Assembly: GCA_017454485.1 (NCBI GenBank)
Contig: JAFTCX010000007.1
Coordinates: 1 to 64,000, forward strand
Origin: Clostridia bacterium
Lineage (GTDB): Bacteria; Bacillota; Clostridia; Oscillospirales; Acutalibacteraceae
Direction of reading: 5' to 3'
DNA: 64,000 bases
Shown: positions 1 to 64,000 of the stretch, piece by piece
Layout of the letters: each line of letters opens with the position of its first letter
Position numbering within the stretch: position 1 is the first letter of the stretch
Translations under genes and position numbers: made by a program
Notes under the pieces: model-generated
Told to the model about the DNA's origin: nothing
Seen by the model: the letters and a program-made list of their open reading frames with translations, nothing else
The model's database searches: none

Positions 1-1
1 A

Positions 2-415
2 GAAATCCTGTCTCTTTGTATGAGAAACAACATGAAGAAAGAACTTGTAATTGACACTGTGAATGCAGCGCTGAAACGCTATCCGCAGCTGAAGGGAGCA
101 ATTCTGCACAGTGATCGTGGCAGCCAGTATACAAGCGAAGCATTTCGTTCAACATTGAAGACCAACAGCATTCAGCAGAGCCTGAGCGGCGTAGATCATT
201 GTTATGACAACGCCCGAATGGAAAGTTTCTTTGCAACATTAAAGAAAGAACTGATTTATCGGATTCCGACATATCGCATGCCGATGGAGCAGGTGAAAAC
301 CATGGTTTTCCGCTATGTGTTTGTTTATTACAACAACATCAGAGTCTATACAGCGAATCCGGAAGGTTTTCCGCCGGTTGTGTATCGCAACCTTGCGACG
401 CGTGTGGCTGCCTGA
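2..415 (+). CDS. IS3-family transposase, C-terminal part (truncated by window edge)
   Basis: The frame is open from the first bases of the window, so this is the 3' part of a longer gene. It carries the end of an rve-type DDE integrase core: HSDRGSQYTS holds the second catalytic Asp, and ARMESFFATLKKE holds the catalytic Glu. The YYN motif near the C-terminus is typical of IS3/IS150 OrfB proteins. OrfB joins with OrfA by frameshifting to cut and paste the element. The first Asp and the left end lie outside the window, so whether the copy is intact cannot be judged. The stop codon is followed closely by a 15-bp inverted repeat that may mark the element's end or a terminator. Confidence 0.9.
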   Translation, partial: EILSLCMRNNMKKELVIDTVNAALKRYPQLKGAILHSDRGSQYTSEAFRSTLKTNSIQQSLSGVDHCYDNARMESFFATLKKELIYRIPTYRMPMEQVKTMVFRYVFVYYNNIRVYTANPEGFPPVVYRNLATRVAA

Positions 416-424
416 CGCCGCCGC

Positions 425-477
425 ACGACCATGTTTTCCACCGTTACGCTACGCTCCACAGCGGAAAACATGGTCGT
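425..477. repeat. 15-bp inverted repeat after the transposase
   Basis: ACGACCATGTTTTCC at 425-439 is repeated exactly in inverted form at 463-477, with a 23-base loop. It lies ten bases after the transposase stop codon. It could be a factor-independent terminator (a weak T/C run follows) or part of the IS right end. The absence of the left end prevents a decision. Confidence 0.7.
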
Positions 478-732
478 TCTTCCAACGCGAAGCTTCTTTG
501 TGTGTTTTTCGACTGCACTTTTCTTGACAAGTCCAATCCGCTGCACTTCCGCTATCCTCCCTGCCCCCTTCATCTCACCCACTCAATCCCTCAGCCCCTT
601 GATCCCTTAATCCCTACTCCCACTCCGTTCACACCTTCCGTCAACATTCACCAAAAACGCGGAGCCTTTTGTGCAAGCTGCTGAAACGCATCGGAAAAAA
701 TTGAACTTTTTGTTAGAAATGGTGAACAAGCA
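478..732. other. Intergenic, no gene seen
   Basis: No plausible coding frame with a ribosome site was seen. The stretch from about 540 to 640 is pyrimidine-rich and built of loosely repeated heptad-like words (variants of ATCCCTT and ATCCCTC). A related word set occurs on the other strand near 61270-61300. Nothing else is recognisable. Confidence 0.5.
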
Positions 733-761
733 TTGACACTTTCTTCACAATTTGATAAAAT
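733..761 (+). promoter_or_regulatory. Sigma-A-type promoter of the SCP2/transketolase operon
   Basis: TTGACA at 733-738 is followed after exactly 17 bases by TAAAAT at 756-761. It lies about 65 bases upstream of the first gene of the operon, so a leader of roughly 60 bases is expected. No operator palindrome was identified. Confidence 0.75.
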
Positions 762-827
762 AAAGACAACTATATCGGCGGTTTTTGCTTTTCGGCGATT
801 CCGCCCAAGGAACAAGGAGGATTTTTT

Positions 828-1589
828 ATGACAGATGCAAAAACCTTAGCGTACATCAACCTCTACGGCATTCTCGGCACACTGGAAAACCTTTGTGAGC
901 TGGACGCCGAGGCGAGCGCGCTGGCACAGGTGAAGCGCCCCGTTTCCATCGCGTTTTCCGTCAAAGGCGGTCCCGACGCAACGCTGACCTTCAAAGACGG
1001 CCGCTGCCGCATGGAGCAGGGTGTGAACCCGAAGGCAACCGTGCTGCTTCCGTTTTCTTCGTGCGAAAAATTCAACGGCATGATCGACGGCACCGTGACA
1101 CCGATCCCCGTCAAGGGCTTCCACAAGATCGGCTTTTTGCTCAAGAACTTCATGAAGCTGACCGACATCCTAACAAAATATCTGCGCGCAAGTGAAGAGG
1201 ATCTGAAGGATCCCGTCTTCTTTGAAACCAGCACGAAGCTGATGTTTTATTTGATCGCCGTCGCCATTTCTCAGATCGGCAACAACGATTCCATCGGCAC
1301 CTTCTCCGCCTCGAACATTCCCGACGGCATCATCGAGATGGGCATCAAAGACAGCGTTGCCGCAACCATCCGCGTCAAGGATCACCACCTTGTCACAATC
1401 AAGCAAAAGCCGGCGTCCTACCGCTCCAAGATGGAGTTCGGCTCCATCAAGCTGGCCCGCGACCTGTTTGACGGCAAGGTCAACGCCGTTGCCTGCATCG
1501 GCGAGGGCACCATCGAAATGCACGGTCTGATCAACATGATCGACAACCTGAACAGAATACTCGACAGAGTTGCACTGTATTTAGCATAA
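828..1589 (+). CDS. SCP2-like lipid-binding protein (first operon copy)
   Basis: 253-residue cytoplasmic protein without signal peptide or membrane segment. It appears to contain two SCP2-like halves. Residues about 38-125 follow the pattern of a beta-sheet, a conserved Phe/Cys strand and a G-x-x-x-P-I-P-V-K-G segment. Residues about 170-253 end in a strand, G-x-I-x-x-x-G and a helix typical of the sterol-carrier C-terminus. SCP2 folds bind fatty acyl or other lipids in a hydrophobic tunnel. AAGGAGG stands before the ATG. It is the first gene of a five-gene operon, and a divergent paralog closes the operon at 4811, suggesting both serve the aminotransferase and transketolase between them. The ligand is unknown, and the fold assignment is by pattern only. 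Confidence 0.65.
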   Translation: MTDAKTLAYINLYGILGTLENLCELDAEASALAQVKRPVSIAFSVKGGPDATLTFKDGRCRMEQGVNPKATVLLPFSSCEKFNGMIDGTVTPIPVKGFHKIGFLLKNFMKLTDILTKYLRASEEDLKDPVFFETSTKLMFYLIAVAISQIGNNDSIGTFSASNIPDGIIEMGIKDSVAATIRVKDHHLVTIKQKPASYRSKMEFGSIKLARDLFDGKVNAVACIGEGTIEMHGLINMIDNLNRILDRVALYLA

Positions 1590-1602
1590 GGAGGCGTACG
1601 AT

Positions 1603-2871
1603 ATGGCGAACATTCCCATCATTGAAAATCACGAAAAGAGCAGAGAGCTTTTCTCCAAAGCAACAAAAATCATTCCCTCCGGCGTCTACGGCCATCTCGG
1701 CCCGGCCGAAGGACAGTTCATCCCCGTTTCCAACTGGCCGCTGTTTTTGACAAAAGCCAAGGGCTCCTATATGTGGGACGTGGACGGCAACAAATATATC
1801 GACTATATGTGCGCTTACGGCCCGAATGTGCTCGGTTACGGCGATCCGGACGTTGACGCCGCGGCGAAAAAGCAGATCGACCTTGCCAACTGCACCACCA
1901 CCCCCGGCTCCATCATGGTCGATTGCGCAGACCTGCTGGTCAACACCGTTGCTTCGGCGGACTGGGCATTCTTTGCCAAAAACGGCAACGACGCCACCCA
2001 GGGCGCAATGATGGCTGCCCGTGCACACACGCACCGCAAAAAGATCATCTTCTTCAAGGGCTATTATCACGGCGTTTCTCCGTGGCAGATGAAAAAGGAC
2101 TATCCCGGCGTGCTGGAAGAGGACGTTTGCAACAACATCATCCTGCCGTGGAACGACATTCCCGCGCTGGAAAAGACCATTGAAGAGAACAAGGATCAGA
2201 TCGCCGCGCTGATTGCGCAGCCCTATGACCACGGTAACTTCTATGACAACTCCTTCCCCGAAGAGGGATTCTGGCCGAAAGTGCGCGAGCTTTGCACAAA
2301 GAACGGCATCATCCTCATCGTTGACGACGTGCGCGCCGGCTTCCGTTTGGACCTTGCCGGTTCCGACCATTACTTCGGCTTTGAAGCGGATATGATCTGC
2401 TTCTGCAAAGCACTTGCCAACGGCTACAACATGTCCGCCATCTGCGGCAAGGAATTCCTCAAGAGCGCAATGAGCTCGCTCTCCTATACCGGTTCCTACT
2501 GGCTGAGCGCGGTCCCGTTCGCCGCCTGCATCGCCTGCATCGAAAAGATGAAGAAGCTCGACACCCCGACGATGTTCCGCGAAAACGGCATCAAGCTGAC
2601 CGAGGGTCTCAGAAAGGCCGGCGCAGAGCACGGCTTTGACCTTGTGGTCTCCGGCGCACCGGCGCTGTTCTATCTGCGCATTGCCAACGACGACAGCATG
2701 GTCCTGCATCAGGAATGGGTCGCCGAAATGGTCAAGCGCGGCATCTTCCTTGCCAGCCACCACAACCATTTCATGAACGCATCCCTCACCGACAAGGATA
2801 TCAAACACACCATTGAAGTCGGCGAAGAGTGCTTCAAGGTTCTCGCAAAGAACCATCCGGAACTGTTCTAA
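1603..2871 (+). CDS. Class III PLP-dependent aminotransferase, glutamate-1-semialdehyde aminomutase-like
   Basis: 422-residue fold-type I enzyme of the class III/HemL family. The cofactor site is visible: K269 in FCKALANGYN is the expected Schiff-base lysine, and D241 in IVDDVRAGFR pairs with the pyridine nitrogen. The usual D-E-V of this motif is D-D-V here. NGNDAT at 127-132 replaces the family's S-G-(T/S)-E-A-T phosphate-contact region. These changes and the context argue against a role in haem synthesis, since no other haem gene is near. It probably aminates a ketose or oxo-acid handled with the adjacent split transketolase. A GGAGG site precedes the ATG, and the gap to the upstream gene is 13 bases. 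Confidence 0.85.
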   Translation: MANIPIIENHEKSRELFSKATKIIPSGVYGHLGPAEGQFIPVSNWPLFLTKAKGSYMWDVDGNKYIDYMCAYGPNVLGYGDPDVDAAAKKQIDLANCTTTPGSIMVDCADLLVNTVASADWAFFAKNGNDATQGAMMAARAHTHRKKIIFFKGYYHGVSPWQMKKDYPGVLEEDVCNNIILPWNDIPALEKTIEENKDQIAALIAQPYDHGNFYDNSFPEEGFWPKVRELCTKNGIILIVDDVRAGFRLDLAGSDHYFGFEADMICFCKALANGYNMSAICGKEFLKSAMSSLSYTGSYWLSAVPFAACIACIEKMKKLDTPTMFRENGIKLTEGLRKAGAEHGFDLVVSGAPALFYLRIANDDSMVLHQEWVAEMVKRGIFLASHHNHFMNASLTDKDIKHTIEVGEECFKVLAKNHPELF

Positions 2872-2891
2872 ATTAAAAGGAGGAATCTATT

Positions 2892-3770
2892 ATGCCACTT
2901 TCCAAGCAAGAATGGCTCGCGCTCGAAAAAAAAGCTTATGACCTGCGCAAGCTGACGCTGCAAACCACTATGTGGGCGGGCAGCGGTCACATCGGCGGCG
3001 GATTGAGCATCCTCGACCTGCTGACTGTGCTGTATCACAAGTACCTCAACATCAAAGTGGACGACCCGAAATGGGAAGACCGCGACCGCTTCATCCTTTC
3101 CAAGGGTCACGCCGCCATCGCTTATGCTCCCGTGCTTTGCGACAAGGGCTTCAACGATGTTGAAATGCTCAAAACCTTCAACCTCTCCGGTTCCAAAATG
3201 GGCATGCACCTCGACTCCAACAAGGTCGTCGGTGTGGACGCTTCCACCGGTTCCCTCGGTCACGGCGCCTCCATCGCTGCCGGCACCGCGCTTGCGGCGC
3301 GCATTCTCGGCAAGGACTACCTGACCTATGTTGCCACCGGCGACGGCGAGCTCGGCGAAGGCTCCAACTGGGAAGCTTTCATGACCATGAACCACTATCA
3401 GCTCTCCAACTGCATCGTGTTCATCGACCGCAACCACTGCATGATCGACGGCCCGACAGAAGACGTGATGAAGCTGGAGCCGCTCAAGGATAAGCTTGTG
3501 GCGTTCGGCTTCAACACCATCTGCGTGGACGGCAACAACATCAACGAGCTGTGTGACGCGATCGACGCCGCCATTGCGCGCTCCAAGGAAAAATGCGCGC
3601 CGACCTGCATCCTGATGGATACGCAGAAGGGCGCGGGCATCAAGAGCATTGCCGGCGATTACCACTGCCATTACATGGCCATTGACGACGATACCTTTGC
3701 AAAATACAGCAAAGAGCTGGAAGAAGATTACAACGCGCGCGTTGCTCGTGCAGAGAAGGAGGGCAAATAA
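2892..3770 (+). CDS. Transketolase, N-terminal (thiamine diphosphate) subunit
   Basis: 292 residues, equal to the N-terminal third of a full transketolase; the remainder is encoded by the next gene, three bases away. The ThDP site is present: GDGELGEG begins at 150 and the motif closes with the Asn of DRN at 181. H33 in SGHIGGG and H73 in SKGHAA match the conserved active-site histidines. Transketolases move a two-carbon ketol unit between sugar phosphates. Split N/C pairs of this kind occur in many anaerobes, both in the pentose phosphate pathway and in specialised sugar pathways. Operon position between lipid-binding and aminotransferase genes suggests a specialised role. Confidence 0.92.
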   Translation: MPLSKQEWLALEKKAYDLRKLTLQTTMWAGSGHIGGGLSILDLLTVLYHKYLNIKVDDPKWEDRDRFILSKGHAAIAYAPVLCDKGFNDVEMLKTFNLSGSKMGMHLDSNKVVGVDASTGSLGHGASIAAGTALAARILGKDYLTYVATGDGELGEGSNWEAFMTMNHYQLSNCIVFIDRNHCMIDGPTEDVMKLEPLKDKLVAFGFNTICVDGNNINELCDAIDAAIARSKEKCAPTCILMDTQKGAGIKSIAGDYHCHYMAIDDDTFAKYSKELEEDYNARVARAEKEGK

Positions 3771-3772
3771 TC

Positions 3773-4783
3773 ATGGCAGGCGGATTCGTTTATAACGCAA
3801 TTGATCAGACCGAGGTTGCAACCGCTGAAATTTACGGCAAAGCACTCGCGGACATCATGCAAAAAGACCCGAAGGTCGTTGCCATCACTGCCGACCTTGC
3901 AAAATCAACCAAACTCGGTGACGTGCTCAAAATTTGTCCGGAGCGCGTGATCAACGTGGGTATCGCGGAGCAGGATATGTTCGGCGTTGCCGCCGGTATG
4001 GCGCGCGCGGGCATCACCCCGTTTTTGTCCGGCTTCTCGGCGTTCACCAGCATGCGTGCGTGCGATCAGCTCCACACCGACATCTGCTATCAGAACGTCA
4101 ACGCAAAAATCATTGCCACCCATGCCGGCACCTCCTTCGGCCAGGCGGGTTCCACCCACCACGCCATTGTGGACCTTGCGATCGTGCGCGCAATGCCGAA
4201 CATCACGCTGATCGTTCCCGCCGACGGCTATGAGACTGCAAACGCGGTCAACGCCGCTTATGAGAACTTCGGCCCCTACTATATCCGCATCAACCGCGGT
4301 TTCGACCGTGTGCTGTATGATTCCCAGGATTACGGTTTCGAAGTCGGCAAAGCTGTGGAGCTTCACGAAGGCACCGACTGCACCGTCATCGCCTGCGGCT
4401 CCTGCGTCTTCCAGGCCAGAGAGGCTGCAAAATTCCTTGAAAGCGCCGACGGTCTGAAGGTTCGCGTGCTGAATATGCACACCATCAAGCCCATCGACCG
4501 CGACGCGATCATCAAAGCGGTGCTGGAAACCCGCCGCATCATCACGGTGGAAGATCACAGCATCATCGGCGGTCTCGGCTCCGCTGTTGCGGAAGTTGTT
4601 GTGGATTCCGGCAAAGCCTGCGCGTTCAAGATGCTCGGTCACCCCGACAAGTTTGCGCCCATCGGCCTGCAGGAAGACATCATGAGCGAAGTCGGCATCG
4701 ACGCCAACGGCATCATCGCCGCAGTGCGCGAAGTTATGAACAAGGACTTTGAAGAAGACGACAACTGGGACGACGAGTTCTAA
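3773..4783 (+). CDS. Transketolase, C-terminal (pyrimidine-binding) subunit
   Basis: 336 residues with the transketolase pyrimidine domain followed by the C-terminal domain. E66 in NVGIAEQDMFG is the conserved Glu that activates the aminopyrimidine ring. HAGTSFGQAGSTHH and the PADGYE segment match the family. The protein ends in a strongly acidic tail (EEDDNWDDEF) that the family does not require. Only two bases separate it from the N-terminal subunit gene, so translation is probably coupled and the two should form the active heterotetramer. Confidence 0.92.
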   Translation: MAGGFVYNAIDQTEVATAEIYGKALADIMQKDPKVVAITADLAKSTKLGDVLKICPERVINVGIAEQDMFGVAAGMARAGITPFLSGFSAFTSMRACDQLHTDICYQNVNAKIIATHAGTSFGQAGSTHHAIVDLAIVRAMPNITLIVPADGYETANAVNAAYENFGPYYIRINRGFDRVLYDSQDYGFEVGKAVELHEGTDCTVIACGSCVFQAREAAKFLESADGLKVRVLNMHTIKPIDRDAIIKAVLETRRIITVEDHSIIGGLGSAVAEVVVDSGKACAFKMLGHPDKFAPIGLQEDIMSEVGIDANGIIAAVREVMNKDFEEDDNWDDEF

Positions 4784-4810
4784 TCCTGACAAGAAAGGAG
4801 CAAACGACTT

Positions 4811-5614
4811 ATGGCGATTGCACAAGAAGAATTATATTCCAACAAAATTTTCTTAAACGCCGCGCTTCCTCTTGTTAAGGTGCTCGCAAGTGAGGTTCCC
4901 TCGCTTTCCAAAAAGTTTGAACACGCCCACGCGGTCATTCAGGTGAGCTGCCTGAACCCGGAAGTGCCGGAGGGCAAGGTCGGTATGCATTTCATCGTCA
5001 ATTCCGGCGAATGGATCGTGAACCCCTGCCTGTCGCCCGATCCGCACATTGAACTGCAGTTCAAGAGCGTGGAAAAGCTCAACGCCTTTTTCAAGGGCAA
5101 CATCACCCTTGACGCGATCCCGAAGATTCACGGCGTCAAATACGCCGGTACCCTCGTCGCGTTTGTGATGACGCTGCTCAAAATGGCGAGCGTCCTCGGT
5201 GCAACCGAAGCGCCCGAAAAAGAAGAAGACAAGCAGCTCATGGTCAAGTGCATGTTCTATCTGCTCACCAGCGGCATCAGCCAGCTCAACAAGATGGGAC
5301 ATCCCGAAATTCACGAATGGACGAGCAAATCGCCCGACCGTGTGTATGCCCTTGCGGTGAACGATCACCCGGAGGTTTCCGCCTACATCCGCATCAAAGC
5401 CGGAAAATCCCGCGCCGGCCGCGGCGAATACAAACGCGCCATGCCGTTCTTCACGCTGCGCTTTGATTCGTTCGACAGCGCGCTGGGCATCCTGCTCGGC
5501 ACAGCCGACATGCTGGAATCTGTCAAGAGCGGCAAGCTCATCATGGACGGCGGCCCGGAATTCGGCGCCCAGCTCGGCAACTTCCTGCTGCTGATCGGCG
5601 ATCTGGCGAAGTAA
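4811..5614 (+). CDS. SCP2-like lipid-binding protein (second operon copy)
   Basis: 267 residues, with the same layout as the first gene of the operon but divergent in sequence. It has an N-terminal SCP2-like half to about residue 130, a helical linker and a second half ending in a G-x-x-x-x-D-G-G-P-E-F segment and terminal helix. No export signal is present. AAGGAG precedes the ATG. The stop codon is followed at once by TTAGCTG heptads and a hairpin terminator, which marks the end of the operon. Two lipid-binding paralogs around a sugar-modifying enzyme set is unusual. Ligand and partner are not deducible from sequence. Confidence 0.6.
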   Translation: MAIAQEELYSNKIFLNAALPLVKVLASEVPSLSKKFEHAHAVIQVSCLNPEVPEGKVGMHFIVNSGEWIVNPCLSPDPHIELQFKSVEKLNAFFKGNITLDAIPKIHGVKYAGTLVAFVMTLLKMASVLGATEAPEKEEDKQLMVKCMFYLLTSGISQLNKMGHPEIHEWTSKSPDRVYALAVNDHPEVSAYIRIKAGKSRAGRGEYKRAMPFFTLRFDSFDSALGILLGTADMLESVKSGKLIMDGGPEFGAQLGNFLLLIGDLAK

Positions 5615-5644
5615 AGCTGTTAGCTGTTAGCTGTCAGCGATTAG
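5615..5644 (+). repeat. TTAGCTG heptad array after the operon
   Basis: About three degenerate copies of AGCTGTT begin directly after the TAA stop and lead into a hairpin at 5655. The same stop-heptads order recurs elsewhere in the window, usually with a hairpin after it. Confidence 0.8.
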
Positions 5645-5654
5645 AAAAGAATTG

Positions 5655-5690
5655 ATCCCGCCGTGGAATCATCCATAGCGGGGTTATTTT
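5655..5690 (+). terminator. Hairpin terminator of the SCP2/transketolase operon
   Basis: ATCCCGCCGTGGA (5655-5667) pairs imperfectly with TCCATAGCGGGGTT (5672-5685) and is followed by ATTTTT. The loop-proximal TGGA/TCCA and the CCCCGC-type base of the stem are shared with hairpins near 6048, 21562 and 38834. Confidence 0.8.
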
Positions 5691-5701
5691 TACGGGAAAG
5701 C

Positions 5702-5730
5702 TTGACAGCCTTCGACAAATCTGCTACGAT
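5702..5730 (+). promoter_or_regulatory. Promoter of the putative toxin mRNA
   Basis: TTGACA at 5702-5707 and TACGAT at 5725-5730 are 17 bases apart, so the start of transcription should lie near 5737. This gives a leader of about 110 bases before the 21-codon frame. Confidence 0.75.
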
Positions 5731-5786
5731 TTCCTTGGTGCTTCGGCACCCCTGAGAGCTATCTACATAAACGGTAGGCGGTTAGT

Positions 5787-5839
5787 CCCTCTTTGATTTT
5801 CCGAGAGGGTTCACGCCCTCTTGAGATTCTTTGAGAGGG
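5787..5839 (+). promoter_or_regulatory. Tandem leader hairpins, the second masking the toxin ribosome site
   Basis: Two consecutive hairpins use the same stem CCCTCT/AGAGGG, at 5787-5809 and 5816-5839. The right arm of the second contains GAGGG at 5835-5839, the only good ribosome site for the ATG at 5849, so folding should block translation. Arms can also swap between the hairpins. Confidence 0.65.
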
Positions 5840-5848
5840 TGATGCAAA

Positions 5849-5914
5849 ATGGAGTTTGCAACGATTGTCACATTGGCGCTCATCTTAGCAATCATTTTGG
5901 CAGTAAAAAATTAA
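5849..5914 (+). CDS. 21-residue hydrophobic peptide, candidate type I toxin
   Basis: The frame encodes MEFATIVTLALILAIILAVK plus a final Asn: a single membrane-spanning segment with a Lys near the C-terminus, the usual form of small holin-like type I toxins. GAGGG lies nine bases before the ATG inside a hairpin. A near-consensus promoter lies upstream, and an opposing promoter reads back across the 3' untranslated region. The last codons overlap the antisense terminator. No family match could be tested. Size, single-helix form and the two-promoter layout support the call, but a small non-toxic membrane peptide cannot be excluded. Confidence 0.6.
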   Translation: MEFATIVTLALILAIILAVKN

Positions 5915-5989
5915 CCGCCCCAAAACTGCACTAAGGAGCGGTTAATTCCGAATTCTTAGGGCTAACCGTCTATCGGGTAGCTCTCTTGT
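5904..5989 (-). ncRNA. Candidate antisense RNA (antitoxin)
   Basis: The minus-strand promoter at 5996-6023 should start an RNA near 5989. It would end after the hairpin GCGGTTAA/TTAACCGC (5945-5938 with 5918-5911), which on this strand is followed directly by six T residues. The RNA would be about 80-85 nt and complementary to the end of the toxin frame and its 3' untranslated region, including the 3' arm of the long-distance pairing. Convergent genes over a common hairpin resemble the Fst/par organisation. Confidence 0.55.
5911..5945. terminator. Hairpin shared by toxin and antisense transcripts
   Basis: TTAACCGC at 5911-5918 pairs with GCGGTTAA at 5938-5945. The T-run is on the minus-strand side, so it is a good terminator for the antisense RNA and at best a pause site on the plus strand. 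It overlaps the toxin stop codon. Confidence 0.7.
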
Positions 5990-5995
5990 ACTTTT

Positions 5996-6023
5996 ATTAT
6001 ACTCATTTTTGCGCTCTTGTCAA
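5996..6023 (-). promoter_or_regulatory. Antisense promoter facing the toxin gene
   Basis: On the minus strand TTGACA (6023-6018) is followed after 16 bases by a perfect TATAAT (6001-5996). It is stronger by consensus than the toxin promoter, as expected for an antitoxin RNA. Confidence 0.75.
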
Positions 6024-6047
6024 GCGTTCAACAAACGGATGTATGCA

Positions 6048-6079
6048 AATCCCGCCGTGGAACCATCCACGACGGGGTT
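6048..6079 (-). terminator. Hairpin of the shared family, downstream of the hydrogenase gene
   Basis: AATCCCGCCGTGGA pairs with TCCACGACGGGGTT. It lies after the heptad array of the minus-strand hydrogenase gene, in the same order as elsewhere (stop, heptads, hairpin). Only a short T-run follows on the minus strand. Confidence 0.65.
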
Positions 6080-6116
6080 GAAATTTTAATGACCACCCGG
6101 CGGTTTTCTGTCCTCT

Positions 6117-6174
6117 GACAGCTAACAGCCTGCTAACAGCTAACTGCTAACAGCTAACTGCTAACAGCTATCCG
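6117..6174 (-). repeat. TTAGCTG heptad array after the hydrogenase gene
   Basis: About seven degenerate copies of CAGCTAA/CTGCTAA, the reverse complement of the array at 5615. They begin about 20 bases after the stop of the minus-strand gene, so in transcript sense they read as (TTAGCTG)n. Confidence 0.85.
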
Positions 6175-6191
6175 CTACGGCCGCAGGCCGC

Positions 6192-7913
6192 TCATTCCGG
6201 CATATTCCAGCCGTAATGATCGGTGTGCAGCAGCTCGTGCGCTTTGTGTGAAAGCGGCTTTTCCATATAATCCCGATACAGCGCCTGCACCTCCGGGTTT
6301 TCGTGGGAGAAGCGCAGCGCGTAGCTTTTGTCAAGATCATAAAGGATCTGGCCGCGCTCGCCGCCCTTTTCTTCGCCGTCGCAGATCGGCTGTCCGCCGC
6401 CGCCTGCGCAGCCGCTCGGACAGGCCATGATCTCGATGAAGTCATATTCCACTTCGCCCTTCTTGAGCGCTTCCATCAGCCGGCGGGTGTTGGCAAGACC
6501 GCTGGCAACCGCAACGCGCACCGGTGTGCCGCCCACGTCATAGGTCATCTCTTTCCAGCCGTCCAGACCGCGCACATCGCGGAACGCATCGGCGTCGGGG
6601 TTCTTGCCGGTGGCAAGGAAGTATGCACTGCGCAGTGCGGCTTCCATCACGCCGCCCGTTGCGCCAAAGATGACACCGGCGCCCGTCGCAGTGCCGAGCG
6701 GGCTGTCAAATTCGCATTCGGGCAGCGCTTTCACGTCAATGTGATCGGCACGCAGCATCCGCGCAAATTCGCGCGTCGTCAGCGAAACGTCCACATCCGG
6801 ATCGCCGCAGGCGTCGTTGAGGTTCGGAATCGCAACCTCGTGCTTTTTTGCCGTGCAGGGCATGATCGATACGCAAAAGATATCATGCGGGTCGGCGCCG
6901 ATCTTTTCGGCAAAATAGCTTTTGGCAACCGCGCCGAACATTCCCTGCGGTGATTTTGCCGTGGAAAGGTTGTCGGTAAATTCGGGATACTGCCCCTTGA
7001 GGAACCGGACCCAGCCCGGGCAGCAGGAGGTCATCAGCGGAAGCGTGCCGCCGTTTTGCAGGCGGTGCAAAAACTCGCTGCCCTCCTCCATGATCGTCAG
7101 GTCGGCCGCAAAATCGGTGTCGAACACATAGTCAAAGCCGAGCGCCTTTGCTGCGGCGGCCATGCGCTTTTCGGTCGCTTCCTCTTTGGAAAGGCCGAGA
7201 CTCTCCGCCCAGGCGGTACGCACGGCGGGCGCGATTTGCAGCACCGTGATTTTGTGCGCGTCTGCAAGCGCGGCATAGACTTTATCGGTGTCGTCGCGCA
7301 CACGCAGCGCACCGACCGGGCAGTGGGTGATGCACTGGCCGCACAGCGAACAATCGGTGTCGGCAAGCTTTTTGCCGCCCTTGACGCCGATCGTGGTACG
7401 ACCGCCGGTGCCCTTGACTTCCCAGATGTGAAGCGCCTGCACCTTGTCGCACACCTGCACGCAGCGCATACATTTGATGCACTTGCTCGCCTCACGCACC
7501 AACGGGAAATCGCCGGGGCAGACGTTCTTTTCGGGTGCGTTCTCATAGGCGAAGCCGATGATGTTCAAATCGTTCGCAACGGCTTGCATCTTGCAGTTGC
7601 CGGAGCGCACGCAGGTCGGGCAATGGCAGTCGTGCTGGCTGAGGATCAGCTCCACATTCACCTTGCGCGCCTCGCGCACACGCGGGCTGTTGGTGAAAAT
7701 CTCCATCCCCTCTTCAGCGGCGGTGTTGCACGCGGCAGCAAGACGGTTTACGCCTTTGATCTCCACCACGCAGACACGGCACGCGCCGATCTCGTTGAGT
7801 TCTTTGAAATAGCACAGGGTCGGGATCTCGATCCCCGCCTGTTTTGCAGCCTCAAGAATCGTGGTTCCTTCGGCGACCTGCAGGGCGATATTGTCAATTT
7901 TGATGTTTACCAT
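6192..7913 (-). CDS. [FeFe]-hydrogenase, NAD(P)H/ferredoxin-linked catalytic subunit
   Basis: 573 residues in HydA/HndD order. A 2Fe-2S domain has C34, C45, C48 and C62. A His-ligated 4Fe-4S site has H94, C98, C101 and C107. Two further 4Fe-4S clusters have C145/148/151/155 and C188/191/194/198. The H-cluster signatures are TSCCPGW (295-301), MPCTAKK (351-357) and ACPSGCAGGGGQP (497-509). It reduces protons with electrons from a reduced cofactor, or runs in reverse, in the cytoplasm. The start overlaps the end of the upstream flavoprotein gene by seven bases, so the two are translationally coupled. No maturation genes (hydEFG) are in the window. Confidence 0.95.
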   Translation of the reverse strand: MVNIKIDNIALQVAEGTTILEAAKQAGIEIPTLCYFKELNEIGACRVCVVEIKGVNRLAAACNTAAEEGMEIFTNSPRVREARKVNVELILSQHDCHCPTCVRSGNCKMQAVANDLNIIGFAYENAPEKNVCPGDFPLVREASKCIKCMRCVQVCDKVQALHIWEVKGTGGRTTIGVKGGKKLADTDCSLCGQCITHCPVGALRVRDDTDKVYAALADAHKITVLQIAPAVRTAWAESLGLSKEEATEKRMAAAAKALGFDYVFDTDFAADLTIMEEGSEFLHRLQNGGTLPLMTSCCPGWVRFLKGQYPEFTDNLSTAKSPQGMFGAVAKSYFAEKIGADPHDIFCVSIMPCTAKKHEVAIPNLNDACGDPDVDVSLTTREFARMLRADHIDVKALPECEFDSPLGTATGAGVIFGATGGVMEAALRSAYFLATGKNPDADAFRDVRGLDGWKEMTYDVGGTPVRVAVASGLANTRRLMEALKKGEVEYDFIEIMACPSGCAGGGGQPICDGEEKGGERGQILYDLDKSYALRFSHENPEVQALYRDYMEKPLSHKAHELLHTDHYGWNMPE

Positions 7914-9736
7914 GAGAATTCTCTGCCTCCTTTGAAAGCGCCGAAGCCGAAGTGGTCACAGCGCAGGCAGCGCGCAGATTCCTGTGCGGCCTGCTGCAGC
8001 GTCATCGGGTGTTCCATCAGCTTGAAGTCAAATCTGCGTTCGGCAGCCGGACGTTCAGGCAGGTTGATCCGGCCGCAGGGCGGCTGGGGTTCCACCGGCG
8101 GGTTCGGGATGTCAAGATCGACCGTGATCTCATGATGATAGCCGAGATAAGCGTCAATGCTGCCCGCAGCGGCCTTACCGGCGGCAATGGCACGGATGGC
8201 GGTGGCGGGACCGGTCACACAGTCGCCGCCGGAGAACACGCCGTCGTGACCCTTGATCACGGTGTTCATGTCGGCGAGAATGCGCCCCCATTTGGTCTCC
8301 AACCCATTTTCGGCAAAGTGTTCGGATTCAATGGCCTGTCCGATTGCAACAACGATGATATCGGCCGGCAGACGCACATGGTCGGCGTCGGCCTTGATCG
8401 GCGCCGGACGACCGCGCTTGATGTCACTGATCATCTGCGGCTGCACCCACAGAGCAGCGGCGTTGCCGTTTTCGTCAAGCTCGATCTTCTCCGGTGCAGC
8501 AAGCTCCAGCACTTCGCAGCCTTCGGCAATCGCGCCCTCCACCTCTTCGGGCAGCGCGGTCATGTCCTCCTTGCGGCGGCGATACACGCACGTCACCGTT
8601 TTTGCGCCAAGGCGCATCGAGCTTCTTGTGCAGTCCATTGCGACGTTGCCGCCGCCGATGATAACGACGTTTTTGCCGGAAAAATCGGGCAGCTCACCGT
8701 CACCGATGCCGCGCAGCATTTCCACAGCGGAGATCACGCCGCTGCCGCTCTCGCCTTCGATGCCGAGCTTGTTGTCGGTATGTGCGCCGATGGAGATATA
8801 CACGGCGTCATAATCGCGCTTGAGGTCGGCAAAGGTGACGTCGGCGCCGACATCCACGCCCGTTTTTGCGGTAATGCCTGCGGAAAGGATGGACGCGATT
8901 TCGGCGTCAAGCGTCTCACGCGGCAAACGATAGCTCGGAATGCCGTAGCGCAGCATTCCGCCGAGCTGTTTTCTCTTCTCAAACACCGTAACGGCATGAC
9001 CCATCAGCGCCAGATAATACGCTGCGGAAAGGCCGGACGGTCCGCCGCCGATCACGGCAACGGTCTTGCCGGTCGCCTCTGCCGAAGCGGGCACAGGCAC
9101 GTCGCCGGCACAGTCCACCGCCATGCGCTTCAAACCGCGGATGTTGACCGCGTCGTCCAGCAGTCTGCGGCGGCAGTGCGTTTCGCACGGATGCTCGCAG
9201 ATCAGCGCACAGGCGGACGGAAACGGATTGTCCTTGCGGATCAGACGCACCGCGTCGGCATAGCGACCGGCACGCACCAGCGCAATATAGCCCGGAATGT
9301 CCACATGGGCGGGACAATGCGAAAGGCAGGGCACCGGCGCGGCAAACTGCGCGGTGCAGTTGCCCTGCAGGTGGGCTGCAAAATCATCACGGCAGGCGTC
9401 GAGTGCGCGCAGGAGCATATTTGCGCCCTCATAGCCGATGGCGCAGTCCGCGGTTGCGGCAATGACGCGCGCGGTTTTTTCCAGCAGCGCAAGCGTACTC
9501 TCGGTTGCTTCGCCGTCGAGCACCTGCGTCAAAAGGGTTTGCAGTTGGGCAAGTCCGATGCGGCACGGCGTACATTTGCCGCAGGACTGGCTGTGGCAAA
9601 CATCAATAAACGCGCGCGTCAGATCAACCGGGCAAAGGCCGGTTGGGTTGGATTGCAGGCGGCGGCCGAGATCGGCAAGCTGCGCATCAATCACGCCCTG
9701 GGCACGCGCGGGAGTTGGAATGGTGAATCTGCTCAA
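7907..9736 (-). CDS. NuoF-like iron-sulfur / GltD-like FAD-NAD(P) oxidoreductase fusion
   Basis: 609 residues. The N-terminal segment carries the NuoF-type 4Fe-4S signature SCGKCTPCRIG (C52, C55, C58) but lacks the FMN/NADH-binding part of NuoF. It continues into a GltD-like module with cysteine clusters at 137-141 and 176-188, then Rossmann motifs VIGGGPSG (228-235) and VIIGGGNVAMD (358-368). A last Cys pair lies near 592-595. GltD-type subunits pass electrons between NAD(P)H, FAD and iron-sulfur centres. With the overlapping hydrogenase gene it probably forms a two-subunit NAD(P)H-linked hydrogenase, possibly of the bifurcating class that uses a GltD-like rather than a HydB subunit. This last point is inference. 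Confidence 0.88.
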   Translation of the reverse strand: MSRFTIPTPARAQGVIDAQLADLGRRLQSNPTGLCPVDLTRAFIDVCHSQSCGKCTPCRIGLAQLQTLLTQVLDGEATESTLALLEKTARVIAATADCAIGYEGANMLLRALDACRDDFAAHLQGNCTAQFAAPVPCLSHCPAHVDIPGYIALVRAGRYADAVRLIRKDNPFPSACALICEHPCETHCRRRLLDDAVNIRGLKRMAVDCAGDVPVPASAEATGKTVAVIGGGPSGLSAAYYLALMGHAVTVFEKRKQLGGMLRYGIPSYRLPRETLDAEIASILSAGITAKTGVDVGADVTFADLKRDYDAVYISIGAHTDNKLGIEGESGSGVISAVEMLRGIGDGELPDFSGKNVVIIGGGNVAMDCTRSSMRLGAKTVTCVYRRRKEDMTALPEEVEGAIAEGCEVLELAAPEKIELDENGNAAALWVQPQMISDIKRGRPAPIKADADHVRLPADIIVVAIGQAIESEHFAENGLETKWGRILADMNTVIKGHDGVFSGGDCVTGPATAIRAIAAGKAAAGSIDAYLGYHHEITVDLDIPNPPVEPQPPCGRINLPERPAAERRFDFKLMEHPMTLQQAAQESARCLRCDHFGFGAFKGGREFSW

Positions 9737-9881
9737 GTTAAAACCTCCGTTTCCTTTTCTTCGCTCAAATTATAACATAGCCGTCGATTTTTGTAAATCG
9801 ATTTTCGCAGGCGGCGTAAAATTAGCGAGAGCTAACGCCCGTTTTGAATCCAGCGGTCTTTTTCGATCATCGCCGCGTTCA

Positions 9882-9992
9882 GCGGGCGGGCCGTCCCGTG
9901 CTTTGCACGGGACGAACGCCGAAAGGGGACGCCGCAAAAGCGGCGTCCCCTTTCGGGCGCCCTGCACGGCTGCGCCGTGCAGGCCCGCCCGC
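9882..9992. repeat. GC-rich three-armed palindromic element
   Basis: An outer 11-bp perfect stem (GCGGGCGGGCC at 9882-9892 with GGCCCGCCCGC at 9982-9992) encloses three hairpins: GTCCCGTGC/GCACGGGAC (9893-9913), a 15-bp perfect stem with AAAA loop (9921-9954), and CCTGCACGGC/GCCGTGCAGG (9961-9983). TCGCCGCG occurs directly on both sides (9870-9877 and 9999-10006). There is no T-run on either side, so it is not an ordinary terminator. It could be a structured RNA, a REP/MITE-like repeat or a recombination site. Confidence 0.7.
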
Positions 9993-9997
9993 ATAAG

Positions 9998-10027
9998 TTC
10001 GCCGCGCAGTTTTTGCTGCGCGGCGAA
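9998..10027 (-). terminator. Hairpin after the LRR protein gene
   Basis: TTCGCCGCGCAG pairs perfectly with CTGCGCGGCGAA around a six-base loop, 26 bases after the stop of the minus-strand LRR gene. No long T-run follows, so its role as a terminator is uncertain. Between 9737 and 10052 nothing coding was seen. Confidence 0.5.
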
Positions 10028-10052
10028 AGCGTCCGTTGTTCGATTGTTCCGG

Positions 10053-12422
10053 TTAATGTGCCTGTGCTGCCGGTTGTGCCGCAGCCGCCTGTGTGGGCTG
10101 TGCGGGCGCTGCCGCCGGTGTCACCTTCACGGCCTTGCACGCGGGACCCACCAGGTTGACCGGGGTGTTCTCCTTCACGGCTCTGACCTTGAACAGATAG
10201 GTCACGCCGTCCTTGAGCGAGCCGATCACGGCTGAGGTGCCGCGCACATTCGCCGCCTGCATAAAGGATTTGCCGCCCTCACGCATGCAGTACACATAAT
10301 ATCTCGTTGCGCCGGGCACCGCTTTCCATGTAAGCGTCGCGTTGCCGTCGCCCGGCGTCGCAGTCACCTGCTGCGGCGCCTTGGGAAGGATCTTGAACTT
10401 CAGCGTCTTTGCGCCGCTGTAAAGGCCCTTGAAGGTCACAGTCACGGTATAAATGCCGAGATTTTTACGGCCCTTCGCGTAGGAGACCGTGTAGGCTCTG
10501 TTCTTTTTAAGCGTTTTGCCCTTCGCATCCTTGACAGTCACGGTCGGGGTGTGTTTCTTGCCGTCCTTGACAATCTTTGTTTCCGAAAGGCTGACCTTGG
10601 CAATCTTCGGAATGACGTTGCTGACCTTGTTGCCGCAGACGGTGCAGGTAAAGACTTTCACGCCTGCCGCCTTGGTCGTTGCGGGCGTCAGTGCACTTTT
10701 GTATTTATGTGCAATGGCCTTTGACACCTTGTTGCTGTAGGTCTTGCCGCCAAAGGTGATTTTTGCAACGCTGACGATCTTGCCGTTCGTGCCGCAGGTG
10801 CCCTTTGTCGAGGTGACGATGCCGCCGTTTGCGGCCGTTGCGGTCACACGCTTCGTCTTGCCGTTCGCGGCGGTAAAGGTCGCCGTGGCGCTGTCGGTAC
10901 CGTTCCATGTCCAGACCGGTCCGTCATAGGTCGGCGCTTTCACCACATGCCGGTCGGTGTAGGTTTTGCCGCTGAAGGTGACGGTCGCGGTGTAGACCGT
11001 GTCGCCGTTCGCTCTTTTCTCGGCGGTGATGGTGCCGGCCTGCGCGCTGGCGGTAGCAGACATTTTCACACCATCGGCGGAAACAAAGGTCGCGCGGGCA
11101 AGGGATACGCTCTCCCAGACCCAGGTCGGTGCGGAAACCTCCGGCGGCGCAACCGTAAAGTCGTTGGAATAGGACTTGCCCTCAAACGTGACCGTTGCGG
11201 TGTAAACCGTCGCGCCGTCCTTGCCGGGCTTGCCGGTGATCATGCCGTCCTTCGCCGTGGCGGTCACGGTCCGGGAATCGCTGCCGTCGGTGCTGACAAA
11301 CGTCGCACGGGCCAGCGTCTCATTGCTCCAGTTCCACGTCGGCTCGTTCCATGTCTTTTCCGCAACCGGAGCGGCAGGCGTGTAAACGTCGGTGTAGGTT
11401 TTGCCGCCGAAGGTGACGGATGCGGTGTAAACCGTTTGGCCGTTCGCGTCCTTCGTTTCGGTGATGGTGCCGGCGTCTTTGGACGCGGTCAAATTGGTCG
11501 TGTCCTTGCCGTCGGCGGAAACAAAGGTCGCCGTGGCAAGCGTTTCGTCCGTCCACTTCCAGGTCGGAAGGATCTCGACCGGTTCCGCCGGAGTGGTCGG
11601 CTCGGTGGCGGGATCAGTTGCAGGCTGTGTCGGTTCGGTCGGCGTTGTCGGTTCGCCGTCATAGTGAACGGCGGCGGTTTTCAGCGCGTCGTTGTCCGCG
11701 CCGATTTTGATGGCCGTCCAGTCCGCTTCGCTTCCGGCAAAATAAACATCCTTCAGCGCCGTGCAGTTCATAAAGGCCTTGTCGTTGATCGCAGTCACAT
11801 TTTTCCCGAACGTGACGCTCTTCAGTGCGGTGCATCCCGAAAACGTGCCGTCATAAACGGTTTTCAGCCCGGAGCCGATCACTGCGGTCTCCAGTGCAGT
11901 GCACCCGGCAAACACACCGGCCGCAAGATCCGTGACGCTGTTTGGCAGCTCTACGCTCTTCAGCGAAGTGCAGTTCTGAAACGCGCCGGCCAAAATGGTC
12001 TTTACGTTTGCCGGAAGGGCAATGCTCTTCAAAGAGGAACAACCGCTGAATGTGTAAAGGCTGATTGTTGCAAGCGTTGTCGGGAACACGACCTCTTCCA
12101 GTGTGCTGCAGGCATTCAAAAACCCGCCGGGAATGTTTGTGATCCCCTCGCCGATGACGGCTTTTTTGACGGAAGGCAAATACTTCTCCCATGCGGCAGC
12201 CGCCTCGCCGTGCAGTTCGCCCTGCCCGGTGATCGTCAGCGTGCCGTCGCTGTTCAGCGACCAGTCGATCGCTTCTTTTTCTTCCGTGCCGTCCGCAAGC
12301 ATACGGCTGACTTTTCCGCCGGCGAGCACGGTCGGCTCTGCCGCAGCAGAAAGCACCGACAGCGCAGACAGCGCCATCAGCACGGCCAGAAGTACAGACA
12401 AAATTCGTTTGCTTTGTTTCAT
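10053..12422 (-). CDS. Secreted BspA-like LRR protein with Ig-like and FN3 domains
   Basis: Start taken at the ATG at 12422, nine bases after AAAGGG; an ATG at 12428 is too close to that site. An N-terminal signal peptide (KRILSVLLAVLMALSALSVL) precedes a short domain and LRR_5 repeats (about residues 90-250, repeated C-x-x-L-x-x-V/I-x-L-P). Then come four repeats of about 72 residues with the pattern W-x-W...A(R/T)ATFVSADG, a CxxCG module, an Ig-like domain found in three other proteins here, and an FN3 domain. The C-terminus is an Ala/Gln/Pro-rich tail. No LPXTG is present. Probably a surface adhesin or glycan-binding protein. Confidence 0.85.
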   Translation of the reverse strand: MKQSKRILSVLLAVLMALSALSVLSAAAEPTVLAGGKVSRMLADGTEEKEAIDWSLNSDGTLTITGQGELHGEAAAAWEKYLPSVKKAVIGEGITNIPGGFLNACSTLEEVVFPTTLATISLYTFSGCSSLKSIALPANVKTILAGAFQNCTSLKSVELPNSVTDLAAGVFAGCTALETAVIGSGLKTVYDGTFSGCTALKSVTFGKNVTAINDKAFMNCTALKDVYFAGSEADWTAIKIGADNDALKTAAVHYDGEPTTPTEPTQPATDPATEPTTPAEPVEILPTWKWTDETLATATFVSADGKDTTNLTASKDAGTITETKDANGQTVYTASVTFGGKTYTDVYTPAAPVAEKTWNEPTWNWSNETLARATFVSTDGSDSRTVTATAKDGMITGKPGKDGATVYTATVTFEGKSYSNDFTVAPPEVSAPTWVWESVSLARATFVSADGVKMSATASAQAGTITAEKRANGDTVYTATVTFSGKTYTDRHVVKAPTYDGPVWTWNGTDSATATFTAANGKTKRVTATAANGGIVTSTKGTCGTNGKIVSVAKITFGGKTYSNKVSKAIAHKYKSALTPATTKAAGVKVFTCTVCGNKVSNVIPKIAKVSLSETKIVKDGKKHTPTVTVKDAKGKTLKKNRAYTVSYAKGRKNLGIYTVTVTFKGLYSGAKTLKFKILPKAPQQVTATPGDGNATLTWKAVPGATRYYVYCMREGGKSFMQAANVRGTSAVIGSLKDGVTYLFKVRAVKENTPVNLVGPACKAVKVTPAAAPAQPTQAAAAQPAAQAH

Positions 12423-12469
12423 TTTCATACGCCCTTTCGATTTGTTGTAAAACCTTGGATAGCTATACA

Positions 12470-12498
12470 ATTATAGCAAAGAACCTCTGTGCTGTCCA
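12470..12498 (-). promoter_or_regulatory. Promoter of the LRR protein gene
   Basis: On the minus strand TGGACA (12498-12493) and a perfect TATAAT (12475-12470) are spaced by 17 bases, about 50 bases before the start codon. Confidence 0.65.
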
Positions 12499-12763
12499 GT
12501 AGATAACGGAAAAGTTTTAGGAAAAATCGCATTAAGTTTCCATTAAATGTGCCGAAAACAGGATAACTTGAATAAAAAATGAACACAGAAAGCGAGAAAA
12601 CACAAAAAAATTACAAATTTTCATGCTTTTTTAAAAAAGGGGGTTTTCTTTTTCTTTCGGGAGTGCTATAATAATCGAGTATCAAAAAGTCATATCTTTT
12701 TCCTTTTTATAGTTTTTGCGTCCGAAAGACGCACACAAGAAAAAAAGAAAGAGGAGATTTTTC
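12499..12763. other. Intergenic between divergent genes, with probable murA promoter
   Basis: AT-rich stretch between the minus-strand LRR gene and murA. A TATAAT at 12667-12672 is the best -10 candidate for murA, but its -35 is poor. GAGGAG at 12751-12756 is the murA ribosome site. No other feature was seen. Confidence 0.5.
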
Positions 12764-14050
12764 TTGGAAAAACTTGTGATTCACGGCGGCAACCGCCTGA
12801 CCGGAGAAGTGGAGATCAGCGGCGCCAAAAATGCCGCTGTTGCCATCATTCCGGCAACGCTGCTCGCGCAGGATGTCTGCCGCATTGAAAATATTCCGAA
12901 CATCAGCGACGTTGTGACGATGATGCACATTCTCAGCAGCATGGGCGCTGTTGTTCACTATATCAACAAACACACCATCGAAGTTGACACAAAGCCCGTC
13001 AATTCCTACATCGTTCCCCACGAAATGACCAAAAAGCTGCGCGCGTCCTATTATCTGATCGGCGCGCTGCTCGGCCGTTTCAACCGCGCCAAGGTGTCGC
13101 TGCCCGGCGGCTGCAACTTCGGCGTGCGTCCGATCGATTTGCACATCAAGGGCTTCGAGCTGCTGGGCGCCACAGCGAATGTGGAAAACGCGATGATCGT
13201 CGCTTCCGCCGACCATCTGACCGGCTCGTCCGTCTATATGGACAAAGTATCCGTCGGCGCAACGATCAACGTCATGCTCGCCGCTGTGAAGGCGCGGGGA
13301 CTGACGATCATTGAAAACGCCGCCAAGGAGCCGCACATTGTCGATCTTGCAAACTTCCTGAACGCCATGGGCGCAGATGTGCGCGGCGCAGGCACGGATG
13401 TGATCAAAATTCGCGGCGTGACCCACCTGCACGGCTGCACCTATTCCATCATCCCCGACCAGATCGAGGCCGGCACCTATATGGTTGCCGCCGCAGCAAC
13501 CAAGGGCGATGTGCTGGTCAAAAACGTGATCCCGAAGCATCTGGAATCCATCTCCGCAAAGCTTGTTGAATGCGGCGCGCAGGTGATCGAATATGACGAC
13601 GCGGTGCGCGTGCGCTGCGACGGACCGCTCAAGCGCTGCAACCTCAAGACGATGCCGCACCCCGGCTTCCCGACGGATATGCAGCCGCAGATGAGCGTCA
13701 TTCTCTCCATCGCCAACGGCACCTCGCTGGTGTCCGAGGGCGTTTGGGACAACCGTTTCCGCTATGTCGATCAGCTCATCCGCATGGGCGCGAACGTCCA
13801 GGTGGACGGCACGATCGCCGTTTTCCAGGGTGTTGAAGAGCTGACCGGCGCTCCCGTGCGCGCAGACGATCTGCGTGCCGGCGCGGCGATGATTATTGCC
13901 GGCCTTGTGGCGCGCGGCACCACGGAGATTGAGGACATCATCTACATCGACCGCGGCTATGAAGACTATGTGGAAAAGCTGCGTGATCTCGGCGCAGATA
14001 TCTACCGCAAAGACTTCCGCGACGACACGGCGCAGCCCGCCGCAGGCTGA
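12764..14050 (+). CDS. murA: UDP-N-acetylglucosamine 1-carboxyvinyltransferase
   Basis: First committed step of peptidoglycan synthesis: transfer of enolpyruvate from PEP to UDP-GlcNAc in the cytoplasm. 428 residues from a TTG start at 12764, seven bases after GAGGAG. An upstream in-frame ATG at 12716 has no ribosome site and adds a basic stretch absent from the family. C117 in PGGCNFGVRPIDLH is the catalytic Cys that fosfomycin alkylates. FPTDMQPQ carries the catalytic Asp. The length matches the family (about 420). It is followed by a terminator-like hairpin and then walJ. Confidence 0.95.
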   Translation: MEKLVIHGGNRLTGEVEISGAKNAAVAIIPATLLAQDVCRIENIPNISDVVTMMHILSSMGAVVHYINKHTIEVDTKPVNSYIVPHEMTKKLRASYYLIGALLGRFNRAKVSLPGGCNFGVRPIDLHIKGFELLGATANVENAMIVASADHLTGSSVYMDKVSVGATINVMLAAVKARGLTIIENAAKEPHIVDLANFLNAMGADVRGAGTDVIKIRGVTHLHGCTYSIIPDQIEAGTYMVAAAATKGDVLVKNVIPKHLESISAKLVECGAQVIEYDDAVRVRCDGPLKRCNLKTMPHPGFPTDMQPQMSVILSIANGTSLVSEGVWDNRFRYVDQLIRMGANVQVDGTIAVFQGVEELTGAPVRADDLRAGAAMIIAGLVARGTTEIEDIIYIDRGYEDYVEKLRDLGADIYRKDFRDDTAQPAAG

Positions 14051-14061
14051 CAAAAATGTGA

Positions 14062-14139
14062 AATGTGGAGTGTGGAATGTGGAATGAGACCGGCGGATGA
14101 TCGCGCCGTTCCGCATTCCATACTCCGCATTCGTTTTTT
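14062..14139 (+). terminator. Heptad-built hairpin terminator after murA
   Basis: 14062-14084 and 14109-14131 form a 23-bp stem with no mismatch when G-U pairs are allowed, followed by CG and TTTTTT. Both arms are made of heptad variants (GTGGAAT and GTGGAGT), so this is both a repeat and a terminator. It should partly separate murA from walJ. Confidence 0.75.
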
Positions 14140-14156
14140 ATTGCAAGGAGAGATCT

Positions 14157-14951
14157 ATGGCTCGTTTTTGTTCTCTGTTTTCCTCCTCGTCGGGCAATGC
14201 GACCTTTGTGGGCACCGCGACCGACGGTATTCTCATTGACGCCGGCGTGAGCTCCAAACGGCTGAAAACCGCGCTGCTGCAGCGGGAGATTGACCCGGCA
14301 AAGATTCGCGCCGTTTTTGTGACGCATGAGCACAGCGACCACATCAAGGGGCTGCGCGTGTTCGCTTCGGCACACCGCATCCCGGTCTATGCCACGCGCG
14401 GCACCATCGCCGGAATGGAGGAGGCCGGCGTGCTGAGCGAAAAGTTTCCCGTCTATGAGCTGCCGACCGGCAGTGACATCGACATCGGCGGAATGCAGGT
14501 GCATTCGTTTTCCACGCCGCACGACAGCCTGGAAAGCTGCGGCTACACGGTGACGATGGAGGATGAGCGCAAGCTGGCTGTTTGCACCGACATCGGCCAC
14601 ATGACAAACGAGATCATGAACAATCTGATCGGCTGCGACCTTGTGATGCTGGAATCCAACCACGACATCGGCATGCTGGAAAACGGACCGTATCCCTACT
14701 TTTTGAAGCGCCGCATCCTTTCCGACACGGGCCATCTGTCCAACGCTGCGTGCGCGGACGTTGTTTCGCAGCTTGTGGAACGCGGCACCACGCGGCTGTT
14801 TCTCGGCCATTTGAGCGCGGAAAACAATTTGCCGGAGCTTGCGTTTCAAACGAGCTACTGCGCGCTGACGGAATGCGGCGCCGTTGCCGACCGCGATTAC
14901 ATTTTGAAAGTCAACCCGAGAGAAAACGGCGACGACGTTGTGAGGTTTTGA
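14157..14951 (+). CDS. walJ: Metallo-beta-lactamase-fold exonuclease, WalJ/YycJ family
   Basis: 264 residues. The start at 14157 has AAGGAGAG before it; the longer frame upstream reads through the hairpin region. The metal-binding motif THEHSDH has H57, H59, D61 and H62, with further ligands in the TDIGHM and FLGHLS segments. WalJ-type proteins are cytoplasmic 5'-3' exonucleases linked to mismatch repair and usually sit near walKR or rlmH in Firmicutes. Here rlmH follows one base after the stop, as is common in this phylum. Confidence 0.88.
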   Translation: MARFCSLFSSSSGNATFVGTATDGILIDAGVSSKRLKTALLQREIDPAKIRAVFVTHEHSDHIKGLRVFASAHRIPVYATRGTIAGMEEAGVLSEKFPVYELPTGSDIDIGGMQVHSFSTPHDSLESCGYTVTMEDERKLAVCTDIGHMTNEIMNNLIGCDLVMLESNHDIGMLENGPYPYFLKRRILSDTGHLSNAACADVVSQLVERGTTRLFLGHLSAENNLPELAFQTSYCALTECGAVADRDYILKVNPRENGDDVVRF

Positions 14952-14952
14952 G

Positions 14953-15435
14953 ATGCTGAATATCACTGTGCTCTGCGTCGGCAAGCTCAAGGAGCCCTAT
15001 CTGCAGGCAGCGTGCGACGAATACCGCAAGCGGCTGCAGGGGCTTTGCAAGTGTACGGTGCTTGAGCTGCCGCCGGAACGGCTGCCGGACGCGCCCTCCC
15101 CTGCGCAGATTGCCGCGGCGCTGGAAAAGGAAGGACAGCGCATTTTGGAAAAGATCCCCGCCGGCGCGGCAGTGATTGCCATGTGCATTGAGGGAAAGCA
15201 GCTTTCCTCCGAAGCGCTGGCAAAAAAAATTGCCGACCTTGCCGTTTCCGGCACCGGATCGCTCGCCTTTATCATCGGCGGCTCGTTCGGGCTTTCTCCG
15301 GCGGTCAAGCAAAAAAGCACCCTGCGCCTTTCCGTGAGCGCAATGACGTTTCCGCACCAGCTTTTTCGCGTCATGCTGTTGGAACAAATTTATCGCGCAC
15401 TGCAGATCAACGCGGGCGCAAAATATCACAAATGA
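14953..15435 (+). CDS. rlmH: 23S rRNA (pseudouridine1915-N3)-methyltransferase
   Basis: 160 residues, the standard size for this SPOUT-fold methyltransferase, which modifies position 1915 of 23S rRNA in assembled ribosomes. FIIGGSFGLS forms part of the trefoil-knot SAM site. The C-terminal TFPHQLFRVMLLEQIYRA followed by YHK is diagnostic. It starts one base after walJ and is followed by a strong terminator. Confidence 0.95.
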   Translation: MLNITVLCVGKLKEPYLQAACDEYRKRLQGLCKCTVLELPPERLPDAPSPAQIAAALEKEGQRILEKIPAGAAVIAMCIEGKQLSSEALAKKIADLAVSGTGSLAFIIGGSFGLSPAVKQKSTLRLSVSAMTFPHQLFRVMLLEQIYRALQINAGAKYHK

Positions 15436-15451
15436 TTTTGAAAGAACAAAA

Positions 15452-15491
15452 GAAAACCGCTTCGGCCGATGGGTCAAAGCGGTTTTCTTTT
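15452..15491. terminator. Bidirectional terminator after rlmH
   Basis: GAAAACCGCTT (15452-15462) pairs with AAGCGGTTTTC (15477-15487) and is followed by TTTT. On the other strand an A-rich arm gives a T-rich end, so it can also serve the 52-residue gene that ends at 15500. Confidence 0.85.
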
Positions 15492-15499
15492 GCATTCAC

Positions 15500-15658
15500 T
15501 TATTCAGCTTCAGCGTCGTCCGGCTTGTTCATCTCGTCAAAGAACTTTTCGATATCGAAATCTTCGCCGAGCACGCCAATGTTCTTGAACAGCGCAAACA
15601 GCACGTTCAGGCCCTTCAGGATCATCTGATACAGGCTATCCATGATGTTTTTAGACAT
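15500..15658 (-). CDS. 52-residue amphipathic peptide of unknown function
   Basis: Short frame with an excellent ribosome site (AAAGGAGG, seven to eight bases before ATG). The N-terminal half is an amphipathic or hydrophobic helix (MILKGLNVLFALFKNIG) and the C-terminal half is acidic. No signal peptide is seen. The helix resembles the short hydrophobic tails that end many secreted proteins in this window. It lies 57 bases downstream of the CotH-like gene on the same strand and before a shared terminator, so it may be the last gene of that transcript. No family was recognised. Confidence 0.7.
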   Translation of the reverse strand: MSKNIMDSLYQMILKGLNVLFALFKNIGVLGEDFDIEKFFDEMNKPDDAEAE

Positions 15659-15715
15659 TTGTGTTGCCTCCTTTCCCTTGAAAAATCATCTATTGGACAT
15701 TTGCATTCAGCAAAA

Positions 15716-18052
15716 TCAATAGTGTGCTTCGCCGCATTCGCAGTACTGGTGGATGTGGAACAAACGATAGAAGAACCGTACGATCGGCCAGATGAGTTTG
15801 AGGATCGGGTTGCTCGTGTTGTGGCACATGTGGGTGCACGGCTCAATTTTAATGCCGTAGCCGCAATCGTCGCAGACCTTGTATTCATGCTGGGTAAAGA
15901 CCGCGTTGTCCGTGAGCATCTTCTTTGTGAAATGGTGATCCGCCATCGTATACTGGCCGCAGGCACAATAGGCGCGGTGCTGCTTGTCGTTCCCGTTGAC
16001 GAGCGTATAGCGCAGCGTGAAATCGTGCGCGTGCGACGTGTCTCTTGCAACGCGGACGGTCAGATCGCTCTTGATCTTCGTGATGCGGAACGCGCCCGCC
16101 ATGCCGGTATCGTCAAAGCCCTTGATGTTTTTATAGCTGCCTTCGGTCACCGTCACGCTGAACACGTCGGCGGGGTTGGATGACTTGATGATGAAATTGA
16201 CCTGGCCGCCGTCCTTGGTGGGAAGTCCCGTATCCGCATCGATGGAAACGGTGGACATCGTTTCGGTCGGCTCCACATAAAGGTCCTGACCCGGGAACAC
16301 CAGCACGCGCAGACCGCTTTCGCAATCAAAGTTGACCTTGTAGCCCTCCGGGGCTTCCACAACCTTGTTCAAACGCACCATCACATCCAGATCGGCTTTG
16401 ACGCCGGTCAGCCGGTAGTTGCCGTCGCCGAGCTCCTCCAGCGCGGTGTAGCCGTTTGCCGGAGCAGCCGCCAGCTCCACCGTGGTCTTTTTCTTCGCGT
16501 CCACATGGAAGGTCACACTGCCGCCGTTTTTGGTCAGCGCACCGCTCTCATCCACACTGTAGGCCGCTTCTGCACGGTCAGCAGTTCCGGAAACGTCGGG
16601 CGTCGGATAGGCGGACACCTTTGCGCCGTCGCGGCACAAAAAGGCCACACGGTAGGCGTCGGCGCCTTTTTCATGGATATTCACGCCGAAATATGCGTCC
16701 AAATCGGCCACGTGCGCTCTGGCAAAATCCATGATGCGCGCATAGGTGTTCTCGCTGCGGCTCGGCGCGTCGGGCCAGCGATTCGCTTCCGCCTGATAGA
16801 TGAGATCGGGAATCGTCGCTTTGAACGCGTTGAACTGCCGCTCAATGTTGGAAAGCGAAAGCACATCCTGCCGCAGCTCGACATAGCGCGCCTTCATTTC
16901 GGCAAAGTAGTTGTCCAGCAGCTTTTTATAAAGGTTGTTGCGCGCTTCGGGGCGATAGACCTTTGTGGCGGAAATCGGCTCAAACTCGCCGTTCCATTTC
17001 ATGCCCCAGGTGCCGTCCATATCGTAGGCGGAGGGGATGAACTTTGTGCCGTCATAGGTCAGCCAGAGAATGTTCTTGGCGTGGTTGTCGTCCGCGCGGA
17101 TGAAATACATATACAGCATGTAGTCGATGCAGCGGTCCACATCGGTATACTGCCCGATCGTGTCGCGCAGCGCCTGCCCGTCGTGCGTGAGCAGGTAGGT
17201 GATGAAGTTGTTGAACGCTTCGCCGAGCCATGCGGTGCCCTCTTCGGTGTCCTCTGTGGAGCAGTATTCCAGATCAAAGCCGTTCTCTTCGGATTCCAGA
17301 TCGCTCGGGTCCTGCATCGGCTCCCAAAGAGAGGTCGGGTTGGTGTACCAATCGGCGCCGAGCACAGCCTGGTGCACCGTTTCGTCATCCATGTCAAAGA
17401 TCCAGTGATCCTTCGGCATATTGAAGGTATACAGACCGAGAAAATCGCCGTTGTGATACAGCAGGATCGGGAATCCGTCGATCGCGCCGCCGTTGAGCAG
17501 CGGGTCCACTTCGTCGTCGATGCCGCGGGAGTGCACAATTTCACCGAACAGACGCGCGGAAACGATGTTGCGCGCCTGGGTGGTATCGACCCAGTTGGCC
17601 TTCAGGCAGTATTTGCTCTGGCGGCCCCAGTCACGGTGGATGAGAACCTTGTTTTTCGCGCCGCTCTCCTGCACAAACTGCAAGGAGTAGTTCTTCTTTG
17701 CGTAGCGAATGGAGGTGAAGCCCTGAATCTTCAGCGTGGCAAAGCTGTCAAACGAAAGGTTCGCAGAGCTGTAGCTCGTTTTGACCAGCACCTTCGTGTC
17801 CTTGGAGATGCCGTCGAGCGAGCCTTCGATGTTCATGATGGGCATGCCGACATCCTTGTAGGTGACGGGCGCCTGATAGGTTTGGCCGCAGGAGGTGCAG
17901 CGGAACACGCCGCAGAATTTTGTGGAGAGCCCGGACTCCGTGCGCAGCGACTGCAGCACGCCCTCGTGCTCATGCGCGCCAAAGGCGCCGGTCAGCGGAC
18001 AGACAGAAAGCAGCATCAGCAGTGCAAGAAACAGGCAGAGTGTCTTTTTCAT
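15716..18052 (-). CDS. Secreted CotH-kinase-like protein with Cys/His modules
   Basis: 778 residues from the ATG at 18052 (GGAAGGAG upstream). A signal peptide (KKTLCLFLALLMLLSVCPL) is followed by a Cys/His segment with CTSCGQ, then the CotH-like domain at about residues 70-440. That domain contains NYSLQF, LKANWVD, FMNxPKDHW-like and IPSAYDMDGTWG segments. CotH proteins are atypical kinases or structural proteins; here it is exported. Two repeats of about 80 residues (Y-K-V-N-F-D-C-E-S-G-like) follow, then Cys/His modules. The C-terminus has a hydrophobic helix (WPIVRFFYRLF) followed by CECGEAHY, a reversed order of the shared tail signature. Confidence 0.82.
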   Translation of the reverse strand: MKKTLCLFLALLMLLSVCPLTGAFGAHEHEGVLQSLRTESGLSTKFCGVFRCTSCGQTYQAPVTYKDVGMPIMNIEGSLDGISKDTKVLVKTSYSSANLSFDSFATLKIQGFTSIRYAKKNYSLQFVQESGAKNKVLIHRDWGRQSKYCLKANWVDTTQARNIVSARLFGEIVHSRGIDDEVDPLLNGGAIDGFPILLYHNGDFLGLYTFNMPKDHWIFDMDDETVHQAVLGADWYTNPTSLWEPMQDPSDLESEENGFDLEYCSTEDTEEGTAWLGEAFNNFITYLLTHDGQALRDTIGQYTDVDRCIDYMLYMYFIRADDNHAKNILWLTYDGTKFIPSAYDMDGTWGMKWNGEFEPISATKVYRPEARNNLYKKLLDNYFAEMKARYVELRQDVLSLSNIERQFNAFKATIPDLIYQAEANRWPDAPSRSENTYARIMDFARAHVADLDAYFGVNIHEKGADAYRVAFLCRDGAKVSAYPTPDVSGTADRAEAAYSVDESGALTKNGGSVTFHVDAKKKTTVELAAAPANGYTALEELGDGNYRLTGVKADLDVMVRLNKVVEAPEGYKVNFDCESGLRVLVFPGQDLYVEPTETMSTVSIDADTGLPTKDGGQVNFIIKSSNPADVFSVTVTEGSYKNIKGFDDTGMAGAFRITKIKSDLTVRVARDTSHAHDFTLRYTLVNGNDKQHRAYCACGQYTMADHHFTKKMLTDNAVFTQHEYKVCDDCGYGIKIEPCTHMCHNTSNPILKLIWPIVRFFYRLFHIHQYCECGEAHY

Positions 18053-18185
18053 GGGATAATCTCCTTCCTTTTGTGGCATATTTACTCTTTTAAAGTATAA
18101 CACACCTTTTTCGTGCTTTCAATGAACGTATCCACCAAAAATAATTTGAAAAATTATGGAAGTTGATGGATATGCGCTTCGCCGC

Positions 18186-18214
18186 TTGCATCCGATCGCC
18201 GGATTTGCTATAAT
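18186..18214 (+). promoter_or_regulatory. Promoter of the GH25 gene
   Basis: TTGCAT (18186-18191), 17-base spacer, TATAAT (18209-18214), about 37 bases before the start codon. Confidence 0.7.
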
Positions 18215-18251
18215 GCAGACATCACCATAAAAAAAGCAAGGAGGTATTTCT

Positions 18252-19286
18252 ATGAAAAAAGCATTGCGTGTCCTGTCTCTTCTTTTGGGTGTGCTGATGC
18301 TGCTTTCCGCCGTGCCGGTCTTTGCGGCGGATGCGCCGCCGTATTGCGGCATCGACGTCTCCCGCTGGCAGGGAACCATGGACTGGCAAAAGACGAAGGC
18401 GGCCGGTGTGGATTTTGCGGTTTTGCGCTGTTTTGCAAAAGCCAAGGACACGACCTTTGATACCAACTATGCCGGCGCGGCTGCACAAAGCATTCCCGTT
18501 GGCGCGTATGTGTATATGTATGCAACCACAGCACAAGCTGCCGCCGCGGAAGCGCAAAACGCCGTTGCGGCGCTCGCCGGACGCGCACTGACACTGCCGC
18601 TGTTTCTCGATGTGGAAGACAGCAAGGTGCTCGCGCTCGACAAAGCAACGCTCTGTGCACTGGTGCTGACGGAGCTGCAGATCTTTGAAAACGCAGGCTA
18701 CAAAGCAGGCATTTACACCTCGCAAAGTCAGGCGAAGCATTACAACACCCCGGCGCTGTCGGGCTATGCAAGGTGGATTGCAAAATGGTCGTGCTACACC
18801 ACGGACGCGAACCCGAAAAAATTCACCTTTGCCGACCAGAGCCCGAATCATAACGCCCCGGCGTGCGATCTCTGGCAGTTTTCCAACGGCGGCAACGGCA
18901 GCGTCTACGGCGCAGCGTCCGCCTATATCGATCTCGACTACTGCTACACCGATTACCTGAACGCGGCGCAGCCCACAGACCCGCCGACCCATGTGCACAC
19001 CTTTGCCGCACCGCAGGTGATCGCACCCTCCTGCACCGAAGACGGGCTGCTTGTGCAAACCTGCGCGACCTGCGGCGAAACCGTTACAACGCCCGATGCT
19101 CCTGCGCTCGGCCACACCGCACCGGATGAAAACGGCTGCTGCACAAGATGCGGCGTGATGATAGAAAGTGTGGATCTTCCGCAGTCCCCTGCGCCCGGCG
19201 TCTGCCCGCTTTGCGGCGAACAGCACACCGGACTGTTCGGCATTTTTCTGCTGATTTTGCACACGATTCTCGCTTTGTTCCGCTGA
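18252..19286 (+). CDS. Secreted GH25 lysozyme-like muramidase with C-terminal tail signature
   Basis: 344 residues. Signal peptide KKALRVLSLLLGVLMLLSAV, then a GH25 domain (about 30-235) with GIDVSRWQG at the start and FLDVED carrying the acidic pair expected for catalysis. ARWIAKW and LWQFSNGG are also typical. GH25 enzymes cut the MurNAc-GlcNAc bond. The domain is followed by a Cys/His module (CATCGE, CTRCG). The protein ends with CPLCGEQHTGLFG and a hydrophobic helix (FLLILHTILALFR) that runs to the stop. The tail suggests retention at the cell surface. Confidence 0.9.
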   Translation: MKKALRVLSLLLGVLMLLSAVPVFAADAPPYCGIDVSRWQGTMDWQKTKAAGVDFAVLRCFAKAKDTTFDTNYAGAAAQSIPVGAYVYMYATTAQAAAAEAQNAVAALAGRALTLPLFLDVEDSKVLALDKATLCALVLTELQIFENAGYKAGIYTSQSQAKHYNTPALSGYARWIAKWSCYTTDANPKKFTFADQSPNHNAPACDLWQFSNGGNGSVYGAASAYIDLDYCYTDYLNAAQPTDPPTHVHTFAAPQVIAPSCTEDGLLVQTCATCGETVTTPDAPALGHTAPDENGCCTRCGVMIESVDLPQSPAPGVCPLCGEQHTGLFGIFLLILHTILALFR

Positions 19287-19336
19287 TTTATCAGCAGCTT
19301 ACACAAAAAGAACCTCACTTTTTCGGCAGGTTGCGC

Positions 19337-19358
19337 GCAAGCGCAGCTTGCTTTTTTT
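19337..19358 (+). terminator. Terminator after the GH25 gene
   Basis: GCAAGC (19337-19342), loop GCA, GCTTGC (19346-19351), then seven T residues. Confidence 0.85.
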
Positions 19359-19376
19359 GTGAATAGTTGCTATAAT
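19348..19376 (+). promoter_or_regulatory. Promoter of the metallophosphoesterase gene, overlapping a terminator
   Basis: TTGCTT (19348-19353) lies inside the preceding terminator. After 17 bases a perfect TATAAT (19371-19376) follows. The start codon is 36 bases downstream. Confidence 0.65.
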
Positions 19377-19411
19377 AAATGTACAATTTTCTTTGAAAAG
19401 GAGTTATTCGT

Positions 19412-20641
19412 ATGAAAAAAGTGTTATCCGTTCTCCTCAGCGTTCTGATGCTGTTCTCCGCTGCAACCGCCGCATTTGCAGCCAGAGAACTCGCGCCGAT
19501 GATTAAGGTGGACGAGGCGACCGGTCAGCAGACGCTGAAATTCCGCGCTGACGGCAAGTTCAAGATCATGCAGATCAACGACACGCAGGACACCGATACC
19601 ATGCACAAGCGCACGGAAGAATTCATCCGCGCCGCGGTCGCCGCTGAAAAGCCCGACCTCGTCGTGATCCCCGGTGACGTCTGCAACGATATTTTCATCG
19701 GCGCAAACACAAAGCGCGTCAAGCAGTCTTTGCGCAACCTCGGTTCCCTTCTGAGCGAGCTGAAGGTCCCGTTCGCTTACACCCCGGGCAACCATGACCA
19801 CGACAAGGACGAGATGGTCTCTCCCGCAGAGCAGATGGCTGTCTTTGAAGAGTTCGCCTATAACATCCACAACATCAGCACCCCGGACGATCCGGGCTCC
19901 TATAACATCCCCATCATGAGCAGCGACGGCAGCCGCATGGCGCTGAACGTTTACATGATCGACTCGCAGAACAAAGACGGCCTTGCCAACGGCTACACCG
20001 GCTGCAAGCCCGAAACGACTGCCTGGTATGTTGAAAAGAGCAATGAGCTCAAAGAGCTCAACGGCGGCGAAGTGGTTCCCTCTGTGGTCTATCAGCACGT
20101 CCCCGTCAAGGAGATCTATCAATGCCTGCAGCAGGTTGACAAAAAGGAAGCCAACAACGCCATCTGGAGTCTGAACGACTATAAGTGGTATAAGGAAGTT
20201 GAAGAAAAAATGTACGTCGATGAGACGCGCATGATCAAGAAGGACAACTACATCGGTGAAGCCCCCTGCTCCGAAGTGTTCGACACCAAATCCGGCGAAT
20301 ATGAAGCTTGGGTACAGCAGGGCGATGTGATGGGCGCGTTCTTTGCACACGACCATGTCAACCACTTCATGATGCAGACCGACGACGGCATCATCATGGG
20401 TTACAACGGCGGCACCGGCTTTGCAGCATACGGCCGCGGCAGCCACCGCTCCATCCGCATTTATGAGTTCGATGAAAATGATGTGCAGAACTTCACGATC
20501 AACTCGGTGTACTACGATGAGCTCACCGGTCACAACTTCAAGTTCTATCCCTCCGACATCATGTCCACCGCAATCTTCGGCGATGTGATCCGTTTCTTCC
20601 TGCGTCTGGTGTTCATCACCCCGTGGAAGGGCAGCAGATAA
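19412..20641 (+). CDS. Secreted calcineurin-like metallophosphoesterase
   Basis: 409 residues. A signal peptide (KKVLSVLLSVLMLFSAATAA) is followed by a metallophosphoesterase domain. Metal-ligand motifs are visible in order: FKIMQINDTQDTD (replacing the usual D-x-H), IPGDVCND (GD-x-x) and TPGNHDHD (GNHD). A late AHDHVNHF (GH-x-H type) and the YNGGTGF region follow. The family resembles the purple-acid-phosphatase-like extracellular esterases of Firmicutes; the substrate is unknown. The C-terminus (FGDVIRFFLRLVF) is a short amphipathic helix like those ending other exported proteins here, but without the CxxCG knuckle. AAGGAG precedes the ATG. Confidence 0.85.
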   Translation: MKKVLSVLLSVLMLFSAATAAFAARELAPMIKVDEATGQQTLKFRADGKFKIMQINDTQDTDTMHKRTEEFIRAAVAAEKPDLVVIPGDVCNDIFIGANTKRVKQSLRNLGSLLSELKVPFAYTPGNHDHDKDEMVSPAEQMAVFEEFAYNIHNISTPDDPGSYNIPIMSSDGSRMALNVYMIDSQNKDGLANGYTGCKPETTAWYVEKSNELKELNGGEVVPSVVYQHVPVKEIYQCLQQVDKKEANNAIWSLNDYKWYKEVEEKMYVDETRMIKKDNYIGEAPCSEVFDTKSGEYEAWVQQGDVMGAFFAHDHVNHFMMQTDDGIIMGYNGGTGFAAYGRGSHRSIRIYEFDENDVQNFTINSVYYDELTGHNFKFYPSDIMSTAIFGDVIRFFLRLVFITPWKGSR

Positions 20642-20662
20642 CAAAGAAGCTCTATTCCAGAA

Positions 20663-20690
20663 AAAGCAAGTCATCCGGCTTGCTTTTTTT
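20663..20690 (+). terminator. Terminator after the metallophosphoesterase gene
   Basis: AAAGCAAG (20663-20670) pairs with CTTGCTTT (20679-20686) and runs into further T residues. Confidence 0.85.
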
Positions 20691-20734
20691 CGTGCCTTTT
20701 GTTATACTTTTGATAACGAAGGGAGGCCGGACAG

Positions 20735-21517
20735 ATGAAGCTTGGCATTTCATCCTCCTGTTATTATCCGCTGGAAACGGAGCGTTCGCTGGCGCTGATC
20801 GGGCAGGCCGGCGCAAAAACGGCGGAGATTTTTTTCAACGCGCCGTCGGAGCTGCAGCCGCCGCTGCTGCGCGAGCTTTGCAGCATCCGCGATCACTTCG
20901 GCATGGACATCGTCTCCATTCACCCGTTCATGTCGTTCGCGGAGGATTTTTACATTTTCAGCGAATATGAACGGCGGTTTCAGGACAGTCTGGACTTTTA
21001 CAAATACTTTTTTTCGGCGGCGCAGACGCTCGGCGCGTCGCTGTTTGTGCTGCACGGGGCGCGGCATCTGCACATTGAAAAGGAGCTCTACGCCGCGCGG
21101 CTGTTTCAGTTGAACGAGACGGCGAAAGCCTTCGGCGTGCGGGTCGCGCACGAAAATGTGGTGCATTATGTCGGCGAATCCCCCGCATTCATGGCGTTTT
21201 TGCAGCAGCAGCTCCAAGCGGATTTTCAGATGGTGCTCGATCTTAAGCAGGCCCGCCGCGCCGGGGTGGATCCGTTTGCGTTCCTCGACTGTGTCGGCGA
21301 GAGCATCGTTCATCTGCACGTCAGCGACGGCGACGAAATACACGACTGTCTGCCGCCGGGCACGGGGACGTTCGATTTTCCCCGGCTGTTTGCAGAACTA
21401 AAAAAACGCGGCTATCACGGCGCCTGCCTGATCGAGCTTTACCGGCATAATTTTTCCGAAAACGCGGCGCTGACTGACGGACTGCGATTTTTGGAGACAG
21501 TAGCTATTCGTCGTTAG
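20735..21517 (+). CDS. Sugar phosphate isomerase/epimerase-like TIM-barrel protein
   Basis: 260 residues of the xylose-isomerase-like/AP-endonuclease 2 superfamily. Visible features are an N-terminal MKLGISSSCYYP strand, a central HxF/HGARH segment, AHENVVHY, a metal-ligand pattern V-L-D-L-K-Q, HLHVSDG and a terminal LIELYRHN. Such proteins isomerise or epimerise sugars, keto-acids or inositol derivatives using a divalent metal. GGGAGG precedes the ATG. It stands alone, with no obvious pathway neighbour, and is followed by heptads and a hairpin. The substrate is not deducible. Confidence 0.82.
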   Translation: MKLGISSSCYYPLETERSLALIGQAGAKTAEIFFNAPSELQPPLLRELCSIRDHFGMDIVSIHPFMSFAEDFYIFSEYERRFQDSLDFYKYFFSAAQTLGASLFVLHGARHLHIEKELYAARLFQLNETAKAFGVRVAHENVVHYVGESPAFMAFLQQQLQADFQMVLDLKQARRAGVDPFAFLDCVGESIVHLHVSDGDEIHDCLPPGTGTFDFPRLFAELKKRGYHGACLIELYRHNFSENAALTDGLRFLETVAIRR

Positions 21518-21556
21518 CTGTTAGCTAGCTGTTAGCTGTTTGCTGTTAGCTATCAG
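21512..21556 (+). repeat. TTAGCTG heptad array after the isomerase gene
   Basis: About five degenerate copies of TTAGCTG begin at the stop codon and precede the hairpin at 21562. Confidence 0.85.
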
Positions 21557-21561
21557 AAAAA

Positions 21562-21602
21562 GCAAACCCCACCGTGGAATTCAAATCCACTGTGGGGTTT
21601 GC
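21562..21602. terminator. Bidirectional hairpin of the shared family
   Basis: GCAAACCCCACCGTGGA pairs with TCCACTGTGGGGTTTGC, with one wobble pair in 17. It lies between convergent genes ending at 21517 and 21733 and can serve both. The region 21603-21732 shows nothing else. Confidence 0.85.
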
Positions 21603-21732
21603 CATTAGGATAAGAGATCCTTGCTGTTGGAGAGATTCTGCTTCCCGCAACCGATCAAAGCCACGCAGGCTGCGCAAATGACCAGACAATGCAGGAGCGC
21701 GGGTGCGTTTTCATTTTTCCTCCGTTTGGTTT

Positions 21733-22935
21733 TTAACCGAAGAACGCCTGATGAACGGCCGCAACCGCCTTATCCGCATACTCTTTCGGAATCAGCACAG
21801 AGACCGTGATCTCGCTGGTGGAGATCATGCTGATGTTGATGCCGGCCTCATACAGGGCGCCGAACATCTTGGAAGCGGTGCCGGCGTGCGACTGCATGCC
21901 CGCGCCGACGATGGAGACCTTGGCGATCGAGGTGTCGCAGGCGACCGTTGCGCCCTCGTTGGAAAACAGGTTTTCCAGCAGCGCACACACCTGCTCGGCG
22001 TTGCTCTTGGCGCAGGTGAAGGAAATGTCCTTCGTTCCGTCGCGGCCGACGGACTGCAGGATCACGTCAATGTTAATGCCCTTTGCGGCAAGCGACGAAA
22101 ACAGTTTGAACGCGTTGCCGGGCACATCCTTCATTCCGACAACCGAAATTCTTGCAACGTCCGTATCCTTTGTGACGCCGCGGATCAGCATTTTTTCCAT
22201 TTTAGCAACCTCCCTGACGATCGTTCCGGGTTCCTTCACCATACTGGAAAGAACCTCAACTTCCACATTGTATTTTTTTGCCATTTCCACCGAACGGTTA
22301 TTGAGCACCTGCGCGCCGAGCGTTGCAAGCTCCAGCATTTCGTCGTAGGTGATGTCGGTGAGTTTTTTCGCGTTTTGAACCTTGCGCGGGTCGGCGGTAT
22401 AAACGCCGGTCACGTCGGTATAGATTTGGCAAAGATCGGCGTGCAGCGCCGCCGCAAGAGCCACTGCGCTCGTGTCGGAACCGCCGCGGCCGAGCGTCGT
22501 CATATCCTGCGCGGCATTGAGTCCCTGGAAGCCTGCAACAATGACGATCTTGCGCTTGTCAAGCTCCGCGCGCAGACGCTCCGTGCGCACCGTTTTGATG
22601 CGCGCCGCACCGTAGGCGTTGTTGGTTTCAAAGCCCGCCTGCCAGCCGAGCAGCGAAATGACGGGGCAGCCGATTTTTTCAATCGCCATGGCAAGCAGCG
22701 CGATCGAAATTTGCTCGCCGGCGGTCAGCAGCATATCCATTTCCCGCTTGGACGCCTTCGGATTGATCTCGTTTGCCTTGTCAATAAGATCGTCGGTGGT
22801 GTCGCCCTGCGCGGAAACAACCACGACCACGTCATTGCCGGCCTTGTAGGTGTCGGTGATCATTTCGGCAACATGCATCACGCGTTCTGCGTTTGCAACC
22901 GACGAGCCGCCGAATTTTTGTACAATCAGAGCCAT
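21733..22935 (-). CDS. lysC: Aspartate kinase
   Basis: 400 residues. Phosphorylates aspartate, the entry step to Lys, Thr, Met and diaminopimelate. The N-terminal VQKFGGSSVAN is the kinase signature; GRGGSDTSAVALAAAL and the D-V-x-G-V-Y-T-A-D-P segment are also present. Two ACT domains occupy about residues 260-400 and mediate feedback inhibition. The upstream gene on the same strand is hom, an arrangement that feeds aspartyl-phosphate products toward threonine and methionine. No lysine riboswitch was recognised upstream. Confidence 0.95.
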   Translation of the reverse strand: MALIVQKFGGSSVANAERVMHVAEMITDTYKAGNDVVVVVSAQGDTTDDLIDKANEINPKASKREMDMLLTAGEQISIALLAMAIEKIGCPVISLLGWQAGFETNNAYGAARIKTVRTERLRAELDKRKIVIVAGFQGLNAAQDMTTLGRGGSDTSAVALAAALHADLCQIYTDVTGVYTADPRKVQNAKKLTDITYDEMLELATLGAQVLNNRSVEMAKKYNVEVEVLSSMVKEPGTIVREVAKMEKMLIRGVTKDTDVARISVVGMKDVPGNAFKLFSSLAAKGINIDVILQSVGRDGTKDISFTCAKSNAEQVCALLENLFSNEGATVACDTSIAKVSIVGAGMQSHAGTASKMFGALYEAGINISMISTSEITVSVLIPKEYADKAVAAVHQAFFG

Positions 22936-22957
22936 AAAAGAACCTCCCTTGAGTCTT

Positions 22958-22996
22958 CGAATTCGGAATTATGAATTCAGAATTCGGAATTGTGGG
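22958..22996. repeat. GAATTCG-type short repeat between hom and lysC
   Basis: Four to five degenerate copies of GAATTCG/GAATTAT, rich in self-complementary GAATTC, lie just before the lysC ribosome site. The remaining hom-lysC spacer (22997-23155) shows nothing recognisable. Confidence 0.65.
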
Positions 22997-23155
22997 ACGC
23001 CGCGCAGAGCGCGATGCGTCAAAGTATATGATAGATCTTTGTTATTCTTATAGAATCGACGGGTCGAAGAGTGAACCCGATCCTTCCTTCGCGGAAAGCA
23101 CACACAAATCTCTTTCGCTTTCCCCGCGACCTTCATTCTGAATTTTGGGCTTTGC

Positions 23156-24361
23156 TCAATACGCTGCGACGGGCAGCACCGTCACCGGATGAAATTCCGC
23201 CAGCGCTTCTTCCAGCGCTCCCGCAGGCGCTTGTGCGGTGATGACCAGCGTTTCGCCGTTTTCGCCGTCGAGACAGGATGCGCCGGGCAACGCAGCGGCA
23301 ACCGCGGCTTTGTCTGCGTTTTTGAGCCGCGCAAACAGCACGGTCGGCACAGCCCCGGGCGCTTCCAGCACGCCGTCTTCTGCCTTGCTCCAACCGAAGC
23401 GGATGCGCGCGCTGTCATGTGCCGCGCAGTCGATCACGTCGCCGACCACAGCGCTGGCCGTGGCAAGCTTGCCAGCGCCCTGGCCGTAAAGCAGCACATC
23501 GCCCACAGCGTCGCCGCGCACCAGACACGCGTTGAACACGCCGTTCACACCGGCGAGCATGCTTTCCTTTTTCACAAGCGTCGGCGAAACGCGCAGCGCC
23601 AGACGGCCGTTTTCAAGCTGCTTTGCGCTGGCGATGAGCTTGATCACATAACCGGCGGCTGCGGCGGCCTTGACGTCGTCGAGCGTAACGTCCGTGATGC
23701 CCTTTGTCGGCACACCGTCGGGATAGATGTGCGTGCCGAACGCCAGCGACGCAAGGATGCAGATCTTGCGGCAGGCGTCGATGCCCGCAACATCGGCGGT
23801 GGGATCCTTTTCGGCATAGCCCTTTTTCTGCGCGAGCGCAAGCGCGTCGGCAAAGTCCATGTCCTCCATGATCATTTTAGTCAAAATGAAGTTTGTGGTT
23901 CCATTCAAAATGCCCGCAATTTCCTGAATGCGGTTGCCGGCAAGGCAGCGGATCAGCGGACGGATGATCGGAATGCCGCCGCCGACGGAAGCTTCAAACA
24001 AAAAGTTGACGTTGTGTTTTTCCGCCAGCGCAAGCAGCACATCGCCCTTTTTGGCGACCAGCTCCTTGTTGGAGGTCACAACATGCTTGCCGCGTTCCAG
24101 ACACGCCGAAACAAACGTGAACGCCGGCTCCAGCCCGCCCATGGTTTCCACCACGATGCCGGTCTCGTCGTCCTCCAAAATATCGGCGAACTCCTTTGTC
24201 AGAAAAGAAGCAAAGGGATCCCCGGGAAAATCGCGGATATCCAGAATATGAGAAAGCTCCGGCAGAATGCCGGTCTTTTTCGCGATGACCTCAGCGTTCT
24301 TGCCGATCACCTCGGCCACGCCGGAGCCGACGACGCCGTATCCCATAATTGCAACCTTCAT
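23156..24361 (-). CDS. hom: Homoserine dehydrogenase
   Basis: 401 residues. Reduces aspartate semialdehyde to homoserine with NAD(P)H. The N-terminal MGYGVVGSGVAEV is the Rossmann loop. GILNGTTNFILTKM and A-x-K-K-G-Y-A-E-K-D-P-T-A-D-V-A-G form the family signature, with the catalytic Lys/Asp region GIDACRKI. The C-terminal part (about 320-401) is a short regulatory ACT-like domain. It lies upstream of lysC on the same strand with a 220-base spacer. Confidence 0.95.
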   Translation of the reverse strand: MKVAIMGYGVVGSGVAEVIGKNAEVIAKKTGILPELSHILDIRDFPGDPFASFLTKEFADILEDDETGIVVETMGGLEPAFTFVSACLERGKHVVTSNKELVAKKGDVLLALAEKHNVNFLFEASVGGGIPIIRPLIRCLAGNRIQEIAGILNGTTNFILTKMIMEDMDFADALALAQKKGYAEKDPTADVAGIDACRKICILASLAFGTHIYPDGVPTKGITDVTLDDVKAAAAAGYVIKLIASAKQLENGRLALRVSPTLVKKESMLAGVNGVFNACLVRGDAVGDVLLYGQGAGKLATASAVVGDVIDCAAHDSARIRFGWSKAEDGVLEAPGAVPTVLFARLKNADKAAVAAALPGASCLDGENGETLVITAQAPAGALEEALAEFHPVTVLPVAAY

Positions 24362-24460
24362 GTTGCTCGCCTCCTATTTTACAAGTACCCGAATATCATA
24401 TCACATTTTGTCAAATTTGCATAGCGTTTCTGACGAATTTCTGAAAATTTGTGAAATCCA

Positions 24461-24490
24461 TTGATTTTCGTCTGCTGCTTTGTGTATAAT
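24461..24490 (+). promoter_or_regulatory. Promoter of the AI-2E transporter gene
   Basis: TTGATT (24461-24466), 18-base spacer, TATAAT (24485-24490). Confidence 0.65.
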
Positions 24491-24522
24491 AAGTATAATA
24501 TTACAATATGAGGAGCCTCGCT

Positions 24523-25836
24523 ATGAATGAAGTTGAAAAACGGCGCGGAATAATCATCAATGTGATCTACTTCGCCATGATCGTTGCCATCGCCTTTTTG
24601 CTGATCCGCTACGCCCTCGGCGTCTGCTTCCCGTTTTTGTTCGCCTTTTTGCTGGCGGCACTGGTGCAAAAGCCGAAAAACTTTTTGGTACGTAAAACGC
24701 CGCTGAAAAACGGCGCCGCCTCGGTCATCTGTGTCTTTTTGCTGCTGATCCTTTTAGCGGCGCTCGTGTCGCTGATCGGTGTGCGGCTGTTTGCGCGCAT
24801 TCAGGAATTCGTCAACTATATCGCCATGCAGTTCCAGAATATGGAATCTGTGGTCGATAACATTCAGGCGTGGCTGCTCGGCGCGATTGCAAAGCTGCCG
24901 GAGTTTTTGCGCAAATCGCTGAACGAAAGCGCGACCGACCTGTTTTCCAAGCTGCATGAATATTTGAACACCACGGCTGCGGCAGATTCCGCCGCGCTTG
25001 CCGCCGACGCAACCAACGCCGCGGCTCTTGCTGCAGGCGAAGCAGCCGGCGAAGCAGCGGGCAGCTCTTCCGGCGCGCTGGCCGGTCTGCTCAGCGGCAA
25101 CTTCAAGCTGAGCTGGATCACGACCCCGCTGAGCAGTCTGCTTTCCACAGCGAAGCAGATCCCGTCCGTGCTGATCGCCGTTGTGATCTCCCTTGTCGCA
25201 AGCTGCTTTATGGCAACCGATTTCGACAAGATGATGCACTTTTTCAAAATGCAGTTCCCCGAACGCCGCCGCAAGGATGTGGAGCGTGCCAAGGTGCTGC
25301 TGAAGACCTCGCTGGGCAAAATGGCGCGCGCCTATGCCCTCATTATGCTGGTCACCTTTGCCGAAATGTCTGTCGGTCTGATGATCCTTAAAATGATCGG
25401 CGTCTATCATTCCAATTTCATCCTCATGGTCGCCGCCGTCACTGCCGTGATCGACATTGTGCCCGTACTCGGCACCGGCACCGTGCTGATCCCATGGGCG
25501 CTGTATTCGCTGATCACCGGCAATTTCGGCATGGGCATCGGTCTGCTGATCATTTACGCAGCCATCACGGTCATTCGCCAGTTCATTGAACCGAAGCTGG
25601 TTGCCGGCCAGCTCGGCCTATCGCCGATCGTGACCATCACGGCGCTGTATCTCGGTCTGAAGCTGTTCGGCGTGCTCGGCATGCTTGTCACGCCGGTGCT
25701 CATCATCATGTTAAAGCTGCTCAACGACGAGGGTATTATCCACCTTTGGAAATCTCCGGCGCGCCTGCGTGCGGCCGAGGAAGCCGAAAAAGCAAAACAG
25801 GCGGAAGAAGCAGCGGCTGCGCAGGCAGAAGAATAA
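24523..25836 (+). CDS. AI-2E-family (PerM-like) membrane transporter
   Basis: 437 residues from the ATG at 24523, six bases after GAGGAG; an ATG at 24508 overlaps that site and is unlikely. It has seven to eight membrane segments: one pair near 15-50, one near 65-90, and the conserved C-terminal bundle at about 205-410 with PVLGTGTVLIPWAL and RQFIEPKLVAGQLGLSP. The family includes AI-2 exporters and Na+/H+ or Li+ antiporters; the substrate here is unknown. An Ala/Gly-rich insertion (about 150-190) sits in the large extracytoplasmic loop. The C-terminus is a cytoplasmic Ala/Glu/Lys helix. Confidence 0.88.
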   Translation: MNEVEKRRGIIINVIYFAMIVAIAFLLIRYALGVCFPFLFAFLLAALVQKPKNFLVRKTPLKNGAASVICVFLLLILLAALVSLIGVRLFARIQEFVNYIAMQFQNMESVVDNIQAWLLGAIAKLPEFLRKSLNESATDLFSKLHEYLNTTAAADSAALAADATNAAALAAGEAAGEAAGSSSGALAGLLSGNFKLSWITTPLSSLLSTAKQIPSVLIAVVISLVASCFMATDFDKMMHFFKMQFPERRRKDVERAKVLLKTSLGKMARAYALIMLVTFAEMSVGLMILKMIGVYHSNFILMVAAVTAVIDIVPVLGTGTVLIPWALYSLITGNFGMGIGLLIIYAAITVIRQFIEPKLVAGQLGLSPIVTITALYLGLKLFGVLGMLVTPVLIIMLKLLNDEGIIHLWKSPARLRAAEEAEKAKQAEEAAAAQAEE

Positions 25837-25857
25837 AGATAAGCTTGAAAACAAAAA

Positions 25858-25893
25858 AAGAGATTGCAGTCATGGCGGCTGCAATCTCTTTTT
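25858..25893. terminator. Bidirectional terminator between convergent genes
   Basis: AAGAGATTGCAG (25858-25869) pairs perfectly with CTGCAATCTCTT (25879-25890), flanked by an A-run and a T-run. Confidence 0.9.
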
Positions 25894-25917
25894 ATGTACC
25901 CATTGATTATGATCCCG

Positions 25918-27516
25918 CTACCGGTGATCGAAGAAACGCTTGAGCCATAGTTTCAGCGCTTCCCAAAACGCCTGCAGGGCCGTGCGCCGGTCGGGGTGGG
26001 TGTATTCCGTATGCATATTTTCGGCGGTCATCGGGTCCCAGTGCTCCACATCGTTCTCCCAGAAATAGGTCATGAACTGCGGAAAATCGGGATCATCGTT
26101 CACCGTAAGCTGCCGGTCGGCGCGGGTCATGCGCAAAACAAGCTCGTAGATACGGCCGGGAAAATCATTGTGGCGAATGTTCTTGACAAACCATGTCGTC
26201 TCCGGGAACCACGCCGTTGAAGCGTCAATCAGGCGGTCGGGCGAAATGCTGCTGCCGAAGCCCGCACGTTTGCGCGCGGCAATATAACGGGAACTGAGCG
26301 TTTCGCCGTAAGCAGCGCCGGTTGCGCCGAAGGACTGCGCTGTCAGGGTGATCTTATCGTCCGACTGCTCCTGCACGGAAGAGGTGAAGGGGATGATCTG
26401 GAAGCCGTATTTTGCAAGGAAGCACAGCTTCACGCCGTCGTTTTTCATCCGGGTCAGCAGTTCCCGCATCGGCCGGCGCACGCGCAGATCATATGCGTCG
26501 ATTTTTTCAATCAGCTTCGCGTATTTGGCGGCGTCGTTTTTGAACAAAAAGGCTTTTGCGTCTGCAAAATCCTGCGGCGCAACCATGCTCCAGTAACCGG
26601 CGGAGGTGGCAAAGCTCGCCTTCAGCACGCGCGGCAGAACATCGTCCCACAGGCGTTTCAGCAGCAGATCACAAAGCTTTGACGGCAGCCCGAGCGCGCC
26701 GAGCTGCTGCCCGAGCTCCAGCGCGGTAAACAGCAGCGCCTTGGTTTCCGGGTCAACGGTTCCGTCGTCTTCCGGCGGCGCATCCGGATCGTCATAGCGG
26801 TGCTTTTCGTCCAAAAAGTTATTGATGCCCGCAAGGTCGATTTTCACTTTTCCGGAAAACAGCTCGCTGAAAATCGTTGTACCCAGCGCGGCGGAGCTGT
26901 AGGTGAAAAAGGTGTCAATGTCCTGCCAGCCGTATTTTTCAAAATATGTCAGCGCCATCTCGCTGCCCATACAACGGCTGAGAACGGTGACTCTGCGGTG
27001 CCCGGTTACGCGCCGCACACATTCAATGTAAGCGTGCAGGTCGTCCGCAATCTCAAACGGGTCCTTGCGCGCGTCGTAGATATAGACGTAGGAATACACG
27101 TTGTCATACCTGTGATCGTCGCGCATCGTTTCCGGCGACCAGGTCCATTCCACGCCGGACGCGTTGTCCGGCAGACTGCCGTCGTCCTTGCAGGCAAAGT
27201 CCCGATATTTTTCTTCGAACGCCGCTGCAATCTCGTTGCAAAACGTGTCGAAGCTTCCGCGCAGCAGCTTTGCGGCGTTGCGCCTGACGCTTTCGCTCAA
27301 GAGCTTTTTGAGCCAATCAACGTCATAGCCGCTGATGACCTTGCGGTTTTCTGCGCGCGGATCGTCAAAAATATCCTGCCGCCCGTAGATGTAGATCAGC
27401 GGCGTATGCTCGCAATCGCAAACATTTTCGTCCGCCGGCGCCGCAGCCGCCGTCAGTGCGCCGCAGCAGGAAAGCAGCATCAGCAAAGCAAGAAACGCCG
27501 AAACCATTCGCTTCAT
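25918..27516 (-). CDS. Secreted alpha/beta-hydrolase-like protein with Cys at the nucleophile elbow
   Basis: 532 residues from the ATG at 27516 (GAGGGGG upstream). Signal peptide KRMVSAFLALLMLLSCCGAL. The region 38-210 resembles a lipase fold: PLIYIYGR is a possible oxyanion strand, and VTVLSRCMGSEMAL (177-190) is a nucleophile elbow in which C182 occupies the position of the usual Ser. Dienelactone hydrolases also use Cys there. Acid and His residues could not be assigned. The C-terminus ends FWEALKLWLKRFFDHR, an amphipathic aromatic helix like the tails of other exported proteins here. Activity is uncertain, and the fold call is moderate. Confidence 0.6.
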   Translation of the reverse strand: MKRMVSAFLALLMLLSCCGALTAAAAPADENVCDCEHTPLIYIYGRQDIFDDPRAENRKVISGYDVDWLKKLLSESVRRNAAKLLRGSFDTFCNEIAAAFEEKYRDFACKDDGSLPDNASGVEWTWSPETMRDDHRYDNVYSYVYIYDARKDPFEIADDLHAYIECVRRVTGHRRVTVLSRCMGSEMALTYFEKYGWQDIDTFFTYSSAALGTTIFSELFSGKVKIDLAGINNFLDEKHRYDDPDAPPEDDGTVDPETKALLFTALELGQQLGALGLPSKLCDLLLKRLWDDVLPRVLKASFATSAGYWSMVAPQDFADAKAFLFKNDAAKYAKLIEKIDAYDLRVRRPMRELLTRMKNDGVKLCFLAKYGFQIIPFTSSVQEQSDDKITLTAQSFGATGAAYGETLSSRYIAARKRAGFGSSISPDRLIDASTAWFPETTWFVKNIRHNDFPGRIYELVLRMTRADRQLTVNDDPDFPQFMTYFWENDVEHWDPMTAENMHTEYTHPDRRTALQAFWEALKLWLKRFFDHR

Positions 27517-27657
27517 ACAAAATCCCCCTCTGAAAAAATCGGATGTCTTCATTGTATCGAAGGCATCCGGAAAAATCAAGCATGTTTCTGTTTTGTTACA
27601 AATCGTTTACACAACCGCCAAACGCAGAACAAAGCGCCGGCAATTTTTTGCGCACGC

Positions 27658-28350
27658 TCAAAGCTTTTGTGCAATCTCCAGCAGCCGGCGCACCAGCTCA
27701 TCGTCCGCGCGTTCGTTCATCTCGCGGTAGAACCTGCCCGAAGCGTCGTCGGCGTCGTCGCTGATTTGCCGCAGCGACAAAAACGGAACGCCGCAGCGAT
27801 TACACACGCCCGCAATGGCGGCGCTCTCCATATCAAACGCGGTCAGCCCGAACGTCCGGCTGAACAGCTCCTTGCGCACGGGGTCGCTCAAAAACAGATC
27901 GCCGGTGCCAAGGCGCCCGACTGTGACGTCGTCCGCCTTTGCCAGCGAAAGCAGCGCCGGGTCGGCGTCAAAGATATACGGCACACCGCCGGGCTTTTCG
28001 CCGAGCGCGTAGTTGAGTGCGGTCATGTCAAAATCGCACTCCACAAAGCTGCTGCCGAGCACAAAATCACCGCGCCGCACGCCGGAGATTGCGCCGGAAA
28101 GACCGGCGTTGAAGAGATAGTCCACCCGGTCGTCCGCAATCAGAAACGCCGCCGCAGACGCCGCGCAGACCTTGCCGGTGCCGCACTCCACGCCGACGAC
28201 CACCACTCTGCCCGTTTTTGTGGGCAAAGAAAAGCTGATCGAGCGATTGCCGCGGCGCAAAAGCTGGCTGCCGCCGTGTTCTTTTGCAATGTTGAGAAAC
28301 GGAAGATACTCCATGCTGTCCGCAAAAAGGATGCCGATCTTTTGAATCAT
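27658..28350 (-). CDS. mtnN: 5'-methylthioadenosine/S-adenosylhomocysteine nucleosidase family protein
   Basis: 230 residues, the usual size. Hydrolyses MTA and SAH to adenine and a thioribose product, recycling SAM by-products. IGILFADSMEY, VGVECGTGKV and NAGLSGAI match the phosphorylase fold. FDMESAAIAGVC carries the Met-Glu that binds the ribose, and RQISDDADD carries the catalytic Asp. The gene is isolated between unrelated minus-strand genes. A futalosine-hydrolase-like specificity cannot be excluded. Confidence 0.85.
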   Translation of the reverse strand: MIQKIGILFADSMEYLPFLNIAKEHGGSQLLRRGNRSISFSLPTKTGRVVVVGVECGTGKVCAASAAAFLIADDRVDYLFNAGLSGAISGVRRGDFVLGSSFVECDFDMTALNYALGEKPGGVPYIFDADPALLSLAKADDVTVGRLGTGDLFLSDPVRKELFSRTFGLTAFDMESAAIAGVCNRCGVPFLSLRQISDDADDASGRFYREMNERADDELVRRLLEIAQKL

Positions 28351-28438
28351 GAAAAACGCCTCTTTTCTTTTTGTTCTGTTCTATAGATATTATACCGCAT
28401 CGGTAAAAAAGAATCAAGAGCGAAAAAAAGAATCTTTG

Positions 28439-29239
28439 TTACAGCTCAATCGTCTCCAGATCGTCGGGGATCCAGAGCTTTCCGCCAAAATACCGTTTGC
28501 CCTCTTCGCCGTACAGTGCTTTTCTGTTTTTTAAATTGAGGTCCTCTGTGTGATAAAGCAAAAGGTTTTCCACCCCGAGCCGCTGCGCCAGTTCGCAGGC
28601 GTCCTTCACAGTGGAATGGTGCTTTTCATAGGGGTCGAAAATGTCTGCCTGCGAAAACAGGCAAAACGCTTCGTGCAGCATCCACGCGCTGTTTTGCGCA
28701 AGATGCTCGGTGTCCTGCGTCAGCGGCTCATCCCCGCAGCAGGTGAGCTTTTTTCCGTTTTCCAGCGTCATACAGAAGCCGAACTGCTTCGCCTTTGTGG
28801 AGCGGATATCAAAAAACGTCACGGGGCGGCCGATGATTTCTCGCGTTTCGCCGTCGGCAACCTCCACCAGATGCAGCCGCCGATCCAGAAAGGCGACCTG
28901 CTTTTTTTGCAGCAGCTTTTGCGAAAGCTCGCGGATCAGATCGAGCACCTCTTTGTGGGAATACAGATATGCGTCGCCGATGTAATCTCCGTGCGCCATA
29001 AACTGACAGATCATCCGCACCAGCCAGACGATGCCGAGCAGATGGTCGATGTGTTTGTGCGTCACAAAGATATGGCGGATGTCCATCCAGTTGTATCCCG
29101 CCTGCCGAATTTGATGCAGCACCGTGTTTCCGCCGCCGCCGTCCACCAGAAAGAGCTGTCCGTGCTCCTCCAGAAGGAAGCAGGTGTTATAGCATTCCGT
29201 CACCAGGGCATTGCCCGTGCCGAGCATGGTCAGGTTCAT
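28439..29239 (-). CDS. Metallo-beta-lactamase-fold hydrolase, RNase Z-like
   Basis: 266 residues, start at 29239 after AGAGGG. The N-terminal MNLTMLGTGNAL and VDGGGGNT resemble RNase Z/arylsulfatase-type enzymes. The metal motif THKHIDH is at 61-66 and a second-shell CCGDEPL near 168. The late histidines (LHEAF and KHHSTV) complete the expected site. It is shorter than housekeeping RNase Z and lacks a clear exosite arm, so it is likely a phosphodiesterase or related hydrolase of unknown substrate. Confidence 0.75.
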   Translation of the reverse strand: MNLTMLGTGNALVTECYNTCFLLEEHGQLFLVDGGGGNTVLHQIRQAGYNWMDIRHIFVTHKHIDHLLGIVWLVRMICQFMAHGDYIGDAYLYSHKEVLDLIRELSQKLLQKKQVAFLDRRLHLVEVADGETREIIGRPVTFFDIRSTKAKQFGFCMTLENGKKLTCCGDEPLTQDTEHLAQNSAWMLHEAFCLFSQADIFDPYEKHHSTVKDACELAQRLGVENLLLYHTEDLNLKNRKALYGEEGKRYFGGKLWIPDDLETIEL

Positions 29240-29262
29240 TTTGTGTCCCTCTTGCCTAAAAC

Positions 29263-29291
29263 ACAGCCGCAGCAAAGCCCGCTGCGGCTGT
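29263..29291 (-). terminator. Terminator after the mmsA-type gene
   Basis: ACAGCCGCAGC (29263-29273) pairs perfectly with GCTGCGGCTGT (29281-29291), followed on the minus strand by GTTTTAG. It lies after the heptad array, repeating the stop-heptads-hairpin order. Confidence 0.75.
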
Positions 29292-29301
29292 TTAAACTCC
29301 T

Positions 29302-29358
29302 GATTGCTAACAGCTAACTGCTAACAGCTAACAGCTAACAGCTAACTGCTAACTGCTC
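29302..29358 (-). repeat. TTAGCTG heptad array after the mmsA-type gene
   Basis: About eight degenerate copies of GCTAACA/GCTAACT, in transcript sense (TTAGCTG)n, the longest such array in the window. It starts within a few bases of the stop codon. Confidence 0.9.
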
Positions 29359-29360
29359 TC

Positions 29361-30884
29361 TTACACGCCGCCGCCGACGGAACCGTCCCAGGTATCCACA
29401 TCGGTCGCTTTCTTTTCTTCTTCGTCAAACCAGCGCACGGTGACCGCCTTCGTCTCGGTGAAGAAACGGAACGCATCCTTGCCCAGGCAGTGCAGATCGC
29501 CGAAGAAGGACTTCTTGTGGCCGGTGAACGGGAACACGCCCACGGGCACGGGGATGCCGACGTTGACGCCGGTCATGCCGCCGTCGGTGCGCTTGGTGAA
29601 CTCACGGGCATAGTAGCCGCTCTGGGTGAAGATCACGGAGCCGTTGGCAAACGGGTTGCGGTTCATCAGCGCAAGACCCTCTTCAAAATCCTTAACGCGC
29701 TTGATGCAAAGCACGGGTCCGAAGATCTCCTGTGTGCCGACGGTCATTTCCTCGGTCACGTTGTCAAGGATCGTCGGTCCGATGTAGAAGCCGTTCTCAT
29801 AGCCTTCCACTTTCACGTCGCGGCCGTCAAGAACCATCGTTGCGCCCTCTTCCAGACCCTTGTTGATCCAGTTCAGAACGGATTCCTGATGCTTTTTGGA
29901 GATGACCGGGCCAAGCTTGCTGTCGGGCAGATAAGCCGGGCCGATCTTCAGTTCGCTCGCGTATTTTTTGATGAGCGCAACAAGCTTGTCGGCGATGGAT
30001 TCCTGCGCAACGACCACGGGCAGCGCCATGCAGCGCTCGCCGGCGCAGCCGAAGGCGGAGTTGATGATGCCGCGGGCGGAACGCTCAAGCGCAGCGTCCT
30101 CGAGCACAAGGGCGTGGTTCTTCGCTTCGCACAGGCACTGCACGCGCTTGCCGTTGGCGGCAGCGGTGGAATATACATGCAGACCGACCTTCGTCGAGCC
30201 GACAAAGGTGATGCCGCGCACGTCGGGGTGCTTGAGGAAGATGTCCGCTTCCACGCGCGAGCAGGTGACAAGGTTCACAACGCCCTTCGGCAGACCCGCT
30301 TCCACCAGCAGTTCGCAAAGACGCATTGCGGTCATCGGGGTCATCGAAGCGAGCTTGAGCACGATCGTGTTGCCGGCGGCGATGCAGCAGGGCGTCATCC
30401 AGCCCATCGGGATCATGCCGGGGAAGTTGAACGGAACGATGCCGGCAAATACGCCGACCGGTTCGTAGTAAAGCGTGGTGTCATAGCCGGAGGAGGTGTC
30501 GCGCATGGAATCGCCCATCGTCAGTGACGGCGCGGAAAGCGCAAGCTCCACAGGCTCCTTGACCTTGAGAATGTCGCCCTTGGCCTCGGCAAGCACCTTG
30601 CCGTGCTCGGTCGCGCAAAGGGTGGCGAGCTCATCCATGTGCTCGATCAAAAGCTCACGGAATTTATAGAGCACCTGCACACGCTTCATGACCGGGGTGT
30701 TCGACCATGCGGGGAACGCAGCCTTTGCGGCAGCGATGGCGTCCTCAACCTCCTGCTCGGTGCAGCAGGGCGTCTGCGCAATCACTTCGCCGGTGCTGGG
30801 ATTGTATACATCCATATACTTATCCGTAGAGGAAGTGCGCCATTCTCCGTCGCAAAAATATTTCAATTGTTTGATTTCTGCCAT
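29361..30884 (-). CDS. mmsA: Aldehyde dehydrogenase, methylmalonate-semialdehyde dehydrogenase-like
   Basis: 507 residues. C285 in FGCAGERCMALP is the catalytic nucleophile, and VGSTKVG lies in the NAD-binding region. NPSTGEV, PFNFPGMIPMGWM and CEAKNHALVLEDA match CoA-acylating MMSDH enzymes, in which the usual E-x-G-G-K motif is altered. These convert methylmalonate or malonate semialdehyde to propionyl- or acetyl-CoA. No valine or inositol catabolic genes are adjacent, so the true substrate is open. Its product ends in a Gly-rich tail. A minus-strand promoter lies at 30916-30944. Confidence 0.85.
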   Translation of the reverse strand: MAEIKQLKYFCDGEWRTSSTDKYMDVYNPSTGEVIAQTPCCTEQEVEDAIAAAKAAFPAWSNTPVMKRVQVLYKFRELLIEHMDELATLCATEHGKVLAEAKGDILKVKEPVELALSAPSLTMGDSMRDTSSGYDTTLYYEPVGVFAGIVPFNFPGMIPMGWMTPCCIAAGNTIVLKLASMTPMTAMRLCELLVEAGLPKGVVNLVTCSRVEADIFLKHPDVRGITFVGSTKVGLHVYSTAAANGKRVQCLCEAKNHALVLEDAALERSARGIINSAFGCAGERCMALPVVVAQESIADKLVALIKKYASELKIGPAYLPDSKLGPVISKKHQESVLNWINKGLEEGATMVLDGRDVKVEGYENGFYIGPTILDNVTEEMTVGTQEIFGPVLCIKRVKDFEEGLALMNRNPFANGSVIFTQSGYYAREFTKRTDGGMTGVNVGIPVPVGVFPFTGHKKSFFGDLHCLGKDAFRFFTETKAVTVRWFDEEEKKATDVDTWDGSVGGGV

Positions 30885-30915
30885 AACAACAGCTCCTTTT
30901 TATAAGATCTTTTTT

Positions 30916-30944
30916 ATATTAAGCTATTTCCCTGAAAAAATCAA
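30916..30944 (-). promoter_or_regulatory. Promoter of the mmsA-type gene
   Basis: On the minus strand TTGATT (30944-30939) and TAATAT (30921-30916) are 17 bases apart, about 30 bases before the start codon. Confidence 0.6.
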
Positions 30945-30966
30945 GTCCGTTTTTGTAAAAATGCAA

Positions 30967-33900
30967 TTATTTTGCGCCAAACAGAGCAAAGAGGATGCGG
31001 TGGAAAATTTGAACGAGCCAGCCGAACGCGCCGGCGTGGGTCTGTCCGCAATAGGGGCAGCCGCCGCTTTTCTCTTCCCGCAGCCGTTCGCCGCAAAGAT
31101 CGCACACGCCGTCGTCGTTGCTGTCGGTGTGCGGCGCTTTGGAAAGAATGCGCTCCTCTGCCGCGCCGCAGACACTGCACACGGCGCGGGAGATGCCGTT
31201 GTCGCTGCAGCTCGCGGACTTCACAAGCGTTGCCGCACCCCAGTTGTGCGCGGCGGTCTGCGTTTCCTTGCAGCGCGTACAGGTGCGGATATGGTTTTCC
31301 CCGTTGTTTGTCCAATCACCGTAGCTGTGACCGAGCGGCGCAATTTCTTTGCCTGCTTCGATCACGGCTTCGCAGCCGTTGCAAACCGTGTCGCCCGTAT
31401 AGCCGACGGTGGTGCAGCCCGCGTCCGCTGCGTTCACCAGATGCGTACCGCAGTCGGCATGGTTGGTCGGATCTTTCGCCGTCGGTTCGGTTTTTGCCGC
31501 AACGCAAACGGAACAGGTGTATTTCACGCTGCCCTCCGTCGCGCATGTTGCCGCGCGGACGGTTTCATCCGCCTTCCAGTTGTGCCCGGCGGTCTGCGTT
31601 TCCTTGCAGCGCGTACAAGTACGAATGTGGGTTTCGCCATTGTCCGCCCAATCGTCGAAATTGTGTCCCAACGACGAAATCTCACTGCCTGCTTCGATCA
31701 CGGCACCGCAACCGTCACAAACCTTGTCGCCGGTATAGCCGACGGTGGTACAGCCAGCGTCCGCTTGATTCACTAAGTGCGTACCGTAGTCGGCATGGTT
31801 CGTCGGATTTTTCGCTGTCGGTTCGGTTTTTGCCGCATCGCAAACGGAACAGGTGTATTTCACGCTGCCCTCCGTCGCGCATGTTGCCGCGCGGACGGTT
31901 TCGCCCGCCTTCCAGTTGTGCCCGGCGGTCTGCGTTTCCTTGCAGCGCGTACAGGTGCGGATATGGGTTTCGCCGTTGTTTGTCCAGCCGCCGAAGCTGT
32001 GCCCGAGCGCTTTGATCTCGTTACCCGTTTCCAACACTGCACCGCAGCCGTCACAGACCTTGTCGCCGCTATAGCCTGCGGTGGTGCAGCCAGCGTCCGC
32101 TGCGTTCACCAGATGCGTACCGTAGTCGGCATGGTTGGTCGGATCTTTCGCCGTCGGTTCGGTTTTTGCCGCACCGCAAACGGAACAGGTGTATTTCACG
32201 CTGCCCTCCGTCGCGCATGTTGCCGCGCGGACGGTTTCGCCCGCCTTCCAGTTGTGCCCGGCGGTCTGCGTTTCCTTGCAGCGGGTGCAAGTGCGGATAT
32301 GGTCGTCGCCATTGTCCGCCCAGTCGTCGAAATTGTGTCCAAGCGGCGCGATGTCCTTGCCCGCTTCGATTACCGCACCGCAACCGTCACAAACCTTGTC
32401 GCCGGTATAGCCGACGGTGGTACAGCCAGCATCGGCTGCGTTTGCTATGTGCGTGCCATAGTCGCCATGATTCGTCGGGTCAAGGTCAGTGTCCACAGTT
32501 TTCGTTGCGACACACAGCGTGCACTTATATTTCACTTTTCCCGGCGCGGTGCAGGTCGCTACAGAAATCGTCGTGCCGTTGTCCCACGTATGCGCTGCAT
32601 ATTCCTCTTCGCCGCAGCGGTCGCAAGTGCGGATATGGTTGTCGCCATTGTCCGCCCAGTCGTCGAAATTGTGTCCAAGCGGCGCGATGTCCTTGCCCGC
32701 TTCGATTACCGCACCGCAGCCGTCACAAACCTTGTCGCCGGTATAGCCTGCCGTCAAGCAACCAGCGTCCGCTTGATTCACCAGATGCGTACCGTAGTCG
32801 CCATGGTTCGTCGGGTCGGGTGCTGTGTCCTCTGTTTTCGTCGCAATACACTGCGTACACTTATACTTTATTTGTCCCGGCGCGGTACAAGTCGCTACAG
32901 AAATCGCCGTGCCGTCGTTCCATGTATGCGCTGCATATTCCTCTTCGCCGCAGCGGTCGCAAGTGCGGATATGGTCGTCGCCGTTGTCCGCCCAGTCGTC
33001 GAAATTGTGCCCCAGCGGCGCAATGTCCTCGCCTGCTTCAATCACTGCGCCGCAGCCGTCACAGACCTTGTCGCCGGTATAGCCGACAGTGGTGCAGCCA
33101 GCGTCCGCTGCGTTCACAAGATGCGTGCCATAGTCGCCATGGTTCGTCGGGTCAAGGTCAGTGTCCACAGTTTTCGTTGCGATACACTGCGTGCACTTAT
33201 ACTTTATCTGCCCTGACGTTGTGCAGGTCGCCGCGGTGATCGCCGTGCCGTTGTCCCACGTATGCGCTGCATATTCTTCCTCGCCACACCGGTCGCAGGT
33301 GCGGATATGGTCGTCGCCGTTGTCCGCCCAGTCGTCGAAATTGTGCCCCAGCGGCGCAATGTCCTTGCCCGCTTCGATCACGGCACCGCAGCCGTCACAA
33401 ACCTTGTCGCCGCTATAGCCTGTCGTCAAGCAACCAGCGTCCGCTACGTTCACAAGATGCGTACCGTAATCGCCATGGTTCGTCGGGTCGAGGTCAGTGT
33501 CCTCTGTTTTCGTTGCGATACACAGCGTGCACTTATACTTTATCTGTCCCGGCGTTGTGCAGGTCGCTACAGAAATCGCCGTGCCGCTGTCCCACGTATG
33601 CTCTGCATATTCTTCCTTGCCGCAGCGGTCGCAGGTGCGGATATGGTCGTCGCCGTTGTCCGCCCAGTCGTCGAAATTGTGTCCCAGCGGCGCAATGTCA
33701 CTGCCTGCTTCGATCACGGCATCGCAACCGTCACAGACCTTGTCACCGGTGTACCCAACGGTGGTGCATCCAGCGTCGGCTTTATTCACCAGATGCGTAC
33801 CGTAGTCGGCGTGGTTGGTCGGGTCGGGTGCTGTGTCCTCTGTTTTTGCCGCGCCGCAAACGGAACAGGTCACCTGCCTGCTGCCTGATTCTGTACAGGT

Positions 33901-35460
33901 TGCGCGGGTCAGATTCTTATATAGATCCCATGTGTGCGCCTGCGTGATCCGGTGCGTCGGGTCATTGGCGCAGATGCGCGCGTGGGTGTCGGCGTCCATG
34001 CTTGTCCATGCGCCATAGGCGTGCCCCAGCGCAGAAAACACCTGCGTTTGGGTCAGCGGACAGGTCGCACAGCCAAGCACGGTTTCGCCGGGCGCTTCAC
34101 AGCTCGCCGGGGTCTGCCGCACGGTCACACTGAGCGCATGCACCTGCAGCGGCAGAGCGTGTTCTTCGCAGTATTCCGCCTCGGCGGAATCCGCAAACGC
34201 GTGAACGGTCACGCCCTCCGGCGACGCGGACGGCTGCGCCTGATCTTCCGCAAGGCAACTCAGCCGGTCAAAACCGTCAAAATCCGTGATCTCTTCCCCG
34301 GTGATTTCGGACAGCCGCGCAAACAGCGCGTCCTCCTCCAGCAGCAGCGCATCGCATTCCTGCCACTGCCGCAGCGCGTAATAAAGCGCCTGCAGCGTCG
34401 GCGCGTCATAGCCTTCGGCCGGTTCAAAACGCAAAAAGCCGGACGCCGCGCTCACCGCTGTTTTGCTTGCGGTGCAAAGGTCCGTGAGCGCATACAGGTG
34501 CGCCAGCGCGTCGGGTTCGATTTCCATCAGCGACGCCGGCAAAAGAAGCTGCCGGAGCTTGCCGTTATCGGGAAAAGCGCTGCGCGCGATCGTTTGTACC
34601 CCTTCCGGCACAGCGTAAAGCGTTTCTGTTCGTGCGGGCGGATAAAAGCGCAGGCACGTCTGCGCCTTGTTGAACAGCACACCGTCAAGCGTGGAAAACT
34701 GCGCGTTTTCTTCGTTGACCGTGATCGTCTGCAGCGCACCGTAACGCGGCAGCGCCGTTTCAGAAATCGTTGTCAGACCGCTGCCCAGCGAAAGGGTCTG
34801 CAGATCAAAACAGCTATCCAGCGCGTGCGGACCGATTTCCGTCACCGCGTCGGGAATCACCAGTTCCGTGAGATGAAAGCAGCCCTGCAGGGCGTCTTCG
34901 CCCAGCGATTGCAGCTTTGCGGGCAAGGAAAGCGTGCGCAGAAAAGCAGCACAATCAAACGCACGCGGCGCGATGGAGGTTACCGTTTCCGGCAGCGTAT
35001 AGCTTTCCGCCCTTCTGCCGCCGGGATACTGCAGCAGCCTTGTCTGCGCCTTGTCAAACAGAGCGCCGGCCGCATCGACGGAAAAGCAGGCGTTTTCCGC
35101 CGCCACTTGAATGTCGGTCAGCGCACGGCAGCCTGTCAATGCAAAGGCGTCGATTTTGGTTACACTTGCGGGAATCTGCAGCGTTTCGAGCGCCGTGCAA
35201 TCAGAAAACGCGCCCGTGCATATGCTTTCCACACCCGGCTCCAGCACCACGCGCAGGATCTGATCGGCCGCATCCGCCCACGGGTTTTCCGTCATCTCGC
35301 CGCTGCCGAACACGCGCAGCGTCCCGTCCTGCGTCAGCGACCATTGCAGCGCCGGACCGCAAGCGCCGCTGTCTGTTTCCGTTCCAAAAACAAACGGCAC
35401 CGACAGAAAAACCATCAGTACCGAAAGCAGAACGGAAGCCAAGGGTTTGAAACATTTCAT
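30967..35460 (-). CDS. Giant BspA-like surface protein with eight Cys/His-rich tandem repeats
   Basis: 1497 residues. A signal peptide (PLASVLLSVLMVFLSVPFVF) is followed by LRR_5 repeats to about residue 340 and an intermediate region to about 480. Eight tandem units of 112 residues follow, each with NH(A/G)DYGTHLVN, ADAGC, TGDKVCDGCGAVIEAG, LGHNFDDW, HIRTC(D/T)RC and one CxxC core. They fall into two subtypes, EEYAxHTW and KETQTAGHNW. The repeated Cys and His pairs suggest metal-binding ribbons or disulfide knots. The protein ends CPYCGQTHAGAFG plus a hydrophobic helix (WLVQIFHRILFALFGAK). Probably a surface adhesin. It lies 26 bases after mgtC on the same strand. Confidence 0.9.
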   Translation of the reverse strand: MKCFKPLASVLLSVLMVFLSVPFVFGTETDSGACGPALQWSLTQDGTLRVFGSGEMTENPWADAADQILRVVLEPGVESICTGAFSDCTALETLQIPASVTKIDAFALTGCRALTDIQVAAENACFSVDAAGALFDKAQTRLLQYPGGRRAESYTLPETVTSIAPRAFDCAAFLRTLSLPAKLQSLGEDALQGCFHLTELVIPDAVTEIGPHALDSCFDLQTLSLGSGLTTISETALPRYGALQTITVNEENAQFSTLDGVLFNKAQTCLRFYPPARTETLYAVPEGVQTIARSAFPDNGKLRQLLLPASLMEIEPDALAHLYALTDLCTASKTAVSAASGFLRFEPAEGYDAPTLQALYYALRQWQECDALLLEEDALFARLSEITGEEITDFDGFDRLSCLAEDQAQPSASPEGVTVHAFADSAEAEYCEEHALPLQVHALSVTVRQTPASCEAPGETVLGCATCPLTQTQVFSALGHAYGAWTSMDADTHARICANDPTHRITQAHTWDLYKNLTRATCTESGSRQVTCSVCGAAKTEDTAPDPTNHADYGTHLVNKADAGCTTVGYTGDKVCDGCDAVIEAGSDIAPLGHNFDDWADNGDDHIRTCDRCGKEEYAEHTWDSGTAISVATCTTPGQIKYKCTLCIATKTEDTDLDPTNHGDYGTHLVNVADAGCLTTGYSGDKVCDGCGAVIEAGKDIAPLGHNFDDWADNGDDHIRTCDRCGEEEYAAHTWDNGTAITAATCTTSGQIKYKCTQCIATKTVDTDLDPTNHGDYGTHLVNAADAGCTTVGYTGDKVCDGCGAVIEAGEDIAPLGHNFDDWADNGDDHIRTCDRCGEEEYAAHTWNDGTAISVATCTAPGQIKYKCTQCIATKTEDTAPDPTNHGDYGTHLVNQADAGCLTAGYTGDKVCDGCGAVIEAGKDIAPLGHNFDDWADNGDNHIRTCDRCGEEEYAAHTWDNGTTISVATCTAPGKVKYKCTLCVATKTVDTDLDPTNHGDYGTHIANAADAGCTTVGYTGDKVCDGCGAVIEAGKDIAPLGHNFDDWADNGDDHIRTCTRCKETQTAGHNWKAGETVRAATCATEGSVKYTCSVCGAAKTEPTAKDPTNHADYGTHLVNAADAGCTTAGYSGDKVCDGCGAVLETGNEIKALGHSFGGWTNNGETHIRTCTRCKETQTAGHNWKAGETVRAATCATEGSVKYTCSVCDAAKTEPTAKNPTNHADYGTHLVNQADAGCTTVGYTGDKVCDGCGAVIEAGSEISSLGHNFDDWADNGETHIRTCTRCKETQTAGHNWKADETVRAATCATEGSVKYTCSVCVAAKTEPTAKDPTNHADCGTHLVNAADAGCTTVGYTGDTVCNGCEAVIEAGKEIAPLGHSYGDWTNNGENHIRTCTRCKETQTAAHNWGAATLVKSASCSDNGISRAVCSVCGAAEERILSKAPHTDSNDDGVCDLCGERLREEKSGGCPYCGQTHAGAFGWLVQIFHRILFALFGAK
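31215..33890. repeat. Eight 336-bp tandem repeats inside the surface protein gene
   Basis: The units are in frame, exactly 336 bp in period, and highly similar at the DNA level, including at silent sites. This indicates recent expansion or homogenisation. Copy number is therefore likely to vary between strains or be mis-assembled from short reads. They are far too long and spacer-free to be CRISPR. Confidence 0.9.
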
Positions 35461-35486
35461 CTTCTTCGCCTCTATTCTTTTGTCAT

Positions 35487-36212
35487 TTATGGTGTTATGA
35501 CCGAAACGCTCAGCACGTCCTCGCGGCTGCTGAAAAACGTCAGAATCTCATGTGTGCTCAATTGATACGACGCGCGCAGGGAAATGTCATATTTTGCCTG
35601 CCCATCCTGCATCTTTGACATTTTTGTGTCCACCAGATGGATGTCCCACGTTTTGAGCTGCTGATCCAGCACATCCTGAAACTCCTTGGTGTAAACCACT
35701 GTAAAGGAGATTTGAAACAGCGGCATGGACTCTGCGCCGATTTTGAACCTGTGCAGCAAATACTGGAACAGGATGATCAAAACCGTGGTAAAAACGCCCA
35801 TGATATACATACCGCCGCCGACGGCAAGACCGATGCCGGCCGTTGCCCAAAGTCCCGCCGCTGTGGTCAGGCCGCTGACGGAGCCGTTGTTTTTGAAAAT
35901 CACACCTGCACCGAGAAAGCTGATGCCGCTGACAACCTGCGCCGCAATGCGCGCAGGGTCGGCGCCGCGCGTCCCGCCGGAAAAACCGCCGACTACCGTT
36001 GACATATCGGCAAACGCATATTTGGAAACGATCATCATCAGCGCCGCCGCGCAGCAAACGATGATATGGGTGCGCAGCCCCGCGCCCTTGAACCGGCGGG
36101 TACGCTCATAGCCGATTGCCGCACCGCAGCCCATTGCAAGAACGATGCGCAGCGCAAAATCCAAAAGCTGCAACCAAGTAAATTGTTCATGCATAAAAAC
36201 AGAATACATCAT
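35487..36212 (-). CDS. mgtC: MgtC/SapB-family membrane protein
   Basis: 241 residues. Four to five membrane segments occupy the first 145 residues, with the family signature GYERTRRFKGAGLRTHIIV and GVIFKNNGSVSGLTTAAGLWA. A soluble ACT-like domain occupies the C-terminal 90 residues. MgtC proteins modulate F-type ATPase or Mg2+-stress physiology. AGAGG precedes the ATG. It is the upstream gene of the giant surface protein, with a spacing of 26 bases, so the two may be co-transcribed. No Mg2+ leader element was recognised. Confidence 0.9.
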   Translation of the reverse strand: MMYSVFMHEQFTWLQLLDFALRIVLAMGCGAAIGYERTRRFKGAGLRTHIIVCCAAALMMIVSKYAFADMSTVVGGFSGGTRGADPARIAAQVVSGISFLGAGVIFKNNGSVSGLTTAAGLWATAGIGLAVGGGMYIMGVFTTVLIILFQYLLHRFKIGAESMPLFQISFTVVYTKEFQDVLDQQLKTWDIHLVDTKMSKMQDGQAKYDISLRASYQLSTHEILTFFSSREDVLSVSVITP

Positions 36213-36363
36213 ACCGGCCTCTTTTCATGAAAAAAATACCGCTCACGCGGATATAAAGGTATTTTATAATAGAAGGACAAAAATTTCAAGTCCTTTTTGA
36301 CTGTTTTGGTAAAATTGTACAGCGGTTTTTTGCAAAACCGCTGTGTCTGTTTGTTTTTTGTTT

Positions 36364-36681
36364 TTATTTGCTCTTTTTTGTTGTGGTTGTCTCTTCGTTC
36401 TTCGCGTCTTTTTTGCTTTTGGATTCTTTGGTGTCCTTGGTGTCTTTGCTGTCCTTCTTGTCCTTCGAATCCTTTTTGCTCTTTTTCGTGGTGGTTTCGC
36501 TTTCGTCCTTGTTGTCCTTGTTTTTCATCGTGATATGCACCGGCTCCGCCGCCTCGGTGGTCGCTGTCGTCGCCTCGGTGGGGCCGATATGGATGCCGCG
36601 TTTTGCGCCGAGCGTAAAGCCGAGCACAAAGGAGAGAAGGATCACAAGCACCAGCGCCAGTGCCAAAACTGTTTTATTCAT
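36364..36681 (-). CDS. Small membrane-anchored Lys/Asp-rich protein
   Basis: 105 residues from the ATG at 36681 (AGGGAG upstream). A single N-terminal hydrophobic segment (TVLALALVLVILLSFVLGF) is followed by a Thr-rich linker and a low-complexity tail of KDSKD/KDTKD/KSKKD and TTTTKK. The form suggests a signal anchor with a highly charged external tail, perhaps interacting with wall polymers or another protein. No family is recognised. Low-complexity composition makes homology unreliable. Confidence 0.65.
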   Translation of the reverse strand: MNKTVLALALVLVILLSFVLGFTLGAKRGIHIGPTEATTATTEAAEPVHITMKNKDNKDESETTTKKSKKDSKDKKDSKDTKDTKESKSKKDAKNEETTTTKKSK

Positions 36682-36788
36682 CAAAACCGCTCCCTTCGGA
36701 TGTATATTAGAATCTATCCTATAGCATACATGAAAAGCGAAAAAAAGTCAATGTCAGAAGAAAAAAATCTTTGCCGCTTGCTTTTTGC

Positions 36789-36817
36789 TTGACAAACGGC
36801 GGCTTTTCCTGTAGGAT
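36789..36817 (+). promoter_or_regulatory. Promoter of the copZ-like gene
   Basis: TTGACA (36789-36794), 17-base spacer, TAGGAT (36812-36817). No clear copper-repressor operator was identified. Confidence 0.7.
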
Positions 36818-36848
36818 GAAACAGTACAAATGAAAGGAGTGAACTGTT

Positions 36849-37079
36849 ATGAAAAAAAGCATTGAAGTGACCGGCATGCACTGCGGACACTGCGCCGCGT
36901 CTGTCGAAGCCGCACTGATGAACCTTGCCGGTGTGAAAAAGGCCAAGGCGAACCATGAAACGAACGAGGCGGTCGTTACCCTTTCCGGCGACGTTGCCGA
37001 CGAAGCGATTCGCGCCGCTGTGGAGGGCGCAGGCTTCACCTGCGGAAAGATTGCCGAAAAAAAGGGACTGTTCGGCTGA
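36849..37079 (+). CDS. Heavy-metal-associated (CopZ-like) domain protein
   Basis: 76 residues, a single HMA ferredoxin-like fold with TGMHCGHCAASVE; C12 and C15 bind Cu(I) or a similar soft metal. AAGGAG precedes the ATG. It stands alone with its own promoter, and no P-type ATPase is adjacent, unlike classical cop operons. A further Cys near the C-terminus (FTCGK) is common in this group. It may act as a chaperone for a pump encoded elsewhere. Confidence 0.9.
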   Translation: MKKSIEVTGMHCGHCAASVEAALMNLAGVKKAKANHETNEAVVTLSGDVADEAIRAAVEGAGFTCGKIAEKKGLFG

Positions 37080-37209
37080 GTCAAAACGGTTCCCGCACGC
37101 CGCGGGATCTTTGAACGCTGCGGAACTCCGTCTTTTTTGCGCAACGGTTTTGCTGCAGGCGCCGCCGGCGGTTATTCCGAAAAATTTGTTCAAAAGATGA
37201 GTGTTCCCC

Positions 37210-37238
37210 TTGTTTTTTTTGTGAATTTATGCTATGCT
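37210..37238 (+). promoter_or_regulatory. Possible promoter of the GPH carrier gene
   Basis: TTGTTT (37210-37215), 17-base spacer, TATGCT (37233-37238). It would place the transcript start at the leader hairpin. Confidence 0.45.
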
Positions 37239-37240
37239 TT

Positions 37241-37280
37241 CCGAGGATAGGCGTTATCGGCGCCTGTCCTCGGATTTTTT
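37241..37280 (+). promoter_or_regulatory. Terminator-like hairpin in the leader of the GPH carrier gene
   Basis: CCGAGGA-T-AGGCG pairs with CGCCT-G-TCCTCGG and is followed by ATTTTTT, all within about 20 bases of the ribosome site (AAAAGGAG). It is formally an intrinsic terminator placed inside the 5' leader, so it may attenuate the gene or, if a promoter lies further upstream, end other transcripts. Confidence 0.6.
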
Positions 37281-37298
37281 GAAAAGGAGAAGCGCCTT

Positions 37299-38789
37299 AT
37301 GACAAAAGAAAAAAAGGAGACTGCCGCCGCGCAGCATCCGAATAAAATCGGCATCAAAGAGGGCATGGGCTATATGCTCGGCGACGCGGGCAACCTGTTC
37401 GTGCTGACCTATGTCTCATCCTTTTTGAAAATTTTTTACACCGACGTGCTCAAGCTCGGCGAAAAGCGCGCCGCGAATCTGTTTTTGTTCACCCGTTTGT
37501 GGGACGCGATCAACGACCCGCTTTGGGGAATGCTTGTGTCTAAACGCAAACCGGGCAAGGACGGAAAATTCCGTCCGTATCTGAAATGGGTCTCGGCCCC
37601 GCTGGGGATCTCGGCGATGCTTTGCTTTGTGGACTTTTCCAAATTCACGCAGAGCCAGGGTATCATTTTGCTGCTGTCGTATATCACCTACATTGCATTC
37701 GGTATGCTTTATACCGGCATGAACATCCCCTTCGGCTCGCTCGCGTCGGTCATCACCGACGACCCGGACGGCCGCACCCTGCTTTCCACCTTCCGCTCCA
37801 TCGGCGGCGGCATCGGCGGCGCCGCGCCGCTGCTGGTTGCGCCCCTCATCATCTATAAGGGCACCGGCAACTTCAACGCCGCGGGCACCGAGATCAAAGT
37901 CACCGACGGCAAATCCATGTTCCTGTTCGGCGCGGTGATGGCGGTGCTGTCGGTTGTCTTCTACCTCGCGTGCTACAAAACCACCAAAGAGCGTGTGCCC
38001 TCCGAGGAGGACCCGAACGTCGATCTCAAAAAGACCTACCTCGGCCTGCTCAAGAGCCGCCCGTTCGTCTCTGTTGCCCTTGCCGGCATCCTCATCAGCG
38101 GCCAGCTCCAGTTCGCTTCGCTGAACCAGTATCTTTACAAGAACTACTTTGAGAACACGTCGCTTTCCGTCATCGGCACAATTGCGAACTATTTCCCGAT
38201 GGCGATCATGATTTTGCTCACCCCGAAGCTGGTCAAACGCTTCGGCAAAAAAGAGCTTGCAGGCGTCGGTTCCTTCTTTGCCGCCGCCGCTGCGGTTCTG
38301 ATGTTCTTTGTCACGCCGCATCTGAACCGTTTGGGCGCGGGCCCCGTGGTCTTTATGGCGCTGCTGTTTTTCATCGGCTTCGGTTACTCCTTTGTTTCCA
38401 TCACAAACTGGGCGGTTGTTGCCGATGTGATCGACTATCAGGAATACAAGACCGGCTTGCGCAACGAAAGCGCAATCTACGCAGTCTACACCTTTTGCCG
38501 CAAGCTCGGCCAGACTGCGGCGGACGTCGGCGGTTTGTATCTGCTGCGCGCCGTGGCAGGCTACGACGGCAAAACCATGGCCAACCTCGGCTATATCACG
38601 AGCGCGGCGGCCAGCGGCGTTGCAGACAATGTCTCCGACGGCATCCTGTTCGTGTGCACACTGATTCCCGCCATCGTCTATACCCTTGTCTGGGTGCTCA
38701 TGCAGTTCGGCTATCCGCTGACGAAGGAGCGGCTCGAACCGGTGTACGCGTTTATGCGCGAAAAGCGCGGAGAAGCGCTGGTGAGCTGA
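37299..38789 (+). CDS. GPH-family (MelB-like) sugar:cation symporter
   Basis: 496 residues, about twelve membrane segments, major facilitator fold. The N-terminal GMGYMLGDAGNLFVL, the loop WDAINDPLWGMLVSKRKPGKDGKFRPYLKW (given here only as the known loop-2/3 region of the family, about residues 67-95) and NWAVVADVIDYQEYKTG match glycoside-pentoside-hexuronide transporters. These import sugars with Na+ or H+. Alone in its transcript; the substrate is unknown. A nearby galT suggests hexose or galactoside metabolism, but it is separated by an opposing gene. Confidence 0.9.
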   Translation: MTKEKKETAAAQHPNKIGIKEGMGYMLGDAGNLFVLTYVSSFLKIFYTDVLKLGEKRAANLFLFTRLWDAINDPLWGMLVSKRKPGKDGKFRPYLKWVSAPLGISAMLCFVDFSKFTQSQGIILLLSYITYIAFGMLYTGMNIPFGSLASVITDDPDGRTLLSTFRSIGGGIGGAAPLLVAPLIIYKGTGNFNAAGTEIKVTDGKSMFLFGAVMAVLSVVFYLACYKTTKERVPSEEDPNVDLKKTYLGLLKSRPFVSVALAGILISGQLQFASLNQYLYKNYFENTSLSVIGTIANYFPMAIMILLTPKLVKRFGKKELAGVGSFFAAAAAVLMFFVTPHLNRLGAGPVVFMALLFFIGFGYSFVSITNWAVVADVIDYQEYKTGLRNESAIYAVYTFCRKLGQTAADVGGLYLLRAVAGYDGKTMANLGYITSAAASGVADNVSDGILFVCTLIPAIVYTLVWVLMQFGYPLTKERLEPVYAFMREKRGEALVS

Positions 38790-38811
38790 GCGTCGGTAGT
38801 CGATAGCTGTT

Positions 38812-38828
38812 AGCTGTTAGCTGTTAGC
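38812..38828 (+). repeat. TTAGCTG heptad array after the GPH carrier gene
   Basis: Three near-perfect AGCTGTT copies shortly after the stop codon and immediately before the hairpin at 38834. Confidence 0.85.
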
Positions 38829-38833
38829 AAGTG

Positions 38834-38880
38834 AAACCCCGTCGTGGAGTGATCCACAGCGGGGTCTTCTTTTCTTTTTG
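38834..38880 (+). terminator. Hairpin terminator of the shared family
   Basis: AAACCCCGTCGTGGA pairs with TCCACAGCGGGGTC and is followed by a T-rich run (TTCTTTTCTTTTT). Confidence 0.85.
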
Positions 38881-38943
38881 GAAAGAAAAGAAGCAAAAGA
38901 AAACCATGCAAAGATATGGTGCAGACTGCCGCCCTTACAACTT

Positions 38944-39011
38944 CTGTTCCCTGTTCCCTGTTTCCTGTCCCCTGTCCCCTGACTGCTAACTGCTATCAGC
39001 TATCAGCTATC
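38944..39011 (-). repeat. CTGTCCC and CAGCTAT heptad arrays after the ATPase gene
   Basis: Two joined arrays: five copies of CTGTTCC/CTGTCCC (38944-38980) and four of GCTAACT/GCTATCA (38982-39011). The second abuts the stop of the minus-strand gene at 39010. Two different heptad words follow each other with the same period. Confidence 0.8.
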
Positions 39012-40089
39012 ACCCATCCAGCATTTCACAAACCTCTTCCGCCGCGCGTCCCAGCGCGTCAAAGTCCATCGCCGGGATATACAGCGCTTCCAGCCGGTCG
39101 TGCGTTTCCTTTGCCTGCCGCAGCAGCAGATGGTTCTGCTCGCACAGCGACGCGATCATGCTGTTTTGGAACGCAAGGAAGTTTTTGTGTTCGCGCAAAA
39201 ACTCCGGCACAAAAAAGCGGCGCATGTGCACGGTGCGGTCCGGCGCACGCTCCGGCGGTGCGGTTTCGTCCAGCGCAACCAGCGCCAGCGACGCTTCGGG
39301 GATTGCGAGCGCACAAAGACCCGTTTTCGGGTGCAGCGGATCCAGCCCGGCGATCACGTCAAAGCCGGCGGCACGCGCACGTGTTTCGATATAGCCCAGC
39401 AGCCGGCTCCCTGTGCCGGTGCCGGTGTCGCGCAAAGCGATCAGGCGCGTGCCGAGCGTGTGCAGCGTCTGTTCAAAAAACACCTTGCCGTCCGGCGTAA
39501 AGCCCGAAAAGAAGCGCCGTTTGCGCGTGCCCGGTGCGGCGCCTTTCTTTTTCGGCAGCTCCCGCGCACAAAAGCGCAGCGCATAGCCGTTGAGCTTTTC
39601 TTCCAGCACAAAGGGTGCGCAAAATGCCTGCAGCTCGTCGGAAAGATTCCCCGCCGCAGCAAGAAAGCGGGTGGCGCGGCGGTGGAAAAGGCTGTTTTCC
39701 ACCGTCAGGCGGCGAATTTCGTCGGCGTTTTCGCGCAGCGCCCGCGCGTTCCAGAACGCGCCGAGGTTGATGATTGTTTCGCTCGCGCCGGGAAATTTCG
39801 GTTCCACCACATGCGGCGGCGTTCCGTCGCAGATCGCAAACTTTTGCGCGGGCACGATCACCGCGTCAAGGCTGTGCGGATCGCTGCCGCAATGGGCGCA
39901 TTCCACATCCAGCCCGCGTGATGCTGCCGCCCGTGCAACGCGGCGCATGAGGGTCGATTTCCCTGTGCCGGGGCCGCCCTTGAGAATGACGGTACGCCCC
40001 GGTCCATAGGGGTCATACAATTCATCAAACAGCGAAACAAAGCCCAAAGGGGTGTTTGCGCCGAGAAAGGTGTCCAGTTGTTTTGCCAT
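39010..40089 (-). CDS. P-loop ATP-binding protein (PRK06851-like)
   Basis: 359 residues from the ATG at 40089, seven bases after GGAGG. The Walker A motif GGPGTGKST is at about 38-46, and a second nucleotide-binding-like half follows after residue 180 without a clear Walker A. HCGSDPHSLDAVI and FPGASETIINLG match a family of uncharacterised Firmicute ATPases. No partner gene is adjacent, since it lies alone between plus-strand genes. Function is unknown; a nucleotide-dependent regulatory or assembly role is possible. Confidence 0.75.
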   Translation of the reverse strand: MAKQLDTFLGANTPLGFVSLFDELYDPYGPGRTVILKGGPGTGKSTLMRRVARAAASRGLDVECAHCGSDPHSLDAVIVPAQKFAICDGTPPHVVEPKFPGASETIINLGAFWNARALRENADEIRRLTVENSLFHRRATRFLAAAGNLSDELQAFCAPFVLEEKLNGYALRFCARELPKKKGAAPGTRKRRFFSGFTPDGKVFFEQTLHTLGTRLIALRDTGTGTGSRLLGYIETRARAAGFDVIAGLDPLHPKTGLCALAIPEASLALVALDETAPPERAPDRTVHMRRFFVPEFLREHKNFLAFQNSMIASLCEQNHLLLRQAKETHDRLEALYIPAMDFDALGRAAEEVCEMLDG

Positions 40090-40157
40090 ATACATTCCTC
40101 CAATCTGTTTTATCCTATTCTTATACGGAAAAAATGTCACAAAATTTTAACACAATC

Positions 40158-40187
40158 TTGATTTTGTGGTAGTACATCGTGTATATT
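40158..40187 (+). promoter_or_regulatory. Promoter of galT
   Basis: TTGATT (40158-40163), 18-base spacer, TATATT (40182-40187). Confidence 0.55.
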
Positions 40188-40232
40188 ATAAGTATTATTG
40201 GTAAGTATATCTATCTTTGGGAGGAAACAAGC

Positions 40233-41720
40233 ATGACCGATGAAGCCATCAAACAACTCGTCCGCTACGCTGAAGCACAGGGGCTGCTCGATGCGCAGGA
40301 CCGCGTCTGGGCGATCAACCGCCTGCTGGAGGTGCTGCAAAAGGAAACCTTCGACGATGGGCAAATCGATGAAACGCTGCCGCCGCTGGAGAACATTCTC
40401 GCTGTGCTGCTCGACGACGCCGCCGCACGCGGTCTGATCGGCAACGACGTCACATCCCGCGATCTGTTCGACACCAAGCTGATGGGCGCGCTGACGCCGC
40501 CGCCGTCCGCCGTGACAAAGCAGTTTTACGCAGAATATGCGCAGTCGCCCGAAGACGCGACCGATTTCTTTTATCATTTCAGCCGCGCCACCGATTACAT
40601 CCGCACCTACCGCGTAGCGAAGGATCTGAAATGGCAGACCGAAACGGAATACGGCCTGCTCGATGTGACGGTCAACCTTTCCAAGCCGGAAAAATCGCCG
40701 GAGGAGATCGCCGCCGCGAAGAAAGCGAAGCAGGGCGGCTATCCGAAATGTCTGCTTTGCCCGGAAAACGAGGGCTACGCCGGCCGGGTGAACCATCCCG
40801 CGCGGCAGAACCACCGCATCATCCCCATCACGATTGCCGGCAGCGACTGGGGATTGCAGTATTCCCCCTATGTGTACTATAACGAGCACTGCATCGTGTT
40901 CAACAAACAGCACATCCCGATGAAGATCGACCGCAGCGCGTTTGAAAAGCTGCTGGACTTCATCGCGCTGTTCCCGCATTATTTCATCGGCTCCAACGCC
41001 GATCTGCCCATCGTCGGCGGCTCCATCCTTTCCCACGAGCATTTTCAGGGCGGCCGCTATGAATTCGCGATGGCCAAAGCGCCGATGGAGCGCACCTTTC
41101 GCGTAAAAGGCTTTGAAGATGTGACCTGCGGCGTGGTGAAATGGCCGATGTCTGTCATCCGTCTGCAAAGTGCGGATCGCGCAAAGCTGACCGCGCTTGC
41201 CGATCACATCCTCACCGCATGGCGCGCCTACAGCGACGAGACTTGCTTTATCTTTGCCGAAACCGACGGCGAGGCGCACAACACGATCACGCCCATCGCC
41301 CGCAAACGCGGTGATCGCTTTGAGCTGGATCTTGTGCTGCGCAACAACATCACGACCGACGAGCACCCCCTCGGTGTGTTCCATCCGCACAAGGAGCTGC
41401 ACAACATCAAAAAAGAGAACATCGGCCTGATCGAGGTCATGGGTCTCGCCGTGCTGCCCGCAAGGCTGAAAAAGGAAATGGCGCTGCTGGAAACCGCGAT
41501 TTTGAACGGCGCCGACCTTGAAAGCGACGAAACGCTGCAAAAGCACGCCGCGTGGGTCGCCTCGTTCCGCGAGGGCTATACCTTCACCGCCGAAAACACC
41601 CAGTCCATTCTGCAAAAGGAGATCGGCGCCGTGTTCGCCAAGGTGCTTGCGCACGCGGGCGTCTTTAAACGCGACGCCGCCGGACAGGCCGGCTTCGACC
41701 GCTTTTTGCAAACATTATAA
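40233..41720 (+). CDS. galT: UDP-glucose--hexose-1-phosphate uridylyltransferase (Firmicute type)
   Basis: 495 residues from the ATG at 40233 (GGGAGG upstream), matching the long class II GalT of Firmicutes. It exchanges UMP between UDP-glucose and galactose-1-phosphate in the Leloir pathway. SILSHEHFQGGRYE is the active site: the second His of HEH receives the uridylyl group. CLLCPENEGYAGRVNHPARQ matches the family's N-terminal region. galK and galE are not in the window. The next gene, a secreted protein, starts 24 bases after the stop, so they may be co-transcribed. Confidence 0.95.
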   Translation: MTDEAIKQLVRYAEAQGLLDAQDRVWAINRLLEVLQKETFDDGQIDETLPPLENILAVLLDDAAARGLIGNDVTSRDLFDTKLMGALTPPPSAVTKQFYAEYAQSPEDATDFFYHFSRATDYIRTYRVAKDLKWQTETEYGLLDVTVNLSKPEKSPEEIAAAKKAKQGGYPKCLLCPENEGYAGRVNHPARQNHRIIPITIAGSDWGLQYSPYVYYNEHCIVFNKQHIPMKIDRSAFEKLLDFIALFPHYFIGSNADLPIVGGSILSHEHFQGGRYEFAMAKAPMERTFRVKGFEDVTCGVVKWPMSVIRLQSADRAKLTALADHILTAWRAYSDETCFIFAETDGEAHNTITPIARKRGDRFELDLVLRNNITTDEHPLGVFHPHKELHNIKKENIGLIEVMGLAVLPARLKKEMALLETAILNGADLESDETLQKHAAWVASFREGYTFTAENTQSILQKEIGAVFAKVLAHAGVFKRDAAGQAGFDRFLQTL

Positions 41721-41744
41721 CGTCCAGATAAAGGAGTGTTCCCA

Positions 41745-43400
41745 ATGAAAACCCAATCTCTCACCCAACGCCTGCTCGCCATGCTGATGGCTGTGATGAT
41801 GGTGTTCTCCGCCGTGCCGGCAGCGATGCTGCTTTCGGCAAACGCGGCAACGAGCACCACAGCCGCCGCCAGCGCAAAAAAGCTTTCCAAAGCGTCTGTC
41901 ACCGTCACGACCCCGGTCAAATATACCGGCAAGGCCAAAAAGCCAACCGTGAAGGTCACCTACGGCAAAAAGACGCTCAAGGAAGGCGTGCACTACACCG
42001 TTAAGTATTATAACAACAAAGAGGTCGGCTATGCCAAGGTGAAGGTTTCCGCCATCAAAAACAGCGGCTACACCGGCAGCAAGACGGTAAAGTTCCGCAT
42101 TCAGCCCGCAAAGGTCGGCGGCCTGAAGGTCACCAAAACCGCGCAGACCTATATCAAGCTTGCGTGGAACGAGGTCAAGGGCGCCACGGGCTATGTGGTT
42201 TATCGCTATAACCCGTCCACCGACACCTACACGCGCCTCAAGGCGGTGAAAAAGCTTTCCGCCATTGCAACAAAGCTGACCGCCGGCACAACCTACCGCT
42301 TTGCCGTGCGTGCCTACACCCGTGTGGATGACCGCAACTTCTTCGGCACCTACTCCAAGGTGCGCAAAGCCGCGACCGCCGCGATTCCCGCGCCGACAAC
42401 GCAGCCCACAACCCAGCCCACGACGGTGGAACCCACAACGCAGCCGACAACCGAGCCTTCCACGCAGCCGTCCACGCAGCCGTCGACACAGCCCTCTACC
42501 GAGCCTTCGACCCAACCCTCGACCCAGCCTTCCACACAGCCGTCCACAGAGCCCTCCACGCAGCCGCTTGTGCCGCTGTCCACCGGCCCTGTCACCGGTC
42601 TGAAAGCGAAGAAGAGCGCCGACAAAGTCGTGCTGACCTGGGATGCGATGGCAGGCGCCACCGGCTACGAGGTCTATTCCTACGACAGCATCAACGGCAA
42701 ATATAACCTGCTGCAGTCGGTAACGAGCAACACCGCCACCGTCAGCGGGCTGAAAAAGCAGCAGCCGGCGACCTTCGCCGTGCTCGCCGTTCAAAAAACG
42801 GCCGACAAGACCACCTACAGCGCCTACAGCGAAAAGGTGGACGAGACCGTTTACTTCGTGGATTACTACGCCGATATCTTCAAGAAGGGTCCCTACACCG
42901 TGGAGCTGAAAATCATCACCAGTGACGATCTCGGCATGGACAAGATGACCCTTGCGTCCAAGAACGGCAACATCAATATGCAGACCACCATCCATGACGA
43001 TTCTCTCGGCAACATGGACGCGGAAATGCGCTATATCAAGGCGAAGGATAAGCTTTATGTGCACGCCATGGGCATGTGGATCGACGGCAAGGGCATCCTC
43101 GGCGAAGACGACGCGGCGATGCTCGAGCAGATGAACATCTTCGGCTCGCTGGAGCTTGACGATCTTGAAAATGTGCAGCTTTCCGCCGAGCGCATCGGCA
43201 CCACGATGTATACCGTGGAAACCGTTTCCGGCAAAAACACAACCACAAAATTCTATTACAGCGGCGACGCCCTCAAGCGGATCGTCATCACCGGCGGCGG
43301 CATGGACACCACGATGGAAATTCTGTCCTTTTCTCCGAACGCCAATGACAGCCTGTTTACCGAACCCACCGGCGCAATCGATATCAGCACGCTGATGTAA
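41745..43400 (+). CDS. Secreted Ig-like/FN3 protein with Pro-Ser-Thr linker and a shared C-terminal domain
   Basis: 551 residues, start at 41745 after AAGGAG. A signal peptide (LTQRLLAMLMAVMMVFSAVP) is followed by an Ig-like domain (about 40-125), FN3 (about 125-215), a linker of about 65 residues of TTQPST/TEPST repeats, a second FN3 (about 280-370), and a C-terminal domain of about 180 residues. The C-terminal domain is shared with the protein at 47759 and resembles a LolA/LppX-like beta-sheet in form (weak inference). No LPXTG or CxxCG tail is present. Probably extracellular, possibly ligand-binding. Confidence 0.82.
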   Translation: MKTQSLTQRLLAMLMAVMMVFSAVPAAMLLSANAATSTTAAASAKKLSKASVTVTTPVKYTGKAKKPTVKVTYGKKTLKEGVHYTVKYYNNKEVGYAKVKVSAIKNSGYTGSKTVKFRIQPAKVGGLKVTKTAQTYIKLAWNEVKGATGYVVYRYNPSTDTYTRLKAVKKLSAIATKLTAGTTYRFAVRAYTRVDDRNFFGTYSKVRKAATAAIPAPTTQPTTQPTTVEPTTQPTTEPSTQPSTQPSTQPSTEPSTQPSTQPSTQPSTEPSTQPLVPLSTGPVTGLKAKKSADKVVLTWDAMAGATGYEVYSYDSINGKYNLLQSVTSNTATVSGLKKQQPATFAVLAVQKTADKTTYSAYSEKVDETVYFVDYYADIFKKGPYTVELKIITSDDLGMDKMTLASKNGNINMQTTIHDDSLGNMDAEMRYIKAKDKLYVHAMGMWIDGKGILGEDDAAMLEQMNIFGSLELDDLENVQLSAERIGTTMYTVETVSGKNTTTKFYYSGDALKRIVITGGGMDTTMEILSFSPNANDSLFTEPTGAIDISTLM

Positions 43401-43431
43401 GCCCGCGCCGCTTGAAAGGAGCCCCGCCCCC

Positions 43432-44652
43432 ATGCTCAATAAAATCATCGCGTTTCTTCTTGCGCCGCTGTTCTTTTTTCAAACGCTGACCCCGGCGTTC
43501 CTCGGCGCAAAAAACAATCAGTCCTTTTCCGATGCGGATTTGCAAAACCTGCGCTCCCCGGCGGACTATGTCAACTACATTCAGGAAAACGGCGCGCCCG
43601 TGTTCTCCACCGAAACCGGTCTGCGTCTGCTGCAGCCGATGACGACGCTGCGCCGCATTCTGACCGGCAAAATCTTTTCCGACGAGCGCGAAGCGTTCAT
43701 GACCGTCAAGGCGGACGAAACCTTCCGGGCGATGTATGACAGCATTCTGGAACAATCCGGCTTTGACGTTTACGCCATTCTCAACCATGTGCCGAATGTG
43801 GCCGACGGCGCACAGCTTTTGACCAAGACGTTCCGCATCGACACCGCCGCGCTGCGCGCGTGGACGATTGAACAGCGCGACAAATATAACGAAAAGGGTC
43901 AGGGCGGCGTCGCCATCGCCTTTCGGATGTTCGGCGTGTTTTTGAGCGTCATCAAGGAAGCCGAGGTTTTCGGCACCCCGACCGGCGAGCCGGATGAAAT
44001 TCAGGTCTGTCTGCGTCTGATCTATAAGGACGGCACCGAGGATGTGCTGTATCCCGCGACCTATATCAACACCGCCACCGGCAAATGCTACAGCAAAACC
44101 GGCGTCGGCATGTTCGCCACGGGCGTGGATATGGATATGAACCAGATGGTCGCCTGCGGCGCGATCAACGCCTGGCAGCGAAAGTACGGCTTTATGCTGC
44201 TGTATGATCTGATGGCGGACACCTCGCCGCTCTTCAACTTCACCACCCGCCGCCTGAAATTCAATTACGGCGACAAGGAGTGGATGATCCAAATTTGGAA
44301 GGGCAATTATCTGATGCTCACCAACGGCGGCGAGCTCGGCGTTTACAACCGCGAAAAATGGCGCGCCGGCACCTATTACGACTGCGCGAAGGACGAAGAG
44401 CTGATGGATATGACGATGCAGCTTTCCCACGGCGACGATGTGCTGTTCTCCGTCGGCCCGGAAAAGCACTGGTGGCTCACGGGCTTCAAGGTCGGCAAAA
44501 CGCTGTATTTGCCCGACACGCTCACGCTGCGCTTCTCCATCGCCTTCCCGAACGCCGAAATGAGAACCGCGTTCACAAACGCGATCGACCGCCACATTTT
44601 GCATGACATCTCCTACACCGTGGACGGCAACACCGTTTGCGCCGTTTGGTAA
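43432..44652 (+). CDS. Exported DUF4474-like protein
   Basis: 406 residues. An N-terminal hydrophobic segment (KIIAFLLAPLFFFQTLTPAF) acts as signal peptide or anchor. The C-terminal 170 residues (NFTTRRLKFNYGDKEW, IQIWKGNYLMLTNGGELGVY, MQLSHG) match the pattern of DUF4474, a domain of unknown function frequent in secreted Clostridial proteins. The N-terminal region is helical and unrecognised. GAAAGGAG precedes the ATG, and the gap to the upstream FN3 protein gene is 31 bases, so galT, the FN3 protein and this gene may form one transcript. Confidence 0.75.
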   Translation: MLNKIIAFLLAPLFFFQTLTPAFLGAKNNQSFSDADLQNLRSPADYVNYIQENGAPVFSTETGLRLLQPMTTLRRILTGKIFSDEREAFMTVKADETFRAMYDSILEQSGFDVYAILNHVPNVADGAQLLTKTFRIDTAALRAWTIEQRDKYNEKGQGGVAIAFRMFGVFLSVIKEAEVFGTPTGEPDEIQVCLRLIYKDGTEDVLYPATYINTATGKCYSKTGVGMFATGVDMDMNQMVACGAINAWQRKYGFMLLYDLMADTSPLFNFTTRRLKFNYGDKEWMIQIWKGNYLMLTNGGELGVYNREKWRAGTYYDCAKDEELMDMTMQLSHGDDVLFSVGPEKHWWLTGFKVGKTLYLPDTLTLRFSIAFPNAEMRTAFTNAIDRHILHDISYTVDGNTVCAVW

Positions 44653-44675
44653 GTGCAGAAATGTTTCAAAATCCC

Positions 44676-44703
44676 TTGATTTTTTCGGATTTTATGCTAC
44701 AAT
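44676..44703 (+). promoter_or_regulatory. Promoter of the small LRR protein gene
   Basis: TTGATT (44676-44681), 16-base spacer, TACAAT (44698-44703). Confidence 0.6.
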
Positions 44704-44758
44704 AAAAATGGTATTGAAGCCATCTGAACCATCCATTTCCCAGAAAGGAGAAATTCCT

Positions 44759-45784
44759 ATGAAACTGACAAAAAAACTGCTGGCTGTTTTGCTCGCGGCG
44801 CTGATGATCGTCACCGTGATCCCGTTTGCGTTTGCGGCCACTTTCACCGGCACGCTGGACAACGGCGTTCTGACCGTTTCCGGCTCCGGCGCCATGGGCA
44901 GCTTTTCCGAAGGCACGCCCTGGGCGCAGTTTGCCAATGATACGACCTCGATCGTGATCTCCGACGGCATCACCTCGGTCGGCGCCTATGCGTTCAAAAA
45001 CTTCAAAAGAGTTACGAGCGTGTCCCTGCCCGCCAGCGTGAAAGACATTGACGCCTATGCGTTTTTGAACTGCGCGGCGCTGCAGAGCATTGCCCTGCCC
45101 GCCACAATGACCGCCATCAAAACCGGCACATTCAGCGGCTGCACATCCCTCAAGGGCGTCACCATCCCCGAAAACGTGGCGGAAATTCAGAGCTACGCGT
45201 TCAACCACACCGGTCTGACAGAGATCCTGCTGCCGGCGTCTGTGACAAGCGTTGCAAAATATGCGTTCACGAACTGCGAGGCGCTCAAGAAGATCACGAT
45301 CAAAAACAACAAGTGCTCGATCGTGAACGGTGCGTTCCCGCCGCCGACCGCCTCCACCTCCGGTGAAGCACCGATCACCATTTATGCAACTTACAGATCC
45401 AACGGCTACAACTTCGCCGTTGCCAACCAGTATGCCTATGAAGTGATCCCCGACGAGGACAAGCCGAACTACGGCACCCCGGATACTGTGCAGGAAGTGG
45501 TCACCGTTTCCGAACAGACCCTCAAGGAAACCAAATTCGGCGCCTTCATCCGCCGTCTGCTTGAACTGCTCGGCATCGAAAAGAAAGAGCAGGCGCCCGA
45601 AACGGAAAACGGCACCGGCAGCGGTTCCGGCTCCGGCGGCGCTGAAAGCGAAAATAACAGCACCATGACCATCACCGGTCCCGGCGCGGAAATCGGCAAA
45701 TTCCTGATGAAAACGTCGTTCGCAGACGTCATCCTGTCACTGCGCGAGGCGCTGCAAGGTTTGCTTCCCTCCCTCAAATTCTGA
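44759..45784 (+). CDS. Secreted LRR_5 (BspA-like) protein
   Basis: 341 residues from the ATG at 44759, after AGAAAGGAG; the longer upstream frame lacks a ribosome site. Signal peptide KLTKKLLAVLLAALMIVTVI. A short beta domain (DNGVLTVSGSGAMG), also present in other LRR proteins here, precedes about five LRR_5 repeats (100-215). A Gly/Ser/Glu linker follows. The C-terminus ADVILSLREALQGLLPSLKF is a short amphipathic helix running to the stop, without the CxxCG knuckle. Likely a surface or secreted binding protein. Confidence 0.85.
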   Translation: MKLTKKLLAVLLAALMIVTVIPFAFAATFTGTLDNGVLTVSGSGAMGSFSEGTPWAQFANDTTSIVISDGITSVGAYAFKNFKRVTSVSLPASVKDIDAYAFLNCAALQSIALPATMTAIKTGTFSGCTSLKGVTIPENVAEIQSYAFNHTGLTEILLPASVTSVAKYAFTNCEALKKITIKNNKCSIVNGAFPPPTASTSGEAPITIYATYRSNGYNFAVANQYAYEVIPDEDKPNYGTPDTVQEVVTVSEQTLKETKFGAFIRRLLELLGIEKKEQAPETENGTGSGSGSGGAESENNSTMTITGPGAEIGKFLMKTSFADVILSLREALQGLLPSLKF

Positions 45785-45834
45785 CGCAACCGGCCGTTGC
45801 GGCCGAAAAAAATGAAATTGCAACGCCCGCTTGC

Positions 45835-45863
45835 TTGCCGCAACCGGGCGTTTGTGCTATACT
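45835..45863 (+). promoter_or_regulatory. Promoter of the HTH-lipase gene
   Basis: TTGCCG (45835-45840), 17-base spacer, TATACT (45858-45863), 27 bases before the ATG. Confidence 0.6.
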
Positions 45864-45889
45864 GTTCTCGTCTGAAAGGGGGACTTTCC

Positions 45890-47527
45890 ATGAACATTGG
45901 AGACCGCATCTCATCGCTGCGTATCGCGCACGGCCTATCGCAGGAAAGCTTTGCCGAAAAGCTCGGCGTTTCGCGTCAGGCAGTTTCAAAATGGGAAACC
46001 GGCGCGAGCGTTCCGGAAACCGATAAAATTCTTTTGATGAGCGAGCTGTTCGGCGTTTCCACCGACGCGCTCCTCAAGGGCGACGCACCCGCCGCAGAAG
46101 CAGCCGCACCGATGCAGCCGGACGCACCGCTGTTTTCGCTTGACGACACTCCGGCGCCTTCGCCGCTTCCGCAAACGTCCGCTTCAAAACAAGCGCAGCC
46201 CCAAAAGAAAAAAGGCCGCCTTGCCGCAAAGGTCATCGCGGCGGTGCTGGTGCTCGCTTTGCTTGTGAGCACCGTGCTGCTGCCGCTGCATTACGGCGGA
46301 ATCAAAGAGGCCTGGTGGGCGCTGTGCGGCGGCAAGGTGCAATATCCTTATGTGCTGGTCCACGGCCTCGGCGGCTGGGGCGAAGACAGCGCAATGAACG
46401 AACACGCGCCTTACTGGGGCGCTTCGACCGGCGCGCTCCCCGAAAAACTGCGGGAGGCCGGCTACACTGTGGTCGCACCGTCCGTCGGTCCGGTTTCAAG
46501 CGCATGGGACCGCGCGTGTGAGCTGTATGCACAGTTGACCGGCACCACCGTGGACTACGGACAAGCGCACGCCGAAACCCACAATCACGCGCGCTTCGGA
46601 CGAAGCTATGATACGCCGCTGGTGGAAAACTGGGGCGGCAAAACGCACGGCGGGCAGCGCATCAAAATCAACCTTGTCGGCCATTCCTTCGGCGGGGCAA
46701 CCGTGCGGCTGCTGACCTGGCTGCTTGCAAACGGCAGCGCAGAAGAACAGGCCGCAACCGGCGACGAGACCTCGCCGCTGTTCACCGGCGGCAAGGGCGA
46801 CTGGGTGAACAGCGTGACCGCCCTGTGCGCGCCGCACAACGGTTCGTCGCTGCTCACCGCGATGGATACGCTCGGCAGCATCGTCGGCATCGGCGATTCC
46901 TCGCAGCTTCTGGCTTACCTGGTCTTTTCCGCCGCAGGGCTTGCGACGCCGGTTGCGGACACCTATGATTTCATGCTCGATCAGTTCGGCATCTCTGCCG
47001 CGCAGGGCAGCATGAAAAGCGTGCGCAGCGCGATTGCCGCGCTGACGGCCAAGGGCAACGACCACGCGGGCTATGACCTTTCGCCCGACGGGGCAAAGGC
47101 GCTCAACGAGCGTATCGGCACGGTGAAGGACGTCTATTACTTCTCCTTCCCCTATTGCACCACCCACGCGGGTACGCTTTTGCCGGTGCAGGTGCCGAAC
47201 AGCGGCACACTGCCGGTGCTGATTCCGACCGCCACCGCCATGGGCATGTTCCAGGGAAAGACAAAAGGCGGCATGGAGATCGGCACGAACTGGCAGGAAA
47301 ACGACGGCCTTGTCAGCGTGGTGTCCGCGCAATATCCTTTCACGGAACCGAGCAGCGCCTTTCCCGCCGACCCGGCAGACGGCAGAGCCTATGCCCACGG
47401 CGTTTGGTATGTTGCCGAAACGCGCGAGGGCGACCATGGAACGGTGATCGGTCTGAACGCCGACGCAAACGCAACGCTGCAGTTCTGGACGACAATGCTG
47501 CAGCGCATCGACGCGCTGGCACGATAA
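45890..47527 (+). CDS. XRE-type HTH / transmembrane / extracytoplasmic lipase fusion
   Basis: 545 residues from the ATG at 45890 after AAAGGGGG. Residues 1-62 are a Cro/CI-type helix-turn-helix (LSQESFAEKLGVSRQAVSKW). A Pro/Ala-rich linker leads to a basic stop-transfer segment (KKKGR) and one membrane helix (about 111-131). Residues 150-545 form an alpha/beta-hydrolase of the Staphylococcus/Bacillus lipase type: VLVHGLGGWGED is the oxyanion region, GHSFGG holds S266, and ENDGLVSV and DHGTV hold probable acid and His residues. The topology places DNA binding inside and lipase outside. The single continuous frame makes a sequencing fusion unlikely. Confidence 0.85.
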   Translation: MNIGDRISSLRIAHGLSQESFAEKLGVSRQAVSKWETGASVPETDKILLMSELFGVSTDALLKGDAPAAEAAAPMQPDAPLFSLDDTPAPSPLPQTSASKQAQPQKKKGRLAAKVIAAVLVLALLVSTVLLPLHYGGIKEAWWALCGGKVQYPYVLVHGLGGWGEDSAMNEHAPYWGASTGALPEKLREAGYTVVAPSVGPVSSAWDRACELYAQLTGTTVDYGQAHAETHNHARFGRSYDTPLVENWGGKTHGGQRIKINLVGHSFGGATVRLLTWLLANGSAEEQAATGDETSPLFTGGKGDWVNSVTALCAPHNGSSLLTAMDTLGSIVGIGDSSQLLAYLVFSAAGLATPVADTYDFMLDQFGISAAQGSMKSVRSAIAALTAKGNDHAGYDLSPDGAKALNERIGTVKDVYYFSFPYCTTHAGTLLPVQVPNSGTLPVLIPTATAMGMFQGKTKGGMEIGTNWQENDGLVSVVSAQYPFTEPSSAFPADPADGRAYAHGVWYVAETREGDHGTVIGLNADANATLQFWTTMLQRIDALAR

Positions 47528-47537
47528 GGTTCTTGTT

Positions 47538-47705
47538 AAGTACCCGGTGATTCACTCGGTGCGTGAAGATTGGCGAGAAAATTTTTCGTCAGATGTAACA
47601 GAAATCGCGCAGCCAACCTGACGGTTTGCAAGCGATTTCTGTGCAAAATGACGGAAAATTTACCGTCAATGTTTGCGAATTCGAGTGAATCAGTGGGTAC
47701 TAAAA
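47538..47705. mobile_element. MITE-like imperfect palindrome
   Basis: About 167 bp with terminal inverted repeats: AGTACCCGGTGATTCACTCG on the left and AGTACCCACTGATTCACTCG (reversed) on the right. The inner parts continue to pair, including ACAGAAATCGC/GCGATTTCTGT, so the whole block is a long imperfect inverted repeat. It has no coding frame. It sits between convergent genes. The target duplication is unclear. Confidence 0.6.
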
Positions 47706-47707
47706 TG

Positions 47708-47739
47708 AAAAGAGATGGCAGCCGCGCCATCTCTTTTTT
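47708..47739. terminator. Bidirectional terminator between convergent genes
   Basis: AAAAGAGATGGC (47708-47719) pairs perfectly with GCCATCTCTTTT (47726-47737) with T residues beyond. Confidence 0.9.
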
Positions 47740-47758
47740 GTTGTCTTAGTTCTCACAA

Positions 47759-48928
47759 TCAGGACATCGACATCAGCCAGTCCAGATTCAGATAGCCGTA
47801 GCCCTTCGGGATCGTAAACAGGCTGTCCGGCACATCGGTCGTAAATTTGGAAATATAGATCGACTCCACGCTGCCGTCGGGGTTGACCGTGTCGCTCTGC
47901 ACCAGCTTGTCGCCGTCAAAGTAAAAGCGCACTTCGGTGCCGTCGCCGTTCTTTGTGCTCTCACAGTGATAGGTTTTTCCGTTCATTTTGACCGTGCTCT
48001 GCTTCATCGGCTGGCTCAGCTCCTGCGCAAAGCCCTTGGTCATCTCGCTGACATCCAGGTCTTCGCCGCCGAGCATTTCCTCGGTCAGTTCGGTGTACTT
48101 TTTCAGCGAAGGAATCAGAAGATAGGTCTTGCCGCTCTTGCTCTGCTGAATCATGCGGGCGCGGATGGTTCCGAGCGTCGTGTCGATAGAAACATTGCCA
48201 TTCTTCACCGCCACCGTGATCGGCTGATTTCCCAGCTCCTTGTCGTTGGTCGTGAAGGTCATCAGATAGGTGCCGTTCAAAAACGCCTTTTTATATTTGT
48301 CGATCCGGTTGCCGCTGGCTTTGTTTGCCGCGGTCTTTGCCTTGAGCAGCGCGGAATAGGCGCCCCAGAAGTTTTTGGTGCCGACCTTGGTATAAGCGCG
48401 CACAGCAAAGCGATAGGTGGTGGACGCTTTCAGGTTTTTGACCGTTGCGCTCGTGCCTTTGACGACCTTGACGCGCGTATAGGTCTTCGCGCTCTTGTTA
48501 TAGGTGTAAACCGCGTAGCCGTCCGCGCCCTTCACAGCCTTCCAGGTCAGCTTGGCGGCCGTCTTGGTCAGCTTGGCGGCGGTCAGCCCCTTCACCTTGG
48601 CGGGCACGATCTTGAATTTTACGGTTTTCGCGCCGGTATAGGCGCTGTTCTTTTTGGCGGTCACCGTCACGCTTGCGACGCCGATCTTTTTGTTGTTCGC
48701 GTAAGTGAGCGTGTAGTCTGTGCCCTTTTTGAGCGTGGTTTTGCCGACCTTGACGGTCACGGCGGGCTTTTGGGCTTTGCCGGTGTAGGAAACGGCGGAC
48801 ACGACCGCGACCGTAGCTTTGGCAAGGCTCTTTTTCCCTGCGGCAAATGCGGCAACGCTCAGGCTGGAAAGCAGCAGCATTGCGCAAAGCAGCGCCGCAA
48901 GGGTGCGTTTTGCGGTTTGGTTTTTCAT
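47759..48928 (-). CDS. Secreted Ig-like/FN3 protein, paralog of the one at 41745
   Basis: 389 residues. Signal peptide TLAALLCAMLLLSSLSVAAF; Ig-like domain about 30-115 (KPAVTVKVGKTTLKKGTDYT); FN3 about 115-200 (YRFAVRAYTKVGTKNFWGAY); C-terminal domain about 205-389 with strands alternating like those of the paralog (FLNGTYLMTFTTNDKELG, KTYLLIPSLKKYTEL, EVRFYFDGDKL, SLFTIPKGY). It lacks the Pro-Ser-Thr linker and second FN3. The C-terminal domain measures as one conserved unit in both proteins and no named family was recognised. GGAGG precedes the ATG. Confidence 0.82.
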   Translation of the reverse strand: MKNQTAKRTLAALLCAMLLLSSLSVAAFAAGKKSLAKATVAVVSAVSYTGKAQKPAVTVKVGKTTLKKGTDYTLTYANNKKIGVASVTVTAKKNSAYTGAKTVKFKIVPAKVKGLTAAKLTKTAAKLTWKAVKGADGYAVYTYNKSAKTYTRVKVVKGTSATVKNLKASTTYRFAVRAYTKVGTKNFWGAYSALLKAKTAANKASGNRIDKYKKAFLNGTYLMTFTTNDKELGNQPITVAVKNGNVSIDTTLGTIRARMIQQSKSGKTYLLIPSLKKYTELTEEMLGGEDLDVSEMTKGFAQELSQPMKQSTVKMNGKTYHCESTKNGDGTEVRFYFDGDKLVQSDTVNPDGSVESIYISKFTTDVPDSLFTIPKGYGYLNLDWLMSMS

Positions 48929-49033
48929 GAAAACTCCTCCTTTAGATTTCGAACGGTTTTTTTGAGCCGTCCTTTGTACCCATTATAGCGAAATATCATG
49001 GCGCAGGTGTGACGCGTCTGTAAAAAGATTCTT

Positions 49034-49969
49034 TCAATTTTCTGAAGAAAACCGCCGCAGCGCTTCATATTCCGATGGTGTGATTTCAACGGCGTGGCCG
49101 TGCTTGAACCCGTAAGGGAAGGTAAACTGTGCGTCTGCACGCTCAAACGCGGCGTTGCCGGCGGCCGGCGAAACAAAGGGCACATAGCCCATTTTTTCTT
49201 TTTCGCAGCCGAAAAAGTCGAGCATCAAACACCAGCGTCCGTCCGGCAGCACCAGCGTTGTGGGCGCCTCATAGGAGCCGGGCTGCGCCATCGCCTGCAT
49301 GATGGCGGTGAAATCACCGTCGTCCGCATAGGGGCCGTAAAGCGATTTGGATGTGGCATGCATCACGCCGGAGGGGTGATTGCTGTTTTTATAAAACAGG
49401 TGATAGGTGTCGCCGTGCTTGACAAGGTGGGAATCGAGAATTTCCGTCGGGCGGTCAAAAAACAGCTTCGGCCGCGTGAAGGTTTTGAAATCCTTTGTCT
49501 CGCAGGCATAGATGGACATGTGCTCAAAGTCGGTCTCCTTCACCGTGGCGCTCCAGTGCAGCAGATAGGTCTGCGTGCTTTCGTCAAAGAACACCTCCGG
49601 CGCCCACAGGCAGCCGAAGTCATCGCGGCCGAGAAAGAGCAGCTCCTGCGGCGAAAAATGCAGCAGATCGTCGCTGCGCCAAAGGGACAGGAACTTGCTG
49701 CCCTCATGGTTGAGCTTTCGCCAGTCCACGCGGTATTGGTCATCCATATAGCGCACGATGCACGCGTCGGTGGCAACCAGCACAAAGCCGCCCGTGTGCA
49801 GGCGCACAAGCTCAATGTCACGGCAGCCAAGCTCGCCCGTTGTGCAGGTCAGGATCGGCTTTCCGCCGTTGACACGCTCCCAGTCGGTGCCGTTTTTGCT
49901 GATTGCAAAATGCACCTGCTCGCCGTCGATGGTCAGTTTTTCCCGAAAATGAACGAATAAATAAGGCAT
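49034..49969 (-). CDS. Glycoside hydrolase family 43-like arabinosidase/xylosidase
   Basis: 311 residues without signal peptide, consistent with cytoplasmic cleavage of imported oligosaccharides. The five-bladed propeller pattern is visible in HFAISKNGTDWERVNGGKPIL, GCLWAPEVFFDE (central catalytic region), ATVKETDFEHMSIYACETKDF and the W-x-L-M-L-D-F segment. Acidic residues near the start (CRDIEL) and E in SYEAPTTLVL fit the GH43 triad, but exact assignment needs alignment. GAGGAG precedes the ATG eight bases after the LRR gene's stop, and it is the last gene of a transporter-LRR-GH43 operon. Confidence 0.78.
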   Translation of the reverse strand: MPYLFVHFREKLTIDGEQVHFAISKNGTDWERVNGGKPILTCTTGELGCRDIELVRLHTGGFVLVATDACIVRYMDDQYRVDWRKLNHEGSKFLSLWRSDDLLHFSPQELLFLGRDDFGCLWAPEVFFDESTQTYLLHWSATVKETDFEHMSIYACETKDFKTFTRPKLFFDRPTEILDSHLVKHGDTYHLFYKNSNHPSGVMHATSKSLYGPYADDGDFTAIMQAMAQPGSYEAPTTLVLPDGRWCLMLDFFGCEKEKMGYVPFVSPAAGNAAFERADAQFTFPYGFKHGHAVEITPSEYEALRRFSSEN

Positions 49970-49977
49970 AGGTCTCC

Positions 49978-51216
49978 TCAGCTTTCCGGCAATGTGCCAT
50001 AAAGGTTCTCACGTTCGGCGCCGTAGCGCACGGGGACATTCTTCGGCAGCAGTCCGCCGGACATCTGCGGGCGCCACTGATCGCCGAGCGTCGTCTGCGC
50101 ACGGAAGGCGTCCTCCCCCAGCGCGGTGTAGATCCCAGTAATCCCCTTCATCTCACCGTCCTGCTGATAGCAGGTGTCCCAAAACGCGTGGTGGCCGATG
50201 AAGGTCAGTGCCGCGGGGAGATACAGATAAGACAGCGCCTGATCGCCGGTGAACGCGTCGGAGCCGATGCTGACAAGGGAATCCGGCAGCGAGGACTTGA
50301 GTGTCTGCATCCCGTCCGTCACCGCGGCCGCAGCTTCGGTCGGTTCGCCGGTGTAGGAACAGATGGTTTCCAGCGACGTGCATTTGAACAGCGCCATGGT
50401 CTCGATCTCCTCCAGCCCCTCCGGCAGATACAGCGCCGTCAGGTTCGCGTAGTTGAGCGCCGTCGCGCCGATGACCTTGACCGTTGCGGGCAGCACATAG
50501 GTGCGCACGTCGCGGTTGTACTGTTCAAAAAACGCCGCGTCATAGGTTGCGGTCGGACCCCAAAGCTCGTCCATGGGCTTGCCGTTTTCGTCTTTGAGGT
50601 CAGTGTAGCCGTATTCTTCGCGCAGATATTGGTCGCGGTCGATCGGATAACACACCACGCGCGTGCAGTCTTTCGTATACAAAACGCCGTCGATGTCGCA
50701 ATATGCCGGGTTTTCTTCGTCCACAGTGATCTTCTGCAGCGCCCAGCAGCTATAAAATGCCGTTGGCGAAATGTCGGTCACGGTTTTACCGATTTGAATT
50801 TCGGTGAGCTTCTCATCGCAGTTGAACGCAAAATCGCGAATGGCCGAAACAGGGGTCTGCCCGTCGTCTGCAAAAGCGACCGTCAGCTCTTTCAGCGTGC
50901 CGTTGTTGGAAAACTTTGTGAGCGCGGCGGTGCCGTCGTCAAGGCGCTCAAAAGCAAACAGCTCGCTGTGCACGGCGCGCAGGCTGAAAAAGATGGCAAG
51001 ACCGATCGCCACCAGCAGCACAAGCACAACAATAATCTTTTTGCGGCGGAAGTTCTTGATGGGCTTTCCGATGCGCGGAGTCTGCAAGCCATCGATCTGA
51101 TAGGTCCAGATCTCGTCCTCGGGGATGTCGAGCGTATAGGGCGCGGCCTGCGCGGCCTCCTCTTTGGCTTCCTGCGCCAAAAAATCGTCCTTTTCGTTCG
51201 TCTTTTTTTCGCTCAT
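49978..51216 (-). CDS. Single-pass membrane protein with extracellular LRR_5 domain
   Basis: 412 residues from the ATG at 51216 (GGAGGTG upstream). The ATG overlaps the stop of the transporter gene by four bases (ATGA). A cytoplasmic N-terminus of about 75 residues with acidic and Pro-rich parts is followed by a membrane helix (KKIIVVLVLLVAIGLAIFFSL) and then external LRR_5-type repeats (about 115-400) interrupted by a non-repeat insert. The position inside a sugar-transport/GH43 operon suggests a cell-surface sensor or binding partner for the carrier. This is inference. Confidence 0.8.
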   Translation of the reverse strand: MSEKKTNEKDDFLAQEAKEEAAQAAPYTLDIPEDEIWTYQIDGLQTPRIGKPIKNFRRKKIIVVLVLLVAIGLAIFFSLRAVHSELFAFERLDDGTAALTKFSNNGTLKELTVAFADDGQTPVSAIRDFAFNCDEKLTEIQIGKTVTDISPTAFYSCWALQKITVDEENPAYCDIDGVLYTKDCTRVVCYPIDRDQYLREEYGYTDLKDENGKPMDELWGPTATYDAAFFEQYNRDVRTYVLPATVKVIGATALNYANLTALYLPEGLEEIETMALFKCTSLETICSYTGEPTEAAAAVTDGMQTLKSSLPDSLVSIGSDAFTGDQALSYLYLPAALTFIGHHAFWDTCYQQDGEMKGITGIYTALGEDAFRAQTTLGDQWRPQMSGGLLPKNVPVRYGAERENLYGTLPES

Positions 51217-53018
51217 GACAGCACCTCCGATTCCACAGCTTCCGCAGCCGGTTCCACCGCTTCCCCGTCCGCTTCCGCTTCCATCTGCCGCCGTGTGACC
51301 TCCTCGCGCCGGCGCAGCACCTCCATGACCTTGAACTGCTTGTCGTCGGTGTAATCCCAAAGCAGATACGGCAGCGTCATGAGCAGATAGCCGACGATGT
51401 CGATGAGGATGGGGATGACAATGATCTTTGCGCGCGCGGGGTCATAAAACAGCACATCCCAGTTGCTGTTGAAGCCAAAGCGCAGCAGCAGCAGCGGAAT
51501 AATCAGGCCGATGAACGAGGTGATCGGGCCGGTGAACCAGCCGAACACGCCGGAAAAATTCTCCAGCCGTTCGCCGGAAAGATACATCTGATAGTCGTTG
51601 ATGCGCACATCCATGTCGCGCTGCGCGGTGATGGGCACGGTTTTGCACATCTCCATCAAAAACAGCGTCACCACACAGATCGCGCCGCAAAGCGTGACGT
51701 GTTCTTTGCAAAGCAGAATGGACAGCACAATCACGGTGTTGCCGAGCGCGCAGGAGAGCTGATAAAAGATTTGGAGCTGCTTATAGGAAAAGCGTTTGAG
51801 GAAATAGGGCGAGAGCAGATCGGGCGGTGTGCCGGCGAACTGCACGAGCATGACGATCAAGCTGTAAAGCAGACCGCTCAGACGGAAGGTGTAAAGATAC
51901 AAAATCGTGGTGAACGCAAGCATCCCGTTGCCCAGGGAATCGAACAGGCCGACGACCGTGTTGATCCATTTGTATTTGTTGCTCATCACGCCGAACATGC
52001 CGTCCCAGAATTTGATTTCGACCTTCTTTTCCAGCGGCGGCTGGGGAATGCGTTCCTTGACGCGGCCGGCAAAGATCAGCGTCAGCGCGACAGCCACGGT
52101 GAAGGTGATCGGGATGATATAGCGAAACAGGTTGATATCCGCCCATTTATAGCGCAGCATACCGATAAAGATCGGCAGCACCAGCGCGAGGATGGAGTTG
52201 AACAGATGGGAAATCTTGATCGGATAGGAGCGCACCAGAATACGCTCGCGCACATTCGGGCTGATATTCATCGCCACCGTCTCCATCTGCACGGGCACAT
52301 TCGTTGCAAAGCCGAACATTCCGTAGATGGCAAACAGAAGGTTCGCCACCCAGACGCGGGTCACAACGTCGGGGATGTTGTAAAACGGCAGCCAGCCGAT
52401 CAAAAAGACCATGATGCACTTCGGCACCGCGTCGCAGTACAGACTGTATTTATAGCGGCCGAACTTCGGAATCAGCCGCTTGCGCCAAAAGATGTTGCGC
52501 AGACCGACATAGCCGTTGAAGAAGATGTGCGTGCCGAGAATCTTGAACGCCGAAGCGCAGCTCACGCCCTCCAGTCCGTTCATAAAGGTGACGAAGCGCC
52601 CGCTCTGGTCAAACAGCAGCGACCAGTCGAGAATAATCATGGAAAGGCCGACGATCACCAGCAGCAGATAGATGCCGTTGAGCTTTCGCTCCGTTTTTTT
52701 CGGCAAAAAGCCGAGGTTGTCACATACGAACCACCAGATCAGCGTCCAGATGTAGCCCAGCGGCATATTGATGATATTGATGATCGAAAACGTGAGGTAC
52801 GGCAGCTTATAATGATACATCATCAAATAGCATGAGGCGGCAAACGCGATGTATTCCAGCGTTTTTGTGCCCGCGTAGTTGCTGCCGACCGAAACCACAA
52901 CGTCCTTATACTCCTTATAAGGCACATACTTTCCCGGCGCCGGAGTGTTCCAGTGGGTTTTGATCTCGTGCAGCAGCCCCTTGACCTTGCCGCCGAAGCC
53001 GCTCTTGTTTTCTTCCAT
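51213..53018 (-). CDS. Major-facilitator (GPH-like) transporter with extended N- and C-termini
   Basis: 601 residues from the ATG at 53018, eight to nine bases after AAGGAA. About twelve membrane segments between residues 55 and 560. A cytoplasmic N-terminal extension of about 50 residues precedes them, and a charged C-terminal helix rich in Glu and Arg follows. The sequence is only distantly like MelB/GPH carriers, and the loop motifs are weak. Substrate is unknown, but the operon with GH43 and the nearby GH30 point to plant-polysaccharide oligosaccharides. Confidence 0.75.
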   Translation of the reverse strand: MEENKSGFGGKVKGLLHEIKTHWNTPAPGKYVPYKEYKDVVVSVGSNYAGTKTLEYIAFAASCYLMMYHYKLPYLTFSIINIINMPLGYIWTLIWWFVCDNLGFLPKKTERKLNGIYLLLVIVGLSMIILDWSLLFDQSGRFVTFMNGLEGVSCASAFKILGTHIFFNGYVGLRNIFWRKRLIPKFGRYKYSLYCDAVPKCIMVFLIGWLPFYNIPDVVTRVWVANLLFAIYGMFGFATNVPVQMETVAMNISPNVRERILVRSYPIKISHLFNSILALVLPIFIGMLRYKWADINLFRYIIPITFTVAVALTLIFAGRVKERIPQPPLEKKVEIKFWDGMFGVMSNKYKWINTVVGLFDSLGNGMLAFTTILYLYTFRLSGLLYSLIVMLVQFAGTPPDLLSPYFLKRFSYKQLQIFYQLSCALGNTVIVLSILLCKEHVTLCGAICVVTLFLMEMCKTVPITAQRDMDVRINDYQMYLSGERLENFSGVFGWFTGPITSFIGLIIPLLLLRFGFNSNWDVLFYDPARAKIIVIPILIDIVGYLLMTLPYLLWDYTDDKQFKVMEVLRRREEVTRRQMEAEADGEAVEPAAEAVESEVLS

Positions 53019-53136
53019 TGCAGCGTTTCCTTCTTTCGGTTGTTTGTTTTCAACAGAATCAGAGAAGATTCTATGAATACTATAGAGGAAATTCACCAAA
53101 TTGTCAAGCAAAAGAGACGGAAAACAAAAGTCTACT

Positions 53137-53170
53137 GAAAAAGAAAAACGACCCGGATGGATCGTTTCCC
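53137..53170 (-). terminator. Terminator after the beta-helix gene (copy of 54658-54689)
   Basis: AAACGA/TCGTTT hairpin with a T-rich run on the minus strand. 30 of 32 bases match the terminator at 54658-54689 beyond the tRNA. Confidence 0.8.
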
Positions 53171-53189
53171 TTAAAACAGTATTTCGCTG

Positions 53190-54596
53190 TTATTTATGCA
53201 GTCCGAACAGCGCTAAAATGTCATGGAAAAGCTGAATGAAAAAGCCGAACAGTCCGTCATGGGTCTGGCCGCAATACTTGCAGCTGCCGCGCTGCGGCTC
53301 CACTTCCTGCGGCTCAAACGGCTGGGGTTCCTCCGGCTGGGGTTCCTCAGGGTGGGGTTCCTCCGGCTGAGGTTCCTCCGGCTGGGGCAGCTTTTCCGTT
53401 GTGATATTCGCCAGCTCTTCGGTTCCGTTCTCGTCTGCGTAATTCTTCCCGCAGGAAATGCAGTGATAATGCGCCACGGTGCCTTCCGCTTCGACCGTTG
53501 CTTTTTGCTCCGGAACATAGGTCAGACTGTGCACGATGATCCCCTCATCCACAAACGTGCGATAAGTACGGTTTGCATTCAACCGATCTTCATTGACCAG
53601 CAGTCGGATGAATGCGCCGCTTCCGGTCGTGGGGCCGTCATAGAGCGTATTGTCCGTATCATCTCTGAAGTCCATGCGCATATTCGTTACAGTGGCGTTG
53701 AAGTTGCTGTTGCCGACTTTGAAGCCGGTGCAGTTGCCGCCCTCACCGCTCCACCAGAACGCGGTACAGTTGTCATAGATGCTGCGGCCGCTTCCGGTGA
53801 TCTTGAATGCAGTCTGGAACTGATCGCTGTAACAGTGGGTGAAAAGGTTGTTGGTGCTCTCCTCAACAAAACCGCAGGAACCCTTATACTGATTCCAGCT
53901 GATGTTGAACAGCGGATGAATGTTGGTCAGACTGTTGCCGTTGGAATGGACGATCACACCCGTGCGCACGCCGGCAATGCGGGCGTTGGTAACAGTGTTG
54001 TCATGTCCCTCGATCTTGATTCCGACGGAGTTTGCCGTGCCGGCTCCAAAGATGTTGATGTCTCTGATATCCGCGTCGGAAGAACCGGAGTTTGCGCCGT
54101 ACTTGATATGCAGACCCACAATGGTGTTTTTGATGGACGTGTTCTGCACCTTGGTTTCCCGGCCGGAATCAATGCTCACGCCGTTTGCGACCTTATTTCC
54201 GTCAATAACGCCGCCGGTCAGGGAGTAGTTGCTGCCGACCTTTTTTATCGTATTGTAAGGATCTTTTCCGCCCAGCGCGATCAGCGCGCCGCCTGTGAAT
54301 CCGCTGGTTGCGCGAATGACCGCATAGTTTGTCAACTGCAGATCAACGCTTTTGGCGGGATCGGCAGGCGTGCGCAGCGGATGGGAGAGCAGATAGACGC
54401 CGTCGGGGAAATAAATGGTGCGGTTAGGGTTTGCGTCGATGACGGCCTGCAGCGCGTCCGCAACGTCTTTGCCGGTATCTGCGGCAACATAGTCCGTGAC
54501 ACAAACGGTCCCGGGCATTGCAAAAGCAACCGTGCACGTCGGCACGATCATGGTAAGGACCAGAAGCACAGAGAGGATCGTTTTCAGCTTTGACAT
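53190..54596 (-). CDS. Secreted right-handed beta-helix (pectate-lyase-3-like) protein with C-terminal tail signature
   Basis: 468 residues from the ATG at 54596. A signal peptide (KLKTILSVLLVLTMIVPTCT) is followed by a parallel beta-helix domain (about 40-360). Its start, VADALQAVIDANPNRTIYFPDGVYLL, matches pectate-lyase-3 type proteins, and coils with N-x-I/V turns follow. A Cys/His module (CISCGK) and a PEEPQ proline-glutamate linker precede the end: CKYCGQTHDGLFG plus FFIQLFHDILALFGLHK. This is the cleanest copy of the shared surface tail. Catalytic residues could not be assigned, so it may be a phage-tailspike-like or glycan-binding protein. Confidence 0.85.
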   Translation of the reverse strand: MSKLKTILSVLLVLTMIVPTCTVAFAMPGTVCVTDYVAADTGKDVADALQAVIDANPNRTIYFPDGVYLLSHPLRTPADPAKSVDLQLTNYAVIRATSGFTGGALIALGGKDPYNTIKKVGSNYSLTGGVIDGNKVANGVSIDSGRETKVQNTSIKNTIVGLHIKYGANSGSSDADIRDINIFGAGTANSVGIKIEGHDNTVTNARIAGVRTGVIVHSNGNSLTNIHPLFNISWNQYKGSCGFVEESTNNLFTHCYSDQFQTAFKITGSGRSIYDNCTAFWWSGEGGNCTGFKVGNSNFNATVTNMRMDFRDDTDNTLYDGPTTGSGAFIRLLVNEDRLNANRTYRTFVDEGIIVHSLTYVPEQKATVEAEGTVAHYHCISCGKNYADENGTEELANITTEKLPQPEEPQPEEPHPEEPQPEEPQPFEPQEVEPQRGSCKYCGQTHDGLFGFFIQLFHDILALFGLHK

Positions 54597-54657
54597 GGAG
54601 ATCATCCTTTCTTTTTTCTCAAAAACATTATAGCGCAACGGGCAAAAATGTCAACAA

Positions 54658-54689
54658 GAAAAAGAAAAACGACCCGATTGGATCGTTTC
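54658..54689 (-). terminator. Terminator after tRNA-Arg
   Basis: The hairpin AAACGA...TCGTTT with T-rich tail on the minus strand ends the tRNA transcript. It is nearly identical to the copy at 53137. Confidence 0.8.
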
Positions 54690-54693
54690 TCTG

Positions 54694-54770
54694 TGGCGCG
54701 CTGCGAGGGACTCGAACCCCCGACCTTTTGGTTCGTAGCCAAACACTCTATCCAGCTGAGCTAGCAGCGC
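54694..54770 (-). tRNA. tRNA-Arg (anticodon ACG)
   Basis: On the minus strand a complete cloverleaf reads GCGCTGC acceptor, TAGCTCAGCTGG D-arm, anticodon stem TTTGG/CCAAA with loop CTACGAA (ACG), and T-arm GGTTCGAGTCC. CCA is encoded. ACG is normally deaminated to ICG by TadA and reads CGU, CGC and CGA. No integrase lies beside it. Confidence 0.95.
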
Positions 54771-54880
54771 ATTTGTTTTTGCCAAAGTATACTACCACAA
54801 ACCGAAAGGAATGTCAAGGGGTCTGCGCAAATTTTTTTATCTTTTCCGAAAAAGAAACAGCGAAGGCAGGAAATGCGGCA

Positions 54881-56266
54881 TCACACGGGCCGCAGCACCA
54901 CGGTCGTCACGCTCACCGCAGGCAGCGTCAACGTCGGCAGCGCCGCACCGCTGTAGGTATGTGCCAGGTGGTGTTCGGCGTCGGTTGTAAAAATCTCCAT
55001 TTCCCGCCCGTGCAAAAGCATCTGCACCTCGCACGCCGCACCTGTGTTTGAGAGCACCAGCACCGTCGCGCCGTCGGGCCGCCGGAACGCGCAGGGTGTG
55101 ACGGCTGCCGTTTCGTTCGCTGTCATTTCACAGCCGATGCAGCTCGAGCCGGCCGGCACAAAGCGGGAAAAATGTCCCAGCGCGTCAAAGCGATAGGTCG
55201 CCGCATAGCGGGAAAAATCATTGCTTGCGGTGAACAGCCCGTCGCTGTAATCGCGGCCGTCCTCCTGCAGCCAGGTCTGGTTCACGGCAACCCACGACGT
55301 CCAGCTTTGCGCGCGCGACGCCGCAAGGTCCTGCGCGATGACCGCCGCCATCAGCGCCGCCGCCATCGGATCGTCCGTCGGGTGCTTGTTCGGCAGCTCG
55401 CACCACTCCGTCATATCCAGCGGCACAGAAGAGAACCGTTGCGCATAAAACCAGTCGCCGAGCTGCGTCTTTGCCGACGCGTCGCCGTCCGCCCAGTAGC
55501 TGTGATAGGCAAACGAGCCGAGATTGCGCAAAATGACCGGGTCGGCGGCCAGCGCCGTAAAGTATTCCCGCGTTTTTTCGCCGATCTCTCCGCTTTCCGG
55601 CGCGGCAAGAAGCACGGGAAGCGCGCGTTTTTCGATCTCTTCGGCAAACAGATGCAGCAGCCGCACGACCTGCTGCGTTTCATAGTGACAGCCCTCCTGC
55701 CGCACATCGTCGCCGCCCCATTTCCACTGCGGCTCATTGATCGGCGAAATCAGCTTTACCGGCACGCCCTTGGACAAAAAATACTCCGTGACCGTCAAAA
55801 AGGAATCCACAAACCGCCCGAAGCAGTCCTCGCGCAAATTGCAGCAGTGCGGCACAAGGCCGCCGCTGCTTTCGCCGGAAACGGTCATGCTGTAGTGCGG
55901 GCTGTTGGCAAAGAGCACGACCGTGTCCACACAGCCGTGGCTGAGCGCTTCAAACAGCGCCGCCTGTGCGTTTTGATCGCGCGAAAAATCAAAGTGCCCT
56001 TCCCCGGTTTCACTGTCGAGAACAAAAAAGCTTTCCGTCAGTCGCCACGGGTTTTGCACACGCTCATGCTTTGGATTGACGCCGCCGCCGACGTTGTAGC
56101 GGTAGATGTTCAGCCCGAGTCCTTGCTTGCTGTAGAGCCGGCGCAAAAGATCGCGCCGTTTTTCCGGGTCGGATAGCTGCGGACTCCACCAGCAGGCAGA
56201 AGTGCCAAAGCCGCTGATGCGCTGGCGCCGGTCTTGCGGATGCAGAGTGAGGGACAGAGCGTTCAT
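54881..56266 (-). CDS. Glycoside hydrolase family 30-like enzyme
   Basis: 461 residues from the ATG at 56266 (GGAGGTG upstream), no signal peptide. A (beta/alpha)8 barrel with E178 in SPINEPQW as the expected acid/base and E287 in LDMTEWCEL as the nucleophile. Other signs are FGTSACWW, RYNVGGG and a C-terminal beta domain. GH30 enzymes act on beta-1,6-glucan, xylan or glucosyl/xylosyl linkages. It lies minus-strand downstream of alaA, separated by a terminator. Together with GH43 and the transporter it suggests a region for plant-fibre sugars, though each is in its own transcript. Confidence 0.85.
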   Translation of the reverse strand: MNALSLTLHPQDRRQRISGFGTSACWWSPQLSDPEKRRDLLRRLYSKQGLGLNIYRYNVGGGVNPKHERVQNPWRLTESFFVLDSETGEGHFDFSRDQNAQAALFEALSHGCVDTVVLFANSPHYSMTVSGESSGGLVPHCCNLREDCFGRFVDSFLTVTEYFLSKGVPVKLISPINEPQWKWGGDDVRQEGCHYETQQVVRLLHLFAEEIEKRALPVLLAAPESGEIGEKTREYFTALAADPVILRNLGSFAYHSYWADGDASAKTQLGDWFYAQRFSSVPLDMTEWCELPNKHPTDDPMAAALMAAVIAQDLAASRAQSWTSWVAVNQTWLQEDGRDYSDGLFTASNDFSRYAATYRFDALGHFSRFVPAGSSCIGCEMTANETAAVTPCAFRRPDGATVLVLSNTGAACEVQMLLHGREMEIFTTDAEHHLAHTYSGAALPTLTLPAVSVTTVVLRPV

Positions 56267-56310
56267 AAGGGACACCTCCGAGGGATATGCTATGCGCAAT
56301 TCCAAATGAA

Positions 56311-56348
56311 AAAGGGCTTAGACGCCATGTGCGGCATCCGAGCCCTTT
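56311..56348 (-). terminator. Terminator after alaA
   Basis: AAAGGGCT (56311-56318) pairs with AGCCCTTT (56341-56348), with a T-run on the minus strand. Confidence 0.75.
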
Positions 56349-56351
56349 GTC

Positions 56352-57569
56352 TTATGCGTTTTGATGATAGTGGCTCAAAAAGTCGCCCAAGTCCTGCATC
56401 GCCTTTGCCATCTCGGTCGGTTCGGGCAGCATGACAATGCGGAAATGGTCGTTATGCGGCCAGTCGAAACCGGAGCCGGGCACGATGAAAATGTGTTTTT
56501 CGTGCAGGAAATCAAAGGCGAATTGCTTGTCGCTCGTGATATTGAACTTTTTCACATCCAGCTTCGGGAAGACATAGAACGCACCGTGGTTCTTCACACA
56601 GGTCAGTCCGTCGATCTTCTCGATCTCGCGCATGGTCGCCTCGCGCTGCTCATACAGTCTGCCGCCCGGAACGAGCATCGCCTGGGTGCTGGCGTTGTCG
56701 GCCAGCGCGGCGGGGATCACAAGCTGGGTCAGCGTGTTGGAGCAAAGGCGCATTGCCGCCATCTGGAAGATACCCTCGATATAATCGTCCGCCTTGCCCT
56801 TATAGCCGCTGATGCACATCCAGCCGCAGCGGAAGCCGCAGATGATGTGGGACTTGGAAAGACCGTTCGTCGTGATGACCATCAGGTCGGGCGCGAGTGC
56901 GGCGGTGGAATAATGCTCCACGCCGTCCATAACCAGACGGTCATAGATCTCGTCGGAGAAGATGATGAGGTCGTTTTCACGCGCCACCTGAATGATGTCC
57001 TCGAGCACCTGCTTCGGATAGACCGCGCCGGTGGGGTTGTTCGGGTTGATGATGACGATCGCGCGGGTGCGGGCGCTGACCTTTTTGCGGATGTCCGCAA
57101 TGTCGGGATACCAGTCATTGCTCTCGTCGCAGGTATAGAACACAGGCTTCGCGCCGGCGATGTAGGTCGAATTTGACCAGAGCGAGTAGCTCGGCGAGGG
57201 CATAAGGATCTCATCGCCCTTGTTGCACAGCGCCAGCAGGCACATGAGCACCAGCTCGCTCACGCCGTTGCCGATATAGATATCGTCGGGGGTGATGTCC
57301 TGAATTCCCTTGGACTTGTGATAGGCGCAGATCGCCTCGCGTGCGGCGGGCATACCCTTGAGATCGCAGTACGGAACCGCCTTGTCCACATTGGCAAGCA
57401 GCGCTTCGCGCACGGAATCGGGCAGACCGAAGCCGAAGGTGGCCGGGTTGCCGGTGTTCAGACGCAGCACCTTGATGCCCTCTTTGTTCATGCGCTGGCT
57501 CTCAAGATACAGCGGGCCGCGGATGTCGGAATGGACAGGCTGCAGGTTTTCGGATCGATTGACAAACAT
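56352..57569 (-). CDS. alaA: Class I aminotransferase, alanine transaminase-like
   Basis: 405 residues. Interconverts pyruvate and alanine with glutamate. K239 in TTNGLSKSHIICGFRCGW binds PLP, NPNNPTG (175-181) and the SDEIYD region bind the cofactor, and the C-terminal FRIVMLP holds the substrate-binding Arg. The N-terminal SDIRGPLY segment is typical of AlaA/YfbQ. No neighbours suggest a special pathway. Confidence 0.9.
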   Translation of the reverse strand: MFVNRSENLQPVHSDIRGPLYLESQRMNKEGIKVLRLNTGNPATFGFGLPDSVREALLANVDKAVPYCDLKGMPAAREAICAYHKSKGIQDITPDDIYIGNGVSELVLMCLLALCNKGDEILMPSPSYSLWSNSTYIAGAKPVFYTCDESNDWYPDIADIRKKVSARTRAIVIINPNNPTGAVYPKQVLEDIIQVARENDLIIFSDEIYDRLVMDGVEHYSTAALAPDLMVITTNGLSKSHIICGFRCGWMCISGYKGKADDYIEGIFQMAAMRLCSNTLTQLVIPAALADNASTQAMLVPGGRLYEQREATMREIEKIDGLTCVKNHGAFYVFPKLDVKKFNITSDKQFAFDFLHEKHIFIVPGSGFDWPHNDHFRIVMLPEPTEMAKAMQDLGDFLSHYHQNA

Positions 57570-57607
57570 ACGAACATCTTCCTTTCAAATCATCGTGCTA
57601 TGAATGT

Positions 57608-59644
57608 TTATCTTTTTGCTTTTGCGTGCTTTGTCAGCGAGTAGGCGCCGAAGATATTCGTGCCGTTTACCGTTGACACAGCGCGCACTTTGAAATAATA
57701 GGTGCGTCCGGCGGTGTAGTTGGTCGTGATCAGCGTCGTTTTGGAAAATGTGCCGATCTTCTTGAACTCGCCGTTCTTGGCTGTGGAATAATAAACCACA
57801 TATTTTTTCGCGCCGTCGGCCTTGTTCCAGCTCAGCGCAAATCTGCGGCCGGCCTGCGCCTTGGCCTTGAGGTTCGTCACACGGGCGGGAACGACCTTGA
57901 ATTTCAGCGTCTTCGTGCCGGCGTAATGGCCCTTGAAGGTCACTGTCACGGTATAAATGCCAACCGTCTTGCGGCCGGAGCTGTATTTCAGCGTGTAATC
58001 GGTATTCTTCTTGAGCTTTTTGTTGTTGGCGTCCTTCACCGTCACCGTCGGCTTTTTCGCGCTGCCGTCATAGACGAACTCCGTGGCGGAAAGCTTAACG
58101 GAATTGATCTTGGCAACCGATTCGGTCTTTTTGGCGTTGCAGTAGGTACAGGTGGAAACGACCTTGCCGTTTTTGCCGATTTTTGCGGCGGTTACTTTTT
58201 CCTTCCAGTTGTGGCCGGTCTTCGGCAAAATGGCCTGCGGGGTAAAGACAAAGCCGCAGATCGAGCAGCTTTCGCCCTCGGTCAGACCGGTCGCTTGGCA
58301 GGTGGCCGGCGTTGCGGGCACCGTAACGGGATTGTGATCGGTGAGCGGGATGGTCTCCTCCTTTGTTTCACCGCAGACAGAGCAGGTGTAAACGCGAAGA
58401 CCGGTCGCAAGACAGGTCGCCTCGCGGACAACGGTCGAGGTTGCCCAAACATGGTCGTGCTCCGGAATGTCGGGCATGACTTCAAACGTACGGTCGAATT
58501 TTTTGGCAAACGCCTGCAGCGTGGAGCCCTCATAGCCGCGCAAAACGGTGGAACGCGGGAACTCGCGGCCCTGATCTTCCACCGATTCCTTCTTGTCGTC
58601 GTCCATCGGGATGTCGCAGTTCCCGTTGAACACGGACACGCGCTGGAGCTGCGTGCAGCCGTAAAACGTGAACGAGCCGATCTTGGTCACACTGCGCGGA
58701 ATGGAGACCTCGCGCAGCTTGACGCAGTTGTGGAACGCGCCGCTGTTGATTTCGGTAACGGTGTTCGGAATGGTGATCTCCGTCAGACCGTGGCACATCT
58801 GGAACAGATAATAGTCAATGACCTTCAGATCGGCCGGAAGCTTGACGTCGGAGAGATGGTTGCAGCCGGAAAACGCGCTCGCGCCGATGGTCTTCACCGA
58901 ATCCGGGATCCGCATCTCTGTGAGCAGCTTGCAGCCGCAAAACGCATACCACGCGATGTCGCTCAGCCCTTCGGGCAGCGTCACGGCCTGCAGCGACGTG
59001 CAGCCGTTGAACGCCCAGCCGCCAATCGATTTCAGCGTTGCGGGGAGCGAAACGGTCTGCAGATTTGTGCAGCCGTTGAATGCGCGGTCGCCGATGCTTG
59101 TGACGCCGTTTTCGATCACGGCGCGCTTGATCGCCGTTTTCTGACCCGCCCAGGGCACCGCCCGGTCAAGCTGGAACGCGGTCATGTCGCCGCTGCCGGA
59201 AACGGTCAGCAGGCCCTCGTCGCTCAGAACCCACGTCAGCGTTTCACCGCAAGAGCCGCTTTTCGAACCCGTTGCAACGGGCGCCGGCGACACGGTCGTC
59301 GGCTGTGCGGCGTCTTCGGTCGCCACTGTCGTTTCGGGCTCTTTTGCCGCTTCGGTCGCCTTTGTTGTCTCGGCTTCCTTTGTCGCTTCGGTCGCCTTCG
59401 TTGTCTCGGCTTCCTTTGTCGCTTCCGTTGCCTTTGTCGCTTCGGTCGCGGATGTCGCTTCCGTGGCGGTTGTCGCTTCGGTCGCGCTCACGGTTGTCGC
59501 TTCGGTCACGGTCGGTGCGGCGGACTGCGCCTGCGACGTTGTTGTCACCTCGGCGGCCGGTTCTTCGGCAAACGCAAACGGCAAACCGGTCACAAGGATC
59601 AGGACCGTCAGCAAAAGTGCAATCCATTGTTGAGGTTTCTTCAT
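57608..59644 (-). CDS. Secreted LRR_5 surface protein with Thr/Glu-rich linker, Ig-like and FN3 domains
   Basis: 678 residues, start taken at the ATG at 59644; an ATG three codons earlier overlaps the ribosome site. A signal peptide (WIALLLTVLILVTGLPFAFA) is followed by an acidic mucin-like linker of repeated ATEATK/EAETTK words (about 35-125). A short domain, LRR_5 repeats (about 190-375), Cys/His modules (CSVCGE, CSICGF, CTYCNA), an Ig-like domain and an FN3 follow. No CxxCG helix tail is present; the protein ends basic. The linker probably lifts the LRR domain from the wall and may be glycosylated. Confidence 0.88.
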   Translation of the reverse strand: MKKPQQWIALLLTVLILVTGLPFAFAEEPAAEVTTTSQAQSAAPTVTEATTVSATEATTATEATSATEATKATEATKEAETTKATEATKEAETTKATEAAKEPETTVATEDAAQPTTVSPAPVATGSKSGSCGETLTWVLSDEGLLTVSGSGDMTAFQLDRAVPWAGQKTAIKRAVIENGVTSIGDRAFNGCTNLQTVSLPATLKSIGGWAFNGCTSLQAVTLPEGLSDIAWYAFCGCKLLTEMRIPDSVKTIGASAFSGCNHLSDVKLPADLKVIDYYLFQMCHGLTEITIPNTVTEINSGAFHNCVKLREVSIPRSVTKIGSFTFYGCTQLQRVSVFNGNCDIPMDDDKKESVEDQGREFPRSTVLRGYEGSTLQAFAKKFDRTFEVMPDIPEHDHVWATSTVVREATCLATGLRVYTCSVCGETKEETIPLTDHNPVTVPATPATCQATGLTEGESCSICGFVFTPQAILPKTGHNWKEKVTAAKIGKNGKVVSTCTYCNAKKTESVAKINSVKLSATEFVYDGSAKKPTVTVKDANNKKLKKNTDYTLKYSSGRKTVGIYTVTVTFKGHYAGTKTLKFKVVPARVTNLKAKAQAGRRFALSWNKADGAKKYVVYYSTAKNGEFKKIGTFSKTTLITTNYTAGRTYYFKVRAVSTVNGTNIFGAYSLTKHAKAKR

Positions 59645-59803
59645 GTGAAACATCCTTTCCGATAGATTATCAAGGGTATATTATCACTCTTTACTTTAAC
59701 ATACTTAAAAGAAAATTGCAAGGTATTGCTTTGCTTTTTCATTTTTTCCAATACTTTTGGCTGCGCGAAAGTTGTTTTTCCCTGCGTTTTTCCTGTTTTT
59801 TCC

Positions 59804-59832
59804 TTGACTATTGACTCGATTTATTATATAGT
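59804..59832 (+). promoter_or_regulatory. Promoter of glyS
   Basis: TTGACT (59804-59809) and TATAGT (59827-59832) are 17 bases apart; other -10 choices overlap. No T-box-like leader is seen in the short region before the gene. Confidence 0.5.
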
Positions 59833-59873
59833 ATAAAGCGTATATACCGCTAACGGAAAAACAGGAGGCTATT

Positions 59874-61253
59874 ATGAACAACACCGAAAAAACCATGGAA
59901 AAAATCGTTGCGCTCTGCAAGGGCAGAGGCTTTGTCTATCCCGGCAGTGAAATCTACGGCGGCCTTTCCAACGCGTGGGACTACGGCCCGCTCGGCGTGG
60001 AGTTCAAAAACAACGTCAAGCGCGCCTGGTGGAAAAAATTCGTGCAGGAAAACCCCTACAACGTCGGTCTGGATTCCGCAATTCTGATGAACCCGCAGGT
60101 CTGGGTCGCGTCGGGCCATGTCGGCGGTTTTTCCGACCCGCTGATGGACTGCAAGGACTGCAAGACCCGTCACCGCGCCGACAAGCTCATTGAGGACACC
60201 GGCGTCAATCCGGCCGGCTGGTCGTTTGAGCAGATGAGTCAGTACATCAAAGACAACAACATCTGCTGCCCCGACTGCGGAAGCTGCAACTTCACCGATA
60301 TCCGCAAGTTCAACCTGATGTTCAAAACCTTCCAGGGCGTGACCGAGGACGCAAAGAGCGAGCTGTATCTGCGCCCCGAAACCGCACAGGGCATCTTTGT
60401 GAACTTCCTCAACATTCAGCGCACGACCCGCCGCAAGGTGCCGTTCGGCGTTTGCCAGATCGGTAAATCCTTCCGCAATGAGATCACTCCGGGCAACTTC
60501 ATCTTCCGCATCCGCGAATTCGAGCAGATGGAGCTGGAATTCTTCTGCAAACCCGGCACCGAGCTTGACTGGTTCGCCTATTGGAAGGATTACTGCAAGC
60601 AGTTTTTGCTGTCGCTGGGCATGAACGAGGAAAACCTCAAGCTGCGCGACCACGAGCAGAAGGAGCTTTCGCACTATTCCAACGCGACCACGGACTTCGA
60701 ATATCGCTTCCCGTTCGGCTGGGGCGAGCTGTGGGGCGTTGCAAGCCGTACCGACTTTGACCTGACCGCGCATCAGAACACAAGCGGCAAGAGCCTCGAA
60801 TATTTTGACCCCGTCACCAACGAAAAATATCTGCCCTATGTCATCGAGCCGTCGCTCGGCGCCGACCGTGTTGCGCTCGCCTTTTTGGTGGAAGCATATG
60901 ACGAAGAGGTTGTGGACGCGGAAAAGAACGACACCCGCGTGGTGCTGCATTTCCATCCCGCCCTTGCGCCGTTCAAGGCCGCAGTTCTGCCGCTTTCCAA
61001 AAAGCTCGGCGAGCAGGCGACCGAGGTCTATCACGCGCTGCAAAAGAAATTCAACGTCGATTACGACGATGCCGGCTCCATCGGCAAGCGCTACCGCCGT
61101 CAGGATGAGATCGGCACGCCGTTCTGCATCACCTATGACTTCGATTCCGTTGAAGACGGCTGCGTGACCGTGCGCGACCGCGACAGCATGGAACAGGTGC
61201 GTATGCCGATCAGCGACCTTGCCGCGTATATCGACAGCAAACTGGAATTCTAA
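59874..61253 (+). CDS. glyS: Glycyl-tRNA synthetase (alpha2 type)
   Basis: 459 residues. Charges tRNA-Gly. Class II signatures are visible: the N-terminal [25 protein letters not shown] and a zinc site with CKDCKTRH and CCPDCGSC. Motif 2 is [14 protein letters not shown] with [13 protein letters not shown], and motif 3 is [18 protein letters not shown]. An anticodon-binding domain occupies the last 100 residues. The single-chain form matches eukaryote-like GlyRS of Firmicutes, with GGAGG before the ATG. Confidence 0.95.
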
Positions 61254-61420
61254 GGTAGCTGCAGCGGCAAGCTGCAGGGACTGAGGGAAAAAGGGATTGA
61301 GTGGAGTGTGGAGTGCAGAAAGAATCCATTCCGGCATCAATTATTTGATTCCCAATGATTTTTTCACTCTTTTATGTGTCCACAATTCTTGACAAGTTTC
61401 CTCTCTCTCTCAACCCTCCA

Positions 61421-61456
61421 CCCTGTTCCCTGTCCCCTGTCCCCTGTCCCCTGTTC
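61421..61456. repeat. CTGTCCC heptad array
   Basis: Five copies of CCCTGTC/CCCTGTT, period seven, upstream of the small membrane protein gene. The same word occurs at 38944-38980. The rest of the spacer 61254-61420 shows only a short CTGCAG hairpin and heptad-like words. Confidence 0.75.
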
Positions 61457-61487
61457 ACTCTCACTCATCTCCACGGAGGCTAAACCG

Positions 61488-61802
61488 ATGACCGATTTTC
61501 TCAAAAAATTCCCGTTTCCCCTGCTGCTGGTGGTGATCTACATCTTCATCGGTGTGCTGACCCATGTCTGGCACCCGACGTGGATGCTGTTTTTGCTCAT
61601 CCCGGCCTATTACAGCTTTGTTGCTTTTCTGGATCACAGAAATGGCGGAAGCACAAGGGCGATTTTGCGCTATTTCCCCTTCCCGTCGATCGTGATTCTG
61701 CTGTATCTCGGCATGGGCTTCTTTTTGAATCTCTGGCATCCCGGCTGGCTGATCTTTTTGCTCATCCCGCTGTATTACGCCATGCTCCCGCTGTTTAAAT
61801 AA
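61488..61802 (+). CDS. Small membrane protein with internal duplication
   Basis: 104 residues from the ATG at 61488 (GGAGG upstream). Four membrane segments arise from a direct duplication: each half has (K/R)xFPFP, a helix, G-x-x-x-x-x-W-H-P-x-W and FLLIPxYY. The repeat (residues about 6-45 and 61-100) is well conserved, so the motif is likely functional. No family name is recognised; it may act in lipid or wall processes, but nothing proves this. It is co-directional with rarA, 14 bases upstream. Confidence 0.8.
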   Translation: MTDFLKKFPFPLLLVVIYIFIGVLTHVWHPTWMLFLLIPAYYSFVAFLDHRNGGSTRAILRYFPFPSIVILLYLGMGFFLNLWHPGWLIFLLIPLYYAMLPLFK

Positions 61803-61816
61803 GGAAGGGTGACTGC

Positions 61817-63085
61817 ATGAAAGCGCCGCTGGCGGAAAGGATCCGCCCGAAAACGATCGACGATATGGTGGGGCAGCGGCATCTGCTTGCACCCGGCATG
61901 GCACTGCGCGCCATCATTGAATCCGGCGAGCTGCCGAACCTTGTGTTCTACGGTCCCTCCGGCGTCGGAAAAACCACCCTTGCCGCCATCATTGCGGCAA
62001 AAACGAACCGAAAATTCCACAAGCTCAACGGCACCACGGCGTCCACCGCCGATATCAAGGCCATTGTCGCCGAGCTGGACACCTTTGCCGCGCCGAACGG
62101 CGTGCTGCTGTATCTGGACGAGATCCAGTATTTCAACAAAAAGCAGCAGCAAACGCTGCTGGACTTCATTGAGCGCGGCGAGATCACGCTGATCGCCTCC
62201 ACCACGGAGAATCCCTATTTTTATATCCACAACGCAATCCTCAGCCGTTCCACCGTGTTTGAATTCAAAAGCGTCACGGCCGAAGAGATCATTCCCGCCG
62301 TCGAGCGCGCGTTCCGCTTTTTGGAAACCGAGCGCGGCGTCACCATCCGCGCCGACGAGCTCGCCGTGCGCCACATTGCGATTTCCTGCGGCGGCGACGT
62401 GCGCAAAGCGATGAACGCGTGCGAGCTGTGCGTGCTTTCCACCGTCGCCGAAGACGGCGTGCTTACCGTCACGGCGGAAAAAGCGAAGGAGCTCACGCAG
62501 AAAAGCAGCATGAAATATGACAAGGACGGCGACGAGCACTACGATATCCTTTCGGCGTTCCAAAAAAGCATGCGCGGCTCCGATCCCAACGCGGCGCTGC
62601 ACTATCTTGCCCGGCTGCTCGAAGCCGGCGATCTGCCCTCCGCCATGCGCCGACTGATGGTCTGCGCGTGCGAGGATGTGGGGCTTGCCTACCCGATGAT
62701 CATCCCGATCGTTAAAGCGGCGTGCGACGCGGCGCTGATGGTCGGCCTGCCGGAAGCGCGCATTCCGCTGGCGGACGCGGTCGTGCTGGTTTGCAACAGC
62801 CCGAAATCCAACAGCGCCTATCTCGCCTATGACGCGGCGGCGGCCGATCTGCGCAAGGGCAAAAGCGGTCCGATTCCGCGGCAGCTGCAAAACAAGCACT
62901 ACGACGGCGAGGACAACGCGCACAAGGGGCAGTTCTATCTTTACCCCCACGATTTCCCGCATCACTACACGCCGCAGCAGTACCTGCCCGACGTGCTGAA
63001 AGACACGGTTTACTACGTTCCGCAGGAAAACAAGACCGAGCAGGCGGCCAAGGCGTACTGGGACGCGATCAAATCGAAGCCTTGA
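61817..63085 (+). CDS. rarA: Replication-associated recombination protein A
   Basis: 422 residues, AAA+ clamp-loader-like ATPase of the RarA/MgsA/WRNIP1 family, acting at stalled replication forks with SSB. Walker A GPSGVGKTT is at 46-54, Walker B LLYLDEIQ at 97-104, sensor STTEN near 125. The C-terminal tetramerisation domain ends GQFYLYPHDFPHHY, a family hallmark. It starts 14 bases after the membrane protein. Confidence 0.95.
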   Translation: MKAPLAERIRPKTIDDMVGQRHLLAPGMALRAIIESGELPNLVFYGPSGVGKTTLAAIIAAKTNRKFHKLNGTTASTADIKAIVAELDTFAAPNGVLLYLDEIQYFNKKQQQTLLDFIERGEITLIASTTENPYFYIHNAILSRSTVFEFKSVTAEEIIPAVERAFRFLETERGVTIRADELAVRHIAISCGGDVRKAMNACELCVLSTVAEDGVLTVTAEKAKELTQKSSMKYDKDGDEHYDILSAFQKSMRGSDPNAALHYLARLLEAGDLPSAMRRLMVCACEDVGLAYPMIIPIVKAACDAALMVGLPEARIPLADAVVLVCNSPKSNSAYLAYDAAAADLRKGKSGPIPRQLQNKHYDGEDNAHKGQFYLYPHDFPHHYTPQQYLPDVLKDTVYYVPQENKTEQAAKAYWDAIKSKP

Positions 63086-63110
63086 CAAAGCAATCAAAAA
63101 ATGATAAAGT
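63082..63110 (+). promoter_or_regulatory. Promoter of yebC, overlapping the end of rarA
   Basis: TTGACA (63082-63087) overlaps the TGA stop of rarA; TAAAGT (63105-63110) lies 17 bases on. Confidence 0.65.
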
Positions 63111-63143
63111 AAAAAGGTAAATTTCAGAAAGACAGGTGGCAAT

Positions 63144-63881
63144 ATGTCAGGACATTCCAAATGGAGCACCATCAAGCGCAAAAAGGAAAAAACCGACAAC
63201 GCGCGCGCCAAGGTGTTCACAAAAATCGGCAGAGAAATCGCAGTTGCCGTGCGCGAGGGCGGACCCGACCCGGCGTCCAACTCCAAGCTCAAGGACTGCA
63301 TCGCCAAGGCAAAGGCCAACAATGTGCCGAACGACAACATTGAACGCATCATCAAAAAAGCTTCCGGCGACGGCAACAGCGCCAACTACGAAGAGATCGT
63401 CTATGAGGGCTACGGTCCCTCCGGCATCGCCGTGATCGTGGAAACGCTGACCGACAACCGCAACCGTACCGCCGGCGAAATGCGTCATTATTTTGACAAA
63501 AACAAGGGCAACATGGGTCAGAACGGCTGCGTGTCCTTCCTGTTCAACCGTCAGGGCGAAATCGTGATCGAAGCCGAGGACATCGACGAAGAAAAGCTGA
63601 TGGAAGACGCGCTGGAGGCCGGCGCTTCCGATTTCATCACCGACGAGGACGTCTATATTATCCGCACCGAGCCGAACGATCTCGGCGGCGTGCGCGACGA
63701 TTTGGACGCCAAGGGCTACAAGTTCGTTTCCGCCGAGGTGGAGTACATTCCCACCACGACCACCCGTCTCGAAAGCGAGGACGACCTCAAAATGATGAGC
63801 CGCCTGCTGGAGATGATGGAGGACAACGACGACGTGCAGGGCGTTTGGCACAATCTGGAGAACACCGAGGATTTGCCGTAA
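63144..63881 (+). CDS. yebC: YebC/TACO1-family translation or transcription regulator
   Basis: 245 residues. The N-terminal SGHSKWSTIKRKKEKTDNARAK is represented by MSGHSKWSTIKRKK, the family signature, followed by AKANNVPNDNIERII and YEGYGPSGIAVIVE. YebC proteins bind RNA or DNA and are reported to aid translation of proline stretches or to regulate genes. The length matches. It has its own promoter and terminator. Confidence 0.95.
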   Translation: MSGHSKWSTIKRKKEKTDNARAKVFTKIGREIAVAVREGGPDPASNSKLKDCIAKAKANNVPNDNIERIIKKASGDGNSANYEEIVYEGYGPSGIAVIVETLTDNRNRTAGEMRHYFDKNKGNMGQNGCVSFLFNRQGEIVIEAEDIDEEKLMEDALEAGASDFITDEDVYIIRTEPNDLGGVRDDLDAKGYKFVSAEVEYIPTTTTRLESEDDLKMMSRLLEMMEDNDDVQGVWHNLENTEDLP

Positions 63882-63900
63882 AACAAAAATTGAAGTCAAA

Positions 63901-63932
63901 AAAACAAGGTGCGGTTGTGCACCTTGTTTTTG
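63901..63932. terminator. Bidirectional terminator after yebC
   Basis: AAAACAAGGTGC (63901-63912) pairs perfectly with GCACCTTGTTTT (63919-63930). It lies between convergent genes. Confidence 0.9.
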
Positions 63933-63942
63933 TGTTGTCTTG

Positions 63943-64000
63943 TTATTTGATTCCAAAGAAGCCCAGAATTCTTGCAATGAGGCTGCGGAACCAGTCGATG
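63943..64000 (-). CDS. C-terminal end of an exported protein with tail helix (truncated by window edge)
   Basis: The minus-strand frame open to the window end encodes IDWFRSLIARILGFFGIK and a stop. It matches the amphipathic helix that ends other exported proteins in the window (WFRSLIARILGFFG compared with FIQLFHDILALFG). The rest, including any CxxCG knuckle, lies beyond the window. Confidence 0.65.
   Translation of the reverse strand, partial: IDWFRSLIARILGFFGIK

Follow-up and report, generated by a model that had tools for sequence, protein, structure and literature searches.

The window, by which we mean the whole stretch of 64,000 nucleotides that was analysed, contains several genes for exported-looking proteins (Table 1). 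Three of them end in nearly the same short sequence: a CxxCGxxHxG motif, a His-bearing helix and then the stop codon. The initial annotation had reported these three ends and described the bodies that carry them as unrelated; both observations were reproduced, and all three N-termini are signal-peptide-like. This end is referred to below as tail A.

Table 1. Genes and C-terminal tails located in the window
Feature	Positions	Strand	Evidence
CotH-kinase protein, tail B	15716..18103	-	Pfam CotH, 7.8e-22
Tail B of the CotH protein, CTHMCH, amphipathic helix, CECGEAHY, then stop	15719..15838	-	profile A5, E 7.8e-19
GH25 protein, signal-peptide-like N-terminus MKKALRVLSLLLGVLMLLSAVPVFA, tail A	18252..19286	+	Pfam Glyco_hydro_25, 4.3e-24
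Tail A of the GH25 protein, CPLCGEQHTGLFGIFLLILHTILALFR then stop	19203..19283	+	profile match
Helix-only tail of metallophosphatase 19412-20641	20564..20638	+	mu 0.44, H 0.46
Helix-only tail of the 25918-27579 protein, polar	25921..25986	-	H 0.02
Giant BspA-type LRR protein, tail A	30967..35460	-	Pfam LRR_5, 7.1e-28
Tail A of the giant LRR protein, CPYCGQTHAGAFGWLVQIFHRILFALFGAK then stop	30970..31059	-	profile, E 1.5e-19
Weaker helix-type C-terminus of LRR protein 44759-45784	45713..45781	+	
Exported protein without Pfam match (beta-helix in the initial annotation), tail A	53190..54638	-	Pfam scan, profile match
Tail A of the 53190..54638 protein, CKYCGQTHDGLFGFFIQLFHDILALFGLHK then stop	53193..53282	-	profile match
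Helix-only tail, IDWFRSLIARILGFFGIK then stop, of an exported protein running past the window (whole gene in L080)	63943..64000	-	

The CotH-kinase protein had been singled out for carrying the same elements in reversed order. The reversed end is present; it is not an oddity but a member of a second tail family, tail B, with the architecture C-x-[C/H]-x-C-H, helix, C-x-C-G-x-x-H-[Y/W]. Ends consisting of the helix alone had been proposed for the proteins at 19412, 25918, 44759 and 63943. All four exist, but the one at 25918 fails on its Phe/Trp content and the one at 44759 is not counted as helix-only. Four other exported-looking proteins of the window (10053-12470, 41736-43400, 47759-48928 and 57608-59653) carry no such tail.

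LPXTG and PEP-CTERM signals, given as absent in the initial annotation, did not turn up in the proteins covered. An LPXTG-like motif followed by a hydrophobic stretch was found in none of 221 signal-peptide-like proteins from the sampled stretches, and an NCBIfam scan of six window proteins reported no PEP-CTERM model.

Two tail families on exported proteins

A profile built from the three window tails was used to search the host's own genome, a 2.4-Mb draft. It returned 32 rows at E<=10, and for 27 of these E was lower than 1e-3, which excludes chance as the source of tail A. Thirty tail A matches with a locus were obtained, and 28 of these reach the stop codon, the exceptions being L011 and L029. 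For L011/L053, where 62 residues follow the tail, a stop-loss running into a tRNA was considered and discarded, as ARAGORN finds no tRNA.

The initial annotation had named, as the outcome that would count against it, a motif lying inside proteins or in cytoplasmic proteins as often as at the ends of exported ones. The result favours a tail. Among the 89 distinct copies of tail A at all loci compared, 87 end no more than 17 residues before the stop codon, a figure that includes L046, truncated by its contig end before a stop is reached, and nearly all carriers look exported. Signal-peptide-like N-termini, called by a heuristic script and not by SignalP, were found in 28 of the 28 assessable among 29 own-genome tail A proteins; the same kind of script gave 95 of 330 called genes in an own-genome sample. 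The bodies include GH25, CHAP, papain-type, M6, transglutaminase, lectin, LRR and DUF6273 domains, and long linkers rich in Pro, Thr and Gln precede many copies of the tails.

The pattern CxxCxxxH starts 86 of the 89 distinct tail A matches, and the His at residues 19-21 is kept in 81 of the 83 unique copies that start in this way. The latter figure is quoted instead of the invariant columns of alignment A3, which are partly a matter of choice: its 54 rows were drawn from the 83 unique tails by omitting near-copies and the two tails lacking the helix His. Alignment A2 holds 35 of 44 tails; near-copies, L037 and L031 (CxCG, not CxxCG) were left out.

Tail B is present in all 34 genomes of the genus. 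All 24 inspected copies are C-terminal and all 24 proteins start with a signal-peptide-like N-terminus. Among 43 tails, position -4 is Cys in every case, position -2 is Cys in 22 and His in 21, and the chain ends in His-Tyr (37) or His-Trp (6), with short extensions in a few. Three of the 64 B-like ends are exceptions: the first half is missing from L226 and L314, and the end of L354 is longer. The interchange of Cys and His at one position of tail B, together with the Cys/His pattern itself, suggests a metal site, and the four-ligand spacing conserved in both families points in the same direction.

Comparison of profiles over the tails gave no match in Pfam, NCBIfam or PDB for either A or B. 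No Pfam zinc family matched tail A at the cut-off, the best being Zn_ribbon_3 with E 0.39 over 6 residues. A large number of unrelated proteins exported by this uncultured host end in one of the two tails, and these results support the view that A and B form a C-terminal module of exported proteins not described before. The phenomenon is confirmed as real, and it is larger than the initial annotation described.

Within the genus the number of A tails per genome is either high or very low. Ten A-rich genomes, treated as independent, carry just one to three copies of tail B, and homologous bodies bear tail A in one genome and tail B in another. In one of the genome comparisons G603 and G611 share coordinates with G028 and G030, so that its nine genomes amount to seven further ones. 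The tails are lineage-restricted in class-wide searches in which at most 20 or 19 candidates per genome were scored; the tail A search recovers 20 of the 30 own-genome tails, and absences are softer accordingly. Such restriction would be odd for a purely physical anchor. A phage origin was considered and rejected: tail A matches no phage record and tail B matches one. No match to tail B was found in plasmid records.

Helix properties and modified versions of the tails

The helices of both families are strongly amphipathic. The moment at 100 degrees was 0.411 for tail A against 0.218 for shuffled sequences (z 14.3, n=62) and 0.580 against 0.246 for tail B (z 18.3, n=42), both sets having been gathered by patterns that demand Cys/His residues. 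On the Eisenberg plot 47 of 67 A helices and 37 of 39 B helices fall in the surface region, compared with 6 of 514 C-termini of proteins lacking a signal peptide and 2 of 135 signal-peptide cores, the cores having been picked by hydropathy and the remaining windows by moment. The 20 A helices of 67 that fall outside this region speak against an anchor. Over 19 residues the A helix has a mean Kyte-Doolittle value of 1.30, and a fraction of 0.21 of the 62 reach 1.6; on this hydropathy scale, and with a strong 100-degree periodicity, the segment after the tail A motif does not have the character of a transmembrane helix. The tail helices have a broad non-polar face rich in aromatic residues (4.1 and 4.4 Phe plus Trp per 18 residues), a conserved polar stripe carries Gly, Ala and His, and the helix part of tail A has a mean net charge of +2. 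Lys or Arg occurs in the last three residues of 48 of the 62 A tails, an arrangement that also fits the motif, hydrophobic segment and basic end of a sorting signal.

Helix-only C-termini were found in 13 of 55 exported proteins free of a lipobox and in 5 of 235 proteins without a signal peptide (p 4.6e-7). Five phosphoesterases from four genomes share a conserved version of tail A at the N-terminus, and the N-terminus of a sixth homologue is helix-only. Lipoproteins were expected to be free of tails. Among lipobox-flagged proteins none of nine in the own-genome sample has one; two of eight in G008 carry tail A, which in our judgement are false lipobox calls, and two of four in G030 have a helix-type end.

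Proposed function and alternatives

What was observed is the position of the tails, the signal-peptide-like N-termini that accompany them, the conservation of Cys and His, the amphipathicity, and the interchange of tails on homologous bodies. From these we propose, with a probability of about 0.55, that A and B are metal-capped anchors lying in the plane of the membrane and working like the tail of E. coli PBP5. Each tail would be a small folded module by which an exported protein stays attached to the cytoplasmic membrane on its outer side. Once the protein has been exported through Sec and has lost its signal peptide, the Cys and His residues would bind a metal, probably zinc, as their conserved pattern suggests. 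The metal site would fix a cationic, aromatic and amphipathic helix at one end in A and at both ends in B, and the helix so held would lie in the outer leaflet; membrane binding, too, is predicted from sequence, and a partner enzyme would presumably not be needed. The linkers rich in Pro, Thr and Gln would allow a catalytic or binding domain to extend into the wall. On this view the two tails would be alternative solutions to one task, largely replacing each other within the genus.

The initial annotation had left open whether the ends are a sorting or retention signal or a membrane-docking tail. Docking fits best, on account of the amphipathicity of the helix, its place on the Eisenberg plot and the existence of helix-only and N-terminal versions; a signal that a protease or ligase would recognise for sorting found no support, sortase being the one enzyme checked. 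In that case an intramembrane protease or an enzyme akin to sortase would cleave the tail, and the new C-terminus of the mature protein would be lipidated or attached to the surface, as with MYXO-CTERM and GlyGly-CTERM. A short Cys motif followed by a hydrophobic segment and a basic end, dozens of copies per genome, the presence of signal peptides and a patchy distribution, features described for MYXO-CTERM (PMC11980579) and GlyGly-CTERM (PMC3237569), would all suit this reading. We nevertheless hold it to be quite improbable: the hydrophobic segment is amphipathic, has a His halfway along the helix and seldom reaches transmembrane hydropathy, and in tail B it is followed by a second Cys/His knuckle where MYXO- and GlyGly-CTERM end in a basic cluster. 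The helix-only tails and the conserved N-terminal placement of tail A argue against a cleaved C-terminal signal. The initial annotation had also suggested looking for a partner that tracks the tail; sortase (PF04203) was rejected as such a partner, since it occurs in all 24 genomes compared, whether these have many copies of tail A or few.

The dockerin is a small module repeated on many exported enzymes and is thought of as a plug. Like it, the knuckle and helix of the tails could bind a surface receptor or scaffold that displays the carriers, as might be expected of one module per genome placed on many different bodies (the 30 own-genome matches), of counts that are high or very low within a genus, and of a Gly/Ala/His stripe able to serve as a binding face. 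Yet the large aromatic non-polar face and the positive charge of the A helix are typical of membrane helices, and A, B and helix-only ends interchange although they have little in common beyond the helix. The tail sequence is unlike the calcium-binding dockerin, no dockerin model being reported for the tails or the scanned tailed proteins, and we regard such a protein-protein module as unlikely. Metal-sensing or metal-scavenging ends, or redox handles, in which the helix merely packs on the knuckle in a globular end, would account for the metal-type Cys/His pattern. This explanation appears very improbable given the helix-only ends on the same class of protein and a non-polar face probably far too big to be buried in a domain of 30 residues.

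If the membrane anchor proposed above depends on metal, the tails would be a directly testable means of holding or releasing surface proteins. More speculatively, and rather less likely than not, one genus may possess two permuted metal-clamped tags, knuckle-helix (A) and clamp-helix-knuckle (B), which displace each other genome-wide, swap bodies and move to the N-terminus, and through which metal could toggle the surface proteome between held and released. To our knowledge no known C-terminal tag lets metal decide whether all surface proteins are held at the membrane or released. Membrane anchoring by the tails would explain how a large class of gut and rumen clostridia, whose sampled proteins lack LPXTG-like ends, retain dozens of hydrolases, adhesins and lectins. 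The two short profiles offer annotators markers of exported proteins, and the wholesale gain or loss of tail A while tail B fell or rose provides a natural experiment inside one genus.

Comparison with known systems

MYXO-CTERM is described as a C-terminal tag with an invariant Cys and a hydrophobic helix, in many copies per genome (PMC11980579), all of which it shares with the tails. It differs in its transmembrane helix, its Arg-rich end and its cleavage by a CPBP protease, whereas the helix of the tails is amphipathic and contains a conserved His, and a second knuckle closes tail B. GlyGly-CTERM is presented as a sporadically distributed C-terminal module shared by numerous exported proteins of unrelated build (PMC3237569). 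The GlyGly-CTERM/rhombosortase, PEP-CTERM/exosortase and LPXTG/sortase systems resemble the tails in these respects, but the motif, the type of helix and the partner are different. C2H2-type zinc knuckles and zinc ribbons likewise carry two Cys and two His whose spacing is fixed, and show the interchange of Cys and His seen in tail B; the tails, unlike them, are probably extracellular and carry a membrane-type helix.

In E. coli PBP5 (DacA) the C-terminal helix is described as fastening the protein to the cytoplasmic membrane on its outer side, and loss of the helix as disturbing localisation (PMC2909392). This helix has a moment of 0.50 at H 0.37. PBP5 lacks the Cys/His knuckle, its helix works without a metal cap, and the anchor belongs to a single protein family; we know of no permuted or N-terminal version of it. 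Like the tailed proteins, PBP5 is exported and ends at its extreme C-terminus in an amphipathic helix of about 18 residues with an NFFGKII-like sequence, and the tails have in common with this type of anchor the export by signal peptide, the extreme C-terminal position (N-terminal in one phosphoesterase family) and the surface-seeking amphipathic helix.

Tail A on exported proteins

The three C-terminal tails described by the initial annotation were found where it had placed them, each reaching its stop codon, on bodies that differ (one a GH25 protein, one a BspA-type LRR protein and one without Pfam match). A profile made from these three tails only returned 32 rows in the genome of the window at E<=10, 27 of these below 1e-3; the stop was reached directly in 28 of the 30 matches with a locus, the exceptions being L011, with 62 more residues, and L029, a protein with the module near its N-terminus. 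A wider profile gave 30 matches in this genome at E<=0.01. Over the loci collected for this count, the distance to the stop is no more than 17 residues in 87 of 89 distinct copies, including one that is cut by a contig end, in agreement with the C-terminal position claimed; in two other genomes, G008 and G030, 27/27 copies lie within 4 residues of it, in stretches picked around known matches. The 62 residues that follow tail A at the first exception (L011/L053) run to the end of the frame, near a contig end; ARAGORN found no tRNA there. In G030, L178 and L179, which correspond to the LRR protein and the third carrier of the window, look broken or misassembled, because body and tail occupy separate frames, the tail frames being 239 aa and 44 aa long.

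The consensus is CxYCGETHTGFFG followed by a helix. A CxxCxxxH start was present in 86 of the 89 distinct matches, which give 83 unique tails, and a mid-helix His at residues 19-21 is kept in 81 of these. Relative to this His, small or polar residues fill positions -10, -7, -3, 0, +1 and about +7/+8, and hydrophobic ones fill positions -9, -8, -5, -4, -2, -1, +2, +3 and +6. For 62 non-redundant tails the helical moment was maximal at 100 degrees, with a mean of 0.411 vs 0.218 for shuffled helices (z 14.3). Mean Kyte-Doolittle hydropathy over 19 residues was 1.30, about four in five tails lying below the usual transmembrane mark.

The carriers look exported, as had been proposed: a signal-peptide-like N-terminus was seen, by heuristic scripts rather than SignalP, in 28/28 assessable carriers of the 29 distinct ones in this genome (the remaining one starts at a contig end), the background rate with a comparable script being 95 of 330 called genes in a sample from the same genome. 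The domains that Pfam recognises in them include CHAP, papain-type and M6 peptidase, C-type and ricin-type lectin, transglutaminase, phosphoesterase, DUF6273, LRR and Ig-like ones; for several bodies, the Pfam scan gave no match. Six carriers of this genome (L058-L063) have unlike N-terminal parts and share a Cys-repeat stretch of 100-150 residues (63-88% identity to L058), a PTNP linker next to the tail, and the tail itself; this arrangement suggests that their C-terminal end may move as a cassette by recombination. The genome has a pair of adjoining sortase-family genes, yet no LPXTG-like end was found among the sampled exported proteins.

Locations of the proteins and genes discussed (G000 is the genome of the window; the first four rows are in the window)
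Feature	Location	Strand	Module
GH25 protein	18252..19286	+	tail A
BspA-type LRR protein	30967..35460	-	tail A
Protein without Pfam match	53190..54638	-	tail A
CotH-kinase protein	15716..18103		tail B
L053	2887-4926 (G000:C59:7150-7534)		tail A
L178, L179	G030:C3		tail A in separate frame
Phosphoesterase L029/L069	G000:C49:24553-25659		knuckle-helix between signal peptide and catalytic domain
Phosphoesterases L269, L270, L271, L285			knuckle-helix between signal peptide and catalytic domain
L226	4877-5953		helix and final CxCGxxH
L295, L296, L314			helix and final CxCGxxH
L375	PV036458.1, 71605-75312		tail B
Two sortase-family genes	G000:C71:8635-9893		

Tail B and the exchange of tails

The "reversed" knuckle reported for the CotH protein is present; it is not an oddity of that protein and led to a second family, tail B. 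A two-row profile (CotH and one other protein of the genome) matched in 17/21 genomes, most matches falling in genomes where A tails were rare or absent (G021 with 23 matches, G006 with 16). The aligned pattern is C-x-[C/H]-x-C-H, helix, C-x-C-G-x-x-H-[Y/W]. Among 43 non-redundant copies, collected with a search pattern that did not require any of the three features that follow, Cys occupies position -4 in all 43, position -2 is divided between Cys (22) and His (21), and the final aromatic residue is usually Tyr (37), otherwise Trp (6). Interchange of Cys and His at a fixed position is the typical look of a metal ligand. All 24 proteins inspected in G021 and G006 have a signal-peptide-like N-terminus, and each of them stops no more than 12 residues past the tail. 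The mean helix moment was 0.580 vs 0.246 when shuffled (z 18.3, n=42).

Three B-like ends fell outside the full pattern, two of them without the first half. A small exported protein, found at four loci (L226, L295, L296 and L314), lacks the CxxxCH before the helix, which makes its tail a half version of tail B. In the record of an Oscillospirales phage found in human feces, the last gene (L375) codes for a protein of 1235 aa that has a signal-peptide-like start and tail B; it may be host flank rather than a phage gene, because the preceding gene is TetR-like.

An A-tailed homologue (at least 200 residues, at least 30% identity, E<=1e-30) exists for 13 of 48 B-tailed bodies, although in five of the 13 pairs the partners are LRR proteins, whose repeats may inflate the score. 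Exchange is clear for a DUF6273 protein, which bears B in G021 (L299) and A in G030 (L180); for the B-tailed L330 of G031 and the A-tailed L090 of G004, 38% identical over 470 residues, with differing and weak Pfam names; and for the B-tailed L315 of G021 and the A-tailed L092, which share 42% identity across 454 residues and have no Pfam family.

Distribution and other versions of the module

Tail A occurs at E<=0.01 in 17 of the 34 genomes of the genus: ten have 15-39 copies, seven have 1-2 and 17 none. An even draw across the order gave matches in 3/197 genomes, and the class, with at most 20 candidates scored per genome, in 6/391, the own genome being counted in both; the other five of the class have one weak match each. 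Nine genomes found via peptide patterns, two of which are G028 and G030 by coordinates, carry 4-34 copies each. Tail B is present in 34/34 genomes of the genus (1-22 copies each) and was found in none of 390 others of the class, again under a limit on scored candidates (at most 19 per genome). The ten A-rich genomes have 1-3 B copies vs 1-22 in the other 24 (Mann-Whitney p 3.8e-5, treating kin as independent). Of six A-bearing genomes reached via loci, two have one B copy each and four have none, as judged with the weaker two-row profile.

Similar C-terminal helices without the knuckle were seen in a sample of the own genome in 13/55 lipobox-free exported proteins vs 5/235 proteins without signal peptide (p 4.6e-7); the corresponding counts were 3/29 vs 1/102 in G008, 2/17 vs 0/53 in G030 and 1/24 vs 3/124 in G031/G021. 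Under the same criterion, two helix-only examples of the initial annotation (19412 and 63943) pass, whereas 25918 and 44759 fail.

Ten loci were inspected for an N-terminal version, and seven of them gave a frame. In L029/L069 the order is signal peptide, knuckle-helix module, phosphoesterase domain; homologues of L029 in G029, G008 (two) and G605 retain two Cys and two His, and in L272, a homologue in G608, a bare N-terminal helix replaces the module.

A candidate membrane anchor

On an Eisenberg plot, the surface-seeking region contained 47/67 A helices and 37/39 B helices, vs 6/514 C-termini without signal peptide, 3/33 lipobox-flagged proteins and 2/135 signal-peptide cores. A known counterpart is the 20-residue sequence at the C-terminus of E. 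coli PBP5. This amphipathic helix is reported to fix PBP5 to the cytoplasmic membrane, and septal localisation to be lost without it (PMC2909392). The simplest account of tails A and B would be a membrane anchor of the PBP5 kind, which a putative bound metal would keep in shape. The alternative, a C-terminal signal cut by an enzyme, fits less well than a self-sufficient anchor, because A and B exchange, bare helices occur and the module is also used N-terminally. The strongest hint at a further factor in these cells is the restriction of the tails to a lineage.

Neither tail had a Pfam or NCBIfam model above cut-off or a PDB chain at E<=1. Nothing relevant on the motif, or on such tails in these bacteria, was found in open-access text, where motif notation varies and absence is unproven; one search returned the known work on PEP-CTERM and GlyGly-CTERM. 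Amphipathic anchors at the C-terminus have precedents, and so do C-terminal tags; new, as far as these searches reach, would be anchors that are permuted, interchangeable and, by prediction, clamped by a metal.
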